Under the pieces are notes generated by a model. The model ran no database searches. It worked only from the letters and a program-made list of their open reading frames with translations, and was not told where the DNA came from. The translations under genes were made by a program, and so were the position numbers. A DNA stretch of 64,000 nucleotides from Bacteroidota bacterium (GTDB lineage Bacteria > Bacteroidota > Bacteroidia > Chitinophagales > Saprospiraceae): positions 124,001-188,000 of the forward strand of contig JASBVF010000007.1 of assembly GCA_030147525.1 (NCBI GenBank), given 5' to 3'. Every line of letters starts with the position of its first letter. Positions within the stretch are counted from its first letter, which is position 1. Below are positions 1-64,000 of the stretch, piece by piece.

Positions 1-83
1 AGTACCTGCCGTTGGATATTGTAGTAACGGAAAACCTTGACTATTATCTGCGACGGCAGGACGAGTTGCAGTTGGTGGTTTGA
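1..83 (+). CDS. 3' end of an unrecognised gene (partial)
   Basis: The frame beginning at base 3 is open from the window edge to a TGA at 81-83. It gives 26 residues ending in LRRQDELQLVV. The composition is protein-like, but the fragment is too short to place in a family. About 70 bases follow with no recognisable feature before the convergent methyltransferase gene. It could also be chance coding potential. Confidence 0.4.
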   Translation, partial: YLPLDIVVTENLDYYLRRQDELQLVV

Positions 84-151
84 TCATCTGGGAAAGAGGA
101 TCGAAAATGAGAGGGCAAATTTTTTATTCACTCCTGAAACGCACTGCCGGG

Positions 152-742
152 TCAAAACCAACGGGGAGTTGTTCGGAGGTAGTTCTGGTAAGTTTCGCCG
201 TGCATTTTGGTTAAAAACGCTTCCTCCATTCGCACCTGAATTTGCAGCACCGTCCACGTCAGCGCGTAAGCCACCACTGTCAGTGCATTGGGCAGCACCA
301 ACACCAAGCCGCCCATCGTGAGCCGCATTCCGAGAAAAATCGGATTTCGGGAGAAGCGGAAAATACCTGACGATATCAGCTCCGTGCGATTCTTCTCATC
401 AATACCAATACGCCAGGATTCTTTCATTTGGGATTGGGCTATCACGATCAGCAGCAGCGAGGCGTGCAAGATCAGCCAACCCAGCCACCGGAGCGATTCC
501 CTTTCGAAATACCAGACAGGCAGCAGGTACTGGTTCCAGTCCGGAATAAAGGCATTAATGCCAACGGCTACCAGCGTCATCACTGTCAGTATTCTGAAAA
601 CCTTGCCGGTAAACCCTTGAGCAGAGTCGTCGTTCGGTACTACGAATGGGTTGACGCCTGTCCGCCGCCAAACCCGGCGGGTCGGCAAAATGAAAGTGAT
701 CAGAAAGTAAGCGATGACAAAAAAAAGCAGGTAGTATTCCAT
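152..742 (-). CDS. Integral-membrane methyltransferase, isoprenylcysteine/phospholipid methyltransferase type
   Basis: This is a membrane protein of 196 residues when started at the ATG at 742. A longer reading frame exists upstream, but its extra residues are not hydrophobic and the MEYYLL start leads straight into the first membrane helix. Several hydrophobic helices are followed by the C-terminal signature of the ICMT/PEMT-type family: an RNPIFLG stretch, a conserved EE pair, then G-x-x-Y-x-x-Y and a final PRW. Such enzymes use S-adenosylmethionine to methylate membrane-embedded substrates. The true substrate cannot be read from sequence. It is transcribed away from mqnC, with which it shares a short divergent spacer. 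Confidence 0.7.
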   Translation of the reverse strand: MEYYLLFFVIAYFLITFILPTRRVWRRTGVNPFVVPNDDSAQGFTGKVFRILTVMTLVAVGINAFIPDWNQYLLPVWYFERESLRWLGWLILHASLLLIVIAQSQMKESWRIGIDEKNRTELISSGIFRFSRNPIFLGMRLTMGGLVLVLPNALTVVAYALTWTVLQIQVRMEEAFLTKMHGETYQNYLRTTPRWF

Positions 743-811
743 TTCACTTTGATTTTCAGTTAAAAATGAAAGAAGCGGCAATTTAACACCTGCCAACAAA
801 CCCTGCTTACA

Positions 812-819
812 TATCTTTG
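812..819 (+). promoter_or_regulatory. Predicted -7 promoter box for mqnC
   Basis: TATCTTTG matches the Bacteroidota housekeeping -7 consensus TAnnTTTG and lies 65 bases before the mqnC start codon. No clear TTG box is visible at the expected distance upstream, so this is a half-supported promoter. Confidence 0.45.
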
Positions 820-854
820 TTCTCCTTTTACAAAATTCCAAACGCCCTCAAACC

Positions 855-878
855 AATTCACTAATTTACTAATTCACT
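855..878 (+). repeat. Three tandem 8-nt words (AATTCACT type), one-armed
   Basis: The units AATTCACT, AATTTACT and AATTCACT follow each other without gaps just before the mqnC start codon. A rotated form of the same word recurs at 22295-22326. No inverted copy is present here. It belongs to the word-repeat class described in the findings. Confidence 0.6.
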
Positions 879-884
879 GAATCA

Positions 885-2027
885 ATGCATACCGACGACC
901 TCTTGCAACGTGCCCTCCGCCTCGAAGACCTCACCGCCGAAGAAGGCGTTTTTTTATTTGAAAATGCCGCCACGGCTGAGCTGATGTACGTGGGTAACCG
1001 CCTGCGCCAGCACCACGTGCCCGGCAACGTAGTCACCTGGATCATCGACCGGAACTCGAATACGACCAACGTCTGCATCGCCAATTGCAAGTTTTGCAAC
1101 TTCTTCCGCAGGCCCGGCCATGAGGAGAGCTACATCACTTCCATCGAAGAATACAAAGTAAAAATTGAGGAGACTTTCGCTTACGGCGGCGAGCAACTGC
1201 TCTTGCAAGGCGGTCACCACCCCGATCTGGGGCTGGATTTTTACACCAATCTCTTCCGTGAGTTAAAAAATCTGTACCCCAATCTGAAGCTCCACGCCCT
1301 CGGCCCACCCGAAATTGCCCACATCACAAAGCTCGAACAGTCAACGCATTACGAAGTACTGAAAGCCCTGAAGGAGTCCGGCCTCGACAGCCTGCCCGGC
1401 GCCGGCGCAGAGATCCTCGACGACCGGGTGCGCCGCCTCATCTCCGCTGGCAAATGCGGAGCGAAGGAGTGGCTCGACGTGATGCGGGCCGCCCACCAGC
1501 TGCGCCTGACGACCTCCGCCACGATGATGTTCGGCCACATCGAAACGAATCTGGAGCGCATGGAACACCTTGTAAAAATCCGGGAAGTGCAGTCCGAAAA
1601 ACCGGCGGATGCGAAGGGTTTCATCGCTTTCATCCCCTGGCCGTTCCAGGACGAGGACACCATTTTGAAAAAGCTGAAACGTGCCCGCAACACCGTCACC
1701 GGCGACGAGTACGTCCGCATGATCGCCATGAGCCGCATCATGCTGCCCAACGTGCCGAACATCCAGGCCAGTTGGCTGACGGTCGGCAAGCCGGTGGCTC
1801 AGCTTTGTCTGCACGCCGGAGCGAACGATTTCGGTAGTATCATGATCGAAGAAAACGTGGTGTCGGCAGCCGGCGCCAAGTTCCGTTTCACGGCGGACGG
1901 CATTCAGCAGGCCATCCGGGATGCGGGTTTCACGGCACAACTGCGCAACCAGCAGTACGAGTACCGGGAGTTGCCGAAGGCGATCCGGCAGCAGGAATTG
2001 GACCGGGTGGGGATGATTGTGGATTGA
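885..2027 (+). CDS. mqnC: Cyclic dehypoxanthinyl futalosine synthase (MqnC), radical SAM
   Basis: MqnC cyclises dehypoxanthine futalosine in the futalosine route to menaquinone, using a [4Fe-4S] cluster and S-adenosylmethionine. The radical SAM cluster ligands are visible as C64, C68 and C71 in CIANCKFCNF. They are followed by the family's LLQGGHHPDLGLDFY and HALGPPEI stretches, and by the SLPGAGAEILDDRVR segment. The length of 380 residues is normal for the family. It starts at an ATG 65 nt after a TAnnTTTG box. A close alternative is MqnE or CofH, but the GGHHPDLGLDFY and FIPWPFQ segments fit MqnC best. It implies that menaquinone is made without the MenFDHCEB pathway. Confidence 0.93.
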   Translation: MHTDDLLQRALRLEDLTAEEGVFLFENAATAELMYVGNRLRQHHVPGNVVTWIIDRNSNTTNVCIANCKFCNFFRRPGHEESYITSIEEYKVKIEETFAYGGEQLLLQGGHHPDLGLDFYTNLFRELKNLYPNLKLHALGPPEIAHITKLEQSTHYEVLKALKESGLDSLPGAGAEILDDRVRRLISAGKCGAKEWLDVMRAAHQLRLTTSATMMFGHIETNLERMEHLVKIREVQSEKPADAKGFIAFIPWPFQDEDTILKKLKRARNTVTGDEYVRMIAMSRIMLPNVPNIQASWLTVGKPVAQLCLHAGANDFGSIMIEENVVSAAGAKFRFTADGIQQAIRDAGFTAQLRNQQYEYRELPKAIRQQELDRVGMIVD

Positions 2028-2031
2028 TTTG

Positions 2032-2067
2032 GTTTGAGGGGTTTGAATTGTTTGAGGAGTTTGAGTT
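2032..2067 (+). repeat. Four tandem 9-nt words GTTTGANNN, one-armed
   Basis: The units GTTTGAGGG, GTTTGAATT, GTTTGAGGA and GTTTGAGTT run in exact 9-nt register, beginning 4 bases after the mqnC stop codon. The same word family forms the hairpin at 18698-18798. No inverted arm is seen here. Confidence 0.75.
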
Positions 2068-2112
2068 GATGGATTGGGGCGGGAATCTTAACTTGCAGGA
2101 AAAAATCACAAG

Positions 2113-2754
2113 ATGTCAACTGCGACTGCAAAAGCTGAAAAGAATTCTTTGCTGGAAATACTGGACGCCGGTGGCGGTAGGATAACACTTGGAAAACCAC
2201 TTTCCAAGGATGAATTTGTAACTCTTTCCGAAAGGTTTCCTGACCTTCAGATGGAGCGGGAGGCAAACGGGAAAACCAATATTTCTCTCCCCTTGAAAAA
2301 AGGTGCTGCCGAGCGGGAATCAACTCTAATTTTGTGGATAGGTTTATGGGCTATGAAATCAAAAACAGGTACATTTTTTAGCTCCTCAATCGGCATCGAA
2401 CTCCCCGACGGCTCCATCAAAAGTCCCGATTGCGCCTGGGTTTCCAACGAGCGTATGGCCGCATCTTCTGAAACGGACGACGAAGATTTCCTCCGGGTCA
2501 TTCCCGACTTCGTAGCAGAAATACGCTCTTCTTCCGACCGTCTCACTCCCTTGAAAAAGAAAATGGAAAAAACCTGGATGGCCAACGGCGTCCGGCTGGC
2601 CTGGTTGATTGATCCTTACGATGAAAAAGTTTACATCTACCGGGAAGAAAAAGACGAGGAAGTAGTGGAAGGGTTTGCCGGGAAAATTCTTTCCGGGGAG
2701 GAGGTGATGCCGGGGATGGAGTTGCCGCTGGAGGAGTTGAGGATAAAAAGGTAA
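2113..2754 (+). CDS. Uma2 family (DUF820) PD-(D/E)XK nuclease-like protein
   Basis: This 213-residue protein has the Uma2 core. It contains a DGSIKSPDCAWV stretch, the acidic PDFVAEI strand and SSSDRLTPLKKKMEKT, followed by VRLAWLIDPYDEKVYIYR and a GEEVMPGMELPLEEL tail. These correspond to the restriction-endonuclease-like fold with the catalytic D/E residues retained. The biological role of the family is not settled. It is often expanded in Bacteroidota and cyanobacteria. There is no partner methylase or defence gene nearby. The ATG lies 86 nt after mqnC, separated from it by the 9-nt word repeat. Confidence 0.82.
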   Translation: MSTATAKAEKNSLLEILDAGGGRITLGKPLSKDEFVTLSERFPDLQMEREANGKTNISLPLKKGAAERESTLILWIGLWAMKSKTGTFFSSSIGIELPDGSIKSPDCAWVSNERMAASSETDDEDFLRVIPDFVAEIRSSSDRLTPLKKKMEKTWMANGVRLAWLIDPYDEKVYIYREEKDEEVVEGFAGKILSGEEVMPGMELPLEELRIKR

Positions 2755-2835
2755 AAAATAAACCTGTGCGTTTCATCAAAAAACAGCGATAAAAAAATAT
2801 TTTTACCTCGAAATAAAACGCTAAAAAAAACCAGC

Positions 2836-3624
2836 ATGCTCCATTTAAACAAGCTTTCCTTTTCGCTATTCCTTTTATTTTTTTCTACCGGAATTTTTGC
2901 CCAAAATAACTTGTCGCCAATACTGGCTGAAGTTATTTCCGGCAGTCTGAAATCCATTCCCGACAGTATTTCCTTCTATCGCAACCTGAGCAATACCTGC
3001 CGGGCCGATATGGATACTTATTTCAAAAACCTTGGCTACGGCGACAAAGACAGGCCATTTATCTATGGCCCCAACGACGACTGGTACAAGGAAGGAATGC
3101 ACAAGTTTTTTAAAAAAACTCCGCAATCGGCCGGCTTTCATATCGAGCGGAATCCCAACGAACCGAAGCTGGAAAACCGGCACATCGATTTGTATCTCGC
3201 CGATATTGCCCTGTTTCATTTCATGCACAAACAGGCCATTTTCACCCGTTTTCAAAATCTGGCGGTGACGGACTCCCTGGCGGCTGTTATTACCAAAAAA
3301 CTCGACGTCACGGTCCCCGGTTGGCGGAACAAAACGATCGGGGAAGACAAAATGCGAACCTGGCTAACCGCCCAGGCCGACTGCGAGGCGCTGAGAGAAA
3401 TGGAAAAACGGTTTGGGAAAAAATACCTCCTGAAACGAAAACCTGCCCATCAGTTCGGGTCCTGGAAGAAAACCATGGCTCCTAAAAAACTGGAGCTTAC
3501 TCCCGGGCTAAAAGTTTTCAAAGTTGCAGGCAGTTACCCTGCCGCCGGACAGTACAATTTCTACCCGCAGGAGAATATGGAAGAGGTAGGCTATTTTTCT
3601 TTAACTCCCATGCGAACAATTTGA
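2836..3624 (+). CDS. Secreted protein of unknown function, N-terminal part (probable frameshift at its end)
   Basis: The first 22 residues form a clear signal peptide ending in IFAQ, so the product is exported. I do not recognise a domain in the remaining 240 residues. The reading frame stops at 3622-3624 with GYFSLTPMRTI. At 3594-3598 there is a run of five T. If one extra base is read there, the frame continues directly into the next ORF through an uninterrupted open frame. The next ORF has no signal peptide of its own. The simplest reading is one exported protein of about 650 residues split by a single-base indel. The alternative is two coupled genes, since TGA and ATG overlap as TGATG. 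Confidence 0.6.
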   Translation: MLHLNKLSFSLFLLFFSTGIFAQNNLSPILAEVISGSLKSIPDSISFYRNLSNTCRADMDTYFKNLGYGDKDRPFIYGPNDDWYKEGMHKFFKKTPQSAGFHIERNPNEPKLENRHIDLYLADIALFHFMHKQAIFTRFQNLAVTDSLAAVITKKLDVTVPGWRNKTIGEDKMRTWLTAQADCEALREMEKRFGKKYLLKRKPAHQFGSWKKTMAPKKLELTPGLKVFKVAGSYPAAGQYNFYPQENMEEVGYFSLTPMRTI

Positions 3625-4802
3625 TGAAATTGCCCCCGGCCGGGTTCAGCCTGCGGGCCAGAATCAACCATTCCGGCGGCGATTTTGTGATCACGAATGT
3701 TTACCTGGATTCCATTTCCGGCGGTTTGAGATATGAAATGCCCGCCAGTTTTTTTAAACCCAATGAATTGTACAAAGCGGAATTGGTTTACCTGAAGGCA
3801 TCTTCCCTAAGCCCGAAGCCGGATGCGCCCTGCGAGGTAATGCCGCAATTTGACGAGAAAAAAACACCGGTTAATCCGCCGAAAGGCCAGGGAGAACCGG
3901 AGTACCCGCTTTGCGAGATTTATTTCCGCACCAGCCGCTATGCTACTTTTTTTGAAAAATGGAATGGCAAGGTGTTGACTACTGCTCCTGGAAAAACCGA
4001 AGGGACAATAGTTTTGGACGAACCGATGGATTCGATGGAACTGGCAGCGCCTGCTATTGGGTATATAACTTTTAAAGCGCATAGTAATCAGGCCCTGGAA
4101 CAGGCTACAAAAACCGGCACAGCCTACCTGCAAGGTTTAACCTCCTTATCAAAAAGGTATTCAGACGATAAAGAAATGAAAGAAAATTGGATAAAAAATG
4201 GCTCTCCGGGGGAAGAAACAGTTGTCTTCCGGGATATATCAATAGGCGATGAAGATTTCTTCAGTAGTGGGTTTCCCAGAAAAAACGATTGGCAGACCAT
4301 CGAATATTTTCGCCAGAACTCCGCCCTGACAGATGAAATCGAAACCCTGCAAAAAGAGATGACTCTTGAACAATTTCAGTTAAGCCAAAAGGTCATCCCG
4401 CCCGCAATCACAGCCAGGGATTTTGAAAAAGGAAAACTGCCATCCGTTAAAAACGCTGAGACAACATTCAAAATATCGTCCTCCCAGGTTGCCTTTCAAC
4501 GCTACAAAGCTATTCTATCCGGGGCGATAGAAGCAAGCATCGAAATGACGGCAAAAGAGGCGTTGGCTTTGGAAGAAGCTAAGGCCAGGCATACGGGCGA
4601 ATCTATCAAGAACACACTGAATGACTGGAGAAATAATATGCGGGGCATGATAAAATATTCCCTCAAAAACATAGAGGAACTGTCATCGGCAAACACTTCT
4701 CCGGTATTTAAAGGCGTGCTTAACTACCAGTTTAAACGAGGAAAAGTCACTCCGCTTTTGTCCGTGTCAAATATTTCCGTGGAAATCAAGCAGGGAAAAT
4801 AA
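3624..4802 (+). CDS. Unknown protein, probable C-terminal part of the preceding frameshifted gene
   Basis: Starting at the ATG at 3624, this gives 392 residues. It begins inside what looks like a beta-rich domain rather than at a natural N-terminus: it has no signal peptide, although the genes on both sides have one. The C-terminal half (about 230-360) is helical and rich in Glu, Lys and Gln. I see no known catalytic motif. The frame is open upstream of 3624 as far as at least 3555, which supports its being a continuation of 2836-3624. If it is a separate gene it would be translated by stop-start overlap. Confidence 0.55.
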   Translation: MKLPPAGFSLRARINHSGGDFVITNVYLDSISGGLRYEMPASFFKPNELYKAELVYLKASSLSPKPDAPCEVMPQFDEKKTPVNPPKGQGEPEYPLCEIYFRTSRYATFFEKWNGKVLTTAPGKTEGTIVLDEPMDSMELAAPAIGYITFKAHSNQALEQATKTGTAYLQGLTSLSKRYSDDKEMKENWIKNGSPGEETVVFRDISIGDEDFFSSGFPRKNDWQTIEYFRQNSALTDEIETLQKEMTLEQFQLSQKVIPPAITARDFEKGKLPSVKNAETTFKISSSQVAFQRYKAILSGAIEASIEMTAKEALALEEAKARHTGESIKNTLNDWRNNMRGMIKYSLKNIEELSSANTSPVFKGVLNYQFKRGKVTPLLSVSNISVEIKQGK

Positions 4803-4857
4803 CGAGCACAAAAGCGGCATTTTCAAAATACTGAAACCAAAAATTCAATTCAAAACC

Positions 4858-5850
4858 ATGCAAAACACCAAACAGATTTTCTTTGCCTTGCTCCTGGTTT
4901 CTTTTGTAGCCGGGCTGTCTTTTGGCCAATCGGTACCTAAAGGGATGATGCTGCCTAAACCTGCCGACGAATACCTGGAAGAACCTGATACCAAGGTGCC
5001 ATTGATTTACATTGGATTCGGTTTCAAAAACGGAAACAAAAGCGACTCACTGACTTTGTTCCTGGAAGGAAAAACATATCCGGTTTGGGCGCTGGGAGAT
5101 TACATCGAAAGGAAAAAGGCCACTTTAACTCCCATTGAAGTTTATAAGACCGTCTTTATGATGCAGATCGATGAAAGAATCCCTTTTGCTGATATTTCTG
5201 AATTAATCACGGAAGCAAGATTTCAGGGTGTGAATCGAGTTGGTTGGATGTTTGAAAATGGAAAGACATTGCTCGAAGTCCTTCCTGGCCTATCGAATGA
5301 TGAGGCTGTTTTTTATCAAAAACAAAAGAGCCTGAAAATACCGAAAGGGCAACAGGAGTGGACGTTTCCTTTTGAAGAGAACTCCGTACAAACTGATGAA
5401 ACGTCAATCCCAGCCCCAATGCCTGGCAGGGCTTTGCCACCACCTCCTCCGCCACCAGCCCCTGGTTCCGGGAGAATAAACCCAAATGGCCCAAGCGGAC
5501 AGGCCCAGATAGTTCACCTTGAGAAGAACGGAACCATTTCGTTTAATGAGAAAAAGATAAAACCCGAAATGCTAACTTCCGAATGCATGGAGGCGCTCGA
5601 AAAATACCAGCCCAGCGCCTTTTTTATATTTAAAATTGACGAACAGGTAAACTTCAAAGATTACATTTCAACCTTCTCAAAAATGAGGGCTGCTTATTTC
5701 AAAAAATGGGACGAAGAAGCTGTTAACTCTTTTCAAAAAAACATGAACCAGCTCAAGTTCTCAGAAAGTATCAAAGTAAAAAACAAGTACCCTTACGTGA
5801 TCCAGACTATTGGTTCATTTGAAATGGCTTTCGAAAACTCAAAAAAATAG
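4858..5850 (+). CDS. Exported protein with an ExbD-like region and a proline tract
   Basis: The signal peptide covers residues 1-23 and ends in SFGQ. Residues about 95-130 ([20 protein letters not shown], then a helix, then a hydrophobic strand) resemble the periplasmic fold of ExbD/TolR proteins. A second region near 255-290 has a similar order of elements. The two are joined by a linker with eight consecutive prolines near residue 195. No inner-membrane anchor typical of ExbD remains after signal cleavage. The ExbD likeness is weak and by eye. It follows the frameshifted secreted gene by 55 nt and may share its transcript. Confidence 0.55.
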
Positions 5851-5879
5851 TAACTCAACCTTTCCCGAAAATTCCTCCT

Positions 5880-5887
5880 TACCTTTG
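5880..5887 (+). promoter_or_regulatory. Predicted -7 promoter box for prfC
   Basis: TACCTTTG, followed by CGCC, lies 70 bases before the prfC ATG and matches TAnnTTTG. A partner -33 TTG is not evident. Confidence 0.5.
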
Positions 5888-5957
5888 CGCCCCAAATTTC
5901 GAACCATTGCGTTCCGAAAGTCCCCGGCTTCCGGAACGCTCGTTTTTACAACAAGCC

Positions 5958-7550
5958 ATGTCTTTAAAACAAGAAATCGCACGCCGCAAAACCTTCGGCA
6001 TCATCTCCCACCCCGATGCAGGGAAAACGACCCTCACGGAAAAACTCCTCCTGTTCGGGGGCGCTATCCAGACGGCCGGGGCCGTGAAATCCAATAAAAT
6101 CAAGAAAACCACCGTCTCCGACTTCATGGAGATCGAGAAGCAGCGGGGTATCTCTGTGGCCACGTCGGTCATGGCGTTCGAGTATAAAGATTTGAAAATC
6201 AATATCCTCGACACGCCGGGCCACCAGGATTTCGCCGAAGACACCTACCGCACGCTGACGGCCGTGGACAGCGCCATCGTCGTCATCGACGTGGCGAAGG
6301 GGGTGGAAACGCAGACCGAAAAACTCGTCAACGTCTGCCGGATGCGGGCCACGCCGATCATCGTTTTCATCAACAAACTCGACCGGGAAGGGAAAGACCC
6401 GATCGACCTGCTCGATGAAGTGGAGCAGAAACTCGGCCTCACGGTGAAACCGATGAGTTGGCCGGTCGGCATGGGCGGGACCTTCAAGGGCGTGTACAGC
6501 ATGTACGAGAAAAAACTCGTCCTCTTCCGCCCGCACGGCAAACAAGCCGAGGAAGACGTCATTGAAATCAGTGATCTGGCCGATACCGAACTGGAAAAAC
6601 ACGTCGGCGAACGGGCCGCCAAAACGCTGCGGGAAGAGGTGCACATGATCGAGGAGGTGTACCCGGAATTTGATGTGGAAGCCTACCAGAAGGGGGAACT
6701 TTCACCTGTATTTTTCGGCAGCGCCGTTAACAACTTCGGGGTGCGGGAGTTGCTCGACTGCTTCACCGATATCGCCCCGGCGCCGCTGCCCCGCCCGACG
6801 GAAGAGCGGGAGGTAGCGCCTACTGAGGAAAAATTTTCCGGTTTCATTTTTAAAATACACGCCAATATCGACCCACGGCACCGGGCCAGAATAGCCTTCC
6901 TCCGCATTTGTTCCGGCGTTTTTGAAAGAAATAAAAACTACCTGCATGTGCGGCAGAACCAGCAGATGCGTTTCGCCAACCCGACCAGTTTCATGGCCGA
7001 CAAAAAAGAAGTGATCGACGAGGCCTACCCCGGCGATGTGGTTGGCCTGCACGACACCGGCAACTTCAAAATCGGCGACACGCTGACCGAGGGCGAGGAA
7101 CTGCATTTTAAAGGCATCCCCAGCTTTTCACCGGAGCAGTTCCGATACGTGGAGAATGCCGACCCGATGAAATCCAAGCAACTCGCCAAAGGCCTCGACC
7201 AGCTCATGGACGAGGGTGTGGCCCAGCTTTTCACCAAAGAAAGCAACGGCCGCAAGATCATCGGCACGGTCGGGGCGCTGCAATTCGACGTCATCCAGTA
7301 CCGCCTTCAGCACGAGTATGGCGCTTCGTGTATGTACGAACCCGTCAATCTTTACAAGGCTTGTTGGGTGACCAGCAAAGACCCGAAAGCGTACAAGGAA
7401 TTCCTCAGCCGCCGCAGCCGTGACCTTGCCAAAGACAAGGACGGCAACACGGTTTTTCTTGCCGAAAGCGCCTGGGCGCTGAAAATGGCACAGGATAATC
7501 ACCCGGAGGTGCAGTTTCATTTTACGAGTGAGATGAATGGGAAGGGGTAG
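5958..7550 (+). CDS. prfC: Peptide chain release factor 3
   Basis: RF3 is the GTPase that recycles RF1/RF2 from the ribosome after termination. The G1 loop SHPDAGKTT is at residues 17-25. It is followed by the switch region with [13 protein letters not shown] (G3), [10 protein letters not shown] (G4) and the RF3-specific C-terminal half ([15 protein letters not shown]-like region). The length of 530 residues agrees with the family. A TTG-started extension to 5907 is possible in frame, but the ATG at 5958 gives the canonical [13 protein letters not shown] start and lies 70 nt after a promoter box. A strong hairpin terminator follows. Confidence 0.95.
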
Positions 7551-7567
7551 AAAGGAAATGTTCCAAC

Positions 7568-7607
7568 AAAAAAGCCTTGCCACGTACTCACACGGCAAGG
7601 CTTTTTT
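7568..7607. terminator. Bidirectional hairpin terminator after prfC
   Basis: AAAAAAGCCTTGCC pairs with GGCAAGGCTTTTTT around a 12-nt loop, giving a 14-bp stem with a U tract on either strand. It sits between convergent prfC and the small membrane gene at 7632. Confidence 0.9.
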
Positions 7608-7631
7608 GTTTCTAAAAACTTCGGTCAATGT

Positions 7632-7760
7632 TTAGTTCGGAAGGAACTTGAGGTTGTAGCGGTACAACCAAATCAGCAGCAGGACAAACAAGGTGAAATA
7701 GATGAAAAACCACATCACGAATTTGCCTTTTTTACCTTCATTTTCAATATGATCTGACAT
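7632..7760 (-). CDS. Small single-span membrane protein (42 residues)
   Basis: Starting at the ATG at 7760, the product is a short charged N-terminus (MSDHIENEGKKGKF) followed by one long hydrophobic helix and a short tail ending in KFLPN. A longer reading frame exists, but a well-formed promoter lies between that start and this one, which favours the short form. No family assignment is possible by eye. Proteins of this shape are often accessory subunits or membrane-stress peptides. Confidence 0.55.
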   Translation of the reverse strand: MSDHIENEGKKGKFVMWFFIYFTLFVLLLIWLYRYNLKFLPN

Positions 7761-7799
7761 TGTTATTTCTTTTTGATGAAACATTTCGGATTGACGGGG

Positions 7800-7830
7800 C
7801 AAAAGTAACTTTCCCGGGGCTAAGTTCCAA
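7800..7830 (-). promoter_or_regulatory. Complete -33/-7 promoter for the small membrane gene
   Basis: Read on the minus strand, TTGG (CCAA at 7827-7830) is followed after 20 nt by TACTTTTG (CAAAAGTA at 7800-7807). This fits the Bacteroidota TTG-N~20-TAnnTTTG architecture and is about 40 nt before the ATG at 7760. Confidence 0.65.
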
Positions 7831-7834
7831 ATTA

Positions 7835-7896
7835 GTGATTGGGGTGAAGTTCCATATCTTTGGCCTTCCCAATCACCGGTCACCAATTACCAGTTA
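7835..7896 (+). repeat. 7-nt word array (CCAATCA type) with a short inverted arm
   Basis: The right side is CCAATCA, CCGGTCA, CCAATTA, CCAGTTA in 7-nt register at 7869-7896. GTGATTGGG at 7835-7843 pairs with CCCAATCAC at 7868-7876. A TATCTTTG promoter box for dtd (7855-7862) lies in the loop. The same word builds the near-perfect hairpin at 15448-15508. Confidence 0.6.
7855..7862 (+). promoter_or_regulatory. Predicted -7 box for dtd
   Basis: TATCTTTG lies 38 bases before the dtd ATG. It sits in the loop of the word-repeat hairpin, so hairpin formation in single-stranded DNA or supercoiled DNA could affect its use; that last point is inference. Confidence 0.45.
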
Positions 7897-7899
7897 CTA

Positions 7900-8352
7900 A
7901 TGAGAGCCATCATTCAGCGAGTTTCACAGGCCTCCGTCACCATTGGGGGCGAAATCAAGTCAAAAATCGGCCCAGGCCTGCTCATCCTCCTCGGCGTGGA
8001 AGACGCTGACGGCCAGGAAGACATCGATTGGCTTTGCAAAAAAATCAGCCAGCTCCGCATTTTCAGTGACGAGGCCGGACTGATGAATCTTTCCGTGCAG
8101 GACATCGGCGGCGAGATGATCGTGGTGAGCCAGTTTACCCTGCATGCCAGCACGAAAAAGGGGAACCGCCCTTCCTTCATCCGGGCGGCAAAGCCGGAGG
8201 TGGCCATTCCGATGTATGAAAAATTCGTGAAAACGCTGCGGGAAGTATCAGGCCTGACAGTTGGCACGGGCGAATTCGGAGCGGACATGAAAGTCGGGCT
8301 GGTGAACGACGGGCCGGTGACCATCGTGATGGATACGAAGAAGAAGGAGTGA
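7900..8352 (+). CDS. dtd: D-aminoacyl-tRNA deacylase
   Basis: Dtd removes D-amino acids (and glycine mischarged on tRNA-Ala) from tRNA. The two signature motifs are present: SQFTL near residue 77 and the C-terminal [10 protein letters not shown] (the family's Gly-cisPro motif), preceded by [14 protein letters not shown]. The length of 150 residues and the [13 protein letters not shown] start are exactly as expected. Single-copy housekeeping function in the cytoplasm. Confidence 0.96.
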
Positions 8353-8372
8353 ATTTTTTTTAAATTTAAAAA

Positions 8373-8906
8373 ATGGAAACCTACACCATCGCCGAAGGCA
8401 ATCATTTCTCTTTTCCGAGGCTGTTCAAATTCACATTTCAGCCCAGGGAAATAGCGTGGAAGGTGATCTTCAACGAGGATTGCAACTACGTCCTTCGAAC
8501 GGAAACCGGTGAGGTCAGTGTAGACCAAAAAGACTGGAATAAGCTCTGCGGTTCTTTCTTTTCCCTGCTCAGTACCCGTAACGATACTGCCATGATTGGC
8601 TGGCGTTACAACATCGAGGAAGACCTGATTGAACTGGCACCCTACTACCACGTTTCAGGCAGCAGGGACATGTTTCCGCCGCTGCTTTCGGTGAAACGGG
8701 GCAAGCTGGTTGAAGTGCGGCTCTACGTCGATTGGGATGAAAAAACGTACCGCTGGACTTTGACCTCGGAGGAGGTTACGCAGGAGCACGAAATGAAATT
8801 TTCACACAACTGGAAACTGAGTGGCTTTATCAATTTTTATTTTGGCGGCAATATGCCGGCGCCGCAGCAGGTGAGCGTTCAGATGGAGGTGGAGGTGGTG
8901 GAGTAA
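8373..8906 (+). CDS. Hypothetical cytoplasmic protein
   Basis: This 177-residue protein has no signal peptide or membrane helix. It starts 20 nt after dtd and may be cotranscribed with it. It is rich in aromatic residues and looks beta-rich (repeated strands such as WKVIFNEDCNYVLRT and GWRYNIEEDLIELA). It ends in an acidic strand VSVQMEVEVVE. No catalytic motif or family is recognised. Confidence 0.7.
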   Translation: METYTIAEGNHFSFPRLFKFTFQPREIAWKVIFNEDCNYVLRTETGEVSVDQKDWNKLCGSFFSLLSTRNDTAMIGWRYNIEEDLIELAPYYHVSGSRDMFPPLLSVKRGKLVEVRLYVDWDEKTYRWTLTSEEVTQEHEMKFSHNWKLSGFINFYFGGNMPAPQQVSVQMEVEVVE

Positions 8907-8974
8907 AACACCAGCACTATCAGACCGAATTTCCTTTCAAATATTAATCTAACCATTTAACAATCAATACAATC

Positions 8975-10663
8975 GTGAACACCAGACAACTTATCGAATG
9001 CGTTCCCAACTTCTCCGAAGGCCGGGACATGACCATCATCAAACAGATCACCGACGAAATCGAAAGCGTCGAAGGCGTCAAACTCCTCGACGTGGACCCG
9101 GGCAAAGCTACCAACCGCACCGTCGTCACCTTCGTGGGAGAGCCGGAGCCGGTTATCCAGGCTGCATTTTTGGCCATCAAAAAAGCGGCGGAGGTCATCG
9201 ACATGAGCAAGCACAAAGGCGAACACCCCCGTATGGGCGCCACCGACGTTTGCCCGCTCATCCCTGTGGCAAATATTTCAATGGAAGAAACTGCCGAATG
9301 GGCCCACAAACTCGGTCGCATGGCCGGACGGGAACTCGACATCCCGTTTTTCATGTACGAATCGGCGGCCACTTCGCCACAGCGTCGCAACCTCGCCACC
9401 ATCCGGGCAGGCGAGTACGAGGGCATGGCCGAAAAACTGAAAAAACCGGAGTGGAAACCCGACTACGGCCCCGCCAAATTGAACCCGAAAGCAGGCGCAA
9501 CGGCCATCGGCGCACGGGATTTCCTCGTCGCCTACAACGTCAACCTGAACACCACGAGCGAGCGACGGGCCAACTCCGTCGCCTTCGACGTGCGGGAGCA
9601 GGGCCGGGTGAAACGCTCCGGCGACCCCATCACCGGCGAGATCATGCGGGACGAAAACGGAGAACCGCTGCGGGAACCGGGCGCCTGCAAGGCTGTAAAA
9701 GGCATCGGCTGGTACATCCCCGAGTACGGCATTGCCCAGGTGTCGATGAATTTGACCAACATCAGCGTGACGCCGGTACACGTGGCCTTCGAAGAGTGCT
9801 GCAAGAGCGCCGAAAGCCGGGGCATGCGTGTCACCGGTTCTGAGATCGTGGGGCTCGTTCCGTTAAAAGTGATGCTCGATGCGGGCCGCCATTTTTTACA
9901 AAAACAAAAATGGAGCACGGGCGTGCCGGAGGAAGAACTCATCCACATCGCAGCAAAATCACTGGGACTGGACGACCTCACGCCGTTTGACCCTAAGAAA
10001 AAAATCATCGAGTATAAGATGGCCGATGAAAATGCTAACCCGCTCATCAACATGAACCTGCGGTCCTTCGCCAACGAGACGGCCAAAGACAGCGCAACAC
10101 CCGGCGGCGGCTCGATTTCCGCTTATGTCGGGGCGCTCGGCGCAGCGCTCGGTACGATGGTCGCAAACCTCAGCGCCGGTAAACGGGGCTGGGACGACCG
10201 CCTGGAAGAGTTCTCCGCCTGGGCCGAAAAGGGCCAAAAACTCAAGGACACCCTGCTCCGTCTCGTCGATGAGGATACGGAAGCTTTCAACCAGATCATG
10301 GCTGCCTTCCGCCTGCCGAAGGAATCGGCGGAGGATAAAGCCGCCCGCAAAAAGGCCATCCAGGATGCTACCCGCTATGCCATCGAAACGCCGATGCGTA
10401 CGATGGAGGCCGCTTTCGAGGTGTTCGAACTGGCGGAGACGATGGTGAAGGAAGGCAATCCGAACTCCGTCTCCGATGCGGGTGTTGGTGCACTCTGCGC
10501 CCGTGCTGCCGTGCATGGCGCCTGGATGAACGTGAAAATCAACACAGGCAGCCTCGCCGACAAGGAACTGGCGGCCGATTTTTTGAAAAAAGCAGAAGCC
10601 ATTGCGAAGCAAACGGATGAAGCGGAGCGGCGGATTGTGAAGCTGGTGGAAGAGAAGATGTGA
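8975..10663 (+). CDS. ftcD: Bifunctional glutamate formimidoyltransferase / formimidoyltetrahydrofolate cyclodeaminase
   Basis: FtcD transfers the formimino group from formiminoglutamate (histidine breakdown) to tetrahydrofolate and then releases ammonia. The N-terminal formiminotransferase starts with ECVPNFSEGRD and covers about residues 1-330. The helical cyclodeaminase begins near residue 365 (FANETAKDSATPGGGSISAY) and runs to the end. The length of 562 is typical of the fused form. The start is GTG at 8975, chosen because the next Met would cut into the conserved N-terminus. No hut genes are visible in the window. Confidence 0.93.
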   Translation: MNTRQLIECVPNFSEGRDMTIIKQITDEIESVEGVKLLDVDPGKATNRTVVTFVGEPEPVIQAAFLAIKKAAEVIDMSKHKGEHPRMGATDVCPLIPVANISMEETAEWAHKLGRMAGRELDIPFFMYESAATSPQRRNLATIRAGEYEGMAEKLKKPEWKPDYGPAKLNPKAGATAIGARDFLVAYNVNLNTTSERRANSVAFDVREQGRVKRSGDPITGEIMRDENGEPLREPGACKAVKGIGWYIPEYGIAQVSMNLTNISVTPVHVAFEECCKSAESRGMRVTGSEIVGLVPLKVMLDAGRHFLQKQKWSTGVPEEELIHIAAKSLGLDDLTPFDPKKKIIEYKMADENANPLINMNLRSFANETAKDSATPGGGSISAYVGALGAALGTMVANLSAGKRGWDDRLEEFSAWAEKGQKLKDTLLRLVDEDTEAFNQIMAAFRLPKESAEDKAARKKAIQDATRYAIETPMRTMEAAFEVFELAETMVKEGNPNSVSDAGVGALCARAAVHGAWMNVKINTGSLADKELAADFLKKAEAIAKQTDEAERRIVKLVEEKM

Positions 10664-10678
10664 TTTTAATTATTCGCC

Positions 10679-10699
10679 AAAGTCATTTGTTTTGACTTT
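10679..10699 (+). terminator. Weak hairpin after ftcD
   Basis: AAAGTCA pairs with TGACTTT around a 7-nt loop, 15 nt after the ftcD stop. It lacks a long U tract and may act together with the stronger hairpin 20 nt downstream. Confidence 0.4.
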
Positions 10700-10718
10700 G
10701 ATGCAGTTTTTGAAAATT

Positions 10719-10747
10719 GTCTCACCGGGTTTCACACCCGGTGAGAC
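10719..10747. terminator. Strong hairpin between convergent genes
   Basis: GTCTCACCGGGT pairs perfectly with ACCCGGTGAGAC around TTCAC, a 12-bp GC-rich stem. It ends one base before the stop codon of the minus-strand gene at 10749. The U tract is poor on both strands. Confidence 0.65.
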
Positions 10748-10748
10748 A

Positions 10749-11522
10749 TCATTCAACAAACACCTCATCCAAAAATACCCACCCCGTTTGCCCTTTCCCG
10801 GGATGCCAATCCTGCAGCGAAGACAGTGCTTTCAGGCGCAGGGTAAGTTCCCGGTATTTTTTCTTCGGGATGGAAATTTCAACTAACTCGAGGCTCGATG
10901 GCTGGTCCTCTCCCGCATTGGTGATTGCTTTCCGTACAATCAGTTTTCCCTTTTCATCAAAAATCTCTACCGCCTGCGGCAAAAAAATCCATGCTCCCTG
11001 CTGCCGCATCAGGCTGACAGTCACCAGCCGTATTTTTTTCTTTTTATTGAAAAAACATCGGAGCGACACCTCCTGCTGATCGAACCCCAGCCAGTTTTCC
11101 CTGAAATTTTCATCGCCAAGCTGACCGTCGCAGAGGGTGCACCATCCGTTGGCGGCGTACTTGTCCGGCGTGGGTGAAATAGCTATGCTGTCGATGCTTC
11201 CGGCCGCGAGAGAAAGCACCTGTACCGTCTTCGTTTCAGAGGGCAGGAAGCCGTCGCAGAAAGATTTTGCTTTGATCCGGGCGGGTTCGGTTACGCTGAG
11301 GGGCTGGCGGTAAACCGGTGAGTTTTTATCAGGTTCGCTGCCATCGGTGGTGTAGCGGATGACGGCGTTTTTCATCCGGAAATCAAAAGAAACGGTCGAC
11401 TCAGGAGTCAATATCAGGCGGGCTGCGGGCGTTTGTGGCGGGGCAAGTTGCAATGTTTGCGAAGCGACAGAAAACCAGGTGAAGCCCGGCAACAGGAGAA
11501 GAAATATTTTTTGCACCGCCAT
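10749..11522 (-). CDS. Secreted protein with chitobiase/FN3-associated domain
   Basis: A signal peptide (about residues 1-21) is followed by a segment typical of the chitobiase C-terminal / FN3-associated domain: IRYTTDGSEPDKNSPVY near residue 55. The remaining 150 residues form a beta-sandwich-like region with a discoidin flavour (GWCTLCDGQLGDENFRENW, later YRELTLRLKAL). This combination usually accompanies surface or periplasmic carbohydrate-active proteins, but no catalytic domain is present. The reading frame ends on DEVFVE next to a strong hairpin. Confidence 0.7.
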   Translation of the reverse strand: MAVQKIFLLLLPGFTWFSVASQTLQLAPPQTPAARLILTPESTVSFDFRMKNAVIRYTTDGSEPDKNSPVYRQPLSVTEPARIKAKSFCDGFLPSETKTVQVLSLAAGSIDSIAISPTPDKYAANGWCTLCDGQLGDENFRENWLGFDQQEVSLRCFFNKKKKIRLVTVSLMRQQGAWIFLPQAVEIFDEKGKLIVRKAITNAGEDQPSSLELVEISIPKKKYRELTLRLKALSSLQDWHPGKGQTGWVFLDEVFVE

Positions 11523-11572
11523 TTTTGAATTCGATTTTAAAAAATGAAAAACCGCCTGGCAATTTCCCCCGC

Positions 11573-11606
11573 TACTGCCTACCGGCCTACTCGCCTACTG
11601 CCTACT
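11573..11606 (+). repeat. 8-nt word array TACTCGCC, one-armed
   Basis: The units TACTGCC, TACCGGCC, TACTCGCC and TACTGCC follow in tandem, then TACTAAAA leads into the terminator at 11610. The same words recur at 16449, 23690 and 24685. Confidence 0.65.
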
Positions 11607-11609
11607 AAA

Positions 11610-11648
11610 AAAGGCTAACCTGCATGACGCAAGTTAGCCTTTGTTTTT
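11610..11648. terminator. Hairpin terminator after moxR-type gene
   Basis: AAAGGCTAAC (11610-11619) pairs with GTTAGCCTTT (11633-11642). On the minus strand the stem is followed by TTTTTTA, and on the plus strand by GTTTTTT. It serves the MoxR gene ending at 11666. Confidence 0.85.
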
Positions 11649-11665
11649 TATCAAAACGCCCGTTT

Positions 11666-12637
11666 TTAAAACAAGCTCTGGATGATATTTTCTTCGGTAA
11701 TGCCTTCCGCTTCCGCTTTGTAGTTCCGCACGATGCGGTGGCGGAGTACGTAGTTGGCGATAGCCCGCACGTCCTCGATGTCGGGGGAGTACTTGCCGTT
11801 GATGGCGGCATGGACTTTGGCGCCCAGCACGAGGTATTGCGAAGCACGTGGCCCTGCGCCCCAGGAAATGTAATTGTTCACCTTGTCGGTGGCACGCTCA
11901 GTGCCCGGGCGGGTTTTCGTGGCCAATGAAACAGCGTATTCCAGCACGTTGTCGGAGACGGGAATTTTACGCACAAGCTGCTGGAAGTCAAGGATTTGAC
12001 GGTCGTTCAGGATGTGCTTCAGTTCCGACTTCTGTACGCCGGTTGTATTTTTTACCACGTCGATTTCCTCCTGGTAGGAAGGATAGTCGAGCGGAATGTT
12101 GAACATGAAACGGTCGAGCTGGGCCTCCGGCAGCGGGTAGGTTCCCTCCTGCTCGATCGGGTTTTGCGTCGCCAAAACGAAAAACGGAGACGGCAGTGCG
12201 TGGCGCTGACCAGCCACAGTTACCGAGCGCTCCTGCATGGCTTCCAGCAGGGCTGCCTGTGTTTTGGGCGGCGTCCGGTTGATCTCGTCAGCGAGTACGA
12301 TATTGGAGAAAAGCGGGCCTTTGTTGAATTTGAAATGCCGGTCTTCGTCGAGGATCTCAGAGCCTGTGATGTCTGAAGGCATCAGGTCAGGCGTAAACTG
12401 AATCCGTTTGAAACCAAGGTCGAGTACTTCGGAAATGGTGCTGACGAGCAGTGTTTTTGCCAAACCCGGCACCCCTACGAGCAGACTGTGGCCGTTGCCA
12501 AACAGTGAGATGAGTACGGTTTTCACCACCTCGTCCTGGCCAACGATGATCTTGGCAATTTCTTTCTTTAAGTCTTTGTAGGATTGCGCCAAAGCGTCTA
12601 CGGCTTCGACGTCGGATTTGTAGGTTGTCTGAGACAT
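11666..12637 (-). CDS. MoxR family AAA+ ATPase
   Basis: MoxR ATPases act as chaperone-like factors, usually beside DUF58 and VWA-domain proteins. Walker A is GVPGLAKT at residues 55-62, and Walker B is VLADEINRTPPKTQ with sensor ATQNPIEQEGTYPLPEAQLDRF. The C-terminal lid region ends with AEAEGITEENIIQSLF. The length of 323 residues is typical. The usual partner genes (DUF58, BatA/BatB) are not adjacent here: cysS lies upstream and a hairpin terminator closes it downstream, so it appears monocistronic. Confidence 0.92.
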   Translation of the reverse strand: MSQTTYKSDVEAVDALAQSYKDLKKEIAKIIVGQDEVVKTVLISLFGNGHSLLVGVPGLAKTLLVSTISEVLDLGFKRIQFTPDLMPSDITGSEILDEDRHFKFNKGPLFSNIVLADEINRTPPKTQAALLEAMQERSVTVAGQRHALPSPFFVLATQNPIEQEGTYPLPEAQLDRFMFNIPLDYPSYQEEIDVVKNTTGVQKSELKHILNDRQILDFQQLVRKIPVSDNVLEYAVSLATKTRPGTERATDKVNNYISWGAGPRASQYLVLGAKVHAAINGKYSPDIEDVRAIANYVLRHRIVRNYKAEAEGITEENIIQSLF

Positions 12638-12740
12638 ATTTTTACGTGATGTTGTGCTTGGATGATGATTGGTGGTTTCCTGCTGGTCATTTGGAACGGG
12701 TTAAAAACGGCGAAAAGACGGTTTTTGTTTCGAAGCTTTT

Positions 12741-12819
12741 TGATTTACGAATTGGGATTTGCGATTCAGGTGTGATTTATGTTCAAACCCGCAATCGCAA
12801 ATCCCGGATCGTAAATGAT
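12741..12819 (+). repeat. Word-built hairpin (GGGATTTGCGATT type) at the cysS stop
   Basis: The left arm (about 12742-12766) and right arm (about 12790-12819) pair through GGGATTTGCGATT with AATCGCAAATCCC, and GATTTACGA with TCGTAAATG. The outer end touches the cysS stop codon at 12819-12821. The words resemble those at 20531-20603. Confidence 0.7.
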
Positions 12820-14318
12820 CAGGCCTTCGACCAGGTTGCCCCTTCTTTGCTGTCTTTCACAACAATGTCGAGTTCTTTCAACACATCCCTGATTTTATCG
12901 GAAGTTCCCCAGTCCTTGTTCGTGCGGGCTGTTTGGCGCATTTCGAGAATGAGATTCATCAAACCATCCACCACGCCGTCGCCGGATGAAGCAAAGTCTT
13001 CCGTCAGCAGGCCGAAGATATCGAAAATGAAATCGTTGAAAGTTTGTTTCAATCGTTCCAGCGTCTCAGCCGTAACGTCGCCAAGGGACAACTGCCCGCC
13101 CTTCAGGCTGTTGATTTTGGTCACCAGTTCGAAGAGGCTGGCCAGTGCTTTGGGCGTGTTGAAATCGTCGCTCATGTCGTTGAATGCGAGGTCGATGAGC
13201 GAGTTGATTTCTTTGTCCAGGTCTCCGGCCTTGCCGTTGCCGGGGTGCGAAAGTTCCTGTAAAACTTTTTGACCTTCCATCAAGCGGCGGTAGCCTTTTT
13301 CGGCAGCTTGCAGGGCATCGTCGGTCATGTCGAGTGTGCTGCGGTAGTGCGTTTGCAACATAAAAAACCGCACGACCATCGGCGAGTAAGCTTTCGTCAA
13401 ATGCTTGCTCTGGCCGGTGAACAGTTCGCCGGGCATGATGGAGTTGCCGTCGCTCTTCGACATTTTTTTGCCTTCGAGCAGGAGCATGTTGCCGTGCATC
13501 CAGTAGTTACATGGCGCATGGCCACAGACGCCGTAGTTCTGGGCGATTTCGTTTTCGTGGTGCGGGAATTTCAGGTCGCCGCCGCCACCGTGGATGTCGA
13601 ATTTTTCACCGAGATATTTCGTACTCATCGCCGAGCATTCGAGGTGCCAGCCGGGAAAACCCACTGACCAGGGCGCCTGCCAGCGCATCAGGTGTTCGGG
13701 TGCTGCTTTGATCCAGATGGCAAAATCGGACGGGTGTCTTTTTTCATCCTGATTTTTCAGGTTGTCCCGTGTTTCCGTGAGCAGGTCTTCGATTTTGCGG
13801 CCGGAGAGCTTGCCGTACACGCCGTATTTTTCAGCAAATTTCAACGTGTCGAAATAAACGGAGCCGTTTTGCTCATAGGCCAAACCATTGTCAATGATGG
13901 CCTGCACCATTTCGATTTGTTCGATGATGTGGCCGGTGGCTCTTGGCTCTATGTTGGGCGGCAGGACGTTGAAGATTTTCATCATTTCATGAAAACCATT
14001 CATGTACTGCTGCACGATTTCCATCGGCTCGAGTTGTTCAAGGCGGGCTTTTTTTGAAATTTTATCCTCCCGGCCGGTGTCGGCGTCGCCTTCGAGGTGG
14101 CCCACGTCGGTGATGTTGCGCACGTAGCGCACCTTGTAGCCGAGGTGCTGCAGGTAGCGATAGATGATGTCAAAACCCACGAAAGTCCGGCAGTTGCCGA
14201 GGTGTACGTCGCTGTAAACCGTAGGGCCGCAAACGTACATGCCGACCCGGCCTTCGTGAATGGGTTTGAAAATTTCCTTTTTACCGGAGTAACTGTTGTA
14301 AATCTGAATTTCCTTCAT
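12819..14318 (-). CDS. cysS: Cysteinyl-tRNA synthetase
   Basis: Class I synthetase charging tRNA-Cys. The zinc ligand C30 is followed by [12 protein letters not shown], with the HIGH-type motif HLGN at residues 39-42. KMSKS is at about 284-288 ([12 protein letters not shown]). WHLECSAM and [15 protein letters not shown], which carry further zinc ligands, are present. The length of 499 is normal. The last residues ([13 protein letters not shown]) match the conserved C-terminus, and the stop codon lies at the edge of a word hairpin. Confidence 0.96.
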
Positions 14319-14326
14319 AATGGCCG

Positions 14327-14334
14327 CAAAAGTA
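14327..14334 (-). promoter_or_regulatory. Predicted -7 box for cysS
   Basis: CAAAAGTA on the plus strand reads TACTTTTG on the minus strand, 8 nt before the ATG at 14318. This predicts a very short leader. A -33 TTG is not seen at the expected distance; the upstream DNA is a short 7-nt word stretch (TTGGTAA type, 14340-14370). Confidence 0.5.
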
Positions 14335-14389
14335 GGGAGTTGGTAATTGGTAATGGATGATTAGGTATTGAAAATTTTAACAATTTTAA

Positions 14390-15436
14390 TCACCACGAGA
14401 AACGTACAACAACGGGAAAGTGATCGGAAAGTTCCACATCCGGTACCCGGTAATCGGCGATTTTAAATTTTGGGTCCATCAGAATGTGATCGATGCGCAG
14501 GGCGGGCAGCTTGCCGTTGAAGGTGGAGCTGATGCCTGCGCCCTTTTCCCGAAAACTATCCTGCAAACCTTCCGACAGCAGGCGGTACACGTAGGACACC
14601 GGAGGGTCGTTCAAGTCGCCGCAAAGCAAGACCGGGTGGGGGCTTTGTGACATGTGATTTTTGACCAAATTGGCCTGCGAAGCACGTATGGTGACTGCCC
14701 GTTTATATTGCTTCATGACAAAGCGAATGTCCCGCCAGGTTTGTTTTTCACGCAGGTCGCCATTCGTGGCAATTTTTGTGGCAGTTTGGGTGAGGCTGTT
14801 CGATTGGAGGTGGGCCGAATAGACCCGCACGATGCCCTCCGGCGTTTTCAGGTCGGCCCAAACGCAGGAGTTGCCAATGCTTTCTAAGGGGACAGTTCCT
14901 TTTTTGACGATGGGGAATCTTGAAAAAATGGCGGTGCCTTTGAATTTGTGTTGATGCTTGTAAGCGAAAGCTTTAGCAATAAGGTCGGTTACCCGGGCCT
15001 GGGTTGCTTCCTGGACGCACATGATTTCCGGCGTGCTGTATTTTTTACCGAGCCGGTCGAAGGTTGTTGCGATTTGATTTTTTTTCTGCTCATCGTCGCT
15101 TCGGATGTTTCGGAAGCCGGCGACGTTGTAAGTCATCACGGTGATTTCACCCTCTTTTTTTTCAGCACTTTTAAAAAAATGAAATCCGAAAAAACTGGTG
15201 AAATACCCAATCCCTACCACAATGCAGCCCAGCGAAAACAGAAAGTACCAGTTTTTTTTCAGCAGCCAGAAAAGAATAAATGCAATATTCCCCATCAGCA
15301 GCACCGGATATGCCAGCCCCAAAAATGTGAAATGCCAAACCCTGGCCGGATTAATAAACGGCGAGAGGTAGGCCAGCAGGGTTATCAAAACCAGCAGCAC
15401 ATTTGCCCAGCGCAGAAGTAGGTGGAAAAATTTCAT
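14390..15436 (-). CDS. Endonuclease/exonuclease/phosphatase (EEP) family membrane protein
   Basis: Starting at the ATG at 15436, the protein has 348 residues. Three hydrophobic helices (about 1-90) are followed by an EEP domain: MTYNVAGF (metal site Asn), CVQEATQARVTDL (Glu), LLCGDLNDPP (catalytic Asp/Asn) and IDHILMD near the end, with SDHFPVVV carrying the final His. Such proteins are common in Bacteroidota, often annotated as AP-endonuclease-like. The substrate could be nucleic acid or a phosphoester lipid. The longer reading frame to 15484 would be encoded by hairpin repeat DNA and is rejected. Confidence 0.85.
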   Translation of the reverse strand: MKFFHLLLRWANVLLVLITLLAYLSPFINPARVWHFTFLGLAYPVLLMGNIAFILFWLLKKNWYFLFSLGCIVVGIGYFTSFFGFHFFKSAEKKEGEITVMTYNVAGFRNIRSDDEQKKNQIATTFDRLGKKYSTPEIMCVQEATQARVTDLIAKAFAYKHQHKFKGTAIFSRFPIVKKGTVPLESIGNSCVWADLKTPEGIVRVYSAHLQSNSLTQTATKIATNGDLREKQTWRDIRFVMKQYKRAVTIRASQANLVKNHMSQSPHPVLLCGDLNDPPVSYVYRLLSEGLQDSFREKGAGISSTFNGKLPALRIDHILMDPKFKIADYRVPDVELSDHFPVVVRFSW

Positions 15437-15447
15437 CGGGTGGTTAC

Positions 15448-15508
15448 TGATTGGTGACTGGTGATTGGTGATTGGACTACCCAATTACCAATCACCAGTC
15501 ACCAATCA
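15448..15508 (+). repeat. Near-perfect 28-bp hairpin of four 7-nt words (TGATTGG)
   Basis: The left arm 15448-15475 is TGATTGG, TGACTGG, TGATTGG, TGATTGG. The loop is ACTAC. The right arm 15481-15508 is CCAATTA, CCAATCA, CCAGTCA, CCAATCA. The arms pair over 28 bp with one mismatch, including the variant second word (TGACTGG opposite CCAGTCA). The last three bases are the stop codon of the rhomboid gene. Confidence 0.9.
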
Positions 15509-16435
15509 CTTCTTGCTTGCATTAAATAAAAATTCTTTTTCAGAAGGTGACAGGCTGTCATAGCCCGTTTGTTTGATCTTATCGAGAATAGCGTCAAGTT
15601 TTTCCTGGTGAGAGAGGTCTTCAGGAGAGGTGCCACGCTGACGGCCACTGCCGGAGCGCTGTTTTTTTGCATTGGGGTTTTTGTAGGCGACTTTAGGGCC
15701 CGGCGCTTTTTCTGAAAATAAATTACTGAAAAATGAAGTGATCGAATTCAGGATACTGTTGACCGGTGTGGTCAAGTCGTTTCCGTGTTGCAGTTGCTGT
15801 GCAATGATGTACCCCATGACTGCCCCGCCGAGGTGGCCAAAGCTGCCGCCGGAATTGTTGTTGTTCGAAAGTCCGATGATGTCCAGAAAAAACAGAACGG
15901 CCACGATGTATTTCAATTTCACATCTCCCAGAAAGAGCAGGGAAATGTTGTAGTCCGGCGCTGTCTTTCCAGCCACCACCAGAATAGCCATGAACGCTGC
16001 CGAAGCGCCGAGTGCATACGCACCAAAATCGAACGGAGTCGGCACATTAGCCATGATGAAATAAGCGAAGCCACCGGCCAAACCTCCCAGCAGGTAAATT
16101 GGTAAAATCCGCCGGTCGCCCAGCAGGTCGCCAACGATGCGGCCGAACCAGTACAACAGCAGCATGTTCCAGAGGATGTGCCAGAAGTCGGTATGCAGGA
16201 ACATGTGGGTGATGAAAACCCAGGGGTGCGTCAGGTTGTGCTTCCAGTCGGCGCCAACCATGAAAAAGCGCAGCAGCTTCTGGTAAGCCATCCCGTCGCC
16301 GTCGCCGATGGGCATCATGATCAACTTCGCCAGTATCGCCACCACAAATACGCCAATGTTGACCAGGATGATCCGGGTCAGCATATTGCCGTAACTAAAC
16401 TGCCGCTTTACATCGTACCAAATCGAACTGAACAT
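15506..16435 (-). CDS. Rhomboid family intramembrane serine protease with C-terminal cytoplasmic tail
   Basis: Rhomboids cleave membrane proteins within the bilayer. The catalytic Ser is in YALGASAAF and the catalytic His in FGHLGGA. The HILWNMLLL stretch supplies the conserved His and Asn of helix 2. Six hydrophobic segments cover about residues 20-230. The tail of 80 residues is basic and disordered, then ends in a small helical motif (LDAILDKIKQTGYDSLS) seen in many Bacteroidota rhomboids. It follows the second rhomboid gene in the same direction. Its stop codon is part of the hairpin at 15448. Confidence 0.9.
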   Translation of the reverse strand: MFSSIWYDVKRQFSYGNMLTRIILVNIGVFVVAILAKLIMMPIGDGDGMAYQKLLRFFMVGADWKHNLTHPWVFITHMFLHTDFWHILWNMLLLYWFGRIVGDLLGDRRILPIYLLGGLAGGFAYFIMANVPTPFDFGAYALGASAAFMAILVVAGKTAPDYNISLLFLGDVKLKYIVAVLFFLDIIGLSNNNNSGGSFGHLGGAVMGYIIAQQLQHGNDLTTPVNSILNSITSFFSNLFSEKAPGPKVAYKNPNAKKQRSGSGRQRGTSPEDLSHQEKLDAILDKIKQTGYDSLSPSEKEFLFNASKK

Positions 16436-16448
16436 TATAATCGTTTTT

Positions 16449-16526
16449 AGTAGGCCAGTAGGCGGGTAAGCTTTGCCGGTACTGCGTGGGTACTCGCCTA
16501 CTTGCCTACCGGCTTACTCGCCTACT
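16449..16526 (+). repeat. 8-nt word hairpin (GTAGGCNN / TACTCGCC) between the two rhomboid genes
   Basis: The left arm is GTAGGCCA, GTAGGCGG, GTAAGC and the right arm is TACTCGCC, TACTTGCC, TACCGGCT, TACTCGCC, TACT. It is an imperfect hairpin ending next to the stop codon (16527-16529) of the second rhomboid gene. Confidence 0.75.
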
Positions 16527-17150
16527 TCAATAAAGCCTTTCCCCTCTCGACCGCCAGTACATGATCAACAAAAAGCCGAACAACGCTCCGCCTACGTGTG
16601 CAAAGTGTGCCACGCCCGGCATAAAGTTGCCGATGCCAAGGAAAATTTCAAGACCGGCATAAATCAAAACGAAGTACTTCGCCTTCATTTTTACCGGCGG
16701 GATGATCAATTGAATGATGCTGTTCGGGAACTGCATCCCGTAAGCAGCAAGGATACCAAACACTGCACCGGAAGCACCCAACATCGGGATGTTTACTGCA
16801 TCAGCAGGTACCATCCCCTGGCTGATTTCAATGTATTGAACGATGAACTGCAAAACCAATGCGCCGAGGCCGGTAAAAAGATAGAAAAATAAAAATTTCT
16901 TGGGTCCCCAAGCCATCTCTACAGGCGTTCCAAACATGTACAAAGCGAACATGTTGAAGAAAATATGGGTAAAATTCCCGTGCATGAACATGTACGTGAT
17001 GACCTGATAGGGTTCAAAATATTCTGAAGTCGGAAAAAATACAGCCAGCCGGATCAGCCATTCCTGACCAAAATCACCGGTCAGGTGGGTAACCACGTAA
17101 GCAAGGATATTGATAATCAATAAGTTCTTAACAACGTCGGAAATATACAT
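16527..17150 (-). CDS. Rhomboid family intramembrane serine protease
   Basis: It has 207 residues from the ATG at 17150 (MYISDVVKNLL, the usual Bacteroidota rhomboid start). An upstream ATG at 17216 would add 22 non-conserved residues. Catalytic Ser is in MLGASGAVFG and catalytic His in AHFAHVGGALFG. HGNFTHIFFNMFAL carries the helix-2 His and Asn. Six membrane segments are visible. Two rhomboid paralogues in tandem is a common arrangement in this phylum. Confidence 0.9.
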   Translation of the reverse strand: MYISDVVKNLLIINILAYVVTHLTGDFGQEWLIRLAVFFPTSEYFEPYQVITYMFMHGNFTHIFFNMFALYMFGTPVEMAWGPKKFLFFYLFTGLGALVLQFIVQYIEISQGMVPADAVNIPMLGASGAVFGILAAYGMQFPNSIIQLIIPPVKMKAKYFVLIYAGLEIFLGIGNFMPGVAHFAHVGGALFGFLLIMYWRSRGERLY

Positions 17151-17300
17151 GCGTGAATTTTGAATTGTTCTGAAACTTGCCAACTGCCCGCCAATTATCG
17201 GAAAGCCGGCAATCATCAACGGTGAATCAGCCGCTCAAAGATAGGCAGCCGCCGTGATTGTCCTAAAACATCAGGTGGAAAACATGGAAGACAGGGAAAT

Positions 17301-17332
17301 AGTTGGCAGTTGCTCGTAACCCCCTGCCAACT
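17301..17332 (+). repeat. Short hairpin just 3' of the kmo gene
   Basis: AGTTGGCAG pairs with CTGCCAACT around a 14-nt loop, and the outer bases again use the words CAGTTGC and AACTGCT. It ends 2 nt before the kmo stop codon at 17335-17337 (minus strand). Confidence 0.6.
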
Positions 17333-17334
17333 GC

Positions 17335-18690
17335 TCACTGCCGCTCCGCCAGCCACTCGCGGAACACCGCCTCCACTTCCGGCCCTTTCCAGTTCTCTTC
17401 CAGATTGGGAATGGCCAGCATCCGGTCGAACAGGCGCTCGTGTTCGGCTACCTCGGCCAGCGCCTGGCTGTACGGCACGTGGCTGAAACTCACCATCGAA
17501 TACACCGACTGGAATTCTTTCGGGAAGCGCTCGTGCAGGTGTTTTTCTATTTTTTTCCAAAGTAAAAACCGGGGGTCGGCCACCTTGTCCCGCATTTCGA
17601 TGAAATTGGCAAGCGCCAGGTCGGCGATGGCGTTGGCATCCTCAATGCGGTTGGCGTTGAACTCCTCGATGATGGCAGGCCAGTCCTCATCGTACTTGTC
17701 CATCAGGCTGTCCAGGATGGTGCAATCTTCGAAGCCTGCGTTCATCCCCTGCCCGAAAAACGGCACGATGGCATGGCTGGCATCGCCGATGAGCAGGATT
17801 TTACTGCCGTAATTCCACGGACTGCAACGGATCGTGACGAGCGGCGGCGTCGGGTTTTCAAAAAAATCCTCCACCAATGTGGGCATCAGCGGAATCACGT
17901 CCGGGAAATATTTTTTGAAAAAAGCCATCACCTGCCGCTCGTTCGTCAGGTTTTCAAACGACTCCTCTCCCTCGAAAGGCAGGAACAGCGTGCAGGTGAA
18001 ACTCCCGTCCAGGTTCGGCAGGGCGATGAGCATGAACTGTCCCCGTGGCCAGATGTGCAGCGCATTCGTGTGCATGCGGTGCGTACCGTCCTCGTTGGCC
18101 GGAATGCTCAGTTCCTTGTATCCGTGCTCGATGTAGTGCTGCGAGTAGTTGAAACGGGGCAGCCGTTGCATGCTGCTGCGTATCGCCGAAAACGCCCCGT
18201 CCGTCCCAAAAATCAGGTCGCTCTCGATCGTGTACCTCGCCCCCGTCTGTGTGTCCTCGAAGCGGATGGCGCTGTTATCCAGATCCACGCCCTTACAGGC
18301 CTGGTTGAAATGAAAACGCACATTTTCAAACTCCTCGGCGATATTTACCAACTCCACGTTCAGGCCGCCCCTCGATACGGAGTAGATGGCCTGCCCCGCT
18401 TCGCCGTAAGGCTGGAACGTCAATTCGCCGTCCACGCCGTGCATCATCCGGCCGGGCATCGGGAGGGCGACTTTTTCGATTTTTTCACGGATACCGGCGA
18501 TTTCCACCGCCTTCCAGCCCCGTTCGCTCAGGGCCAGGTTGATGGAACGGCCGCCGATGTAGCCCGCCTGCCGGAAGTCGGGCCGGCGCTCGTAAACGTC
18601 CACTTCGTAACCCCGTTTGGCCAGCATGACCGACCACAATGCGCCGACCAATCCTGCGCCGGCGATGACTGCTTTTTTTCGTTGTGCCAT
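17335..18690 (-). CDS. kmo: Kynurenine 3-monooxygenase (FAD-dependent)
   Basis: KMO hydroxylates L-kynurenine to 3-hydroxykynurenine with NADPH and O2. The start is the ATG at 18690 (MAQRKKAVIAGAGLVG); the in-frame extension is hairpin repeat DNA and gives an artefactual Thr/Gln-rich peptide. The dinucleotide-binding GAGLVGALWSVMLAKRG is at the N-terminus. It is followed by the substrate-site arginine region (RRPDFRQAGYIGGRSINLALS), the GD motif LLIGDASHAIVPFFGQGMNAGFEDC near residue 300, and a hydrophobic C-terminal end. The length of 451 fits the family. The 3-hydroxyanthranilate dioxygenase gene is 7 kb away; kynureninase is not in the window. Confidence 0.92.
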   Translation of the reverse strand: MAQRKKAVIAGAGLVGALWSVMLAKRGYEVDVYERRPDFRQAGYIGGRSINLALSERGWKAVEIAGIREKIEKVALPMPGRMMHGVDGELTFQPYGEAGQAIYSVSRGGLNVELVNIAEEFENVRFHFNQACKGVDLDNSAIRFEDTQTGARYTIESDLIFGTDGAFSAIRSSMQRLPRFNYSQHYIEHGYKELSIPANEDGTHRMHTNALHIWPRGQFMLIALPNLDGSFTCTLFLPFEGEESFENLTNERQVMAFFKKYFPDVIPLMPTLVEDFFENPTPPLVTIRCSPWNYGSKILLIGDASHAIVPFFGQGMNAGFEDCTILDSLMDKYDEDWPAIIEEFNANRIEDANAIADLALANFIEMRDKVADPRFLLWKKIEKHLHERFPKEFQSVYSMVSFSHVPYSQALAEVAEHERLFDRMLAIPNLEENWKGPEVEAVFREWLAERQ

Positions 18691-18697
18691 AAAGTTG

Positions 18698-18798
18698 GTT
18701 TGATTTGTTTGAGGAGTTTGAATCGTTTGATTTGTTTGATGGGTTTGAGGTGAGCGGAACAACTCAAACCCATCAAACCCATCAATCACCTCAAACCC
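18698..18798 (+). repeat. 9-nt word hairpin GTTTGANNN between kmo and aroB
   Basis: Six left units in exact 9-nt register (GTTTGATTT, GTTTGAGGA, GTTTGAATC, GTTTGATTT, GTTTGATGG, GTTTGAGGT; 18698-18751) face four right units (CTCAAACCC, ATCAAACCC, ATCAATCAC, CTCAAACCC; 18763-18798). It occupies nearly the whole divergent spacer. Confidence 0.9.
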
Positions 18799-18834
18799 CT
18801 TATTGCTGTAAAACTATCTCATTTTTGATGAAAA

Positions 18835-19923
18835 ATGCCTCCCGAATGGCTAAACTTGCGCATGTTTTCACTGCAATTAAAAGAATACGACATCTTCGTC
18901 GGCGACCACCGGGAGCCGCTTTCCGCTTTTTTGAAAGCGGGAAATTACTCGAAAATCGTCGTTTTGGTGGATGCGAACACCAAACGCCATTGCCTGCCTT
19001 TGGTTTTGGAAGGGTTGGATTTTGAAGTTTTTACCATCGAAATACCGGCAGGCGAGCAGCACAAAACGCTCGAAACCTGCCAGCAGGTCTGGAGTGAAAT
19101 GTCGCAACTCAGCCTCGACCGCCACTCGCTGCTCATTTGTCTGGGCGGCGGCGTCACCGGCGATCTCGGCGGCTTCAGTGCGGCGGCCTTCCTGCGAGGG
19201 ATTGATTTTATTCAAATTCCCACCACGCTGCTCTCCATGGCCGACTCGTCCATCGGCGGCAAGGTGGGCGTGGATTTTAATTTTGTGAAAAACATCATCG
19301 GCTTTTTTCAAAATCCACGGGCCGTTTTCATCAATCCTGTTTTTTTAAAAACCCTCCCGGACAGTGAAATCCGCTCCGGCTTCGCCGAAATTTTCAAACA
19401 CGCCCTCATTGCCGACGCTGCGCTGTGGTCAGAACTTCAGTCCGTCCACGACCTCCGGCAGGTGGACTGGGAGCGCCTGCTGCCGCCTTCGCTCGCCGTC
19501 AAAAAACGCATCGTCGAGGAAGACCCCCATGAAAAGGGCATCCGCAAGGCCCTCAACTTCGGCCACACGGTAGGCCATGCTGTCGAGAGTTTTTCATTAA
19601 AAACCGGAAATCCGCTGCTGCACGGCGAGGCCGTCGCCCTCGGCATCGTCTGCGAAAGCTGGCTGTCGTGGAAACTGGCCGGCCTGCCGGAACTCGACCT
19701 GCACGAGATCACCGCTTTCGTGCGGCGATTTTACGAACCTTACCCGCTTCGAACGGATGATTTTTCTCAGCTTTTGGCTTTGATGAAAAAAGATAAGAAG
19801 AACGAGCAGGGCCGCATCAATTTCACCCTGCTGCCCGAAATCGGCGCTGCGAAAATCGACTGGTATGCGGATGAGAAGCTGATCGGGGAGAGTTTGGAGT
19901 ATTATATCCGTGAGTTTCAGTGA
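18835..19923 (+). CDS. aroB: 3-dehydroquinate synthase
   Basis: AroB converts DAHP to 3-dehydroquinate in the shikimate pathway. NAD-binding GGGVTGDLGGFSAAAFLRG, the IPTTLLSMADSSIGGKVGVD stretch and the zinc ligands (Glu in SGFAEIFKH, His in NFGHTVGHAVE, His in HGEAVALG) are all visible. The length of 362 is normal. The ATG at 18835 is used; a second Met 9 residues later is an alternative. It is divergent from kmo with the 9-nt word hairpin between them. Confidence 0.95.
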   Translation: MPPEWLNLRMFSLQLKEYDIFVGDHREPLSAFLKAGNYSKIVVLVDANTKRHCLPLVLEGLDFEVFTIEIPAGEQHKTLETCQQVWSEMSQLSLDRHSLLICLGGGVTGDLGGFSAAAFLRGIDFIQIPTTLLSMADSSIGGKVGVDFNFVKNIIGFFQNPRAVFINPVFLKTLPDSEIRSGFAEIFKHALIADAALWSELQSVHDLRQVDWERLLPPSLAVKKRIVEEDPHEKGIRKALNFGHTVGHAVESFSLKTGNPLLHGEAVALGIVCESWLSWKLAGLPELDLHEITAFVRRFYEPYPLRTDDFSQLLALMKKDKKNEQGRINFTLLPEIGAAKIDWYADEKLIGESLEYYIREFQ

Positions 19924-20090
19924 GTTAAAATTCCCTTCCTGCCGAACAATCTGTCCAAAGATTACATCTCCTTTTTTGGCCCACCATTGCCAAATTAAAT
20001 AACCCAGGCAAAAGCACCTGCCCTCAAATTTATCCAGTAAAGAAAGTTTCAAGCTGCTGAAAATCAACGAATTCCCAAAACTGCAAAGCT

Positions 20091-20528
20091 ATGGTCAATC
20101 ACTCCGTTTACACACCTTACACCAGGATCACGCACCTGGAAAAAGCCCGCATCGTCCGTTTCATCCGTGAAAATGCCGGGCACGACCGCTACACCGCCGA
20201 AGAAATCACCGAGGCCGTTGAGTGCGCCGTCAAGGAGCGCCCGTCGTTCGGCGGTTTCATCCTCACCGCCATCCGGGACGGCGAAATGCTCGGCGTGGTC
20301 GTCGTTTCACACACCGGCACGGAAAACGTGATGCCCCGCCACCGGCTCACACTGCTGGCCATCGACCAGCGTTACCGCCAAAACGGCGTCGCCCACGGCC
20401 TCATCGAAAAGGCCGTCGAACAGTCCGGCGGCGACCTCGCCCTGCAACTGCCCGCCGAAGACGAGCAGGCCGGTTTTTTTGAAAAAATGGGATTTCAGAA
20501 AAGATTTGTGGAGATGAGATTTAAATGA
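20091..20528 (+). CDS. GNAT family N-acetyltransferase
   Basis: The 145-residue protein has the GNAT core: a strand-rich middle (GGFILTAIRDGEMLGVVVV), then HRLTLLAIDQRYRQNGVAHGL, which carries the acetyl-CoA pyrophosphate loop (Q/RxxGxxxGL form, here RQNGVAHGL). It ends in the terminal GFFEKMGFQ motif. The acceptor substrate is unknown. Its stop codon lies 2 nt before a word hairpin shared with the convergent gene at 20594. Confidence 0.85.
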   Translation: MVNHSVYTPYTRITHLEKARIVRFIRENAGHDRYTAEEITEAVECAVKERPSFGGFILTAIRDGEMLGVVVVSHTGTENVMPRHRLTLLAIDQRYRQNGVAHGLIEKAVEQSGGDLALQLPAEDEQAGFFEKMGFQKRFVEMRFK

Positions 20529-20530
20529 AA

Positions 20531-20603
20531 TTTACGGTTTACGATTTTGGATTTACGATTGTGAGGCGCAACTCAATCGTAAATCCAAAATCGTCATTCG
20601 TAA
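20531..20603 (+). repeat. Word-built hairpin, about 31-bp arms (TTTACGATT type)
   Basis: The left arm (20531-20565) reads through TTTACGG, TTTACGATTTTGGA, TTTACGATTG, and the right arm (20571-20603) is its inverted copy with about two mismatches. The loop is about 6 nt. It lies between convergent genes and contains the stop codon of the minus-strand LamG gene (20594-20596). Confidence 0.88.
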
Positions 20604-21388
20604 ATCGCACAAAGCGATTCCACTTCCATGTCCTCCGGCACAAAACTCACGCAGTCGATCTCGGCCAGTTCCACCGGGTAGCGGGCGTAGAGTTGCCCGA
20701 TTTCCACCTCCGTCAGTGCCCGGTCGTACACCCGCAGTTCGTCGAGGGCGCCCTTGAAACGCACCGTCCGCCCGTTGCTCAGGCATGGGCTGTTGCTGAA
20801 CGACAGCACGGCGTCGTTGCTCAGGTCCACGCCGCTGCACCGCACGGCCTGCCGGTGCAGTACGCCGTTGACGTAAGTGCGGGCGTAGCGGCCTTCCCGC
20901 ACGAGGGCGAAGTGCAGCCAGTCGGTTTCTTCCGTTCCCGGTGAAATATCCCGGTAAAAAATCTCCGGCGATTCATGGACGGCGGTGTTCACCTCCTTGC
21001 GGGTCACGTCGAGCAGGAAGTCGAACATGTTGTACTCGTCACAATTCATCCGTTTGGAAAGCATGCTTTGGCGAAAAACGCTGTATTTGGAGGGTTTGAA
21101 ATAAAAACTGATGGTGAAATCCGAAGTGGTGAAGTAGCGGTTCACCCTGCCATGAAATTCGATGAAATCGTCCATGCCATCCAGCCAAAGTGCATCGTCG
21201 TCCACGCCGCACACGCAGCCCGGCTCGCCGAACAGCATGCCATCGGAGCCGCCGTCGGAGTCGTCCCTGGCGTCGCATTCGTTGAAGGAGTAGTAGGCGA
21301 TGAGGCCGTCGTCCAATGCTGGAAATTGGGTGGGGAGCAGAAAGGCGCAAACGAGCCAGACAGGGGCGAAGAAGGCGAGTATTTTCAT
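20594..21388 (-). CDS. Secreted LamG-like (concanavalin A-like jelly-roll) protein
   Basis: A signal peptide of about 20 residues is followed by one jelly-roll domain: LIAYYSFNECDARDDS start, a DDALWLDGMDDFIEF strand, FTISFYFKP, and GALDELRVYDRALTEVEI near the end. This fold is used for carbohydrate or protein binding outside the cell. LamG proteins of this phylum are often larger and end in a type IX sorting domain. Here the frame ends soon after the domain, and the last residues (CAIYE) are encoded by hairpin DNA, so the 3' end may have been altered by the repeat. Confidence 0.8.
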   Translation of the reverse strand: MKILAFFAPVWLVCAFLLPTQFPALDDGLIAYYSFNECDARDDSDGGSDGMLFGEPGCVCGVDDDALWLDGMDDFIEFHGRVNRYFTTSDFTISFYFKPSKYSVFRQSMLSKRMNCDEYNMFDFLLDVTRKEVNTAVHESPEIFYRDISPGTEETDWLHFALVREGRYARTYVNGVLHRQAVRCSGVDLSNDAVLSFSNSPCLSNGRTVRFKGALDELRVYDRALTEVEIGQLYARYPVELAEIDCVSFVPEDMEVESLCAIYE

Positions 21389-21454
21389 GGCAGCTTGTTT
21401 TTTGATGAAAAATCAAGGTACGTTTTTCACCGAAAAGAAGCAATGTGGTGCGCT

Positions 21455-21471
21455 GTTAGCCAAAAGCTAAC
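21455..21471 (+). repeat. Small hairpin from the GTTAGC word
   Basis: GTTAGC, loop CAAAA, GCTAAC, followed by GGCCAAC. The same words make up 27157-27192, where they encode part of a signal peptide. It lies between the LamG gene start and the end of the DinB-cupin gene. Confidence 0.45.
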
Positions 21472-21482
21472 GGCCAACAACA

Positions 21483-22259
21483 TCAAAAAAATATCACCCA
21501 GGTTTTGAAGTCTTCGGTGAAGTTTTCGAAGCGATGCTCAATACCGGCGGGCACAAAAATGAGGTCGCCGGGGTGGAAGGGGCGGCGCTCGCCAGCGTTG
21601 AAAAACGTACCGCTGCCGCTGATGACGACGTAGATTTCGTCCTGGTCGTGCGGGGTTTGCAGGTCCATTTTTTGGGGTTGGTAAATTTCAACGTACATCC
21701 TGCCCCGCTCCAGCAGCGTGACGAACGGCTTGCCTTCCGGGTGCTTCGCAAGGACCTCCATTGCCGTGTCCACGCTGATCTGCCAGCGCTCCGGCAGAAT
21801 GGGGGCGGGAATTTTTTCGGTAAAAATCTGCCGCAGGTGATGCTCCAAATGCTCGAGGTAATCTTCGATCAAAAACTGCAAAGTGGCGGGCGACCCGTCC
21901 GGCAGCACGATGGGGAGCAACAGTTTTTCCTTCGGTAAATTTTTTAAAACGGCCACAATCTGCGTGTTCAAGCTGGCCCAAAGCGACGTGATCTGCCCTG
22001 TGGGCAAATGCTGGTAGCCGTTCAGCCGCACGAGGTCGTCCTGATGGTAGGGGATGATTGTCAGCGGTCCGGTCAGGCGCTGGGCGGCGGTGAATCGCTG
22101 CCAGTTGTGTAGCGCCGAGTCGCAGAGGTGGCCGAGGATTTCCCGTTTCGACCACTTGCCCGGGGCGGGCCGTTGGGTCACTTCCTCCGGAGAAAATTGG
22201 TTGAGCAGCGGCGGTACTTCTGCCACGAGCTGTTGCAGGCGGGTGATGATGTTTTGCAT
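21483..22259 (-). CDS. DinB-like domain fused to a cupin domain
   Basis: Residues 1-150 form a DinB/YfiT-type four-helix metal-binding domain (RPAPGKWSKREILGHLCDSA with its His; HLEHHLRQIF with two further His). Residues about 160-258 form a cupin (DQDEIYVVISGSGTFFNAG, then FHPGDLIFVPAGIEHRFENF with cupin metal ligands). Both halves could bind a metal. DinB-like proteins include thiol-dependent transferases, and cupins of this type are often sugar- or small-molecule-binding. The fused arrangement is unusual to me. The next gene on the same strand is another DinB-like protein. Confidence 0.8.
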   Translation of the reverse strand: MQNIITRLQQLVAEVPPLLNQFSPEEVTQRPAPGKWSKREILGHLCDSALHNWQRFTAAQRLTGPLTIIPYHQDDLVRLNGYQHLPTGQITSLWASLNTQIVAVLKNLPKEKLLLPIVLPDGSPATLQFLIEDYLEHLEHHLRQIFTEKIPAPILPERWQISVDTAMEVLAKHPEGKPFVTLLERGRMYVEIYQPQKMDLQTPHDQDEIYVVISGSGTFFNAGERRPFHPGDLIFVPAGIEHRFENFTEDFKTWVIFF

Positions 22260-22294
22260 TTTTTTTAAAATTTATTTTCCAGGGCCAAAATTCT

Positions 22295-22326
22295 CTCATT
22301 CCCTCATTCACTCATTCCCTCATTCA
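22295..22326 (+). repeat. Four 8-nt words CTCATTCC/CTCATTCA, one-armed
   Basis: CTCATTCC, CTCATTCA, CTCATTCC, CTCATTCA in perfect register, with a degenerate fifth unit CTCAGATA continuing into the coding region. The DinB stop codon (22320-22322) is inside the array. Confidence 0.8.
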
Positions 22327-22850
22327 CTCAGATACCGCTCTTTGATCACACCCATGTGGTGCAATTCGTGCCCGGCGATGATGAACGCAATGGCCAGTGG
22401 CGAAGCGGGATTGTTGCTCGCCGTACCGATGCGGCCCAGGTCTTCCTCGTGCAAACTGTTAAACAAGTGCACCGTTGCTTCCCGCACGGCCTGGTACTCG
22501 GCGATCAGCGAGGCCGGGGTGCGCTGGCTGGCATGGCAGTTTTCAGCAAAAAGATTTTCATCGAATCCCGGCAGCGGCGTCAGGTCGTTGCGGGCGATGC
22601 GCAGGGCACGGTAAGCGAAGACCCGCTCGCCATCGATGAGGTGTTGCAGTACTTCCTTGATGCTCCACTTGCCGGGGGCGTAGCGGTAGTCCCATTTTTC
22701 GGTGGGCAGGTTTTCAAAAAAAGCGGCCACGGAAGTTTTGGCATCCGCTAAAGTTTGAAAAATGTCGTTCGTTTCGACCTTGCTGATGTAGGTTTGGTAG
22801 AAGGCGCCGTATTCGTGTGGCGCCGGGCGCCGGGTGGTGGTTGTTTTCAT
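22320..22850 (-). CDS. DinB family protein
   Basis: This 176-residue protein has a four-helix DinB fold. Metal-binding His residues are in WSIKEVLQHLIDGERVF and in the C-terminal AGHELHHMGVIKERYL. The APGKWS motif is typical of Bacteroidota members. Probable role is a thiol- or metal-dependent transferase, with an unknown substrate. Its C-terminus (ERYLSE) and stop codon are encoded at the edge of the 8-nt word array. Confidence 0.85.
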   Translation of the reverse strand: MKTTTTRRPAPHEYGAFYQTYISKVETNDIFQTLADAKTSVAAFFENLPTEKWDYRYAPGKWSIKEVLQHLIDGERVFAYRALRIARNDLTPLPGFDENLFAENCHASQRTPASLIAEYQAVREATVHLFNSLHEEDLGRIGTASNNPASPLAIAFIIAGHELHHMGVIKERYLSE

Positions 22851-22893
22851 AAAAGTTTGATATTAATGATTTGTTTAAAACAGCAAATATGGC

Positions 22894-23010
22894 AGGATTG
22901 GATCATGGATGAGACGGGTTGGGCGGATTCGCACGGATTTTAGTACACAAAACGATCAAAGTAAAATCCGTATAAATCCGCCCAATCCGTCTCATCCGTG
23001 TTTCAATCCT
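22894..23010 (+). repeat. Long hairpin of about 10-nt words (CGGATT family)
   Basis: The left arm (22894-22944) begins AGGATTGGATCATGGATGAG and the right arm (about 22972-23010) ends CATCCGTGTTTCAATCCT; they pair over about 49 positions with few mismatches. The same element occurs at 58632-58733 and 60721-60836. The stop codon of the minus-strand gene at 23003 is inside the right arm. Confidence 0.88.
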
Positions 23011-23659
23011 CTTGGCCGGTCAGTTTTTTGACACTCCCGGCCACCGGAATCCCCTCCCTCAGCAACGGATCGGCCACCGGCGCTCCTGCCACCTGGCTGA
23101 GCGGTACCACTCCCGCCCAGATGGGCAGTGCGTAATCCTCCTCGTCGTCGCCTGGCGGGCCGGTGCGGACTTTGGCGGAAGCCGATTCGATGTCAAGTCT
23201 CAACACGGAAGTGGCTTTCATTTCCTTTTCATTCGGCCCCCGCACCTCGTCCCAGCGGCCTTTGAGGATATTTTCGGAAATGAGGAACAGTGCCCGCTCT
23301 TTTTCTTCGCCCTTCACCTCGTGCGCCGTACCGAAAATGACGGCCGAGCGGTAGTTGATCGAATGGTGAAAAGCCGAGCGTGCCAGTACCAGCCCGTCCA
23401 CGTGCGTCACCGTCAGGCAGACGGGAATGCCCTGGTCGAGGCTGTTGAGCATCCGGCTTTTGGAGGAGCCGTGCAGGTAAATCGCATCGCCGTCACGGCC
23501 GTAGGCAGTGGGAATAACGAACGGCTGCCCGTCCACCACGAAGCCCACGTGGCAGAGAAACCCGGCGTCGAGGATGCTGAAGATCGTCTCCCGGTCGTAG
23601 TGTCCCCGCTTGGGCAGGCGTTTCACTTTGTTGCGGTCTGTTTTCGGAAAATTTTCCAT
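23003..23659 (-). CDS. Pyridoxamine 5'-phosphate oxidase-like flavin-binding protein
   Basis: It has 218 residues from the ATG at 23659 (MENFPKTDRNKVKRLPKRG); an ATG nine codons upstream is possible. The core (FLCHVGFVVDGQPFVIPTAYGRDGDAIYLHGSSKSRML) is the split-barrel FMN-binding signature of the nitroimidazole-resistance/PPOX-like group, followed by a conserved ARSAFHHSINYRSAVIFG stretch. Such proteins often reduce or sequester flavins, F420-like cofactors or nitro compounds. The exact substrate is unknown. Confidence 0.82.
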   Translation of the reverse strand: MENFPKTDRNKVKRLPKRGHYDRETIFSILDAGFLCHVGFVVDGQPFVIPTAYGRDGDAIYLHGSSKSRMLNSLDQGIPVCLTVTHVDGLVLARSAFHHSINYRSAVIFGTAHEVKGEEKERALFLISENILKGRWDEVRGPNEKEMKATSVLRLDIESASAKVRTGPPGDDEEDYALPIWAGVVPLSQVAGAPVADPLLREGIPVAGSVKKLTGQED

Positions 23660-23689
23660 GTTGAAATTGGTATTGATTGTTTTCAAAAC

Positions 23690-23752
23690 TACTTGCCTAT
23701 TTGCCTGCCGGCCTACTCGCCTACTGCCTACTCGCTTACCGGCCTACTCATT
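23690..23752 (+). repeat. Eight 8-nt words TACTCGCC type, one-armed
   Basis: TACTTGCC, TATTTGCC, TGCCGGCC, TACTCGCC, TACTGCC, TACTCGCT, TACCGGCC, TACTCATT run in register and end at the stop codon of the DUF3137 gene (23752-23754). Confidence 0.85.
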
Positions 23753-24675
23753 CAATGGCTCCTATCGATTGCAGTCACCACGAACAGCGCCAGGTTGATG
23801 TCTTCGTAAAATTCTTTCACCAAATCAAAGCTGACATTGGAAGAAAATAACTTAGGCTCCAGAATATCCTTGTCATTGGCGATTGCGGCGTAAATATTTT
23901 TTTCAGATAAAGACAGGTAAATCAGGCCCCGGCGTTGCAGGTGATCCAGCATAAAATCCATTAATTCTACCGGCAGCACTTCGGTTATTTTGGCATTGAT
24001 GGAGCCGTAGACAGTAAAGGTGTCTCGAAATTCTTCATTGCGGATGAAGCCGTCCAGGTTTTTGCCGCCGTTTCGAATGAAGGCTTTTACGGTTTCGGAA
24101 AGGTCAGGCAATGTGCTTCTTGGTACGACGAGTATGGTGCCTTTCAGCGGGTGAAATAATTTCGCCCGGATGAAAATTCCACGGAAAACGGAGTCGAGCC
24201 GTTCCCTGATTTTAGAAAATTCTTTGACGTTCAGTTCACACATTTCAAACTCGATGTCGCCGATGCGCCCTTCGATAAAATCTTCGCCATTGTACACAGC
24301 CGGACGTGTAACGAAAATGCCGCTCCGGATAAATTTATCGAAAGGAATCTTGCGCTTTGCATCGTAATGCAAGTCGCCGAACAGCAGTCCGTCGTCAATG
24401 AAATCAAGGATAAGTTTTACGACTTTGGGCTTGAATTCCTGCACGAATTTTTGCACCCGTCGCACCAGGTAGCTGATGTAAATTCCGAAAGGAATCATGG
24501 CGAGCATCCCAATCACCAGTACGTCGAGGTACATCAGGAATGCGCCCAGCCCAACCATGATCACGGCCGAAAAAAGCATCAGCCGGAGCAGGCGCAGGCG
24601 GTATTTATCCAGTCGCCGCAGTTCCGGCTGGATCGTTTGATTGTAAAAAAGGCGGAATTTATCCGGGTTATGCAT
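23752..24675 (-). CDS. DUF3137 domain membrane protein
   Basis: Two hydrophobic helices (about residues 30-70) separate a short charged N-terminus from a 230-residue soluble domain. The order of elements (IEFEMCELNVKE, then VFRGIFIRAKL, then DFMLDHLQRRGLIYLSLSEKNIYAAI) is that of DUF3137 proteins, which are widespread in Bacteroidota and Proteobacteria but have no assigned role. Word-repeat elements lie on both sides of the gene. Confidence 0.82.
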   Translation of the reverse strand: MHNPDKFRLFYNQTIQPELRRLDKYRLRLLRLMLFSAVIMVGLGAFLMYLDVLVIGMLAMIPFGIYISYLVRRVQKFVQEFKPKVVKLILDFIDDGLLFGDLHYDAKRKIPFDKFIRSGIFVTRPAVYNGEDFIEGRIGDIEFEMCELNVKEFSKIRERLDSVFRGIFIRAKLFHPLKGTILVVPRSTLPDLSETVKAFIRNGGKNLDGFIRNEEFRDTFTVYGSINAKITEVLPVELMDFMLDHLQRRGLIYLSLSEKNIYAAIANDKDILEPKLFSSNVSFDLVKEFYEDINLALFVVTAIDRSH

Positions 24676-24684
24676 TTTTTAGGA

Positions 24685-24795
24685 GTAGGCAAGTAGGCGA
24701 GTAGGCCGGCAGGCGAGTAGGCCGGTAGGTAAGTAGAGCCATTTTCGTACTCGTCTACTTGCCTGCCGGCCTACTTGCCTACCGGCCTACTCATT
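24685..24795 (+). repeat. Hairpin of 8-nt words (GTAGGCNN / TACTTGCC), about 50-nt arms
   Basis: Left units are GTAGGCAA, GTAGGCGA, GTAGGCCG, GCAGGCGA, GTAGGCCG, GTAGGTAA, GTAGAGCC (24685-24740). The loop is ATTTTCG. Right units are TACTCGTC, TACTTGCC, TGCCGGCC, TACTTGCC, TACCGGCC, TACTCATT (24748-24795). The right arm ends at the base before the SDR stop codon. Confidence 0.92.
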
Positions 24796-25581
24796 TCAAA
24801 GGCTCTTCGTCCGTCCCCCGTCCACCGGCAGATTGATGCCGGAAATGTAGGCGGCGGCCGGAGAGGCGAGGAAAGCGACAGCTGCTGCCACCTCATTTGG
24901 CTGGCCAATGCGGCCGAGCGGTATTTCCTCGATCCAGTTTTTGTAAACTTCTGTTTTTGTTCCCTGCCCTTTGGCGGCACGTGCTTCGGCGATTTCGTCG
25001 AGGCGGCCGGTCATGGTGGCGCCGGGCAGCACGTTGTTCACCGTAATGCCGTATTTGCCCAGTTCGTTGGCCATGGTTTTTGCCCAGTTGGCTACTGCTC
25101 CACGGGTTGTGTTGGAGACGCCGAGCCCTCCGATTGGTTGTTTCACCGAAGTGGAAATAATGTTGATGATACGGCCGTATTCCGCTTGTTTCATCCCCGG
25201 CAGAACAGCCTGCGTCAGGATGTGATTACAAACGAGGTGGTTGTTGTAAGCTTGCAGAAAATCACTGATGTTCGCTTCTTCGATCGGGCCGCCGGGAGGG
25301 CCGCCGGTGTTGTTGATCAGAATGTGAATGGGCTTGCCTGCGACCAGCCCCAATACTTTTTTGTGAACATCTTCGCTGTCGGTGAAATCAGCGACCAGGA
25401 AATCATGCGACTGCCCCTGGGAAATATCCAGTTCGGCCAGCGCTTCATGCAGCCGCTCCGGGCTGCGGGAAACGAGCGTAATATTTGCGCCAAGCAATGC
25501 CAGTTCGACGGCAACTGCCCGCCCGATACCTTTGCTGCTGCCCCCCACGAGGGCGTTTTTTCCTTTTAAATCTAAATTCAT
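24796..25581 (-). CDS. SDR family oxidoreductase-like protein with altered catalytic site
   Basis: The Rossmann fold is intact: GGSSKGIGRAVAVELALLG cofactor loop, VADF, INNTGGPPGG, and C-terminal VNNVLPGATMT with ISGINLPVDGG. The catalytic tetrad is not: where SDR enzymes have YxxxK, this protein has SNTTR (Tyr to Ser, Lys to Arg), although a Ser in IISTSVK is kept. A known SDR subgroup has such changes, so it may be a divergent enzyme or a binding protein. It is divergently placed next to 3-hydroxyanthranilate dioxygenase, and I recall SDR genes accompanying kynurenine-pathway clusters in Bacteroidota, so a role there is plausible but inferred. Confidence 0.85.
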   Translation of the reverse strand: MNLDLKGKNALVGGSSKGIGRAVAVELALLGANITLVSRSPERLHEALAELDISQGQSHDFLVADFTDSEDVHKKVLGLVAGKPIHILINNTGGPPGGPIEEANISDFLQAYNNHLVCNHILTQAVLPGMKQAEYGRIINIISTSVKQPIGGLGVSNTTRGAVANWAKTMANELGKYGITVNNVLPGATMTGRLDEIAEARAAKGQGTKTEVYKNWIEEIPLGRIGQPNEVAAAVAFLASPAAAYISGINLPVDGGRTKSL

Positions 25582-25708
25582 AATTTTAAAATATTCCGGA
25601 CTTTCGTGCCCGGGTTGTTTTTTGAGCTAAAAAAAGCCCGTGTTACGTTGTTTTCAAAATTTTGGCTAAAATAGCGCAAGTTGCCATAACTTGGCTTTCA
25701 CAGTCATC

Positions 25709-25795
25709 AAAGTTCAAAGGTTTAAAAGTTGAAGAGTTTAAAAGCTCACCGATAAACTGGTTCGTTAAACCATTCAACTCTTAAACCCTTAAACC
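25709..25795 (+). repeat. Hairpin of 8-nt words (AAAGTTTA type)
   Basis: Left units are AAAGTTCA, AAGGTTTA, AAAGTTGA, AGAGTTTA, AAAGCTCA; right units are GTTAAACC, ATTCAACT, CTTAAACC, CTTAAACC. It lies in the divergent spacer, ending 10 nt before the dioxygenase ATG. Confidence 0.82.
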
Positions 25796-25804
25796 TAATT
25801 AAAT

Positions 25805-26323
25805 ATGCCAATCGCAAAACCTTTCAACCTGCATCAATGGATCGAGGACAACCGTCACCTCCTTCAGCCGCCTGTCGGCAATAAGCAAATTTATATGAAC
25901 AATGACGACTACATCGTCATGGTCGTCGGTGGCCCGAATGGCCGCAAGGATTATCACTGGGAAGACGGCGAAGAACTTTTTTACCAACTCCAGGGCGATA
26001 TCACCGTTAAAATTATCAACGAAGACGGTAAACCCGAAGACATCCACATCCGGGAAGGCGAGATGTTCCTGCTGCCGCCCCGCATCCCGCACTCGCCGCA
26101 GCGCCCTGCCAACACGGTCGGCCTCGTCATCGAGCGCTACCGCAATCCCGGCGAGATTGACAAACTGATGTGGTTCTGCGACAACTGCCATGAAAAATTG
26201 TACGAGGCAGGCTTCCCGCTCAAGGACATCGGCACCCAAATCAAAGCTGCCATTCAGGAGTTTATGTCCTCCGAAGAACACCGTACCTGCAAGCACTGCG
26301 GAACGGTGATGGAGCGTGTTTAA
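25805..26323 (+). CDS. haaO: 3-hydroxyanthranilate 3,4-dioxygenase
   Basis: This cupin dioxygenase opens the ring of 3-hydroxyanthranilate to give the precursor of quinolinate (NAD synthesis) or of 2-aminomuconate breakdown. Iron ligands H51, E57 and H96 are present (YHWEDGEELFYQ and PPRIPHSPQRP). The bacterial form's second metal site is intact as C125-x-x-C128 and C162-x-x-C165. The length of 172 is typical. With kmo at 17.3 kb, two of the kynurenine steps are encoded in this window. The stop codon is followed after 1 nt by a word hairpin. Confidence 0.95.
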   Translation: MPIAKPFNLHQWIEDNRHLLQPPVGNKQIYMNNDDYIVMVVGGPNGRKDYHWEDGEELFYQLQGDITVKIINEDGKPEDIHIREGEMFLLPPRIPHSPQRPANTVGLVIERYRNPGEIDKLMWFCDNCHEKLYEAGFPLKDIGTQIKAAIQEFMSSEEHRTCKHCGTVMERV

Positions 26324-26324
26324 A

Positions 26325-26395
26325 AGGATTGAAGGATTGAAGGATTGCAGGGTTGCATTCCTCCTGTCCTCCAATCCTTCAATCCTTCAATCCTC
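26325..26395 (+). repeat. Hairpin of 8-nt words (AGGATTGA / CAATCCTT)
   Basis: Left units are AGGATTGA, AGGATTGA, AGGATTGC, AGGGTTGC (26325-26356); right units are CAATCCTT, CAATCCTT, CAATCCTC (26372-26395). It fills the gap between haaO and the lpxH-type gene. Confidence 0.88.
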
Positions 26396-26399
26396 TCAA

Positions 26400-27167
26400 A
26401 TGACAAAAACCTACTTTGCCTCCGACTTCCACCTCGGCACCGACGGGCGCCTGACGAGCAGGGAGCGGGAGCGCCAGATCGTACGCTGGCTGGATAAAAT
26501 TGCACTGGATGCGGCGGAGTTGTACCTCGTTGGAGACGTTTTCGACTACTGGTTCGAATACCGGAAAGTGGTGCCGAAAGGCTACGTCCGATTGCTTGGA
26601 AAGCTGGCGGAACTTCGGGAAAATGGCCTGCCCATTTATTTTTTCACCGGCAACCATGACATGTGGATGTTCCGCTACCTGGAGGAAGAACTGGGAATTC
26701 CGATTTACCGGGACCCGGTCGTTCGGGAGTTTGGCGGCAAGAAATTCTACATCGGCCACGGCGACGGACTTGGACCGGGCGACTACGGATACAAGTTCAT
26801 CAAGGCTGTTTTTTCAAATCCCGTTTGCCAGTGGCTTTTCGAGCGCCTGCATCCCAATGCAGGGCTTTGGCTGATGACTACGTTTTCCGGGACGAGCCGG
26901 AAGGCCAATCCTTCCGATCCAAAATTTCACGGCGAAGAGAAAGAACGGCTCATTCAGTTCTGCAATGATCAGCTCGACCTGGCGGATATCGATTACTTCA
27001 TTTTTGGACACCGGCACCTGCCCATCGACTACACACTGAAAAACGGGAAAAGCCGTTATATCAACCTTGGGGATTGGGTGGTGTTTAATTCTTACGCAGT
27101 GTTTGATGGTGAAAGACTGGAACTTAAATTTTTTGAAAATGCGCAGGGCAAAATATTTGGCCGTTAG
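26400..27167 (+). CDS. lpxH: UDP-2,3-diacylglucosamine diphosphatase (LpxH-type metallophosphoesterase)
   Basis: LpxH hydrolyses UDP-2,3-diacylglucosamine to lipid X in lipid A synthesis. Metal-binding motifs are in order: ASDFHLG (D, H), LVGDVFDYWFEY (GD), TGNHDMW (GNHD), YIGHGDG (H) and IFGHRHLP (GHxH). The ATG at 26400 gives 255 residues; the longer frame is hairpin DNA. LpxH-like genes next to haaO appear to be a recurrent arrangement in Bacteroidota. Its last 29 nt overlap the start of the next gene. Confidence 0.88.
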   Translation: MTKTYFASDFHLGTDGRLTSRERERQIVRWLDKIALDAAELYLVGDVFDYWFEYRKVVPKGYVRLLGKLAELRENGLPIYFFTGNHDMWMFRYLEEELGIPIYRDPVVREFGGKKFYIGHGDGLGPGDYGYKFIKAVFSNPVCQWLFERLHPNAGLWLMTTFSGTSRKANPSDPKFHGEEKERLIQFCNDQLDLADIDYFIFGHRHLPIDYTLKNGKSRYINLGDWVVFNSYAVFDGERLELKFFENAQGKIFGR

Positions 27168-27987
27168 CTGTTGGCTTTTAGCGTTTGGTTGTTTTGTTTC
27201 AAATGCAAATTGCCAGAGTGACCCGCCGGATTTCCTGACGGAGGGAGGCGGGCGTTACGAACTGCTCTACACAATTCCGGTCAAAGCGAAAGATTTCACA
27301 ACTGACAAACTCCAGAATATTTACCTGCTTACTCCTGACAATGAGGTGATCAAATACACACCCGGCGGCCAGGAGCAGTTCCGCTACCCCAACAAAACGC
27401 TGGGCGATGCGGCCTTCCTTGACGCCACGAATCCCTTTCACCTCCTGCTTTTTTTTCCTGACTATCAAACCGTGTTAACCCTCGACCGGACGATGAACCT
27501 CAGCGGGCAGTTCAACCTTCAGCAATTCGGTTTTTTTCGGGTAAATGCCGTCGGCATGGCCAGTGACGGGCGGCTTTGGGTGTACGACGAGGTGAATTTC
27601 AGGTTGAAAAAAATCGAATCGGACGGCACAGTCGTGACCGAAAGCGGTGATTTGAGTCTTGTTCCCGGCAAAACCATTCGCCCAAACTTTTTGGTGGAAA
27701 AGGGACAAATAGTCTATCTTAACGATCCAAATCAGGGAATTCTCGTTTTTGATGTCTTTGGGCAGTACCAAAAAACACTGCCGCTAAAGCATCTGAAGGA
27801 GTTCCAGCTGTTCGATGATCAGCTGATTTATTTCACCGAAAACCAGCTAGTTTCATTTCATCTGAAGGCCCTGATTGACAAGCCAATCAGGTTGCCCGAA
27901 GGTGTTAACTCCGGGGATAAATTGAATGTACAAAAAGACAAATTGTACGTACTGGGCCGGGAAGGATTAAAAGTGTACAAATTTTAA
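27139..27987 (+). CDS. Exported beta-propeller-like protein of unknown function
   Basis: It has 282 residues from the ATG at 27139, inside the end of lpxH (29-nt overlap), so it is probably translationally coupled. The N-terminal MRRAKYLAVSCWLLAFGC is a signal peptide. The rest consists of repeated blade-like units (KLQNIYLLTPDNEVIKYTPG, VGMASDGRLWVYDEVNFRLKKI, GQIVYLNDPNQGILVFDVFG), suggesting an NHL-type propeller. Part of the signal peptide is encoded by the same GCCGTTAGCTGTTGG words seen in an intergenic hairpin at 21455. Confidence 0.75.
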   Translation: MRRAKYLAVSCWLLAFGCFVSNANCQSDPPDFLTEGGGRYELLYTIPVKAKDFTTDKLQNIYLLTPDNEVIKYTPGGQEQFRYPNKTLGDAAFLDATNPFHLLLFFPDYQTVLTLDRTMNLSGQFNLQQFGFFRVNAVGMASDGRLWVYDEVNFRLKKIESDGTVVTESGDLSLVPGKTIRPNFLVEKGQIVYLNDPNQGILVFDVFGQYQKTLPLKHLKEFQLFDDQLIYFTENQLVSFHLKALIDKPIRLPEGVNSGDKLNVQKDKLYVLGREGLKVYKF

Positions 27988-28042
27988 GTGCATGTTAACT
28001 TGTGCTTAAAGTTACAAATGGCTCAATTTTTCGTGCTTTTGT

Positions 28043-28050
28043 TATTTTTG
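28043..28050 (+). promoter_or_regulatory. Predicted -7 box for psd
   Basis: TATTTTTG followed by CCCCCC lies 25 nt before the psd ATG at 28075 and supports that start over the in-frame GTG at 27988. No -33 TTG is evident at the expected distance. Confidence 0.45.
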
Positions 28051-28074
28051 CCCCCCGTTAAAAATTGTTTAACA

Positions 28075-28722
28075 ATGAAAATTCATAAAGAAGGTCACAA
28101 AATCCTATTGACGCTTGTCCTTATTCTGGCTGTCGTCAACGTTTCGGTGAACTATTTCTGGCCGGAATGGCTGACGTTTTCGGGAGTTGTTTCCCTTGTA
28201 GTTTTCCTGCTGGTCTTGCAGTTTTTCCGCAACCCACGCCGGGAAATCGTCATCTCTGATGACAACGTCGTCTACGCTCCTGCGGATGGCAAAATCGTTG
28301 TCATTGAAGAAACGCATGAAAATGAGTACTTCAACGACAAACGCCTCCAGGTTTCCATCTTTATGTCACCTACCAACGTTCACGTGAACCGCAACCCGAT
28401 CAGCGGTACGGTGAACTACTTCCGTTATCACCCCGGCAAGTACCTCGTAGCCTGGCACCCAAAGTCGTCCAGCGAAAACGAACGTACAACGGTCGTCATC
28501 GATAACGGCGAGGATGAGGTGCTGATGCGCCAGATCGCAGGTGCCCTGGCTAAGCGTATCGTCAACTACTGCGAAGAGGGACAGATGGTGCTTCAGGGCG
28601 CTGACATGGGTTTCATCAAATTCGGCTCCCGTGTGGATTTGTTCCTGCCGCTCGATGCTAAAATCGAAGTGACCATGGGCCAGAAAGTGAAAGGCAATAA
28701 AACGATCATCGCAAGATTGTAA
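28075..28722 (+). CDS. psd: Phosphatidylserine decarboxylase family protein
   Basis: Psd makes phosphatidylethanolamine. The proenzyme cleaves itself at a Gly-Ser bond to create the pyruvoyl group; that site is FIKFGSRVD near residue 185. Other family marks are the N-terminal membrane pair, FFRNPRRE, YAPADGKIVVIE, IFMSPTNVHVNRNPISG and WHPKSSSENERT. The length of 215 residues is that of the short, archaeal-type form common in Bacteroidota. A glycosyltransferase-like membrane gene follows by 12 nt and is probably cotranscribed. Confidence 0.93.
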   Translation: MKIHKEGHKILLTLVLILAVVNVSVNYFWPEWLTFSGVVSLVVFLLVLQFFRNPRREIVISDDNVVYAPADGKIVVIEETHENEYFNDKRLQVSIFMSPTNVHVNRNPISGTVNYFRYHPGKYLVAWHPKSSSENERTTVVIDNGEDEVLMRQIAGALAKRIVNYCEEGQMVLQGADMGFIKFGSRVDLFLPLDAKIEVTMGQKVKGNKTIIARL

Positions 28723-28734
28723 TCAACCTTTCCG

Positions 28735-30258
28735 ATGAAAAAAGCACCGGCTTACCGGCAATTGGAGGAAAAGTGGAAGTCCCGCTTTTCCTCCCGTTTT
28801 TTTCAGCAAAAACTTCCCGGCATTTTACTGTGGCTCACGCCTGCGCTGCTTTTTATCTACACTTCCCTGCGGGCCGACCTGCTTTCACTGACCCACGACG
28901 AGGCCGGCTCCTTCACCATCTGGACGAATTACAACATTTTCCAATGCCATTTTGACCCCAACTGCTGGGGCACCGCCAATCTTCACTGGCTCTACGTGCT
29001 GCTGATGAAGCCTGCCGTTTGGCTTCTGGGCGATTCGGAATTTGCGATCAGGCTGCCTGCACTACTTGGGCATTTGATTTATCTCTTTTTTTCTTTTAAA
29101 CTGGTAAAATGGCTGACCGGCAAGCAGCCTTGGCTGACGCTGCTGGGGTTTGTTATGTTAAATTTCAGCCCCTACCTGCTCGACTTTTTCTCCCTGGCCC
29201 GGGGCTATGGCCTGGCAGTGGCCATGATGATGATGAGCCTGTATTTTTTCGCCCGATGGCTGGAGGCAAAGCGCCGTAGCGATTTGCTGAAAACATTTGG
29301 CGGGGCCTTTCTTGCTATCCTGAGCAATTTCACGATGTTGAATTTTTACGCATGCCTGCTGGCCGTCATGGCCGGGGTTGTGCTGGTTGATTTTTTTCAA
29401 AAAAAGGAAACCCGCCGGGCGGTTCTGGCAGAGGTGGCCGCTGTAACGGTACTGTTTTCGGGCGTACTTTTTTGGTTGCTGTACCGGCCCATCGGCGTCT
29501 TGCGGGAGCGGGGAGAATTTGAATATGGCGCCGGGTCGTTTGGAAATACTGCGCATTCGTTGATCAAGACAAGCCTGTACGGTGAGCGATACCTGAAAAT
29601 GTACAACGTTGAGCTTTTCGGGGGGATTTTACTGCTGCTGCTGCTCGGGTCAGCCGTTTTGGCCTTACGGCATTTTTTAAAAAAACCTTTGGAGCCACGG
29701 CATCAGTTCTGGTTGGCGGTGGTGATATTGCCCTTTCTGGTAAGTCTTGCGACCATCGTCCAGCACTTCCTGCTGGGCTCTCAATACCTTGTCAACCGTA
29801 CAGCGTTGATGCTCCTGCCGCTGACCATACTTCCCGTTTTTGCCGGGTTGAGTTTTTATTTTAAAACCAAAAGGCCAGTCTGGAAGATGGGCCTGCCCGT
29901 GCTCATCGGCATTTTTTGTGCCGGGCATCTGCTGCGGTCGGCACAGCTGCAGTACACCAGTGAGTGGGGTTACGACGCACGGACGGAAGATATGCTGAAG
30001 TATTTGGATGAAAAATTGCCGGCAGGCACGAAAATAAAATTAGGAGTCCACTGGCTTTACCACCCTTCCAGCAGTTATTATTTTAAAACCGTGCCGTACG
30101 ATTTCGCTGTCGAACCGCTTACCTATTCCAAGGAACTCCGCACGGACGATTATTACGACTACTACTACGTACAGCCTTCTGACACGACCGCACTCCACCC
30201 GAATTATGTTTTAGAAAAACAATTTTCCTGGGTAGGCTGCCTGATGCGCCGCAAGTGA
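28735..30258 (+). CDS. GT-C type membrane glycosyltransferase (PMT/ArnT-like)
   Basis: The 507-residue protein has about ten to twelve hydrophobic helices from residue 28 to 420 and a soluble C-terminal part. The first external loop carries LTHDEAGS, matching the catalytic acidic motif of GT39/GT83-like glycosyltransferases that use polyprenyl-phosphate sugars. The acceptor is unknown (lipid, LPS or protein). It follows psd closely, suggesting an envelope-lipid unit. The C-terminal end has a Tyr/Asp-rich stretch (DDYYDYYYV) that is compositionally odd. Confidence 0.75.
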   Translation: MKKAPAYRQLEEKWKSRFSSRFFQQKLPGILLWLTPALLFIYTSLRADLLSLTHDEAGSFTIWTNYNIFQCHFDPNCWGTANLHWLYVLLMKPAVWLLGDSEFAIRLPALLGHLIYLFFSFKLVKWLTGKQPWLTLLGFVMLNFSPYLLDFFSLARGYGLAVAMMMMSLYFFARWLEAKRRSDLLKTFGGAFLAILSNFTMLNFYACLLAVMAGVVLVDFFQKKETRRAVLAEVAAVTVLFSGVLFWLLYRPIGVLRERGEFEYGAGSFGNTAHSLIKTSLYGERYLKMYNVELFGGILLLLLLGSAVLALRHFLKKPLEPRHQFWLAVVILPFLVSLATIVQHFLLGSQYLVNRTALMLLPLTILPVFAGLSFYFKTKRPVWKMGLPVLIGIFCAGHLLRSAQLQYTSEWGYDARTEDMLKYLDEKLPAGTKIKLGVHWLYHPSSSYYFKTVPYDFAVEPLTYSKELRTDDYYDYYYVQPSDTTALHPNYVLEKQFSWVGCLMRRK

Positions 30259-30743
30259 AGGGGGATACAAGTGTTTTTTTGAAAAAAATATTTCATCAAA
30301 TTTTGAATTAAAATCCAGACAGACAGCGAATTGTTTGGCTGTAAGCAGCATGTTAAGTTTTGATTTTTTTTAAAATCACCGGAAAATGAAGCGGTTTGGC
30401 ACTGTTTTTTGATAAATATTTATGCCCTCCGACTGAAGACCAATTATTCCGCTTTTCGGATCTGTTGGTTTTCATACTGTTTTTCACCTTAATTAAGATC
30501 GTACAATACTGACACTCACCTCCCACCTGGATAGCACCCGGCTGTTAATGCTTTGGCAGGCATTAAACTTTGGCCAAGGTTCTGTTTTCCTGATTTAGCA
30601 CCTCAGCCCTGTTGGAAACAGCTTAGTAACACGAACACCCTATACCTCCCCGTATTTTTTTTAGAACAAGCAGGCCATTTCCCCCCTCTCATTTAATAAA
30701 AGTCTGCCACAGGCTTGGACAGGCTACATAAATATCAAAAACT
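30259..30743 (+). other. 485-bp spacer before the first giant secreted protein
   Basis: AT-rich non-coding DNA with no convincing ORF. One small hairpin, TTAATGC/GCATTAA at 30545-30566, is visible. I see no clear -33/-7 pair and none of the word-repeat elements common in the first 27 kb. It probably holds the promoter and leader of the 1961-residue gene. Confidence 0.5.
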
Positions 30744-33700
30744 ATGACTGGCAAATCTCTCATCCTGGGATTAATGCTGTGCTTTGCGACACTCACTCCG
30801 CTTTTTTCCCAAAACTGCGACTGCATTTCTACTGGCAATTGCCCCGTTCCAATCACTGATAACGGCACCTTTAATGGAATGCTGGATGTAACGGTGAATG
30901 GCGCCAACGACCTCGGCTCTAACCCGCTGACTTCCGTCTGTTTTACAATCACACACACCTGGATCGGAGACCTCAGCGTCTCACTCACCTCGCCCAATGG
31001 CACGCATTACCTGCTGATGGCTGACGTAAACAACAACTACGGAGGTTGCGGCACTCAACAGGATAACCTGGAGGTATGCATCGTGCCGGGGACGAATCAT
31101 CCGCTGACAAACAATACGGAATATCAATGTAACTCTGCACCCTGCTCGGTGGGCACCTGCTGCCTGAACGGCAACTGGACAGTAGCCTGCGGCGGCGTCG
31201 TTGATCCGCTTACGGGAGCACTTCAGGCGCCTAACTGCGACCTGAATGACTTTAACACGCCCGGAGCTCCGGCGAACGGAACCTGGATACTGACCGTGAA
31301 CGATGTCTGTAACATGGACACGGGGGTGTTGCAAAATTTTACACTCAATTTTGCCAACGGCACCCAGTCATGTATCTCCTGCGATGCGGACGGAGGCGTT
31401 CTTGATTCGATCAGTGTGACGAGTTGCTTCGGTGATCCGGATCTGCTGCTCGACATTCCACCGGATTATGGAAATGGGTCCGGGCCTGATTCCTCTAACT
31501 ACGCTTACGCCTACGTCATTTCACAAAATGGAGTCATTCTGGCAATTGATTCCGTTGCAGATTTCACCAATCAGCCCGAAGGGGTTTATCAGGTGTGCGG
31601 TCTGTCATACTACATTCCGGACTCTGCCAAAATTGATATGCTCATCGGCCTCGATACGGCGACTGCTTTTGCGCAGGTCGCTTCGCAAACAGCTCCGTTC
31701 TGCGGTGATTTTTCACTGAACTGCATCACGGTGACGGTATTGCCGGAAATTCAGCCTACACTTATCGATACTACTATTTGTGCAGGGAGTTGCATCATGG
31801 TTGGCGGCCAGTCAGTTTGCAGCTCGGATACGCTGATACTCCAATCCTGGCAGGGATGTGACAGTATCGTCCAGGTAATCCTGACACCCATCGCTCCGGA
31901 TACCGTCAGCCAGGCGGTGACGGTTTGTGAGGGCGGCTGTGTGACGGTTGGCGGCCAGAGCTACTGCGCTCCGGGACCACACTTCGTTACACTGACGAAC
32001 TGGCAGGGCTGCGACAGCGTGGTTCACTTGACGATGACCGAACGGGTCGTCGATGCTGCCATCAACCCGGCTAACCCGCCGGCGATCACATGTACGAATT
32101 CTTCCGTAACGCTGGATGGTTCGTCTTCCACGCCTTCCGGTGCAGCCTTTGCATGGTCGGGGCCCAATGGTTTTTCAAGTACTCAAACATCAATATCTGT
32201 TATTATTCCAGGGACATATACACTAACAATCACTGACAACACTCTTAACCCTGCATGCACTTCGACGGCTTCCGTAACGGTTTCGGATGGCATTTTGCCA
32301 CCCGATATTTCCGTTGTCGGATCAGCTCCACAAGTTTGTGCGGGGGCCTCCTTTGATCTTTCCACCCTGAATGTTCAGGATGCAAATAATACCGATCCGG
32401 TGATCACTTTTCACAGTGCGACGCCGGCGACGCCGGCAAACAAGCTCAGCAGCACATCCGTTTCACCGGCTGCAACGACTACCTATTATATTTTAGCCAC
32501 CAAGGGCACCTGCAAGGATGAAATCAGTGTGGTGCTAAACGTACTCACGCCGCCAACCTCCGACTTCTCGGTGACTTCGCCGGTTTGTGTCAATGATGCA
32601 GCTTTGGTCAGTCACAACGGTACGGCGACCAGCAATGCCGTTTTCACCTGGGATTTTGACGGTGGAAATGCCAGCCCGGGTACCGGAGGTGGTATGCAAA
32701 GTGTGACCTGGTCAACGCCGGGAGACAAAACCGTGACGCTTTCAGTAGAGGAAAACGGCTGTATTTCAACGGTCCATTCCGAAACAATCACCGTGCAGGG
32801 TGCCATCCAGGATCCGGTAATTTCCTGCGATGTGACGACTTCAAGTATTGAATTTTCCTGGGAAAACGTGCTTGGCGCATCCGGTTACAACGTGACCCTG
32901 CTTTCGGGAACTGCCGGCACCCATCAGCCTGCAAACAATACCTACCTCGTTACCGGCCTCAATCCGGGAGATCAGGTGTCCATTCAGGTGGAGGCTGTTA
33001 CCAGCAATGTTTGTGGAAATACAGTTGCTTCGCAAACCTGCACTGCGCAGGCGTGCCCGACGGTAACCATCGATATCCAGCCTGTCAGCGACATCTGCCT
33101 CACGGCTGCTACCACTGCTTTTGATCTATCGGCCACGGTTACCGGTGGCAATGGCAACGGTGTGTTGACCTGGTCAGGCGACGGCATCACGAATGCAGGC
33201 TCAGGAACTTTCGACCCTGCGCAAGCCAACCCTGGCGCTAACTCCATCGTGGCGACCTACACGCAGGACAACTGCATTTTTACAGAGCAAATCATCATAA
33301 ATGTATACGAAACGCCGGTGGCGGACTTCAACGTCGCTTCTACCATTTGTGTGGATGACGCAGCAACGGTGACTTTCACGGGTTCCGGTTCGGGGTTGAC
33401 CTACAACTGGGACTTTGGCGGCGGCACAGCCACGCCCGGCACCGGTGCAGGACCGCATCAGGTTACCTGGCCGGGTAGCGGCAGTCACACCATTTCACTC
33501 ATCGTGGAAAATGCGAACGGCTGTACCTCCGATGCTGCTACGGCTACCGTCGTCGCAGATGAACCATTGGCGGAGCCAGTCATCACCTGCAATGCAACAA
33601 CTTCGAGTGTATTGTTTTCCTGGGACGCCGTGCCCGGAGCAACAGCTTACAACGTGACAGTGCAGTCCGGTCATACCGGCACGCAGCCGTCACCAACTTC

Positions 33701-36629
33701 TTTTGAAATAACCGGTCTGTCTCCCGGCGAGGAGGTGACCATTGAAGTGCAGGCAATCGGGAACAGCGCTTGCGGTAATAGTTCAGCGACAGGGGTTTGT
33801 TCGGCGCAGGATTGCCCGAATGTTTCCATCGTCATTGACCCTGTGGACGATATTTGCCGCAGCGCTGCCAGCCCGGCTTTTGATCTGACAGCTACTGTGA
33901 CTGGCTCTGCCGGCAGCGGTACGTTGACCTGGTCGGGCAGTGGAATCGTTGACCCGGTAGCGGGGACGTTCGATCCTGGTCAGGCTACGGCGGGCGCCAA
34001 TGTTGTCACATTGACCTACAAGGAAGGCATTTGTTTTTTCAGTGAAAACCTGACAATCAACATCTTCGATACACCGGTTGCTGATTTTTCAGCACCAGCC
34101 GGTATCTGCGCAGGTGATTTGGCAACGGTAGCATTTACCGGTTCCGGTTCGGGTTTGACTTACAACTGGAACTTCGGTGGCGGCGCTGCCTCGCCAGGTA
34201 CCGGTCCGGGGCCGCACAACGTGAGCTGGGCGTCGGCCGGCTCCAAAGTTATTTCGCTATCTATGGAATCTGCGGACGGGTGCGTTTCACAAACAACACA
34301 AAAAACTGTGCAGGTTGATGCACCGCTGCAGGCACCTGTCATCAACTGCACCTCGACGACGACTTCTATTGAATTTTCATGGTCAAATGTTCCGGGAGCG
34401 AGCACTTACACCGTGACGATTCCGACGGGCCAGACCGGTACGCAACCAACGTCAACATCGTATCTGCTAACCGGCCTTCAGCCATCCGAAACCGTGGAGT
34501 TTGAGCTGACTGTCAGCGGGCCGGATGCGTGTCCTCCGGTGGTGGCTCAAGCGAGTTGTAGCACCAACCCCTGCCCGCAGATTTTGGTGGATGTGGAACC
34601 AGTAGCAGACTACTGCCTCGGCACGGCTACGCCCACTCAGCTGACAGCTAATATTAGCGGCAGCGACGGCTCAGGCTCCGGACTTTGGAGCGGCCCCGGC
34701 ATCATCAATGCGACGACCGGGACATTTAACCCAAATTCCGCCGGCTTTGGTCAGCATGTGGTTGTTTTCACCTTTGATGAAAAAGGCTGCGTATTCAAAG
34801 ACTCCATCACGATCGGAGTTTACCAGTCACCGGTTTCCAGTTTCCAGGCAGATGACGTCATTTGCTCGGATGAAAAAGCTACCGTCACTTTCTCCGGCAC
34901 GGCCGGAAGCGGGGCGGTTTACGCCTGGGATTTCGGCGGCGGCACTGCCACGCCCGGCACTGGCCCGGGGCCGCACGAAGTGAGTTGGACAACGCCAGGC
35001 GTAAAAAATATTTCGCTGACAGTGACGCAGGGTAATTGTTCTTCCACTGGTTTCAGTCAGCAAATTCAAGTGGATGAGGCACTGGTAACTCCGTCGTTTA
35101 CCTGTGAGGCGACCACGGAATCCGTGACTTTCACCTGGGATGAGGTGGACAATGCAACCGGCTACAGCGTAGCCGTGCTGAACGGACCCGCTGGTACGCA
35201 GGTTTCGCCCACATCTTACGAAGTAACAGGGCTAAGTCCCGGTCAGCAAACCGTCATTCAACTCACCGTGAATGGCAACACTGCCTGTCCGGAACCGGTA
35301 GTCCTCATGACGTGCTCTGCCGAGCCGTGCCCTGACGTATCCATTGCTATCGAATCGGTAGAACCACTCTGCCTGACCGGCCCTGACGATTCCATTGAGC
35401 TGGTGGCACACGTCATCGGCGCAGGATCCAACAGCTCTGGCAGCTGGAGCGGAGCGGGTATTATTGACCCTGCTCTGGGATTATTTGATCCGGAACAGGC
35501 AGGCGTAGGAACGCACACCCTCGTGTACACACACACGCAGGTTAACTGTAATTTTTCTGAAACAATTGATATCGAGGTACTTGCGCCACCGTCGGCGGAT
35601 GCGGGTGAAGATGCTGAGCTGACCTGCTGGGAACAGGACCAGGAAATACAACTTGGTGGCCCGGGAACGACAGTCGGGCCCAATATCTCGTATCTGTGGA
35701 TTGCTGACTTTGGAGATTTTCCCGGTACCCAAACCATTACGAATCCAAAAGTGACAGTCCCCGGTACCTACACGCTTGTCGTTTCGAATGGTGCACTTGG
35801 ATGCTCGTCCATGGATACGGTCATTGTGACATCCAGCCAGGAACTGCCGGTAGCGGATATATCCGTTTCTCCGATAAGTTGCCACGACAGCGACGATGCT
35901 TTCGTTGCCATCAATTCGGTAAGCGGTGGCGAGGCGCCTTACTTTTTCTCGCTGAACGGAGAGCCTTACATCTCGACGGACACTTTCCCGTACCTCGAAC
36001 CCGGCGACTACGAACTGATGGTCATGGACGCAGCGGGTTGCGAAAACATGGTGAGCTTCACCGTTCGGGACCCCGGCACGCTAACGATTGACCTGACGGC
36101 CAACCTGGTAGGTAAAAACCTGATCAAGGCGGGCGAAAGCATTCCGCTGGTTGCCATTGTCAGCTTGCCAATCGACAGCATCGACCTCATTCAGTGGTCG
36201 CATCCGGAATTGCTGGATTGCACGGGCTGCCTGAACCCGGTTGCTACTCCGCAGGAAACAACTACCTTCATCGTAACCGTAAATTCCAACGGCTGCGAGG
36301 TAAGCGACGAGCTCACGATTTTCGTGGAAGATAAGCCACTGGTGTACGTGCCCAACGCATTTTCACCGAACGCTGACGGTACGAACGATGTGTTCATGAT
36401 TTACGCCGGGCCTAGAGTTGCCAGGATCAAATCCTTCCTGGTATTCGACCGCTGGGGCGAAAAGGTTTATGAATTTCAGGATTTTCAAGCCAATGACCCA
36501 TCGAGGGGATGGGACGGTTCGTTTCGGGGGAACTTGCTGAACCAGGGCGTTTTCGTGTGGTTTGCCGAGATTGAACTGACAGATGGCAGCACCAAAGTCC
36601 TGGAAGGCGATGTTACCCTGATCCGGTAA
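30744..36629 (+). CDS. Giant secreted multidomain adhesin-like protein, type IX type B sorting domain (paralogue 1)
   Basis: The protein has 1961 residues. A signal peptide (1-23) is followed by a proprotein-convertase P-like domain (about 30-210; ITHTWIGDLSVSLTSPNG). Two Cys-rich segments with SWQGCDSIV and NWQGCDSVV follow. Then come four super-modules, each made of a PKD-like domain (YNWDFGGGTATPGTGAGPH), an FN3-like domain (FSWDAVPGATAYNVTV) and a third beta domain (LTWSGDGI...FDPAQA). Module Trp codons lie at 32649, 33408, 34167 and 34926, exactly 253 codons apart. The tail (about 1870-1961) is the gliding-motility-associated C-terminal domain (YVPNAFSPNADGTNDVF, FDRWGEKVYE, GVFVWFAEIELTDG). 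It is expected to be exported by the type IX system to the cell surface. Ligand unknown. Confidence 0.93.
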   Translation: MTGKSLILGLMLCFATLTPLFSQNCDCISTGNCPVPITDNGTFNGMLDVTVNGANDLGSNPLTSVCFTITHTWIGDLSVSLTSPNGTHYLLMADVNNNYGGCGTQQDNLEVCIVPGTNHPLTNNTEYQCNSAPCSVGTCCLNGNWTVACGGVVDPLTGALQAPNCDLNDFNTPGAPANGTWILTVNDVCNMDTGVLQNFTLNFANGTQSCISCDADGGVLDSISVTSCFGDPDLLLDIPPDYGNGSGPDSSNYAYAYVISQNGVILAIDSVADFTNQPEGVYQVCGLSYYIPDSAKIDMLIGLDTATAFAQVASQTAPFCGDFSLNCITVTVLPEIQPTLIDTTICAGSCIMVGGQSVCSSDTLILQSWQGCDSIVQVILTPIAPDTVSQAVTVCEGGCVTVGGQSYCAPGPHFVTLTNWQGCDSVVHLTMTERVVDAAINPANPPAITCTNSSVTLDGSSSTPSGAAFAWSGPNGFSSTQTSISVIIPGTYTLTITDNTLNPACTSTASVTVSDGILPPDISVVGSAPQVCAGASFDLSTLNVQDANNTDPVITFHSATPATPANKLSSTSVSPAATTTYYILATKGTCKDEISVVLNVLTPPTSDFSVTSPVCVNDAALVSHNGTATSNAVFTWDFDGGNASPGTGGGMQSVTWSTPGDKTVTLSVEENGCISTVHSETITVQGAIQDPVISCDVTTSSIEFSWENVLGASGYNVTLLSGTAGTHQPANNTYLVTGLNPGDQVSIQVEAVTSNVCGNTVASQTCTAQACPTVTIDIQPVSDICLTAATTAFDLSATVTGGNGNGVLTWSGDGITNAGSGTFDPAQANPGANSIVATYTQDNCIFTEQIIINVYETPVADFNVASTICVDDAATVTFTGSGSGLTYNWDFGGGTATPGTGAGPHQVTWPGSGSHTISLIVENANGCTSDAATATVVADEPLAEPVITCNATTSSVLFSWDAVPGATAYNVTVQSGHTGTQPSPTSFEITGLSPGEEVTIEVQAIGNSACGNSSATGVCSAQDCPNVSIVIDPVDDICRSAASPAFDLTATVTGSAGSGTLTWSGSGIVDPVAGTFDPGQATAGANVVTLTYKEGICFFSENLTINIFDTPVADFSAPAGICAGDLATVAFTGSGSGLTYNWNFGGGAASPGTGPGPHNVSWASAGSKVISLSMESADGCVSQTTQKTVQVDAPLQAPVINCTSTTTSIEFSWSNVPGASTYTVTIPTGQTGTQPTSTSYLLTGLQPSETVEFELTVSGPDACPPVVAQASCSTNPCPQILVDVEPVADYCLGTATPTQLTANISGSDGSGSGLWSGPGIINATTGTFNPNSAGFGQHVVVFTFDEKGCVFKDSITIGVYQSPVSSFQADDVICSDEKATVTFSGTAGSGAVYAWDFGGGTATPGTGPGPHEVSWTTPGVKNISLTVTQGNCSSTGFSQQIQVDEALVTPSFTCEATTESVTFTWDEVDNATGYSVAVLNGPAGTQVSPTSYEVTGLSPGQQTVIQLTVNGNTACPEPVVLMTCSAEPCPDVSIAIESVEPLCLTGPDDSIELVAHVIGAGSNSSGSWSGAGIIDPALGLFDPEQAGVGTHTLVYTHTQVNCNFSETIDIEVLAPPSADAGEDAELTCWEQDQEIQLGGPGTTVGPNISYLWIADFGDFPGTQTITNPKVTVPGTYTLVVSNGALGCSSMDTVIVTSSQELPVADISVSPISCHDSDDAFVAINSVSGGEAPYFFSLNGEPYISTDTFPYLEPGDYELMVMDAAGCENMVSFTVRDPGTLTIDLTANLVGKNLIKAGESIPLVAIVSLPIDSIDLIQWSHPELLDCTGCLNPVATPQETTTFIVTVNSNGCEVSDELTIFVEDKPLVYVPNAFSPNADGTNDVFMIYAGPRVARIKSFLVFDRWGEKVYEFQDFQANDPSRGWDGSFRGNLLNQGVFVWFAEIELTDGSTKVLEGDVTLIR

Positions 36630-36667
36630 CTTTCAAGCATTTTTTAACTCAATTCAAACATACTCCG

Positions 36668-36711
36668 AAGCGGCGGTGAATGGATAAACATCCTTCCCGC
36701 CGCTTTTTTTT
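36668..36711 (+). terminator. Rho-independent terminator after paralogue 1
   Basis: AAGCGGCGG pairs with CCGCCGCTT around a 20-nt loop and is followed by a run of eight T, 39 nt after the stop codon. Confidence 0.88.
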
Positions 36712-37244
36712 GGTCAAAAAGCCTTCGTCATTTTTTTTCTTCACTGATTGTAAATTTCACCAAATGCACCGTTTTCAGGATAAATATCTGCCGGCTTTCA
36801 AAAAAATATAACTTTTCAATCTTTAAAAAACAGGAGGCAAAGTTACCTTTACGCTTTCTGTTCAGGACTAGACTTACTCCGGGTTAAATATATAGTCAGC
36901 AATCAGCCGGCTTCTTACCTCATACAAGTTCTGTTGGACAGGCATTTCCAGACAACCATCGCCTTTTATTTTCACCCCCCGGAAAAACACATTTTTCAAA
37001 ACCGGCAAGGATAAAAACCGGCAGGATTTGAAAAAGTCTATTTCGCTGCCACCCATGAATTTTTCCTGAAAAAGGCAGTATCCAATACGTATCCTGAAAA
37101 TCATGAAAACATCTGCTGATCTGCGGGCAGCCCGTTAGACGGTTTTTTTTTGTTTAAAAAATTGACGTTAAGCACTTTAGAGAAATAAACCCAATTCAAA
37201 ATTCTTTGCGGCTTTCCCTGCGAGGCGCAAGTAACATTTTCAAA
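36712..37244 (+). other. Spacer between the two giant paralogues
   Basis: About 530 bp of AT-rich DNA with no convincing gene. A 76-codon minus-strand frame at 36874-37104 has no recognisable features. The terminator before it and this long spacer suggest that the second paralogue has its own promoter, though I cannot point to a clear -33/-7 pair. Confidence 0.45.
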
Positions 37245-40200
37245 ATGATAAAAAATCTACGGTTAGCGATACTGATATCACTGCTCCCTGCTCTTTCCCC
37301 ACTTTTTTCACAGCCCTGCGACTGTCTGAACACCGGAAACTGTCCTGTTCCGATCGAAGACAATGGCACTTTCTACGGCACGCTGGATGTCACCGTCAGC
37401 GGAGCGAATGATCTGGCAAGCTGCCCGCTTACCCAGGTTTGTTTTTCTATTACTCATACCTGGGTGGGCGACCTCAGCGTTACGCTCACTTCTCCGGGTG
37501 GCCTCAATTACCTGTTAATGGCCGACTCGAACAACGGCCCCGGAGGCTGCGGAACAGACGCTGACAATGTCGATGTTTGTATCACGACCGGCACCGGCAA
37601 CCCACTGACGAACAACACAGAGTACATGTGTAACCCGGGGCCCTGCTTTAGCGGAAATTGCTGTCTGACCGGCTTCTGGACGGTGCCCTGCGGCGGTGTG
37701 AGCGATCCGTTTTCCGGTGCTCAGCAGGCTCCGAACTGCGACCTCAACGACTTCAACCTACCCGGCCAGCCTGCCAACGGCACCTGGACGCTTGCAGTCA
37801 ACGACGTTTGCCAGCAGGATGTGGGCACGCTCAACAATTTCTCCCTGACGTTTGCCTGTGGCACCCAATCCTGCATCGTATGTTCGGCGGATGGCGGAAT
37901 GCTGCCGGGGCAGAGTGTTGCCAGTTGCTTCGGCGATCCTTCGCTTGCGCTGAACCTGAGCCCAATTTACAGCGGTCCTCCTCCGTCGCCGGGTGAATAC
38001 GGCTATGCCTACGTTATTTCACAAAATGGAGTGATCACCTCGATCAATCCAACTGCGGATATGTCATTTCAGCCGCCGGGCGTTTACTCGGTTTGCGGAA
38101 TTTCTTACGTGCTGACGGCCATCGGCGACGTGCAGTCGCTGGTGGGAATGAACCTCACCACGGCGCAAAACTTACTCAGCGGCGCAACTGCGCCTTTTTG
38201 CGCTGATTTTTCCGACAACTGCATCAACGTCACCATCGGTCCGGCCATTCCGCCCAGCTTTTTTGACACGCTGGTGTGCCTGGGCGATTGCATCGACTAC
38301 GGCGGGCAAATATTGTGCGGATCAGGTTCGGTGACTTTCCAGTCATGGTTGGGCTGCGACAGTGTTGTCAATGTGGTGATGATCCCGATTCCACCGATTT
38401 TCAGTGAGCAGAACGTTACGGTGTGTCAGGGGGATTGTATCACGATTAATAATCAGACTTACTGCCCGCCCGGTCCGCATGTTTTTACCGTCGAAAACTG
38501 GCAGGGCTGCGACAGTACTATCACGCTGACGTTTGATCAGATACTAACCACTGCCATCATCCTTCCGTTGAATCCGCCGCCTTTGTCCTGCGCTAACCCC
38601 GTGACAACCCTGGATGCGTTCAGCTCGATACCTGCCCTGGGGCCTGGTGTGATTTATTCCTGGAGCGGGCCCAATAATTTCAGTAGCACAGACCCGGTCA
38701 TCGGCGTAAGTACGCCCGGTGTTTACAACCTGATGGTGACCAACAACAGTGTGACACCGGCGTGTGTCTCCACGGCCTCAGTCACTATTACCGGTAATCA
38801 GAATGGCCCCAACCTGCAACTCAACAGCCAGCCGCCACCGATTTGCGTGGGTGCCTCATTTAATCTTGCGACCCTGAATGTCGTGGATTTGAACAATACC
38901 AACCCCACGATCACCTTCCACAGCGCAACGCCGGCAACACCGGCAAATCAGTTGCCGAATACCACGGTTTCACCCACGACCACTACGACTTACTACATTC
39001 TCGGAACGACCGGAAACTGTACGGATGAAATCCCCGTGACGGTAACCGTGAACCCTGTCCCCACTGCTGACTTTACGGTCACATCTCCAATCTGCATCGA
39101 CTCGGCAGCGACGGTAACCTACACGGGTACCGCAGGTAGCGGGGCTACGTTTAACTGGAATTTTGGCGGCGGAACGGCAACACCCGGCACCGGTCCGGGG
39201 CCTCACACGGTGGAGTGGGCCAGCGGCGGTACAAAAACCATCACCCTGGTCGTCACGCAGAATGGCTGTACCTCGGCATCCGTCAGCCAGACGGTTGCGG
39301 TGAATTCACAGATTCCGGCGCCGGTCGTTAATTGTCAGCCAATGACCAGTTCCATCACCTTCACCTGGAGCCCCATTCCCGGTGCAACCGGCTACAACGT
39401 GACCCCCGCAGTCGGCCCATCCGGTACGATGCTGAACGATACAACTTACCAGGTAACGGGACTTGACCCTGGTGAGCAGGTATCCATTTTTGTGGAAGCC
39501 ATCTCCGGGAATGCCTGCCCGGGTTCCAGTACGCAAATAACCTGCACGGCGCAGGATTGTCCGCCGGTCACTGTTTCGATCGCTCCGGTAGCGGATATCT
39601 GTCTTGACGGCACGGCAGGTCCCATTCAGTTGGTTGCTTCGCAAACCGGTGGCATGGGCGGCGGCGTTTACAGCTGGTCGGGGCCGGGAGTCAACCCGAT
39701 CACCGGCATGTTTAACCCGGCGAACGCCAACCCGGGAGCTAACAACATCGTCGTGACCTACGAGGAAGGCACCTGCCTCTACAATGCCACGAGAGTAATC
39801 AATGTCTTTCCGCAGCCTTCGGCAAATTTCAGCGTCACTTCGCCTATCTGCGTATCCGGCACCTCGACGGTCAATTACACGGGCAATGCTTCGAACAATG
39901 CCATTTTTACCTGGGACTTTGCCGGCGGGACAGCAACCCCGGGCACCGGCCCCGGTCCGCACTCGGTCAGCTGGCCGGATGGCGGCAGCTACATGATTTC
40001 ACTCATGGTGGAGGAAGATGGATGTGGATCAGACACGGTAACGCAGACGGTAACTGTTGAAAATCAGCTGCCCGCCCCCATCATCGATTGCGTAACAACG
40101 ACGGCAACCGTTGAATTTTTCTGGAATCAAATTCCCGGTGCCGGAGGCTACGATGTGGTCGTGGTAAGTGGAAATGGTACGGGTACGGCAACCTCCGATA

Positions 40201-43130
40201 CTTCCATGCTCTTTACCGGACTGACTCCCGGCGATGATGTGACCATTCAGGTGACGGTACTTAATCCGGGTGCCTGTGGCAACAGCTCGGCGCAGGAAAC
40301 CTGCATTGCGCAGGACTGTCCGCCTGTCACCATTGTCATTGATCCGGTAAGCACGATTTGTCTGGATGCTACCGCAATGCCATTTGATCTCACTGCCACC
40401 GTCAGCGGAGCGGCAGGCGGCGGTATGCTGACCTGGTCAGGTCCCGGCATCACCGATCCTGCTACAGGTACCTTCGATCCGAACATGGCCAACATTGGCG
40501 CCAATCAGATAACGGCGACTTACGAGGAAAGCAGTTGCCTTTTCACCCAGGGAATCACGATCAACGTCAGGGCGCAGCCCGTGGCGAGTTTCACCGTGGA
40601 AACACCGGTTTGTGAAAATGAATCCGCAACAGTTTCCTACACCGGAACCGTGCAGTCAGGCATCACCTTCGCATGGGACTTTGGAGGAGGCACAGCAGTT
40701 CCCGGTGGCACTAGCCAGGGTCCGCACAACGTAACCTGGCCGGATGCCGGCCCACATGATATTTCACTCACTGTGACGAATGCAAGCGGCTGTGTTTCGG
40801 AGATTTTTTCTGAAACAGTGCAGGTGGATGAGCCGATTGTTGCGCCGGCAATCACCTGCGTCACGACGACCTCAACCGTTCAGTTCAACTGGCCGGATGT
40901 GCCGGGCGTAACGGACCTCGACATCACCGTCGTGACCGGGCAGTCAGGCACTCAGCCAACGCCGAATTCTTTTTTGGTTGAAAACCTGGTGCCGGACGAT
41001 CAGGTGACGATTTCCATGCAACTGTCCAACAATGGCGCATGTCCGCCGGTGATGGTGCAACAAACCTGCGTAGCGAAGGAATGCCCCGCTATCGTTGTGG
41101 ATGTCCAGCCGGTTTCTCCGATTTGCATCGGCGCTGCCACGCCGGTTCAACTGACGGCCGATGTTACCGGAAGTGATGGAACAGGCTCTGGCGTATGGAG
41201 CGGCCCGGGCGTAAGCAACGGTAATTTTGATGCCACCGCAGCCGGTGTCGGCCAGCACGTGGTGACTTACACGTTTGAAGAAGTAAATTGCATTTACGAA
41301 GACTCAACGACGGTCGTTGTTTTCTCTGAACCGACTGCTGATTTCACGGCCACTGCCGTCATTTGTGTGGCGGATGCCGGCACGGTGACGTATACCGGAA
41401 ACGCATCGGCCAACGCTGCCTACACCTGGGATTTTGACGGAGGAACTGCAACGCCCGGCACTGGTCCCGGTCCGCATCAGGTGACCTGGCCGGCTCCCGG
41501 CAATTACCAAATTTCGCTGACCGTCGCTCAGGATGGCTGCGCTTCGACGGAATTTACCCAGAATGTGCAGGTGGATGCTGAACTGACCGCTCCGGTCGTC
41601 AACTGCAACTCGACTACCGAATCGGTGGAGTTTGTCTGGAATCAGGTGCCCGGAGCAACGGATTACGCCGTTCAGGTGCTTGCAGGCCAAACCGGAACGC
41701 AAACTTCGGACACCAGCTACTTCGTGTCCGGGCTGGTGCCCGGCGACGAGGTTACGCTGGAGTTGATCGTAACAGGTCCGACCGTTTGTCCGGCCATCGT
41801 TATTCAGGAAGCCTGCACGGCGATGGACTGCCCAACGGTTACGATTGATATCGCGCCGGTGGGGCCAATTTGTCTCACAGCTCAAACAGCAGTGATTGAC
41901 CTTGAAGCCAACGTGACCGGCGGCGGCGCCAGCGGTACAGGTACGTGGAGTGGCAACGGCATTGCCGACCCTGCTGCCGGTGTTTTCGACCCGGCCATAG
42001 CTGGCCCCGGGAATCACACCGTTACATTTAATTATGTTGAAAACAACTGCCCTTTCAGCGATGCGATCCAGATTCAGGTGTCTCCGCCACCGGTGGCCGA
42101 TGCTGGTCCTGACGCAACGATAACCTGCAAGGAGGACCAAACCGAAGCCGAATTGGGCGGTGCGGGCAGTTCTGCCGGCCCCGACATCTCCTACCTCTGG
42201 AGCGCTGCAGGCGGTCCGTTCCCCGGCGATTCAACTATTTTGAATCCGGTGGTGACAGAGCCGGGAACTTACACCCTGACCGTGATTAACACAGCACTTG
42301 GCTGTGAAACAACGGATGTCGTCGTTGTGGATGCCAGTCAGGATATCCCGGTTCCGGATATTTCACTCACGCCCATCAGTTGTTTTGGTGAAAATGACGG
42401 CGCCATCTCAATTGTATCCGTGACCGGCGGCGTGGAGCCGTATTTGTTTTCATTAAATGGAAGTACTTTTTCTGACATCACCACTTTCCAGCCATTGACG
42501 CCGGATGTGTATGAACTGGTCGTGATGGATGCTGCCGGTTGTGAAAATATGCTGACGCTCAACATTCCTCAGCCGCAGGAAGTGCATGTCGATCTGATCG
42601 TTTACATCGAAGGCGGCAATGTCCTGCATCTTGGAGACAGTGCGCAGTTGGCGGCGCTCATGACTATTCCGCTCGACAGTGTGGATGTGATCAACTGGGA
42701 GCCGGACTCGCTGCTCAGCTGCAACGGGTGCCCTAACCCCGTAGCCTATCCGGTTCAGACGACTACTTTTTCCGTAACGGTGGAAAGCAACGGATGCAGC
42801 GATAGCGATCAGGCAACTATTTTTGTTAGGAAAGACCGGGTGGTGTTTGTGCCAAATGCATTTTCACCCAACAACGATGGCATCAACGATATTTTTATGG
42901 TTTTTGCCGGGCCGCAGGTTGCACGGGTCAAGTCCTTCCTTGTTTTTGACAGGTGGGGCGAGACGGTATTCCAGTACTATGATTTTCCGCCCAACGAACC
43001 GGCTTACGGATGGGATGGTACCTACCGGAACAAGAAATTCAATCCTGCCGTTTTCACCTGGTTTGCTGAAATTGAGTTTGTGGACGGCGCAACGGATATT
43101 TTCGAAGGTGACGTCTCGTTAATGAGGTAA
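37245..43130 (+). CDS. Giant secreted multidomain adhesin-like protein, type IX type B sorting domain (paralogue 2)
   Basis: With the ATG at 37245 (MIKNLRLAILISLLPALSPLFSQ, a signal peptide) the protein is 1961 residues, the same length as its upstream paralogue; an in-frame TTG at 37206 would add 13 non-signal residues. The domain order is the same: P-like domain, Cys-rich segments with SWLGCDSVV and NWQGCDSTI, four PKD/FN3/third-domain super-modules, and the C-terminal sorting domain (FVPNAFSPNNDGINDIF, FDRWGETVFQ). Module Trp codons are at 39156, 39912, 40674 and 41427, i.e. 252, 254 and 251 codons apart. The high Thr, Pro, Gly and Val content fits an extracellular fibre-like protein. Tandem duplication is clear. 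Function inferred as adhesion or matrix. Confidence 0.93.
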   Translation: MIKNLRLAILISLLPALSPLFSQPCDCLNTGNCPVPIEDNGTFYGTLDVTVSGANDLASCPLTQVCFSITHTWVGDLSVTLTSPGGLNYLLMADSNNGPGGCGTDADNVDVCITTGTGNPLTNNTEYMCNPGPCFSGNCCLTGFWTVPCGGVSDPFSGAQQAPNCDLNDFNLPGQPANGTWTLAVNDVCQQDVGTLNNFSLTFACGTQSCIVCSADGGMLPGQSVASCFGDPSLALNLSPIYSGPPPSPGEYGYAYVISQNGVITSINPTADMSFQPPGVYSVCGISYVLTAIGDVQSLVGMNLTTAQNLLSGATAPFCADFSDNCINVTIGPAIPPSFFDTLVCLGDCIDYGGQILCGSGSVTFQSWLGCDSVVNVVMIPIPPIFSEQNVTVCQGDCITINNQTYCPPGPHVFTVENWQGCDSTITLTFDQILTTAIILPLNPPPLSCANPVTTLDAFSSIPALGPGVIYSWSGPNNFSSTDPVIGVSTPGVYNLMVTNNSVTPACVSTASVTITGNQNGPNLQLNSQPPPICVGASFNLATLNVVDLNNTNPTITFHSATPATPANQLPNTTVSPTTTTTYYILGTTGNCTDEIPVTVTVNPVPTADFTVTSPICIDSAATVTYTGTAGSGATFNWNFGGGTATPGTGPGPHTVEWASGGTKTITLVVTQNGCTSASVSQTVAVNSQIPAPVVNCQPMTSSITFTWSPIPGATGYNVTPAVGPSGTMLNDTTYQVTGLDPGEQVSIFVEAISGNACPGSSTQITCTAQDCPPVTVSIAPVADICLDGTAGPIQLVASQTGGMGGGVYSWSGPGVNPITGMFNPANANPGANNIVVTYEEGTCLYNATRVINVFPQPSANFSVTSPICVSGTSTVNYTGNASNNAIFTWDFAGGTATPGTGPGPHSVSWPDGGSYMISLMVEEDGCGSDTVTQTVTVENQLPAPIIDCVTTTATVEFFWNQIPGAGGYDVVVVSGNGTGTATSDTSMLFTGLTPGDDVTIQVTVLNPGACGNSSAQETCIAQDCPPVTIVIDPVSTICLDATAMPFDLTATVSGAAGGGMLTWSGPGITDPATGTFDPNMANIGANQITATYEESSCLFTQGITINVRAQPVASFTVETPVCENESATVSYTGTVQSGITFAWDFGGGTAVPGGTSQGPHNVTWPDAGPHDISLTVTNASGCVSEIFSETVQVDEPIVAPAITCVTTTSTVQFNWPDVPGVTDLDITVVTGQSGTQPTPNSFLVENLVPDDQVTISMQLSNNGACPPVMVQQTCVAKECPAIVVDVQPVSPICIGAATPVQLTADVTGSDGTGSGVWSGPGVSNGNFDATAAGVGQHVVTYTFEEVNCIYEDSTTVVVFSEPTADFTATAVICVADAGTVTYTGNASANAAYTWDFDGGTATPGTGPGPHQVTWPAPGNYQISLTVAQDGCASTEFTQNVQVDAELTAPVVNCNSTTESVEFVWNQVPGATDYAVQVLAGQTGTQTSDTSYFVSGLVPGDEVTLELIVTGPTVCPAIVIQEACTAMDCPTVTIDIAPVGPICLTAQTAVIDLEANVTGGGASGTGTWSGNGIADPAAGVFDPAIAGPGNHTVTFNYVENNCPFSDAIQIQVSPPPVADAGPDATITCKEDQTEAELGGAGSSAGPDISYLWSAAGGPFPGDSTILNPVVTEPGTYTLTVINTALGCETTDVVVVDASQDIPVPDISLTPISCFGENDGAISIVSVTGGVEPYLFSLNGSTFSDITTFQPLTPDVYELVVMDAAGCENMLTLNIPQPQEVHVDLIVYIEGGNVLHLGDSAQLAALMTIPLDSVDVINWEPDSLLSCNGCPNPVAYPVQTTTFSVTVESNGCSDSDQATIFVRKDRVVFVPNAFSPNNDGINDIFMVFAGPQVARVKSFLVFDRWGETVFQYYDFPPNEPAYGWDGTYRNKKFNPAVFTWFAEIEFVDGATDIFEGDVSLMR

Positions 43131-43156
43131 GCGGCTTTGCCGGAAAATTTTTAGAA

Positions 43157-43196
43157 AAAGTGACAACTGCGATGGATGGCGGTTGTCACTTTTTTA
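43157..43196 (+). terminator. Rho-independent terminator after paralogue 2
   Basis: AAAGTGACAAC pairs with GTTGTCACTTT around a 14-nt loop and continues into a T tract (TTTTTTATTT), 27 nt after the stop codon. Confidence 0.9.
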
Positions 43197-43320
43197 TTTC
43201 AGAATACTTCGCCTGGCTACCCACACAATTTTAGCAACAAGTTGCACATTGATTGCTATTGAAATCCGGATTTTCCCTACATTCCCATCCAATTTTTAAA
43301 ATTAAAACGAAGCCAGCAAA

Positions 43321-44412
43321 ATGGACACAACAAAACGACTGCAAGCTTTAGACGTCTTCCGGGGCCTGACCATCGCCCTGATGATCCTCGTGAATTGTCC
43401 CGGCAGTTGGGAAACTACCTACCGGGCACTACTCCACGCCGAGTGGCATGGTAATACGCCGACCGACGAGGTGTTCCCGTTCTTTCTTTTTATTGTAGGT
43501 ATTGCCATCACGTTTTCCCTCACAAAGCGCAAAGCCGCCGGTGAAAATGTTTACAAAAAAATCCTCACCCGCACGCTGTGGATCGTGGGTATCGGGGTGT
43601 TCCTGAACGGGGCGCCCGGCTTCGATCTGGCGACATGGCGGATACCCGGCGTGCTGACTCGTATCGGTATCGTTTACGGTATTTGTTCGGTTATTTTTAT
43701 GAAAACCTCCATCCGGCAGCAATTCTGGATTGCTATCGGTTGCCTGCTGGGTTACTGGGCACTCCTGACGTTAGTGCCTGTGCCCGGGCAGGGCTTCGCC
43801 AGCCTTGAACCGGGTCAGGACCTTGGCGCCTGGCTCGATCGCACCATTTTCGGCAACCACCTCTGGAGCCAGTCAAAAACCTGGGACCCGGAAGGGCTGT
43901 TGAGTACGATCCCATCCATTGCCACCTGCATCGCCGGCATCCTGACCGGTGACTGGGTACGCCGGAAAATGGAGGATGTGGACAAATGGTCAGCGCTTTT
44001 TGCCGTCGGGTTTCTGCTTTTCCTGGTGGGCTTGCTTTGGGGAGAGGTTTTTCCCATTAATAAAAAACTGTGGACGAGCAGCTACGTGCTTTTTCACAGC
44101 GGCCTGGCACTACTCACGCTTGCTACCATCTGGTGGCTGGTGGACGTGAAAGGTTACGACGGCTGGATAAAACCATTCATATGGTTTGGTATAAACCCAC
44201 TGTTCATCTACATTTTGCATGAGGTGATTGCCATTGGGCTTTATTCAATTCCGGTGGGTGAAACCTCGGCTTACACCTGGATTTATCAAAATGTATTTAA
44301 CTCCTGGCTCGGGCCTTACAATGCTTCGCTGGCATTTGCCATTTCCATGGTATTGATCAACCTCGTGGTGGCATGGTGGCTTTACAAACGCAAGATTTTT
44401 ATCAAAGTGTAA
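43321..44412 (+). CDS. Heparan-alpha-glucosaminide N-acetyltransferase-like membrane protein (HGSNAT/DUF5009)
   Basis: The N-terminus RLQALDVFRGLTIALMILVN is the hallmark of this acyltransferase family, followed by EVFPFFLFIVGIAITFSL. About ten membrane helices span the 363 residues. The human homologue moves acetyl from cytosolic acetyl-CoA to glucosamine ends across a membrane; bacterial forms are thought to act on amino sugars of the envelope or of imported glycans. The C-terminus is short and basic. The amidase gene follows with 42 nt between them, so both may be in one transcript. Confidence 0.88.
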   Translation: MDTTKRLQALDVFRGLTIALMILVNCPGSWETTYRALLHAEWHGNTPTDEVFPFFLFIVGIAITFSLTKRKAAGENVYKKILTRTLWIVGIGVFLNGAPGFDLATWRIPGVLTRIGIVYGICSVIFMKTSIRQQFWIAIGCLLGYWALLTLVPVPGQGFASLEPGQDLGAWLDRTIFGNHLWSQSKTWDPEGLLSTIPSIATCIAGILTGDWVRRKMEDVDKWSALFAVGFLLFLVGLLWGEVFPINKKLWTSSYVLFHSGLALLTLATIWWLVDVKGYDGWIKPFIWFGINPLFIYILHEVIAIGLYSIPVGETSAYTWIYQNVFNSWLGPYNASLAFAISMVLINLVVAWWLYKRKIFIKV

Positions 44413-44454
44413 CAAGCGCCTGCTAATCAATTGGATTTTCAAATCTGGTCAATC

Positions 44455-46068
44455 ATGATGAAACGACGCAAGTTCATTTCAAAAACCCTGCGGGGTACCG
44501 GAGCAGTACTCGCCGCCGTGTACCTGCCCGGTTGTCAGTCAGCCCCATCCAATGCTGATGGCTCATCCGTAGCTTTTGATGTGGAGGAAAAAACCATCGC
44601 AGAGATTCAAACTGCCATGGAAAACGGCTCCCTTACCGCCCGCAATCTCGCAGGATTGTATTTGAAGCGCATCGAAGAAATCGACCGCAACGGCCCTACG
44701 CTTAACTCCGTCATCGAAACGAACCCCGATGCATTGACTATCGCCGAAGCCCTCGACGCCGAACGCAAATCGAAAGGCTCCCGTGGCCCGTTGCACGGCA
44801 TTCCGGTTTTGATCAAAGACAACATCGACACGGCGGATAAAATGCACACCTCCGCCGGTTCTTTGGCTCTTGCCAATTCAAGGCCGTCGAAGGACGCCTT
44901 CCTCGTGCAGCGTTTGCGGGAGGCCGGGGCGGTTATTTTAGGTAAAACAAATCTCAGCGAGTGGGCCAACTTCCGCTCGACTCGCTCCTCCAGCGGCTGG
45001 AGCAGTCGGGGCGGACAAACCCACAACCCCTACGTACTCGACCGCAGCCCCTGCGGTTCCAGCTCGGGTTCGGGGGTGGCCGTAGCGGCGAATCTCTGCG
45101 CAGTAGCTGTGGGCACGGAGACAGACGGCTCCATCATTTGCCCTTCCACCATGTGCGGCATCGTAGGCATCAAACCGACGCTCGGGCTCGTGAGCCGCAG
45201 CGGCATCATTCCCATTTCACACAGCCAGGACACGGCCGGGCCAATGGCCCGCACGGTGACCGATGCGGCCATTCTGCTCAATGCGCTCACAGGACACGAC
45301 CCGGCAGATGCTGCCAGTCAGCAGCGGGCAGCGGTCGACTACACTCAATCACTTGACGCCAGAGGCCTGAACGGTGCAAGACTCGGCGTGGCCCGCTACG
45401 CAATGGGCGTTCATGAAAAAGTGGATGCAGCGATGGAAGAGGCTTTTGAAATTTTAAAAAAACAAGGCGCTACACTGGTTGACCTCGACAAACTCTCGCC
45501 AGAAAGTTTCGGCGATGAGGAATTCGAGGTGCTGCTTTACGAATTCAAGGCAGATATGAACGCCTACCTCGCCTCTCTGGGTGAAAATGCATCTGCCAAA
45601 TCGCTGGAAGACCTGATCGCTCTCAATGAAAAAAACAGGGACAAGTCCATGCCCTACTTTGGTCAGGAGATTTTTGAAATGGCCCAAAAGAAAGGGGACC
45701 TGAGTGAAAAAGTCTACATGGACGCCCTTGCCAAAAGCAAACGCCTGGCCGGCGCAGAAGGCATCGACGCCGCTTTGAAACAGCACCAGCTCGACGCCAT
45801 CGTCGCTCCCTCCGATGCCCTGCCCTGGTCCATTGACCTCGTCAACGGCGACAACTACCTGATGGGTGGCAAGGCCAGCTATTCGCCTGCTGCGGTGGCC
45901 GGTTACCCAAACATCACCGTGCCGGCGGGCTTTGCGCACGAGCTACCCATTGGTATTTCATTCTATGGAGCTGCATTCAGCGAGCCTGTTTTGATCAAAC
46001 TTGCCTACGCTTTCGAACAGGCTTCGAAGATGCGCAGGTCGCCGAAGTTTTTACCAACGGTATCGTAA
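44455..46068 (+). CDS. Amidase signature family enzyme, exported lipoprotein
   Basis: The amidase signature triad is visible: Lys in HGIPVLIKDNIDT, the cis-Ser in GSSSGSGVAVAAN and the nucleophile Ser in GTETDGSIICP. The N-terminus from the ATG at 44455 is MMKRRKFISKTL, with a hydrophobic stretch ending in the lipobox LPGC. This is a signal with paired arginines and a lipid-modifiable Cys, so a Tat-exported lipoprotein is likely. The enzyme would hydrolyse an amide of unknown identity in the periplasm or outer membrane. The length of 537 residues is typical for this group. Confidence 0.88.
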   Translation: MMKRRKFISKTLRGTGAVLAAVYLPGCQSAPSNADGSSVAFDVEEKTIAEIQTAMENGSLTARNLAGLYLKRIEEIDRNGPTLNSVIETNPDALTIAEALDAERKSKGSRGPLHGIPVLIKDNIDTADKMHTSAGSLALANSRPSKDAFLVQRLREAGAVILGKTNLSEWANFRSTRSSSGWSSRGGQTHNPYVLDRSPCGSSSGSGVAVAANLCAVAVGTETDGSIICPSTMCGIVGIKPTLGLVSRSGIIPISHSQDTAGPMARTVTDAAILLNALTGHDPADAASQQRAAVDYTQSLDARGLNGARLGVARYAMGVHEKVDAAMEEAFEILKKQGATLVDLDKLSPESFGDEEFEVLLYEFKADMNAYLASLGENASAKSLEDLIALNEKNRDKSMPYFGQEIFEMAQKKGDLSEKVYMDALAKSKRLAGAEGIDAALKQHQLDAIVAPSDALPWSIDLVNGDNYLMGGKASYSPAAVAGYPNITVPAGFAHELPIGISFYGAAFSEPVLIKLAYAFEQASKMRRSPKFLPTVS

Positions 46069-46547
46069 ACAGGGAATCCGGGAGCAAATCCGGCTTTCTG
46101 CAAGCAATGTGAAGAGTACTTATTGTAAAATTGCCACAAAGGGCAAACTTTCCATTTTTTGAAATGCCTTTAAAATTTTACTGTTTTCAGTTTCTGCCAA
46201 AATAAAATTTACATTCTTCCGAAATATGAAATATAAATTGGAAGAAAGGTAGTCCTCGCTTTCGCTCCCTTCCTTAACACCTGATAAAATTTCTAAAATC
46301 ATTCAAGTCGATGTAAATTTGTCAAAGAAAAGCACTGATAGTTAGACGAAATTCAATAACAAAGGCAGTACTTTATCATTTTTTAAATGGCAAAAATTAG
46401 TTGACTGTGTTCTGGATTGGAATTTTTCTGACAAATTGAAAATCAAAGTTTTACACTGCACACATTCACTGATTTTGCCTTTGTGCTGAGTAACTTCAAA
46501 AGAGAAGTTTCAACCAGTATCAAAATAACTCGTAAAACAAATTTCGC
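46069..46547 (+). other. 479-bp AT-rich spacer before glnK
   Basis: No convincing gene. A 60-codon minus-strand frame at 46120-46302 has no recognisable feature. The segment just before glnK probably holds its promoter, but I see no clear TAnnTTTG with a TTG partner, nor a sigma-54 type GG-N10-GC pair I would trust. Confidence 0.45.
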
Positions 46548-46886
46548 ATGAAAAAAGTAGAAGCAATTGTTCGCCTGTCTCGTTTTGACGAAATCAGGGC
46601 AGAGCTGGCAAAAATTGGCGTGCGGTTTTTCACCATGAAAGAAGTAAGAGGAATCGGCCTTCAGAAAGGCGAAACCATGGTGTACCGGGGAAGTACTTAC
46701 GATGCCGATTACATTGCCCGACTGCAGCTGGAAATTTTTGCTACAAATGACAAAGTGGACAGTATTATTGAAGCAATTACCAAAGCAGGCCGCACCGGTG
46801 AAATTGGCGACGGTAAAATTGTAATAACCGAAGTAGAACAAGTCGTCAGAATACGTACTGGCGAAGTAGGAGCCGAAGCGCTCTGA
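46548..46886 (+). CDS. glnK: P-II family nitrogen regulatory protein
   Basis: P-II proteins sense 2-oxoglutarate and ATP/ADP and block the ammonium channel. The 112-residue sequence aligns without gaps to the E. coli numbering at the T-loop: Y46 and the uridylylation-site Y51 are both kept (VYRGSTY). The C-terminal GRTGEIGDGKIVI motif is present. Its place directly upstream of amtB argues for GlnK rather than GlnB. The gap to amtB is 255 nt, longer than usual, so amtB may have its own promoter. Confidence 0.94.
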   Translation: MKKVEAIVRLSRFDEIRAELAKIGVRFFTMKEVRGIGLQKGETMVYRGSTYDADYIARLQLEIFATNDKVDSIIEAITKAGRTGEIGDGKIVITEVEQVVRIRTGEVGAEAL

Positions 46887-47141
46887 TTTTTCTTCAAACT
46901 AACATTCCCGCTCTTCCTTTTCCTAACCATCTTCTTTGCCCGGTTAAAATATTCCGGGTACTCCAAATTGTTTTGAGGCGCCTCCGGGTGCTTGCTCTCC
47001 AGAAAATTACCTGAATCAAAACCAATGATCTGGGCATGGGCTCATTCTGACTTGCTGCAGTGCGGCATGCCTGAAATGTATTGTCCTGAACAGACGATTT
47101 TTTCTGAAAAATGATTTTTTAACTAATCAAAATGTGAGATC

Positions 47142-48395
47142 ATGACTGAATCACTTTTTACGACTAACAACCTCTGGATACTAATGTCTGCTGCTCTGGT
47201 ATTTATCATGCACCTCGGCTTTGCAACCCTGGAAGCAGGGTTCGTCCAGAAGAAAAATACGATTAACATCCTTTTCAAAAATTGTATGATCGTCTGCATC
47301 GGATTGCTGACTTACTACGCCATGGGTTTCAACCTGATGTATCCTGGCGGTGAAACGGCAGGCGGGTTCATCGGTTTTGCCGGATTTGGACTTACGATGC
47401 CTGAAGGTGCTGCCGGTGCTATGGAGTATGCAGACGGCAACTACACGTACTGGACGGATTTCATTTTCCAGGCCATGTTTGCTGCCACCTGCGCCACCAT
47501 CGTTTCGGGCGCAGTGGCCGAGCGAATGAAGCTGAATGTCTTTCTCGTTTTTGCTACACTTTTCGTTGCCATTTCCTACCCGATCACAGGCATGTGGAAA
47601 TGGGGCGGCGGCTGGCTGGATGAGCTTGGATTTTATGATTTCGCCGGTTCAACGCTGGTTCACTCTGTGGGTGGCTGGGGAGCTTTGGCGGCTGTAATCC
47701 TGCTTGGGCCACGTCTGGGTAAATATACTGACGACGGTAAAATCAAGCCGATTCCCGGTCATAACATTCCATTGGCGGCCATTGGCGTTTTCCTGCTTTG
47801 GTTTGGCTGGTTTGGCTTCAACGGGGGGTCAGTGCTTTCCGCTGATGCGGTAGGAGTGTCACTTGTATTCGTCACGACCTGCCTTGCAGCTGCGGCCGGT
47901 GCTGTTGGAGCTTTTGTAGCTTCTTACATCATGTTCAAATCGCATGACCTTTCCATGGTACTTAACGGAATTCTTGCCGGACTGGTAGGTATCACGGCGG
48001 GTGCCGATTTAATGAGCCCGGGCGAAGCCATCATCATTGGTTTCATCGCCGGTGTGATCATTCCATTCTCGGTTGTCTTTTTTGACAAGCGCAAACTGGA
48101 TGACCCTGTAGGTGCAACTTCTGTCCACCTGGTTTGTGGCATCTGGGGAACCCTGGCGGTTGGACTTTTTGGAGCCAACGCAGGTATTCCGCAGTTGATC
48201 AGCCAGCTGATAGGTATTGCCGCTATCGGCGCCTTTACCTTTGCATTTTCCTTTGGTTCATTGTATCTGCTGAAAGTTGCGGTTGGGCTGCGTGTTACGA
48301 AGGAGCAGGAAATTAAAGGTCTCGATGTATCCGAGCACGAGATGAGCGCTTACCAGGACATTGAGCAGTCGAACTATGCACTGGCAGTAGAGTAA
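47142..48395 (+). CDS. amtB: Ammonium transporter
   Basis: It has eleven membrane helices in 417 residues. The pore twin-histidines are kept: one in STLVHSVGGWG (about residue 173) and one in GATSVHLVCGIWG (about 328). The N-terminus includes HLGFATLEAGFVQKKNTINILFKN, typical of the family. The cytoplasmic C-terminal tail (LRVTKEQEIKGLDVSEHEMSAYQ) is the usual P-II docking region. With the upstream glnK gene it forms the standard ammonium uptake and control unit. A porin-like gene follows on the same strand. Confidence 0.95.
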   Translation: MTESLFTTNNLWILMSAALVFIMHLGFATLEAGFVQKKNTINILFKNCMIVCIGLLTYYAMGFNLMYPGGETAGGFIGFAGFGLTMPEGAAGAMEYADGNYTYWTDFIFQAMFAATCATIVSGAVAERMKLNVFLVFATLFVAISYPITGMWKWGGGWLDELGFYDFAGSTLVHSVGGWGALAAVILLGPRLGKYTDDGKIKPIPGHNIPLAAIGVFLLWFGWFGFNGGSVLSADAVGVSLVFVTTCLAAAAGAVGAFVASYIMFKSHDLSMVLNGILAGLVGITAGADLMSPGEAIIIGFIAGVIIPFSVVFFDKRKLDDPVGATSVHLVCGIWGTLAVGLFGANAGIPQLISQLIGIAAIGAFTFAFSFGSLYLLKVAVGLRVTKEQEIKGLDVSEHEMSAYQDIEQSNYALAVE

Positions 48396-48462
48396 AAATT
48401 CATAATCAAGTGATGATCGGGTAGCTGGCAGGCTCCCGATTATCACTCTCCAAACCCAAAAA

Positions 48463-48535
48463 ATCAAAAAAAAGACGCTCGTTGGCAGACGAGCGCCTCT
48501 TCAAAGAAAACGGAGAATCCGAATTCTTCAAATGC
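48463..48535 (-). ncRNA. Candidate small RNA between amtB and the porin gene
   Basis: A complete minus-strand promoter (TTG at 48568-48570, 19-nt spacer, TACTTTTG at 48541-48548) points at a transcript starting near 48535. About 45 nt further on there is a strong hairpin (CGCTCGT/ACGAGCG) with a T8 tract, so the predicted RNA is only about 70 nt. No ORF of useful length lies within it. Structure and expression are unproven. It could also be a short leader RNA or regulate the flanking ammonium genes by antisense pairing. Confidence 0.4.
48466..48495 (-). terminator. Minus-strand terminator of the candidate small RNA
   Basis: On the minus strand, CGCTCGT (48489-48495) pairs with ACGAGCG (48476-48482) around a 6-nt loop. 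The stem is followed by TCTTTTTTTTG. There is no annotated minus-strand gene nearby that would otherwise need it. Confidence 0.65.
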
Positions 48536-48610
48536 GACTTCAAAAGTAGCTATTTCCCTAAAAGTGCAAAAAAAGGGTTCAGCTTTTTTGGTTGAAATGA
48601 GGATTCTCCG
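48511..48610. repeat. Perfect 10-bp inverted repeat flanking the minus-strand promoter
   Basis: CGGAGAATCC at 48511-48520 and GGATTCTCCG at 48601-48610 are exact inverted copies 80 nt apart, placed on either side of the candidate promoter (48541-48570). They could be paired operator sites, ends of a small mobile element, or a long-range RNA stem. Confidence 0.6.
48541..48570 (-). promoter_or_regulatory. Complete -33/-7 promoter on the minus strand
   Basis: CAA at 48568-48570 and CAAAAGTA at 48541-48548 on the plus strand read TTG-N19-TACTTTTG on the minus strand, a full match to the Bacteroidota architecture. Confidence 0.6.
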
Positions 48611-48793
48611 TCGCTCCGGTACTGACGAATGACCTCCGGTTTCCACTGGGTGAAACACCCGTAAATCGTTGGTTTTCTGCATGTCCGGGCACATGACTTG
48701 AATCCTGTTTTTCATCAAAATGCCTTGAAAAATGAGGGCGATTAAAAATTGTCAATGCTCATTTTTCACTGGCGTTATCAAAATGCTGGACTT

Positions 48794-49909
48794 ATGAAAA
48801 ATCTTTCCAAAACACTTTTCGTGATCACGTTTTACTTTTTGACGCAAAGCTTATCCGCTCAGGATATCGCTATCTCAACCGGGCAGCCTGAAATACCTGC
48901 TTCCGAAAACACTCCTGCGGCAGAAGCTGAGCCAGCGGAACCAGAGCCTTCGAAGCTTCAAATCAGCGGTTTTGTCGATGCTTACTACCAATACAGTTTT
49001 AATAAAAATCCGTTTCCGACCAGCTTTACGGAAACCCACAATTCCATCACACCCGGCATGGCCAACGTCGTTTTTTCAAAAGAAGGGAAATTCGGCTTCG
49101 TAGCTGACCTCGCCGTCGGCCCCCGTGCCGAAGTAGCCAACGGCTACAGCGGTACGACGCTGGCGCTGATCAAGCAGCTCTACATTTCCTACGGGGTGAC
49201 GGATGCCGTTACGCTGACACTCGGTAACTTCGGTACCCATGTCGGTTACGAGGTGATCGATGCCCCGGCGAACATCAATTACAGCACCTCCTACATGTTT
49301 TCCAATGGCCCGTTTTACCACACAGGGTTGAAGGCGAATGTGGCCTTGTCAGAAAAATTCGGTGCCATGGTCGGTATTTTTGACGATACTGATTCGAAGA
49401 TTGACGAAGTGAGCGGCAAGCACTTCGGTGCTCAGTTTTCGTACGAAGATGGTGGTTTGGCTGCTTACGTGAACTACATCGGTGGGAAGGAGGATGATAC
49501 TAACCCACAGGATGAAATTTTTGGAAACCAGGTAGACCTGACTGCGACGTATACTATCAGCGATGCTTTCGGTCTGGGCTTGAATACGACGTATAAAACG
49601 GTGAAGGGCAAGGAAACTGCTGAAGCCAACTGGTTCGGTGCGGCGCTCTATGCCAACTATGCTTTCAGCGATAAATTCACGCTGGGTCTTCGTGGAGAAT
49701 ATATCGGAGATGAAGACGGATTGATTTCCGGTGTAGTGGACAACAGCATCACTTCCCTGACGCTTTCAGGCAATATTCACCTTGGTCCGATCACGCTGAT
49801 TCCCGAATTCCGGCTGGATAGCGCAGCAAAGGATGCCTTCCTGAATGCGGACGATGAGCCATCGAAGACCTCTTCTGCCCTGATTTTTGCGGCGGTTTAC
49901 CAGTTTTAA
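48794..49909 (+). CDS. Outer membrane beta-barrel porin (BBP2/OmpL-like)
   Basis: Starting at the ATG at 48794, the signal peptide ends in SLSAQ. A Glu/Pro-rich linker of about 30 residues is followed by a barrel of alternating strands (LQISGFVDAYYQYSFNKN, FGFVADLAVGPRAEV, LTLGNFGTHVGYEVID and so on). The last residues AVYQF end in the C-terminal aromatic typical of outer-membrane barrels. The position next to amtB is common in this phylum and suggests a role in uptake of small nitrogen compounds; that is inference. Confidence 0.88.
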   Translation: MKNLSKTLFVITFYFLTQSLSAQDIAISTGQPEIPASENTPAAEAEPAEPEPSKLQISGFVDAYYQYSFNKNPFPTSFTETHNSITPGMANVVFSKEGKFGFVADLAVGPRAEVANGYSGTTLALIKQLYISYGVTDAVTLTLGNFGTHVGYEVIDAPANINYSTSYMFSNGPFYHTGLKANVALSEKFGAMVGIFDDTDSKIDEVSGKHFGAQFSYEDGGLAAYVNYIGGKEDDTNPQDEIFGNQVDLTATYTISDAFGLGLNTTYKTVKGKETAEANWFGAALYANYAFSDKFTLGLRGEYIGDEDGLISGVVDNSITSLTLSGNIHLGPITLIPEFRLDSAAKDAFLNADDEPSKTSSALIFAAVYQF

Positions 49910-49945
49910 AATATTAAGGTTTAGTTTGATAAAGTGTTGAATTTC

Positions 49946-49974
49946 AAGGGCGCCAACTCCGGCGCCCTTTTTTT
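49946..49974. terminator. Rho-independent terminator after the porin gene
   Basis: AAGGGCGCC and GGCGCCCTT form a 9-bp GC-rich stem around AACTCC, followed by a T tract. It also ends where the minus-strand thioredoxin pseudogene ends. Confidence 0.9.
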
Positions 49975-50337
49975 ATTGTAAAATTTTACGCAAGCCCTTC
50001 TCCAGCGACTCTGCAGGAGATTCGACGATACGCCCGATTTTACAGCCGTTTTTCAAAAAAATAAAAGTGAGTTGGTACCCGATGTCCCAGCCTTTTACCT
50101 CACTATTGGGACTGTTTTTGCTTCGATCGGGATGATTGTCGAGGGCGACGATGGTGTGTCTGTTTTTATGAAATTCAGATGATCGAAGACTTTATAAAAA
50201 TGGAGTACCTCTGTCGGAGCACCAGGTGCCCATGAGGGTGAGGATTTCGACGCCGTTGGGGCTGACTTTTTCATGTTGAGGGTAGAGCATTGCGTGAGCG
50301 CAAGCGCAAGCGGCAGCAGGATCAGCAGTTTTTTCAT
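49973..50337 (-). pseudogene. Thioredoxin-family lipoprotein pseudogene with at least three frameshifts
   Basis: The minus strand encodes a lipoprotein signal (MKKLLILLPLALALTQC) and then, in alternating frames, pieces of one thioredoxin-like protein. These are PNGVEILTLMGTWCSDRG (active-site-like WCSD), TEVLHFYKVFDHLNF in the original frame, then HKNRHTIVALD and GYQLTFIFLKNGCKIGRIVE ending at 49973. No single frame spans more than a third of the domain. The pieces are collinear with Bacteroidota thioredoxin-like proteins that carry WCSDS and PTFIF. Several independent indels argue for a real decayed gene rather than one sequencing error. Confidence 0.85.
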
Positions 50338-50362
50338 GTCAAAATTTTTAAAATCACAACGC

Positions 50363-50901
50363 CTATCCGGAACTTCCTCCACGCAGGTTCAACACTTCCA
50401 ATTCATTCCCGCTCAGGGCATAAGCCTGCCCAAACCCTTTGACATAGCTACCCCCGGTAACGTCGAATTTAAAAATATGAAAATCGGGCAGTGACCTCAA
50501 TAGCTGTACGGTCTTGCCGAAGGCGGATTCCATCTTATCCAGAATTTGCGCTCCGGCATCAGAATTTACCGGCATTTCGACTGCCGTACACTGAAGGGTC
50601 AGGCGTTTTCTGGCGAAAGGATTTTTGGCAGCCTCCTCGTTTTCGATGAACATCAATGCTGCTGTTGGACGGGCCATCAGGTTGCGGGTATGCGCTGCCA
50701 GTTCGCTCGTGAAAATGCAAATGGCGCCGGTTTGGTCAAAAACGAAAGGTGCATAACTGACCCCGGGCTGGCCTTCAGCCGAGACGGTGGAAAGCAGAAC
50801 GGTTCTGAAACCTGCCTGAAATGATTTTGCTTCTTGCTGAAGGTCTTTCACGAAAAGTTTTTTTTTGACGGCACTACTTCCGAGAGTTCGAGTGCCGCCA
50901 T
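50363..50901 (-). pseudogene. HugZ/HutZ-type heme-utilisation flavoprotein, frameshifted at an A9 run
   Basis: The body (FRTVLLSTVSAEGQPGVSYAPFVF, ARPTAALMFIENEEAAKNPF, FARKRLTLQC, YVKGFGQAYALSG) matches the HugZ/HutZ split-barrel family linked to heme breakdown. The natural start is the ATG at 50901, which overlaps the stop of the upstream gene as TGATG, but that frame closes after about 17 codons. The two frames meet at nine consecutive A (minus strand; 50858-50866). One more A restores MAALELSEVVPSKKKLFV joined to the body. It may be a null allele, a slippage-controlled gene or a sequencing error. Confidence 0.75.
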
Positions 50902-51191
50902 CAGACAGTAGTGAGCCAATAGCTCCTCCCGTCCAGTGTCCGGTTGAGCAACTTGCTCCCAAACATCATCCTGCGCAGGGTGGCGGGGTCGTTGAAGCTG
51001 TGGTGCACGTTCAGGATTTCGTTGACCTCTTTCTCGGTGTATTGTCTGCCAGGTTCGAAATGGGCAGCCAGCGCTTGCAGCATCAGCGCCTGCGCTTTTT
51101 TTTGCCTCTTACCGGGAAAACGGTCGAACTTTCCGTTTTCATCGAGATAGCCTTTGAGGGAGGGGGAATTTTCCATAGGTTGTGGTTTCAT
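50901..51191 (-). CDS. DUF2087 domain protein
   Basis: This 96-residue protein is a winged-helix-like DUF2087 domain: FPGKRQKKAQALMLQALAAHFEPGRQYTEKEVNEILN followed by DPATLRRMMFGSKLLNRTLDGRSYW. The family occurs alone or fused to GNAT or HTH domains and is probably a small DNA- or RNA-binding regulator. Its stop codon overlaps the start of the HugZ-type gene, implying coupled translation. A start five codons later (MENSPSL) is possible. Confidence 0.85.
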   Translation of the reverse strand: MKPQPMENSPSLKGYLDENGKFDRFPGKRQKKAQALMLQALAAHFEPGRQYTEKEVNEILNVHHSFNDPATLRRMMFGSKLLNRTLDGRSYWLTTV

Positions 51192-51322
51192 TTTGAAAAA
51201 GTTTCTATTTACGCCTTCTTAATTGGCTTAGTCTTTACATTTTTTACGATTCAGTACTTTTTCCATTTCAGGTTCTTAAGGAAGCACAAGATTAGAATTT
51301 GCCATATAGAGGGGCATTCCTA

Positions 51323-51661
51323 TTATGTCCGCAAATCAATTTCAAGAATTTTGTCATCCGCTCCTATACCCTTTAACTCTTTCTCTATTCTTGGGACGTG
51401 GGATTTCAAAGTCTTGTACCGGTTGTCAAAAGTTCTCAAAACGACAACTTTTACCGGGTATTTATCAAGGTTTTGCTGAAAACGGAGGTTTTTATCGGCT
51501 GTTATCAAAACCTCGAAACCGGCGGCAGTCATGGCGGCGAGCAGTTCGCCATTCTTCTTGGTAGCCCAACCTTCGTCGGGTACGGTTGATACTTCAAAAC
51601 CGGCAGAAAAATCACGCATGAGCGGACGGGGTAGGTTTTCGTCGAGGAGGATTTTCGTCAT
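51323..51661 (-). CDS. DUF5615 PIN-like protein, putative toxin
   Basis: ILLDENLPRPLM at the N-terminus and FEVLITADKNLRFQQNL in the middle carry the acidic residues of PIN-like (Mut7-C/VapC-related) nucleases. KYPVKVVVLRTFDNRYKTL follows. The length of 112 residues is typical. It overlaps the end of the DUF433 gene by 50 nt in the standard toxin-after-antitoxin order. RNA cleavage is expected from the fold but not shown. Confidence 0.85.
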   Translation of the reverse strand: MTKILLDENLPRPLMRDFSAGFEVSTVPDEGWATKKNGELLAAMTAAGFEVLITADKNLRFQQNLDKYPVKVVVLRTFDNRYKTLKSHVPRIEKELKGIGADDKILEIDLRT

Positions 51662-51869
51662 AGTCGTTTAAAGTGATAAGGTTTTCCATGATAGCCAATA
51701 GCTTTTCCACCTGCATCCTCGAAACGGAAGGGAAATCGTTCAGGAACTCCTCGATGGTATCTCCGCCTCGCAAGTAGTCGAACAGGTTTTTCACAGGTAC
51801 TCTTGTGCCGGCAAAAACGGGCGTACCGCTTTGAATTTCAGGGGAAATGGTAATGATGTCTGCTATCAT
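51612..51869 (-). CDS. DUF433 domain antitoxin
   Basis: The DUF433 helix-turn-helix core is clear: ITISPEIQSGTPVFAGTRVPVKNLFDYLRGGDTIEEFLNDFPSVS (given in pieces by the family as SGxPvixGTRvpV and DFPsl). The ATG at 51869 gives MIADIITISP; a start seven codons upstream is less likely. The C-terminal tail (NPPRRKPTPSAHA) is encoded in the overlap with the toxin gene. The protein probably binds its own promoter and neutralises the PIN-like partner. Confidence 0.87.
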   Translation of the reverse strand: MIADIITISPEIQSGTPVFAGTRVPVKNLFDYLRGGDTIEEFLNDFPSVSRMQVEKLLAIMENLITLNDYDENPPRRKPTPSAHA

Positions 51870-51924
51870 TTTTATGGCTTTTATTTTCAAACAAACAAAA
51901 AGAGGGGAGGGTTTCTTTTAAAAC

Positions 51925-54672
51925 TCACACCTTCCCAATCCTCACACTCACCACCTTGTACTCCGGACAATTCGCAATATCGTCATGCACATCCCCAGTC
52001 ACGAGGTTCAGTAACACTTCGGGGAAGTGGAACGTGGTGCTCAGGATACCCGGCTTCACCTCGTCCGTCACCTTTGCTTTCACGTCAACGTGACCACGGG
52101 GGGATTCCACCCGAACGAGGTCGCCATCGGTCACGGCAATGGTCGCAGCATCAACGGGGTTGATGAGCAGCACGTCCTCATGGACGATTTTAGCGTTGGC
52201 GGTGCGGCGGGTCATCGTGCCGGCGTTGTAATGTTCCAGCACCCGGTTGGTGGTCAGGATGTAGGGGAAGTCCGCCTGGTGGTCGAGGATTTCGTTGGTT
52301 TCGATAAAATCACGGAAGACGAAGTTGCCCTTGCCACGTTTGAAGGTCTCACCATGCAAAATCTTCGTACCTGTACCGTCGGGAGCGACGGGCCATTGCT
52401 TGCCATTTTTGCCGAGATTTTCCCATTTCACCCCGGCAAAGAAGGGCACGATCTGGCTGATTTCTTCCAGCATGCCTTTTGCTTCGTAAGGTTTCTGCGC
52501 ATAGCCGAGGCGGTTCATCATTTCCACATAAATCTGCCCGTCGGGCTTGCTCTCGCCGATGGGTTCGACGACTTTCTGCACCTTCTGGATACGGCGCTCG
52601 CCGTTGGTGAAGGTGCCTTCTTTCTCCAAAAACGATGCACCCGGCAGCACCACGTGGGCATGTTTGGTGGTCTCCGTTTCAAAAATCTCCTGCACGATGA
52701 GCAGGTCGAGGCTGTCGAGCGCCTCCATGACCATTTTCGAGTTCGGGTCGCTCTGCACCACGTCTTCGCCGGTGAGCCAGAGGGCTTTCAGCTTGCCTTC
52801 GAGGGCGGCGTGGTACATTTCGGGGATGGTGTAGCCGGTCTTCTCCGGCATTTTTTCAACACCATAAAACTCGGTGAAACGCTTGATGTTGGCGGGGTCT
52901 TCCACCTTCAGGTAGCCTGCACCCTGATACGGCTGCACGCCCATGTCAGCCATGCCCTGCACGTTGTTCTGCCCCCGCAACGGGTTTACGCCGCAGCCGG
53001 GTTTACCGATGTTGCCGGTAATCATGGCAAGGTCGGCGATGAGCATGACGGAGTAGGTGCCCTGGTAATGCTCGGTGACGCCCAGTCCGTGGAAACTCAT
53101 TGCGGCTTTCGCCGAGGCGTAGGTGATGGCGGCTGCCCGCACCTGCTCCCGTGGCACGCCGGAGACCCGCTCCAGTTCGTCTATGTTGAGGCTCAAAATG
53201 CCTTTTTTGAAATCTTCGTAACCCTCCGTGCGATTGTCCACGAACTCCTGCGCCACAAGGTTTTCGGTGATGATGTAGTATAGCATCATGTCGAGCACGG
53301 CGACGTTGGTGCCGGGGCGGAGTTGGAGGTGATGGGTGGCGTAGCTGGCAATCTCCGTGCGGCGTGGGTCGATAACGATGAGCGGCACGCCCTTCATGGC
53401 CCGCTGCTTGATTTTAGCACCGGTAACCGGGTGGGCCGCAGTCGGGTTCGCACCGATGACCATGATGCAGTCGGTGTATTTCAAATCCTCGATGGAGTTG
53501 GTGGCAGCGCCCGTGCCGAAAGTGCGCTGCATGCCGAGCGCTGTCGGCGAGTGGCAGACCCGTGCGCAGCCGTCGATGTTGTTGGTGCCGATGACCGCCC
53601 GAATCATTTTTTGCATCAAATAATTCTCCTCGTTGGTCGTGCGTGCGGAGGAAATGCCGGCGATGGCGTCCGGGCCGTATTTGTCTCTTATCGAAATGAG
53701 TTTTTCGGCGATGTAGTCGTACACCTCATCCCAGCTGACCCGCTCCAATTGTCCATTTCTGCGAATCATCGGGTATTTCAGCCTGTCGGGGTGGTTGTAA
53801 AAACGGAAAGCGTAGCGACCTTTGAGACAAGTGTGCCCGGCGTTCGCCTCGGCTTCGTAGGGCGCCTGAATGCTCAGGATTTTGCCATCCTTCACGCTCA
53901 CGTTCAACTGACAACCGACGCCGCAGTACGTGCAGGTCGTTTGCACCTTGTCCTGTCCGACCACTGCTTTCGACTGGAAAACATCGTGGATGGCACTGGT
54001 CGGGCAAGCCTGCGAGCAAGCCCCGCAACTCACACAGTCGGAGTTGAGGAAACTGTCATCTAACCCCATGATGATTTTATTGTCAAAACCCCGCCCACTG
54101 ACGCCGAGCACGAATTGTCCCTGTACCTCGTCGCAAGCCCGAACGCAGCGGTAGCACATGATGCATTTGGACAAATCGGCGGTCATATACGGGTGACTGA
54201 GGTCCTTCTCCCGGTGGGTATGTACCTCGCCCGCCGGATAGCGCACCTTGCGGATGCCGACCCTTGCCGCCACATCCTGCAATTCGCAGTTGCCGTTCAC
54301 CTCGCAGGTGAGGCAGTCGAGCGGGTGGTCGGTGAGCACCAGCTCGATGATGTTTTTGCGCAGCTTTTGGATGCTTTCAGTTTCAGTGAAAACCATCATG
54401 CCTTCTTCGACAGGCGTGTGACAGGAAGCGACCGTTTTTAAATGCGCTCCATTTCCGACCCGGCCGACTTCGACGCTGCATACCCGGCAAGAACCGAATG
54501 CTTCGAGGTTCGGCGCATCGCAGAGGGTAGGTACGTAGTCCTTGCCCTTGTAGCGGCGAACAAACTGGAGGATGGTTTCCCCCGGCACGATGGCAAAGGG
54601 CTGATTGTTGATGAGTGCGGTTTTCGTGGCGACCGCTTTTTGTGTGGAGGTGGTTAAGGCTTCAGTGACCAT
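51925..54672 (-). CDS. Formate dehydrogenase alpha subunit, molybdopterin, Cys-type, with N-terminal Fe-S domains
   Basis: The 915-residue protein oxidises formate at a molybdopterin centre. In order: a [2Fe-2S] plant-type domain (LCDAPNLEAFGSCRVC), the His-Cys cluster motif (HPLDCLTCEVNGNCELQ), two [4Fe-4S] ferredoxin motifs (CIMCYRCVRACDEVQ; CVSCGACSQACP), the Mo-bisPGD catalytic domain starting CTYCGVGCQLNV, and the C-terminal cofactor-binding domain. The active-site residue is C373 in ARVCHSPTAL, so it is a cysteine, not selenocysteine, enzyme. The NuoF-like gene is 1.3 kb upstream on the same strand. Together they resemble soluble NAD-dependent formate dehydrogenases. fdhD is not in the window. 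Confidence 0.9.
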   Translation of the reverse strand: MVTEALTTSTQKAVATKTALINNQPFAIVPGETILQFVRRYKGKDYVPTLCDAPNLEAFGSCRVCSVEVGRVGNGAHLKTVASCHTPVEEGMMVFTETESIQKLRKNIIELVLTDHPLDCLTCEVNGNCELQDVAARVGIRKVRYPAGEVHTHREKDLSHPYMTADLSKCIMCYRCVRACDEVQGQFVLGVSGRGFDNKIIMGLDDSFLNSDCVSCGACSQACPTSAIHDVFQSKAVVGQDKVQTTCTYCGVGCQLNVSVKDGKILSIQAPYEAEANAGHTCLKGRYAFRFYNHPDRLKYPMIRRNGQLERVSWDEVYDYIAEKLISIRDKYGPDAIAGISSARTTNEENYLMQKMIRAVIGTNNIDGCARVCHSPTALGMQRTFGTGAATNSIEDLKYTDCIMVIGANPTAAHPVTGAKIKQRAMKGVPLIVIDPRRTEIASYATHHLQLRPGTNVAVLDMMLYYIITENLVAQEFVDNRTEGYEDFKKGILSLNIDELERVSGVPREQVRAAAITYASAKAAMSFHGLGVTEHYQGTYSVMLIADLAMITGNIGKPGCGVNPLRGQNNVQGMADMGVQPYQGAGYLKVEDPANIKRFTEFYGVEKMPEKTGYTIPEMYHAALEGKLKALWLTGEDVVQSDPNSKMVMEALDSLDLLIVQEIFETETTKHAHVVLPGASFLEKEGTFTNGERRIQKVQKVVEPIGESKPDGQIYVEMMNRLGYAQKPYEAKGMLEEISQIVPFFAGVKWENLGKNGKQWPVAPDGTGTKILHGETFKRGKGNFVFRDFIETNEILDHQADFPYILTTNRVLEHYNAGTMTRRTANAKIVHEDVLLINPVDAATIAVTDGDLVRVESPRGHVDVKAKVTDEVKPGILSTTFHFPEVLLNLVTGDVHDDIANCPEYKVVSVRIGKV

Positions 54673-54770
54673 GGTTAGGTGATTTTTTTTAGTTCGTGTG
54701 GGTTTGAAGGGGTGATAAAGTTAGGTTTTTTTGGGAAAAGTCGATGTCATATTGCTTGCTCTATCGCATG

Positions 54771-54807
54771 ATTAAAAAAGAATTACGAGACCCCAACGCC
54801 TCGTAAT
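54771..54807 (-). terminator. Minus-strand terminator after the duplicated-motif lipoprotein gene
   Basis: On the minus strand, ATTACGAG pairs with CTCGTAAT around a 10-nt loop and is followed by TTCTTTTTTAA. It separates the lipoprotein transcript from the formate dehydrogenase gene downstream. Confidence 0.8.
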
Positions 54808-54818
54808 CCTCTCCGTCC

Positions 54819-55235
54819 TTATTGCTTCGGCGGGCTGTTCAGCGGCGCACCCACGGCAATGTCGCAACGGTGACCCGGCTGACCATGCGGAGGGTTCATT
54901 CCCTCGGCAACCGGTTGGGTTGTCGTCTGAATGGGCGAAGTGGCAGGCTGCTCCGTCTGAATCAGCGGACTCTGCGTTTGCGTAGGAGCGGCTGGCGATC
55001 CATCCAACGGCGCACCAACAGCAATATCACAACGATGCCCCGGCTCCCCGTGAGCGGGGTTCAACTTTACGTCGCCGCTGGTATTCAGCGGTGTGCCGGA
55101 TTGTGGCGTCGTTACGGCTGGAGCTGTCTCCGTTGTGGAGGTTTCAGGTGCCTGCTCCTGTTCCGCAGAATCGTTTCCGCAGGCCAGAAAAGTCAAAGTG
55201 AAAAGTGATAAAAACAGGAAATTGAAGAATTTCAT
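54819..55235 (-). CDS. Lipoprotein with duplicated HGxPGHRCDIAVGAPL motif
   Basis: The signal peptide ends in the lipobox LACG, so this is a lipoprotein of 138 residues. It carries two copies of one motif, NPAHGEPGHRCDIAVGAPLD (about 59-78) and NPPHGQPGHRCDIAVGAPLN (about 114-133), separated by a Thr/Gln/Pro-rich linker. Each copy has two His and one Cys, which suggests metal or heme binding; no family function is known to me. The motif recurs in short Bacteroidota proteins as far as I recall. It lies between the NuoF-like and formate dehydrogenase genes but has its own terminator. Confidence 0.85.
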   Translation of the reverse strand: MKFFNFLFLSLFTLTFLACGNDSAEQEQAPETSTTETAPAVTTPQSGTPLNTSGDVKLNPAHGEPGHRCDIAVGAPLDGSPAAPTQTQSPLIQTEQPATSPIQTTTQPVAEGMNPPHGQPGHRCDIAVGAPLNSPPKQ

Positions 55236-55386
55236 TTAAAAAAATTTAATGATCGAATATGCCCTCCGCTTCTGCACGAAGCAGGGGTGGAATTTATACA
55301 AAAAATATGCAAACAAACTGATTTTCAATTGTTTAAAGCCTGGCGTTTTACAAATCAATTTTCTTTGATTTCAATGATTTGAAACT

Positions 55387-55428
55387 GTCGCAGACCTTCC
55401 AGTCAGATATTTCCGGAAAGTCTGCGAC
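55387..55428. terminator. Hairpin after the four-helix membrane gene
   Basis: GTCGCAGAC (55387-55395) and GTCTGCGAC (55420-55428) form a perfect 9-bp stem, extended inward by TTCC/GGAA. There is no clear U tract on the minus strand. Confidence 0.55.
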
Positions 55429-55440
55429 AACTTTCACACG

Positions 55441-55857
55441 CTACTCCCGGCCCAGCCACCATGCAACTACCCCACCGACGATGGCGCCCGTAACGATCAT
55501 AACCACCACGTCGACCAACGCTGCTGTCAGGTTCGAAATGTTGGTACTTCCGTACATGATCATGTCAAATGTCAGCGCCATCAACCCTCCGATGACGGCT
55601 CCGGCCTTTGCGCCTGTGGCGAGAGTGCTGATGTTCGCCCACCGGCCAAAAATGAGGGCAAACAGGTAGCCATAGGCCAGGTGTCCGAGAATCATGGCCC
55701 ACCAGACCATTTCTTCCATGGGCCGGGTGACCCCTGTGGCGCTACCGGCATTTTTTTCAAAAAAGCCCATCAGCAGTGTTCCATAGAACAACCAGCCGAG
55801 AATGAAGGCAGCCAAGCCGCCAATCAGACCTGCAATCAGGATTTTGTTGGTACTCAT
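55441..55857 (-). CDS. Four-helix integral membrane protein of unknown function
   Basis: This 138-residue protein has four hydrophobic helices (about 5-28, 50-72, 82-104, 112-135) with Gly-rich faces. It has no signal peptide beyond the first helix. It resembles small DUF1761-like membrane proteins by layout only. It starts 105 nt after the NuoF-like gene and may share its transcript. Confidence 0.7.
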   Translation of the reverse strand: MSTNKILIAGLIGGLAAFILGWLFYGTLLMGFFEKNAGSATGVTRPMEEMVWWAMILGHLAYGYLFALIFGRWANISTLATGAKAGAVIGGLMALTFDMIMYGSTNISNLTAALVDVVVMIVTGAIVGGVVAWWLGRE

Positions 55858-55962
55858 GTCGCTTTGAATTTAATGATGAAAAAATAATGGCCTCTGGAGA
55901 AAATTTTTCCGGTTTAAAGGCATTCTCAAATTCCATCTCCAAAACGAAAGCGTGTACACTGG

Positions 55963-57624
55963 TCACTCACCGCCGCTGAAATACGGTCGCAACTCCTGGT
56001 CAAAATATTCAAGCGCATTGTAAACCGGCAACGGCATCCCGCCGCCGAGTGCACACAGCGATCCTGTCTTCAGCGTGCTCAACAGATCACTGAAAAGTTC
56101 ATGATCGATTTTGAAATCTTCCGACTGTGCTTTTTGCAGGAGTTCCTTGCCCCGCACCGAACCGATGCGGCAAGGGAAACACTTCCCGCAGCTCTCGTGC
56201 GCCGTGAAGGCGAACAAATGCTCCAGGTAAGCCACCATCGGAAACTCCTCCGGCACGCTCACGATGCTGGCGTGGCCGAGCAGGAAGCCGTTTTTTGAAA
56301 AGCTTTCAAAATCCACCGTCAGATCCTTGATTTTTTTTGTTGGAACAAGCCCGCCCAATGGCCCCCCGATGTGCAGGGCTTTCACTTTCCGGCGAAATCC
56401 GCCGCCCATTTCTTTGACTACGGTGGAGAGCGGCGTGCCCATGTCCACTTCGTAAATGCCGGGACGGTTGAATGCGCTGTCGAGCGAGAGCAGCTTGGTG
56501 CCGGTGGACTTTTCCGTACCGATTTTCGCAAAAGCTGCGCCACCGTTTTTCAAAATGAAAGGCAAACTGGCCAGCGTTTCCACGTTGTTCACCACGGTCG
56601 GTTTTCCGAACAAACCGTAGTTCACCGGGTAAGGCGGCCGCACCCGCACTTCGGGCCGCTGACCTTCGATGCTGGCGAGCAGCGCCGTCTCCTCGCCGCA
56701 GATGTATGCGCCACGAGCCTCGATGATTTTAAACTCGAAACTGAAGTCGCTGCCCAGGATGTTTTCACCGATCAAACCCGCCTCACGCAGGCTGTCGATG
56801 GCTGTTTTATTGATCTCAATGCTCTCCGGGTACTCGTAGCGGATGTACACCACGCCCCGGTCAGCGCCGGTTATGTAGCCGGAGATAATCATGCCGAAGA
56901 GCATTTTAAATGGCTGTTTTTCAAGCAAGTAGCGGTCGGAGTAGCTACCCGGATCGCCCTCGTCGGCATTGCAGACGATGAACTTGCGGTCACCCTCCGC
57001 CTTGCGACAACCCTCCAGTTTGATGCCGATGGGGAAACCCGCACCGCCCCGGCCCCGCAGGCCGGAGGTTTTGATTTCAGCCAAAACTGCTTCCGGCGAC
57101 GTGGCCAGCATTTTTTTCAAATCGCTGCGCAACTCGTCCAACGAGGGCGATGGAGCGGTCAGAATACCAGCTCCGCTGGCGGCAATGTGGTAGTGGTCTT
57201 CGTGCGACATTTTTTCCGGCGTTCCGTTGAAGCTGCCGGGAATCGACGCCTTGCCGGAGTAGTTGTGGCCGTTGTAGTGAAATGCACTGTTCTCGTGGCA
57301 ACGGCCCAGGCAGCACATTTCGCCGATTTCTTCGGCTTTGAAATGTTTGCCCAGTTCAGCTTTCAACGCATCCTGTGTACCGGCGCAGAGGCAGGCGCTA
57401 CCGTTGCAGACGAACACTTTTTTGCCCTGGTTGGAGGGGCGGGTGAAATCGTAAAACGTCGAAGCGCCGTACACGCTGGCATCGCCGATGAGGTACTCGT
57501 CGGCGAGTTTGGCGGCGTCTTCTTTCGTCAGTATGCCCTCCGGTTCTGTCAGGTTGCCCATTTTTTCAAAAAGGTTGTCGGTCAGGCCTTTTCTGCCGGA
57601 GAGTGCGGTGATGTTTTTTGACAT
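55963..57624 (-). CDS. NuoE/NuoF-like diaphorase subunit of NAD-dependent formate dehydrogenase
   Basis: The 553-residue protein combines a thioredoxin-like [2Fe-2S] domain (CNGSACLCAG and MCCLGRCHEN, about 92-135) with a NuoF domain: the FMN loop GRGGAGFPIGIKL, the NADH loop GEETALLASIEGQRPEVR, and the [4Fe-4S] site SCGKCFPCRIG plus SLCALGG. This layout is that of FdsB/HoxF-type subunits passing electrons from formate dehydrogenase to NAD. The other complex I genes are absent nearby, which favours a formate dehydrogenase partner over complex I. The MSKNITALSG start at 57624 is the only suitable ATG. Confidence 0.88.
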   Translation of the reverse strand: MSKNITALSGRKGLTDNLFEKMGNLTEPEGILTKEDAAKLADEYLIGDASVYGASTFYDFTRPSNQGKKVFVCNGSACLCAGTQDALKAELGKHFKAEEIGEMCCLGRCHENSAFHYNGHNYSGKASIPGSFNGTPEKMSHEDHYHIAASGAGILTAPSPSLDELRSDLKKMLATSPEAVLAEIKTSGLRGRGGAGFPIGIKLEGCRKAEGDRKFIVCNADEGDPGSYSDRYLLEKQPFKMLFGMIISGYITGADRGVVYIRYEYPESIEINKTAIDSLREAGLIGENILGSDFSFEFKIIEARGAYICGEETALLASIEGQRPEVRVRPPYPVNYGLFGKPTVVNNVETLASLPFILKNGGAAFAKIGTEKSTGTKLLSLDSAFNRPGIYEVDMGTPLSTVVKEMGGGFRRKVKALHIGGPLGGLVPTKKIKDLTVDFESFSKNGFLLGHASIVSVPEEFPMVAYLEHLFAFTAHESCGKCFPCRIGSVRGKELLQKAQSEDFKIDHELFSDLLSTLKTGSLCALGGGMPLPVYNALEYFDQELRPYFSGGE

Positions 57625-57847
57625 GTCGGTGAAATTTGGTTAGTGTGAAAAATCGGCGGTCGGGGGTAGGAATCGCTAAATTTCCCAAATTTCGAATAAT
57701 TTTTGTGTGTTCGATAGAAATACCTGCCACAATCCTTCGTCAGCTGACATTTTTTAAAAAACTGGCGGCTTTGTCACTCCTGCCGGTTCGTGAATTCCCT
57801 ATCTTAGCCAGTCACCCCAGCGACTGTTCATAGTTCATCGTTTAAAA

Positions 57848-58618
57848 ATGCTTTTTCAAAAAAAAATCGTCCTAATTGGCGGCACCACAGGCATCGGCCT
57901 TTCGGCAGCACAGTCCTTCGTCCGGCAGGGCGCCAAGGTCGTCGCCCTCGGCAAAGACGAGGAAACCAGCCTCCGCGCTCTCGAGATTTTAGGTAAAAAC
58001 GCCCACATCCTCACCGCCGACGCCATGCTGGAAGACACAGCGGAACAGGCCATCGCCAAATGCCTCGAACGCTTCGACGGCTTCGATGGCCTCTACCACG
58101 TGGCGGGCGGCAGCGGCAGGCGCTTCGGCGACGGGCCGCTCCACGAACTCACCCTGGAGGGTTGGGATAAAACTTTGCAACTTAACCTCACCTCCGTCAT
58201 GCTTTCCAACCGGGCTGCCGTGCAGCAATTTTTAAAACAAAAAACCGGCGGCGCCATTGTCAACCTCAGCTCGGCGCTGGCCTACGCCCCGGCGCCGCAA
58301 CACTTCGCCACCCATGCCTACACGGCAGCCAAGGCGGCGATCATCGGTTTCACCAAATCCATCGCCGCATTTTATGCCGGTGAAAACATCCGGGCTAACG
58401 TCATCGCTCCCGGTCTGGTGGAGTCGCCTATGTCGCAGCGGGCGGTTGAAAATGAGGAAATTATGGAGTACGTCCGCAACCGGCAGCGGCTTGACGGTGG
58501 CCGGGCTGCTCAGCCGCAGGATTTGGATGGGATGGCGTCGCTGTTGCTTTCTGACAATGGCGCTTTTATCACCGGCCAGGTTGTCGCTGTTGACGGCGGC
58601 TGGAGTGTTGCCGGTTGA
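57848..58618 (+). CDS. SDR family oxidoreductase (canonical active site)
   Basis: The 256-residue protein has the NAD(P) loop GGTTGIGLSAAQSFVRQG, the NNAG-equivalent HVAGGSG, IVNLSSALAY with the catalytic Ser, YTAAK with the catalytic Tyr and Lys, and a C-terminal GQVVAVDGGWS. The substrate is unknown. Unlike the SDR at 24.8 kb, all catalytic residues are kept. A TATCTTAG box near 57799 may be its promoter. It is followed after 13 nt by the CGGATT-type hairpin. Confidence 0.88.
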   Translation: MLFQKKIVLIGGTTGIGLSAAQSFVRQGAKVVALGKDEETSLRALEILGKNAHILTADAMLEDTAEQAIAKCLERFDGFDGLYHVAGGSGRRFGDGPLHELTLEGWDKTLQLNLTSVMLSNRAAVQQFLKQKTGGAIVNLSSALAYAPAPQHFATHAYTAAKAAIIGFTKSIAAFYAGENIRANVIAPGLVESPMSQRAVENEEIMEYVRNRQRLDGGRAAQPQDLDGMASLLLSDNGAFITGQVVAVDGGWSVAG

Positions 58619-58631
58619 TTTCACTTTTGAC

Positions 58632-58733
58632 AGGATTGGATCACGGATTGGACGGATTTGGCGGATTAAAACGGATTTTTTGATACGAATCTGTTTTAAT
58701 CTGCCAAATCCGCTCGATCAGCGGTCCAATCCT
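58632..58733 (+). repeat. Hairpin of about 10-nt words (CGGATT family)
   Basis: The left arm (58632-58678) starts AGGATTGGATCACGGATTGG and the right arm (58689-58733) ends CGGTCCAATCCT. The arms pair over about 46 positions with roughly seven mismatches. Related to the elements at 22894 and 60721. Confidence 0.85.
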
Positions 58734-58777
58734 GCGCTATGTGGTCAAATAATTTTTCCAGTTTCTACCTTCGCCAC

Positions 58778-59662
58778 ATGAAATTAAATATTCCCAATTG
58801 GTTCCTCTACGCCCTTTTCACCACCCTCTGCTGGGGTACGTGGGGCGCTTTCGTCGAAATACCCGAAAAAGCGGGCTTCCCGGCCACGCTGGGCTTCATC
58901 GTCTGGTCTATCAGCATGATCCCGTTCATGATCGTGGCTCTGGCCAAGTCCGGCTGGAAGCTGGAACACGGCTGGAAATCCGTGCGGGACGGCATGTTCG
59001 TCGGGCTGACGGGCGCAGGCGGCAACCTGTTGCTGTTCGAGGCGCTGAAGACGGGGCCGGCTTACATTGTGTTCCCCATCATCTCGCTGTACCCGGTCTG
59101 GACCATTTCGTTTTCCCTCATTTTTTTAAAAGAAAAAGCCACCCGGCGGCAGTGGATTGGTATTGCCCTGGCCGTGGCCGCCATTTTTTTTCTCACCTGG
59201 CAAGGCCCCGATGACTCGAACGTGAAAGGCGGGGCATGGCTCGTGCTGGCGTTGATCATTTTTCTGCTCTGGGGCACCCAAAATATTGTTTTTAAAACTG
59301 CCAACCGCCACACCTCCGCCGAGAGCATTTTCGTGTACATGACCCTCGGCGGGCTGGCGCTGGCACCCGTCGCCTGGTGGATGACCGAACCCGGACAACC
59401 CATCAACTGGGGACTGAAAGGCTTCTGGTTGCTGGCTTTCCTCCACCTCGTCAACTCCGCCGGGGCGCTGACGGTGGTGTATGCCTATCGCTACGGCAAG
59501 GCGCTGGTCGTGGCTCCGCTCATCGGGCTGGCGCCGGTCATCACGGTCATTTTATCGCTGATTACTTACGGTGTCATTCCATCGCTGACATTGTCCACCG
59601 GCATCGTGCTGGCGACAGTGGCCATGATGCTGCTGCCGGATGCAGGGGAGGAAGAATCATAG
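58778..59662 (+). CDS. EamA/DMT family transporter
   Basis: Ten hydrophobic helices are arranged in two EamA-type halves (LYALFTTLCWGTWGAFVE at the N-terminus; GGAWLVLALIIFLLWGTQNIVF starting the second half). The start is the ATG at 58778, 5 nt after a TACCTTCG box; the longer frame to 58739 would run into the box and hairpin. Substrate unknown: such proteins export or import small metabolites or sugars. The next two genes, a ROK kinase and a SIS-domain protein, act on sugars, so a sugar link is possible. Confidence 0.85.
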   Translation: MKLNIPNWFLYALFTTLCWGTWGAFVEIPEKAGFPATLGFIVWSISMIPFMIVALAKSGWKLEHGWKSVRDGMFVGLTGAGGNLLLFEALKTGPAYIVFPIISLYPVWTISFSLIFLKEKATRRQWIGIALAVAAIFFLTWQGPDDSNVKGGAWLVLALIIFLLWGTQNIVFKTANRHTSAESIFVYMTLGGLALAPVAWWMTEPGQPINWGLKGFWLLAFLHLVNSAGALTVVYAYRYGKALVVAPLIGLAPVITVILSLITYGVIPSLTLSTGIVLATVAMMLLPDAGEEES

Positions 59663-59673
59663 TTTCAATTGAA

Positions 59674-59760
59674 TTCAGATTCTTCGATTTAACGATATTT
59701 GATTTTTGATTTGCGTTCTCCAAATCAAAAATCTAAAATCATGTAATCGAAGAATCTGAA
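59674..59760 (+). repeat. Hairpin with 40-nt arms (TTGATTTTTGATTTG type)
   Basis: The left arm 59674-59713 begins TTCAGATTCTTCGATT and the right arm 59721-59760 ends AATCGAAGAATCTGAA. They pair over about 34 of 40 positions with a 7-nt loop, beginning 11 nt after the transporter stop codon. Confidence 0.88.
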
Positions 59761-59804
59761 ATCAAAAACCAGGCATTTCAATTTCAACCAAAACCTTCCC
59801 AAAC

Positions 59805-60719
59805 ATGAGTTTATCCATCGGCATCGATCTCGGCGGCACCAACATCAAAGCCGTCGTGCTGGACCGGGACGGCCACCGCCACCACCAGACCATCCGCTCC
59901 ACCGGACAACACCAGGACGCCGAAGACGAGTGGGCCTGGAAAAATGCCGTCCGGGACACCTACCTCGACCTGAAAAAACAATTCGGCAACAGGGTAACTT
60001 CCGTCGGGCTGTCCGCTCCCGGCATCGCCAATGCGGAGAACTCGGCGATCATGTGCATGCCGGGTCGGCTGTACGGATTGGAAAATTTCAACTGGACGGA
60101 GTTTTTGGGTGAAAAAACCTGGGTGGTCAACGATGCCCACGCTGCGCTGATGGCGGAGGCCAGTTTCGGCGCAGCCAAAGGTTTTCAAAATGCCGTGTTG
60201 CTCACACTTGGCACGGGCGTTGGCGGCGGCATCCTCATCGGCGGGGAGTTGTACCAGGGTTTTTATCAAATTGCCGGCCACGCCGGTCACACCACCGTCG
60301 CTGCGCAGGACGTCCAGCAGGACGCCACGGGAATGCCCGGCGCTATCGAGGATGCCATCGGTGACGAGTCGTTGCAGCGGCGGTCGCTGGGGCGGTTCAG
60401 TTCCACCCGTGAGCTGGTGGAGGCTTACCGGAAGGGCGACCATTTCGCTACCTGGCTTTGGTTGAGTTCGGTGCAAAAACTGGCCGTTACGATCTGTTCC
60501 ATCTGCAATTTACTTTCGCCGGAGGTCGTCGTACTCGGCGGCGGCATCGCAAAGGCGGGCGATACGCTGTTTCAACCGCTGCTGGAGTTCAAAGACCTGT
60601 ACGAGTGGCGGCCCGGCGGGAAGAAGACGCCGGTGGTGCAGGCCCGGTTCGGGGAGTTTGCGGGGGCGACGGGGGTGGCGGCGTTTGCGATGCGGAAGGC
60701 GCTGAATCAGGAAATTTGA
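59805..60719 (+). CDS. ROK family sugar kinase
   Basis: It has 304 residues. The phosphate-1 motif GIDLGGTNIKAVVLDRDG is at the N-terminus, followed by a mid-protein LTLGTGVGGGILIGGEL (phosphate-2) and VVVLGGGIAKAGDTLF near the end. The catalytic Asp is in WVVNDAHAA. The usual ROK zinc motif CxCGxxGCxE is missing: the region reads GHTTVAAQDVQQDATGMPG. The kinase may therefore lack structural zinc. The sugar specificity is not readable. It is followed by a hairpin and a SIS-domain gene. Confidence 0.88.
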   Translation: MSLSIGIDLGGTNIKAVVLDRDGHRHHQTIRSTGQHQDAEDEWAWKNAVRDTYLDLKKQFGNRVTSVGLSAPGIANAENSAIMCMPGRLYGLENFNWTEFLGEKTWVVNDAHAALMAEASFGAAKGFQNAVLLTLGTGVGGGILIGGELYQGFYQIAGHAGHTTVAAQDVQQDATGMPGAIEDAIGDESLQRRSLGRFSSTRELVEAYRKGDHFATWLWLSSVQKLAVTICSICNLLSPEVVVLGGGIAKAGDTLFQPLLEFKDLYEWRPGGKKTPVVQARFGEFAGATGVAAFAMRKALNQEI

Positions 60720-60720
60720 C

Positions 60721-60836
60721 AGGATTGGATCACGGATTAGACGGATTTTACGGATCGTCACGGATTTCAAGTAAGAACTATATGGAAAAAAATCCGTGGG
60801 AATCCGCCCAATCCGTCTAATCCGTGATCCAATCCT
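60721..60836 (+). repeat. Hairpin of about 10-nt words (CGGATT family), 47-nt arms
   Basis: The left arm 60721-60767 begins AGGATTGGATCACGGATTAG and the right arm 60790-60836 ends TAATCCGTGATCCAATCCT. The outermost 27 positions pair without a mismatch, and the inner part has about six. It begins 1 nt after the ROK stop codon. Confidence 0.9.
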
Positions 60837-60876
60837 ACCCCATCCGCATTTTATGTCAAAATTCAATTTTCACTCA

Positions 60877-61650
60877 ATGAACGTCATCAAAGATTACCTC
60901 CAAAAAAGCCAGCAAATACTCGCCACCATCGAAGCGCAGGAACCCGCCATCCGGCAGGCCGCCCAATGGTTCGCTGACACCATCCTCGCCGGTCGCATGG
61001 TACACGTTTTCGGTAGCGGCCACAGCCGCATCATGGTCGAGGAAATGTGGCCCCGCTACGGCAGCTTTCCCGGTTTCAACCCCATCGTGGAGTTGTCGCT
61101 CACATTTCACAATCCCGTAGTCGGGGCGAACGGGCAGCGGCAGGCCATGTTTTTGGAGAATGTGCCGGGCTTCGCCGAGCGCATCCTGCGCAATTTCGAT
61201 TTGAGTGAAACGGACACGGCGCTCGTCATCTCGTCCAGCGGCTGCAACGTGGTGCCCATCGAAATGGCCGAAGGTTTTCAAAAAAGAAAGGTAAAAGTCG
61301 TGGCGCTCGTCAGCCAGGCCCACCTCGACGCCAGCACCAGCAAGCGCAGCGACGGTAAAAAACTGACCGACTTCGCCGACCTCGTCCTCGACACCGGCGC
61401 TCCCGTTGGCGACTCGATGGTGTACGTGCCGGGACTGGACACGCCCGTTTCACCCGGCTCCACGGTCGGTGGCGTAATGCTGGTCAATTCGATGAAAGCG
61501 GAAGTGGCGAGGCTGCTCGCCGAAGCAGGCCAGCCGCCGAAGGTGCTGACGGCCGGGGCCATCGTCGGGGCCGAGCGGGCGACAGCGCTGTTTGAAGCGG
61601 CTTACGATGAGCATGCGCACAGGTTGGCGAGGTTGTTTGAGAAGATTTAA
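60877..61650 (+). CDS. SIS-domain sugar isomerase-like protein (UPF0309 type)
   Basis: Starting at the ATG at 60877 (MNVIKDYLQKSQQIL, the family's normal start; another ATG at 60853 is possible), the product is 257 residues. The phosphosugar-binding SIS domain shows VHVFGSGHSRIMVEEMWPRYG, ALVISSSGCNVVPIEMA and VVALVSQAHL. Proteins of this group bind phosphorylated sugars and are often next to kinases, as here with the ROK gene. Probably an N-acetylmuramate- or glucosamine-related isomerase or sensor, but this is inference. Confidence 0.85.
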   Translation: MNVIKDYLQKSQQILATIEAQEPAIRQAAQWFADTILAGRMVHVFGSGHSRIMVEEMWPRYGSFPGFNPIVELSLTFHNPVVGANGQRQAMFLENVPGFAERILRNFDLSETDTALVISSSGCNVVPIEMAEGFQKRKVKVVALVSQAHLDASTSKRSDGKKLTDFADLVLDTGAPVGDSMVYVPGLDTPVSPGSTVGGVMLVNSMKAEVARLLAEAGQPPKVLTAGAIVGAERATALFEAAYDEHAHRLARLFEKI

Positions 61651-61671
61651 AACACCACGTTTGCAACCATA

Positions 61672-61703
61672 TTGGCAGTGTAGATTGTTTTTCTGTAAGT
61701 TTG
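61672..61703 (+). promoter_or_regulatory. Complete -33/-7 promoter for the orphan antitoxin-like gene
   Basis: TTGG at 61672-61675 and TAAGTTTG at 61696-61703 are separated by 20 nt, a full match to the Bacteroidota promoter, 14 nt before the ATG at 61718. Confidence 0.65.
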
Positions 61704-61717
61704 TAAAAATTAAAAAC

Positions 61718-61960
61718 ATGAGTCACGCAGAGCTTCAAACGGACATTATTCAATTGATTTTGGAAACCAAAAACGCTTCGATTTTAGAGAAAATCGCTGT
61801 TTACATTCGCAATCTTCAGCAGCAGGAGGATTGGTGGAAAGACTTGAGCGACAATGAAAAAAACTTTGTCCAGCGAAGTGCCCAGCAAATTGAAGAAGAC
61901 AAAGTTGTGTCCATTGAGGCAGTAAAAGCAGAAATCAGGGAACGACTCGATAAATGGTAA
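61718..61960 (+). CDS. Small antitoxin-like protein without a toxin partner
   Basis: This 80-residue protein (MSHAELQTDIIQLILETKN, then helices, then SIEAVKAEIRERLDKW) has the size, charge and helical layout of small antitoxins that precede RelE/ParE-type toxins in Bacteroidota. No toxin gene follows: the next ORF is the secreted endonuclease 81 nt downstream. The start at 61718 is fixed by the promoter 14 nt upstream. Homology is judged by eye, so the antitoxin label is tentative. Confidence 0.65.
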   Translation: MSHAELQTDIIQLILETKNASILEKIAVYIRNLQQQEDWWKDLSDNEKNFVQRSAQQIEEDKVVSIEAVKAEIRERLDKW

Positions 61961-62014
61961 ACTCAAGTTTCAATCAAGGATGGCAACTTGACAAATTCAA
62001 CTGAATTCTCTCCC

Positions 62015-62022
62015 TACCTTTG
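62015..62022 (+). promoter_or_regulatory. Predicted -7 box for the secreted endonuclease gene
   Basis: TACCTTTG followed by CCCCCC lies 19 nt before the ATG at 62042. A TTGACA at 61988 is 24 nt upstream, slightly beyond the usual spacing. It supports the ATG over the in-frame TTG at 61988. Confidence 0.5.
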
Positions 62023-62041
62023 CCCCCCACAAATTTCAACG

Positions 62042-63139
62042 ATGAAAGAAAAAATAACCGCCTCTATTTTTTTCACCCTTCTCACGTTGGGCGCATTCGC
62101 CCAGCACCAGCCGGTCTTCCCCACGCTCTCCGGCCAGGAGTTGCTCGACAGTTTGGCCAGTGCTTACAAGCCCGTTTTTTCCATGCCGCAGGCACAGGCA
62201 CGGGACACGCTTTTCGGTAAAATCCACAACCACGACGACAGCCTTACCTGCGTGTACACCGGTTTCACCATCTGGCTCGATCCCACACAGGACCCCACGC
62301 AGGCTGCCTTCATGAACGGTAATTCCAGCGCCATCAATACCGAGCACACCTACCCGCAAAGCCTCGGCGCTACCGGACAGGCCGACGGCGACCTGCACCA
62401 TCTCTACCCGACCCGGGCCGACGTGAATGCGGCCAGAGCTAATTCGCCTTTTGCCGAAATCCCCGATAACGAAACGGAAGAATGGTATTACCTGAATCAA
62501 AAAACCGGCAACATCCCCGCCACGAACATCGACCTGTACAGCGAGCGCAAAGGCCAGCTTTTCGAGCCACGGGAAGACCACAAAGGCAACGTCGCCCGTG
62601 CCATGTTTTACTTCTACACCATGTACAAGGCACAGGCCGACATGGCGAATTCAACTTTTTTTGAAACGCAGCGCCAGACGCTCTGCGCCTGGCATTTCCT
62701 CGATCCGGTGGACGACCTGGAGTGGCAGCGCACCTGGCAAATCGCCCAGTACCAGGCAACGCCAAACCCTTACGTGCTGGATTGCACGCTGCCGGAGCGC
62801 ACGTTTTGCAGTGATTTTAGTGAAACATGCGTGGTAGCGGCGGATGAGGTTTTGAAAAATGAAGATTTTGAATTGAAGGAAATTTCGCCGAACCCCATGC
62901 GGGAGGGTACGACTTTCACCTACACCACGAGCAAACCAAGCCGGGTGAAACTGGAGGTTTTTGACTTAACAGGAAAAAAGCTGGAAGAACTTGACCTTGG
63001 CGTCCAACTCGTTGGTGAGCACCGTTTTTTATGGCAAAAAAAAGAGTCGCTCACTGCTGGTATGGCCTTCTGTCGGTTTGTTTTTGAAGCTGAAAATCAG
63101 GTGATTGTACTCACAGAAAAAATGATCATACTGCCTTAA
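62042..63139 (+). CDS. Secreted endonuclease I family protein with type IX type A sorting domain
   Basis: It has 365 residues. The signal peptide ends in AFAQ. The endonuclease I core shows NTEHTYPQSLGATGQADGDLHHLYPT, with the conserved His residues and metal-binding Asn/Asp, followed by VNAARANSPF and GNVARAMFYFYTMY. The last 80 residues are a type A sorting domain (ISPNPMREGTTFTY, VKLEVFDLTGKKLEEL, GMAFCRFVF). This gives an extracellular DNase/RNase exported by the type IX system, probably for nutrient or phosphate scavenging. Confidence 0.92.
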   Translation: MKEKITASIFFTLLTLGAFAQHQPVFPTLSGQELLDSLASAYKPVFSMPQAQARDTLFGKIHNHDDSLTCVYTGFTIWLDPTQDPTQAAFMNGNSSAINTEHTYPQSLGATGQADGDLHHLYPTRADVNAARANSPFAEIPDNETEEWYYLNQKTGNIPATNIDLYSERKGQLFEPREDHKGNVARAMFYFYTMYKAQADMANSTFFETQRQTLCAWHFLDPVDDLEWQRTWQIAQYQATPNPYVLDCTLPERTFCSDFSETCVVAADEVLKNEDFELKEISPNPMREGTTFTYTTSKPSRVKLEVFDLTGKKLEELDLGVQLVGEHRFLWQKKESLTAGMAFCRFVFEAENQVIVLTEKMIILP

Positions 63140-63145
63140 AAGGGA

Positions 63146-63174
63146 AAGCCGGACCTTTCGGGAAGGTCCGGCTT
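63146..63174. terminator. Hairpin between the endonuclease and the convergent coiled-coil gene
   Basis: AAGCCGGACCTT and AAGGTCCGGCTT form a perfect 12-bp stem around TCGGG, 6 nt after the endonuclease stop codon. The U tract is weak. Confidence 0.8.
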
Positions 63175-63233
63175 AAACTTCGCTTACGATTGGAGATATT
63201 ATTTGTGCGTTTTTGCGTTTGAAAACGCCTGAA

Positions 63234-64000
63234 TTATTTCAATTCGAAATTTCCGCTGCCTGCGAGGTAGCCTTTGTTGTAAATTTCTACCTCGTACTCT
63301 CCGCTTTGAAATGCTACGCTTGGCGCCCAAACGAAGCAGAGTTGCGTCTCGTCGTTTACGTAGTCGTATTCTTTTACCTGCGTGTAACGGACTTCCTCGC
63401 CGGTTTTGCTGTTTACGATAGCGCCGCTGCCGAGGTCGTCGATGGCCAGCGTTTCACCTTTCGGGCTGACGATGCGGATGAAAAACTGCTCGGTGCCGGG
63501 TTTTACCACGTCGTTGGCAACTGTGGTGAAACAAACCTTCAGTTGGTCAACCCGTTTGGCGTTGCTCTTTTCGGCAGTTTTTCCGCTTTTGCGTACTTTC
63601 ATTCCTGTCACTTCAATGTTTTTCACTTTTACGACGGAACCTACCTGCACGGCTTTGCTCAGTGTTTCCTTTTCGTTTACGAGTTGGGCTTTGACGGCAG
63701 AAAGCTCCTCATTCTCCTGTGATTTTTCCTGGAGTGTTGCAGAGAGGTTTTCTTTTTCATCTTTGAGCATGGTGTTTTCCATGGCCAACTGCTCCTGTTC
63801 GGCTCTGAGCTGTTCGATCTCGGCAATGTAGTTTGCGACTTTGGATTTCAGATTTTGAATTTCTGCCCTGGCGGCGTCGAATTTGCGCTTGTCACGCAGC
63901 AGTCCGTCAATCTGATTTTTCTGGGAAGCCAATTCTGCTTTTTGCTGATCGATGAGGGCATTGATTTGCTCGTTTTCACCTTTGAGGCTTTCCAGTTCAG
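63234..64000 (-). CDS. Coiled-coil protein with C-terminal beta domain (5' end outside the window)
   Basis: The frame stays open to the window edge (ELESLKGENEQINALIDQQK before the MASQKNQ residue, which is really a Leu codon TTG), so the gene is incomplete. The first 130 residues seen are a continuous coiled coil rich in Glu, Gln, Leu and Lys. The last 140 form a beta-rich domain (FFIRIVSPKGETLAIDDLGSG, EYEVEIYNKGYLAGSGNFELK). This layout is common in Bacteroidota proteins of unknown function, probably structural. Confidence 0.8.
   Translation of the reverse strand, partial: ELESLKGENEQINALIDQQKAELASQKNQIDGLLRDKRKFDAARAEIQNLKSKVANYIAEIEQLRAEQEQLAMENTMLKDEKENLSATLQEKSQENEELSAVKAQLVNEKETLSKAVQVGSVVKVKNIEVTGMKVRKSGKTAEKSNAKRVDQLKVCFTTVANDVVKPGTEQFFIRIVSPKGETLAIDDLGSGAIVNSKTGEEVRYTQVKEYDYVNDETQLCFVWAPSVAFQSGEYEVEIYNKGYLAGSGNFELK

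Follow-up and report, generated by a model that had tools for sequence, protein, structure and literature searches.

Iterated words in the window

The window, that is, the whole 64,000-nucleotide stretch of a Saprospiraceae genome analyzed here, contains 49 spacers of 20 nt or more, delimited by gene calls from a home-made hexamer model whose start positions are approximate. In 20 out of these 49 spacers our own finder detected a short-word tandem array (score ≥10) or a hairpin (score ≥13). The recurrent design is a word of 7-10 nt in about 3-10 copies, with the C-poor strand running from the gene edge into the spacer, frequently matched by an inverted, G-poor run that starts at the opposite edge (Table 1). 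Three of the 20 spacers hold ordinary non-word hairpins (7565-7610, 10707-10759 and 43155-43194), and the array at 50297-50325 (6 nt) is marginal; with these removed and 23689-23749 added, which TRF finds and our finder misses, about 17 word spacers remain where the initial annotation had counted about nineteen. The six examples quoted there are all present (TGATTGG at 15448, GTAGGCNN at 24685, AGGATTGA at 26325, the degenerate AAAGTTTA at 25709, GTTTGANNN at 18698 and CGGATTNNN at 60721), and its estimate of about a dozen hairpins agrees with the 12 that look word-built. Six of these are strictly periodic (0.6 or more in both arms; 15448, 18712, 20530, 24699, 25712 and 26319), and the remaining six, of which the CGGATT ones are unevenly spaced, were judged by eye (12743, 16450, 22894, 58631, 59669 and 60721).

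Table 1. Word-built arrays and hairpins of the window
Feature	Position	Strand	Remarks
8-nt array AATTCACT/AATTTACT	852..890	.	single arm; extends to start of gene at 885
9-nt array GTTTGANNN	2031..2065	.	single arm; directly 3′ of stop codon ending 2027
8-nt array GCCTACNN (reverse complement of GTAGGC)	11572..11606	.	single arm
ATTTACG/GATTTGCGATT-word hairpin	12743..12816	.	adjoins 3′ end of cysS-like gene (12819-14318, minus); right arm slightly below periodicity threshold
Hairpin, 7-nt word TGATTGG	15448..15509	.	arms 15448-15475 and 15481-15508
Hairpin, 8-nt word GTAGGCNN	16450..16526	.	short arms fail periodicity test
Hairpin, 9-nt word GTTTGANNN	18695..18800	.	
ATTTACG/GATTTTG-word hairpin	20530..20605	.	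convergent spacer
8-nt array ATTCNCTC (reverse complement of GAATGAG)	22290..22330	.	single arm
CGGATT-family hairpin, outer end AGGATTGGATCATGGAT	22894..23010	.	period uneven
8-nt array GCCTACNN	23689..23749	.	single arm
Hairpin, 8-nt word GTAGGCNN	24684..24792	.	
Hairpin, degenerate 8-nt word GTTTAAAA	25709..25795	.	
Hairpin, 8-nt word AAGGATTG	26319..26400	.	occupies entire spacer
CGGATT-family hairpin (9-10 nt), outer end AGGATTGGATCACGGAT	58631..58734	.	period uneven
GATTTTT/TTCGATTT-word hairpin	59669..59765	.	period uneven
CGGATT-family hairpin, outer end AGGATTGGATCACGGAT	60721..60836	.	period uneven

The comparison with shuffled spacers, which the initial annotation had proposed as a check, came out clearly in its favor: the window spacers contain nine arrays and 15 hairpins, versus means of 0.09 (maximum 2) and 0.04 (maximum 1) in 200 dinucleotide shuffles. 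The excess extends to the 536 spacers of an 848-kb sample of the 7.08-Mb genome that contains the window (hereafter the home genome), with 123 hairpins versus 0-2 and 75 arrays versus 0-3 in five shuffles. In this sample, contigs C49, C59, C9 and C15 were included since TGATTGG was known there, C31 was picked for a ROK homologue, and only the first 4 kb of L044 were taken, so that it does not overlap the window. Congener stretches, picked by synteny or taken from contigs of known size, likewise exceed their shuffled counterparts in spacer arrays (G012, 30 vs 0.4; G008, 26 vs 0.2; G001, 25 vs 0.6; G007, 15 vs 0; G005, 22 vs 0; G031, 10 vs 0). The periodicity threshold was passed by 96 out of 262 real hairpin arms and by 231 out of 5240 shuffled arms, so that chance may account for a small number of the 80 periodic hairpins. 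Restriction to spacers is only partial, as 44 out of 134 arrays of the home sample fall inside predicted genes. The array period in the home genome (n=115) is 8 nt in 71 cases, 7 nt in 24 and 9 nt in 13, and the commonest period is 7 nt in G012, G008, G001 and G007.

Facing arms and polarity at gene edges

Where a spacer holds two facing arrays, both iterate the same word in 48 out of 58 cases. Their identity (0.900, n=43) exceeds that of same-word arrays in different spacers (0.849, n=270; p=0.00035), and this is the most trustworthy of our arm tests, the arrays having been chosen independently of pairing. For hairpin arms of ≥24 nt, partner identity was 0.893 (n=22) versus 0.824 (n=134), in hairpins preselected for pairing and with a GGATTG group of mixed word types; in AATGA hairpins, partner (0.890) and non-partner arms (0.868) are nearly equal. 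The earlier proposal that the arms vary together thus stands in part: facing arrays resemble each other more closely, although mismatches affect about 10% of positions. The partly local likeness of facing arrays fits fold-back copying, but the recurrence of the same word in trans shows that generation is not purely local, as had also been suggested there.

The pairing might suggest functional RNA hairpins, acting as bidirectional terminators or stabilizers of mRNA 3′ ends, in which pairing is selected and the words are free. Consistent with this, word hairpins are denser in convergent (19 in 178) than in divergent spacers (7 in 179), as are all hairpins of the 848 kb (39 in 79 vs 8 in 84), and at one site pairing has outlasted a full replacement of the word. 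However, arrays in home spacers of ≥60 nt are only slightly commoner between convergent genes (17/67 for +-, 14/83 for -+, 25/133 for ++ and 30/169 for --), single-arm arrays are common (61 home spacers with one array, 25 with two), and Rfam gives no match in the window at the gathering score. On the transcribed strand in co-directional spacers, word hairpins show no wobble asymmetry (G.U 42, A.C 38), a test that is weak and lacks a positive control since non-word hairpins, presumably including terminators, are equally symmetric (G.U 74, A.C 75). A T4 run lies within 10 nt, on either side, of 13 out of 80 word hairpins, versus 71 out of 230 other hairpins, and canonical intrinsic terminators, in the sense of a stem followed by a T run, are not supported on this count. 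The selection on structure that the initial annotation had considered finds no support in the wobble and T4-run tests, and we regard an RNA function as unlikely.

The most regular property of the arrays is their orientation. In 177 out of 180 gene-edge arrays, with or without an inverted partner, the C-poor strand runs from the gene into the spacer; the count is restricted to arrays that have one spacer edge, and only one, within 15 nt, and it leaves out those in which G and C are equally numerous (2 out of 280 in the seven-genome set). Among arrays lying entirely outside predicted genes the figure is 136 out of 138. In 3′ flanks without an array there is no G/C skew (0.209, 0.207), and arrays with both edges over 40 nt away are unpolarized (10/20 in the home genome, 6/11 in five congeners). 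The C-poor strands carry 828 stop triplets and 1006 NTG triplets, versus 282 and 69 on the G-poor strands. In the unrelated genome G060, 11 out of 11 arrays of score ≥12 are polarized, in spacers located via TGATTGG; 100 kb of the same genome sampled regardless of words contained no array of that score. Neither this strict polarity nor the species-private vocabularies described below figured in the initial annotation.

The geometry of this orientation is that of a telomere-telomere fusion, also at spacers whose two edges bear different words. It could be read as end extension, in which both 3′ ends of a broken spacer gain C-poor words from a telomerase-like or template-free polymerase and are then joined head to head; the recurrence of the polarity in G060 agrees with this, and DRT10 exemplifies telomerase-like repeat synthesis in bacteria (PMC12632851, in part). 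However, Ku-type end joining is rejected as a requirement, as Ku was found in 0 out of 14 genus genomes (the control search matched only Bacillus subtilis among 14 controls), and arrays far from both edges are unpolarized. A telomerase-like reverse transcriptase of the DRT10 type in every array-rich genome was likewise set aside, as array-rich G008 and G012 have no PF00078 match, although a more divergent enzyme could escape this profile. We consider end extension the least probable of the readings weighed here. Very improbable, too, is genome-wide word-writing, in which an enzyme activity would extend spacer 3′ ends with species-specific C-poor words in a telomere-like manner before they are joined head to head. 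If true, each species would overwrite its spacers again and again with the words then in use. Such a process would account for the fusion-like polarity, for words private to a species, for cores that stay fixed beside free columns and for the exchange of both arms at one site.

Vocabularies, turnover and a possible origin

Words recur within a genome and differ between species. GTAGGCNN iterated three times has 110 matches in the home genome, with at least about 41 separate GTAGGC loci among 100 matches listed, and none in 13 congeners; words therefore spread inside a genome. Three copies of GTTTGANNN match 115 times in the home genome, 149 times in G011 and 0-24 times in the other 12 genomes, and the GGATTTC pattern occurs 100 times in G012 and three times in the home genome. 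Vocabularies nevertheless overlap in part, as word sharing between spacer pairs is 6-11% within a genome (five best-sampled) versus 1.5-8.3% between genomes. TGATTGG alone is not remarkable, since three copies match 4 out of 395 genomes of the phylum, whereas the same pattern backwards matches eight; the sole match of GTTTGANNN iterated four times outside the home genome is in a genome with 22 backward matches.

Among 153 orthologous spacer pairs, both members carry arrays in 36, with different words in 28 and the same word, or one a single letter apart, in eight. Words thus turn over at fixed sites, one spacer acquiring a new word as species diverge. In the spacer of the hairpin at 24684..24792, for example, the orthologues carry GAGTTTT (G001), TTGGCAG (G007), GGATTTC and GGATTGC (G008) and GAGTTAT (G012), and in that of 26319..26400 they carry GGATTGC (G001), GGATTTC (G012), GGTATGA (G008) and AAGGATTG (G007). 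At the spacer of 12743..12816, the opposite edge of the orthologous spacer has word arrays in four congeners. GTATGA at one G008 site suggests that a word may be seeded locally from the stop-codon context of a gene.

The number of unrelated words sharing a single design bears out the earlier argument against simple copying of one mobile element. It would still be conceivable that the hairpins are non-autonomous elements mobilized by a REP-associated tyrosine transposase (RAYT). Of 14 genus genomes, 12 have Y1_Tnp domains (four in the home genome), outer ends are shared at 4/4 loci of the CGGATT family, and GTAGGC happens to start with the REP tag GTAG (PMC3733652, in part). However, there is free variation in word, period and array length, and inspection by eye shows no fixed non-word termini or evident common flank beyond the word itself at GTAGGC loci. 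Moreover, the Y1_Tnp matches in array-rich G008 are all weak, a stop interrupts the best of them (1.8e-13), and REPs are palindromes of 20-40 bp rather than tandem words (PMC3733652, in part). Such an origin appears improbable.

Several of the ten word families stacked in the home genome combine nearly invariant columns with one to three free ones; the GTTTGA core is 97-100% conserved and its three free columns 41-56% (32 copies, five spacers). The pattern is not universal, as TGATTGG has no free column. Column-specific conservation across loci, together with the compatibility of tandem sites with cooperative binding, might point to multivalent sites in which nucleoid or RNA-binding proteins would recognize the invariant columns as a core, with the free columns as linkers. 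Against this, the ten families occur in one genome alone, congeners put different cores in the same spacer and some words are private, which would require many fast-changing proteins; we find binding sites distinctly unlikely.

Our preferred reading, to which we give slightly less than even odds, is an iterated-word intergenic DNA that moves from spacer to spacer, gains its second arm by copying itself after folding back, and is subject to a filter on orientation at gene edges. It would be mainly self-propagating and near-neutral rather than a dedicated regulatory device. Slippage would lengthen a short array, whose C-poor strand may then fold back and copy itself into the inverted arm, a step supported by the shared word and the greater likeness of facing arrays. 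Pieces of arrays would reach other spacers without fixed ends, possibly via template switching or recombination through the short word, a route needing neither a resident Ku nor a PF00078-detectable reverse transcriptase. Because the C-poor strand is rich in stop and NTG triplets, it would do little harm downstream of a stop codon but be eliminated upstream of a start codon. Finally, as words rise and fall with species divergence, the same spacer ends up with a new word.

Some observations run counter to this account. Plain slippage leaves invariant versus free columns unexplained, polarity is strict (136/138) outside predicted genes, where stop triplets should matter little, and 3′ flanks without arrays are unskewed in G/C. 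The shared outer ends of the CGGATT family resemble copying of a defined element, 8 out of 36 orthologous pairs retain their word, AATGA partner and non-partner arms are nearly equal and vocabularies overlap in part.

Whatever the mechanism, the near-absolute polarity places a strong and easily checked constraint on it. Many spacers change wholesale between species while their flanking genes are conserved, so that care is needed in spacer comparisons and regulatory-site searches in these genomes.

Relation to known repeats

With the STRR heptamers of heterocystous cyanobacteria, a single genome repeats several distinct words of 7 nt. The elements described here likewise iterate several words per genome as above-chance tandem units in spacers; they are not confined to units of exactly 7 nt in the home genome and, judging from partial descriptions only, are set apart by pairing, polarity and turnover. 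The initial annotation knew of no named family, but close published relatives exist (PMC4692102, PMC4679880), and single-word precedents are already known (GGGAATC in Xanthomonas, TAACTGA in Beggiatoaceae, cyanobacterial heptamers). Among open-licence full texts, screened by title and abstract opening, we found no report of a many-word vocabulary with turnover in Bacteroidota, and a literature search for six word sequences returned no relevant paper.

GTAG-tagged REP palindromes associated with RAYT (BMC Genomics 2013, PMC3733652, in part) are, like the present elements, inverted repeats in spacers, mostly between co-directional and convergent genes. Unlike them, they are described as having a fixed family sequence with a tag, transposase linkage and no iterated words; apart from the shared ends of CGGATT, no fixed palindromic family sequence with a conserved terminal tag was found here. 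The TAACTGA direct repeats of Beggiatoaceae, Cyanobacteria and five Bacteroidetes (MacGregor 2015, PMC4679880, in part) resemble our arrays as intergenic heptamers that abut gene edges, in some cases over stop codons, and are patchy among phyla. In the same partial account, however, they consist of one word, lie mostly just upstream of start codons and include only one indirect (inverted) repeat, and related heptamers are seldom repeated.

The closest likeness in orientation is to the GGGAATC and GGGGA(C/T)T heptamers of Xanthomonas and Nostoc, which repeat 7-nt units in tandem within spacers (Rehm et al. 2015, PMC4692102, in part; three heptanucleotides in Calothrix are cited there). These are degenerate with fixed positions (GGGANTN), as here, and their G-rich strand is sense after stops and antisense before starts, as in 177/180 of our edge arrays. 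In two Xanthomonas genomes, 70 and 75 convergent pairs are able to form inverted repeats, and sequence and length differ between the two species. However, these heptamers, studied as G-quadruplex DNA, have one dominant word per genome and a period of 7. The elements described here use numerous words with lengths of 7-10 nt; some words are confined to one species, and orthologous spacers often show one word exchanged for another. By eye rather than by a G4 program, most words have no GGG tract, and four G-tracts of 3 or more were not found.

Bacterial spacer heptamers have so far been reported one or a few words at a time and left unexplained. In the present case, one genus carries many words, in vocabularies that differ between species, at shared sites, which makes it testable whether bacterial short-repeat DNA arises from local slippage, spread in trans or enzymatic writing.

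Short-word arrays and hairpins in spacers

Tandem arrays and hairpins are far more abundant in intergenic spacers than expected by chance. The 49 spacers of the window contain 9 tandem arrays, where dinucleotide shuffling gives 0.09 on average, and 15 hairpins, where it gives 0.04. The genome comprises 7.08 Mb in 59 contigs, with the window on contig C56 (124001-188000); Saprospiraceae MAGs are among the nearest named relatives of one protein from the window. The spacers of an 848 kb sample of this genome contain 75 arrays and 123 hairpins, against 0–3 and 0–2 in shuffles. All six of the words that the initial annotation quoted as examples were found in the window sequence. Of the 15 hairpins, 3 are ordinary, non-word hairpins, and strict periodicity in both arms was found in only 6 of the other 12. 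The observation stands, and it is stronger than had been recognised initially.

Spacer arrays are also well over shuffle counts in five congeners (genomes G012, G008, G001, G007 and G005, the last with only four hairpins) and in G031, a genome of the same family. Three further genomes have 3 arrays in 23 spacers (G011), 2 in 97 (G004) and 1 in 16 (G009). Among 18 other sampled genomes, 16 have no array or one, the exceptions being Cesiribacter andamanensis (2 in 12 kb) and Prevotella jejuni, a non-family genome with five short-word arrays within 21 kb (stretch L095). In a phylum-wide sample of 395 genomes, four copies of GTTTGANNN were found in 2 genomes (backward control, 1) and three copies of TGATTGG in 4 (backward control, 8). 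In G060, which belongs to another Bacteroidota family, long spacers (stretches L261–L264) hold several different 7-nt words, with C-poor words on the left and G-poor ones on the right, and hairpins are nearly absent (1 in 63 spacers).

Species vocabularies and word turnover

Both the words and their period vary by species: in the genome of the window 71 of 115 arrays have a period of 8 nt, the commonest there, whereas 7 nt dominates in G012, G008, G001 and G007. Some words are private to a species. Counted over whole genomes as match positions, several of which fall in each array, three copies of GTAGGCNN match at 110 positions in the genome of the window and at none in 13 congeners, three copies of GTTTGANNN at 115 in this genome, 149 in G011 and 0–24 in the other congeners, and the GGATTTC pattern at 100 in G012, 3 in this genome and 0–28 in the remaining genomes. 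For GTAGGC, the 100 matches listed (110 in all) represent about 41 separate loci. That slippage acting independently should arrive at one six-base core at dozens of loci of a single species, and at no locus of its relatives, is most unlikely; words therefore spread in trans. Since four of these loci lie close to contig ends, the assembly may break at GTAGGC arrays, in which case the real number of loci would be higher.

Orthologous spacers, matched via reciprocal best protein matches, gave 153 pairs from nine genomes, which are not independent as some spacers recur in several species pairs; arrays occur in both members of 36 pairs, in one member of 44 and in neither of 73. Where both have arrays, the words differ in 28 pairs and are the same or one letter apart in 8. 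In the clearest case of turnover, AAGGATTG in the genome of the window and in G007 corresponds to GGATTGC in G001, GGATTTC in G012 and GGTATGA in G008, the word being replaced in both arms; flanking proteins are 79–93% identical across these comparisons.

In several word families some columns are near-invariant and one to three are free, a pattern that is not predicted by plain slippage. Although phasing copies on a seed word biases them toward the core, the contrast is large: 97–100% in core columns versus 41–56% in free ones for GTTTGA (32 copies, 5 spacers), and 86–98% versus 36% and 64% for GTAGGC (64 copies, 13 spacers). No free column was found in TGATTGG, all being at least 92% (25 copies, 4 spacers).

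All four CGGATT hairpins have the outer end AGGATTGGATCA[C/T]GGAT in common, so that this word class, in contrast to the rest, may represent a defined dispersed element. The conserved stretch in the spacer at 12638–12818, which has no Rfam match, is perhaps a promoter or small RNA.

Coordinates of individual loci and of other elements in the window and elsewhere (L, sampled sequence stretches; C, contigs of the window's genome, G000)
Feature	Location	Description
Conserved stretch	window 12638-12818	part of this spacer, kept in four congeners, around TTACGTGATGTT ... GCTAAAAACGACC ... GTTTTGTTTCGA; word arrays at both spacer edges
Turnover spacer	window 26324-26399	clearest word replacement
Very large open frames	window 30744-36629, 37206-43130	adjacent; 1961 and 1974 aa
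CGGATT hairpins	window 22894, 58631, 60721; L075 3391	
GTAGGC loci within 170 nt of contig ends	C1:136; C6:99; C10:313733 of 313823; C31:368336 of 368416	4 of ~41 loci
Separate repeat family	L053 841-1013; L072 12771-12991; L075 12484-12620	GGAATATTCC palindromes; tandem units ~40-80 nt by eye
Dispersed hairpin family	L040 6493-6578; L054 15989-16080; L065 12301-12408; L073 7071-7179; L077 14618-14701	CCCCTGACCCCTAAAGGGG-like arms

Polarity at gene edges and pairing of arms

In seven genomes, 180 arrays have just one spacer edge within 15 nt, and in 177 of these the C-poor strand runs from gene to spacer (79 of 79 at start edges, 98 of 101 at stop edges). Hairpins do not account for this rule, since arrays without a partner or hairpin also obey it (55 of 57). 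Polarity is absent from arrays separated from either edge by more than 40 nt (10 of 20 in the genome of the window, 6 of 11 in five congeners). Even without arrays, leaders are poor in G (C 0.235, G 0.146), but no G/C skew was found in 3' flanks without arrays. Stop triplets number 828 on C-poor strands and 282 on the opposite ones, and NTG triplets 1006 and 69, a bias that provides a handle for selection at both start and stop edges.

Both arms are periodic with one shared period in 80 of 310 hairpins from seven genomes, and in these the 5' arm is G-richer in 76, C-richer in 1 and neither in 3; in the other 230 it is G-richer in 129 and C-richer in 71. Two facing arrays, C-poor then G-poor, occur in 58 spacers, 48 of which have the same word on both sides. 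Facing arrays agree more closely (0.900, n = 43) than do same-word arrays from different spacers (0.849, n = 270; p = 0.00035), which is what fold-back copying would lead one to expect. When word hairpins in co-directional spacers are read on the transcribed strand, their mismatches comprise 42 G.U and 38 A.C; other hairpins are equally balanced (74 and 75), so this comparison leaves room for RNA-level selection.

Possible mechanism and relation to known repeats

The most economical reading, to which we would give roughly even chances, is that a class of iterated words propagates among spacers, that fold-back copying would double the arrays, and that arrays would then be filtered at gene edges. 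An end-extending writing mechanism similar to telomerase seems improbable. PF00078 has no match in the array-rich G008 and G012, and Ku was found in none of 14 genus genomes. Y1 transposase domains are widespread among genus genomes, those of G008 being weak or broken.

Rehm et al. (PMC4692102) report the same orientation as in our edge arrays for the GGGAATC and GGGGA(C/T)T repeats of Xanthomonas and Nostoc, so polarity of this kind may hold for such repeats in general. We group the iterated words described here with the heptamer repeats of Xanthomonas, Nostoc, Calothrix and Beggiatoaceae, from which they are set apart by how many words there are and how widely the periods range, by the habit of forming hairpins and by the way words are replaced at fixed sites.
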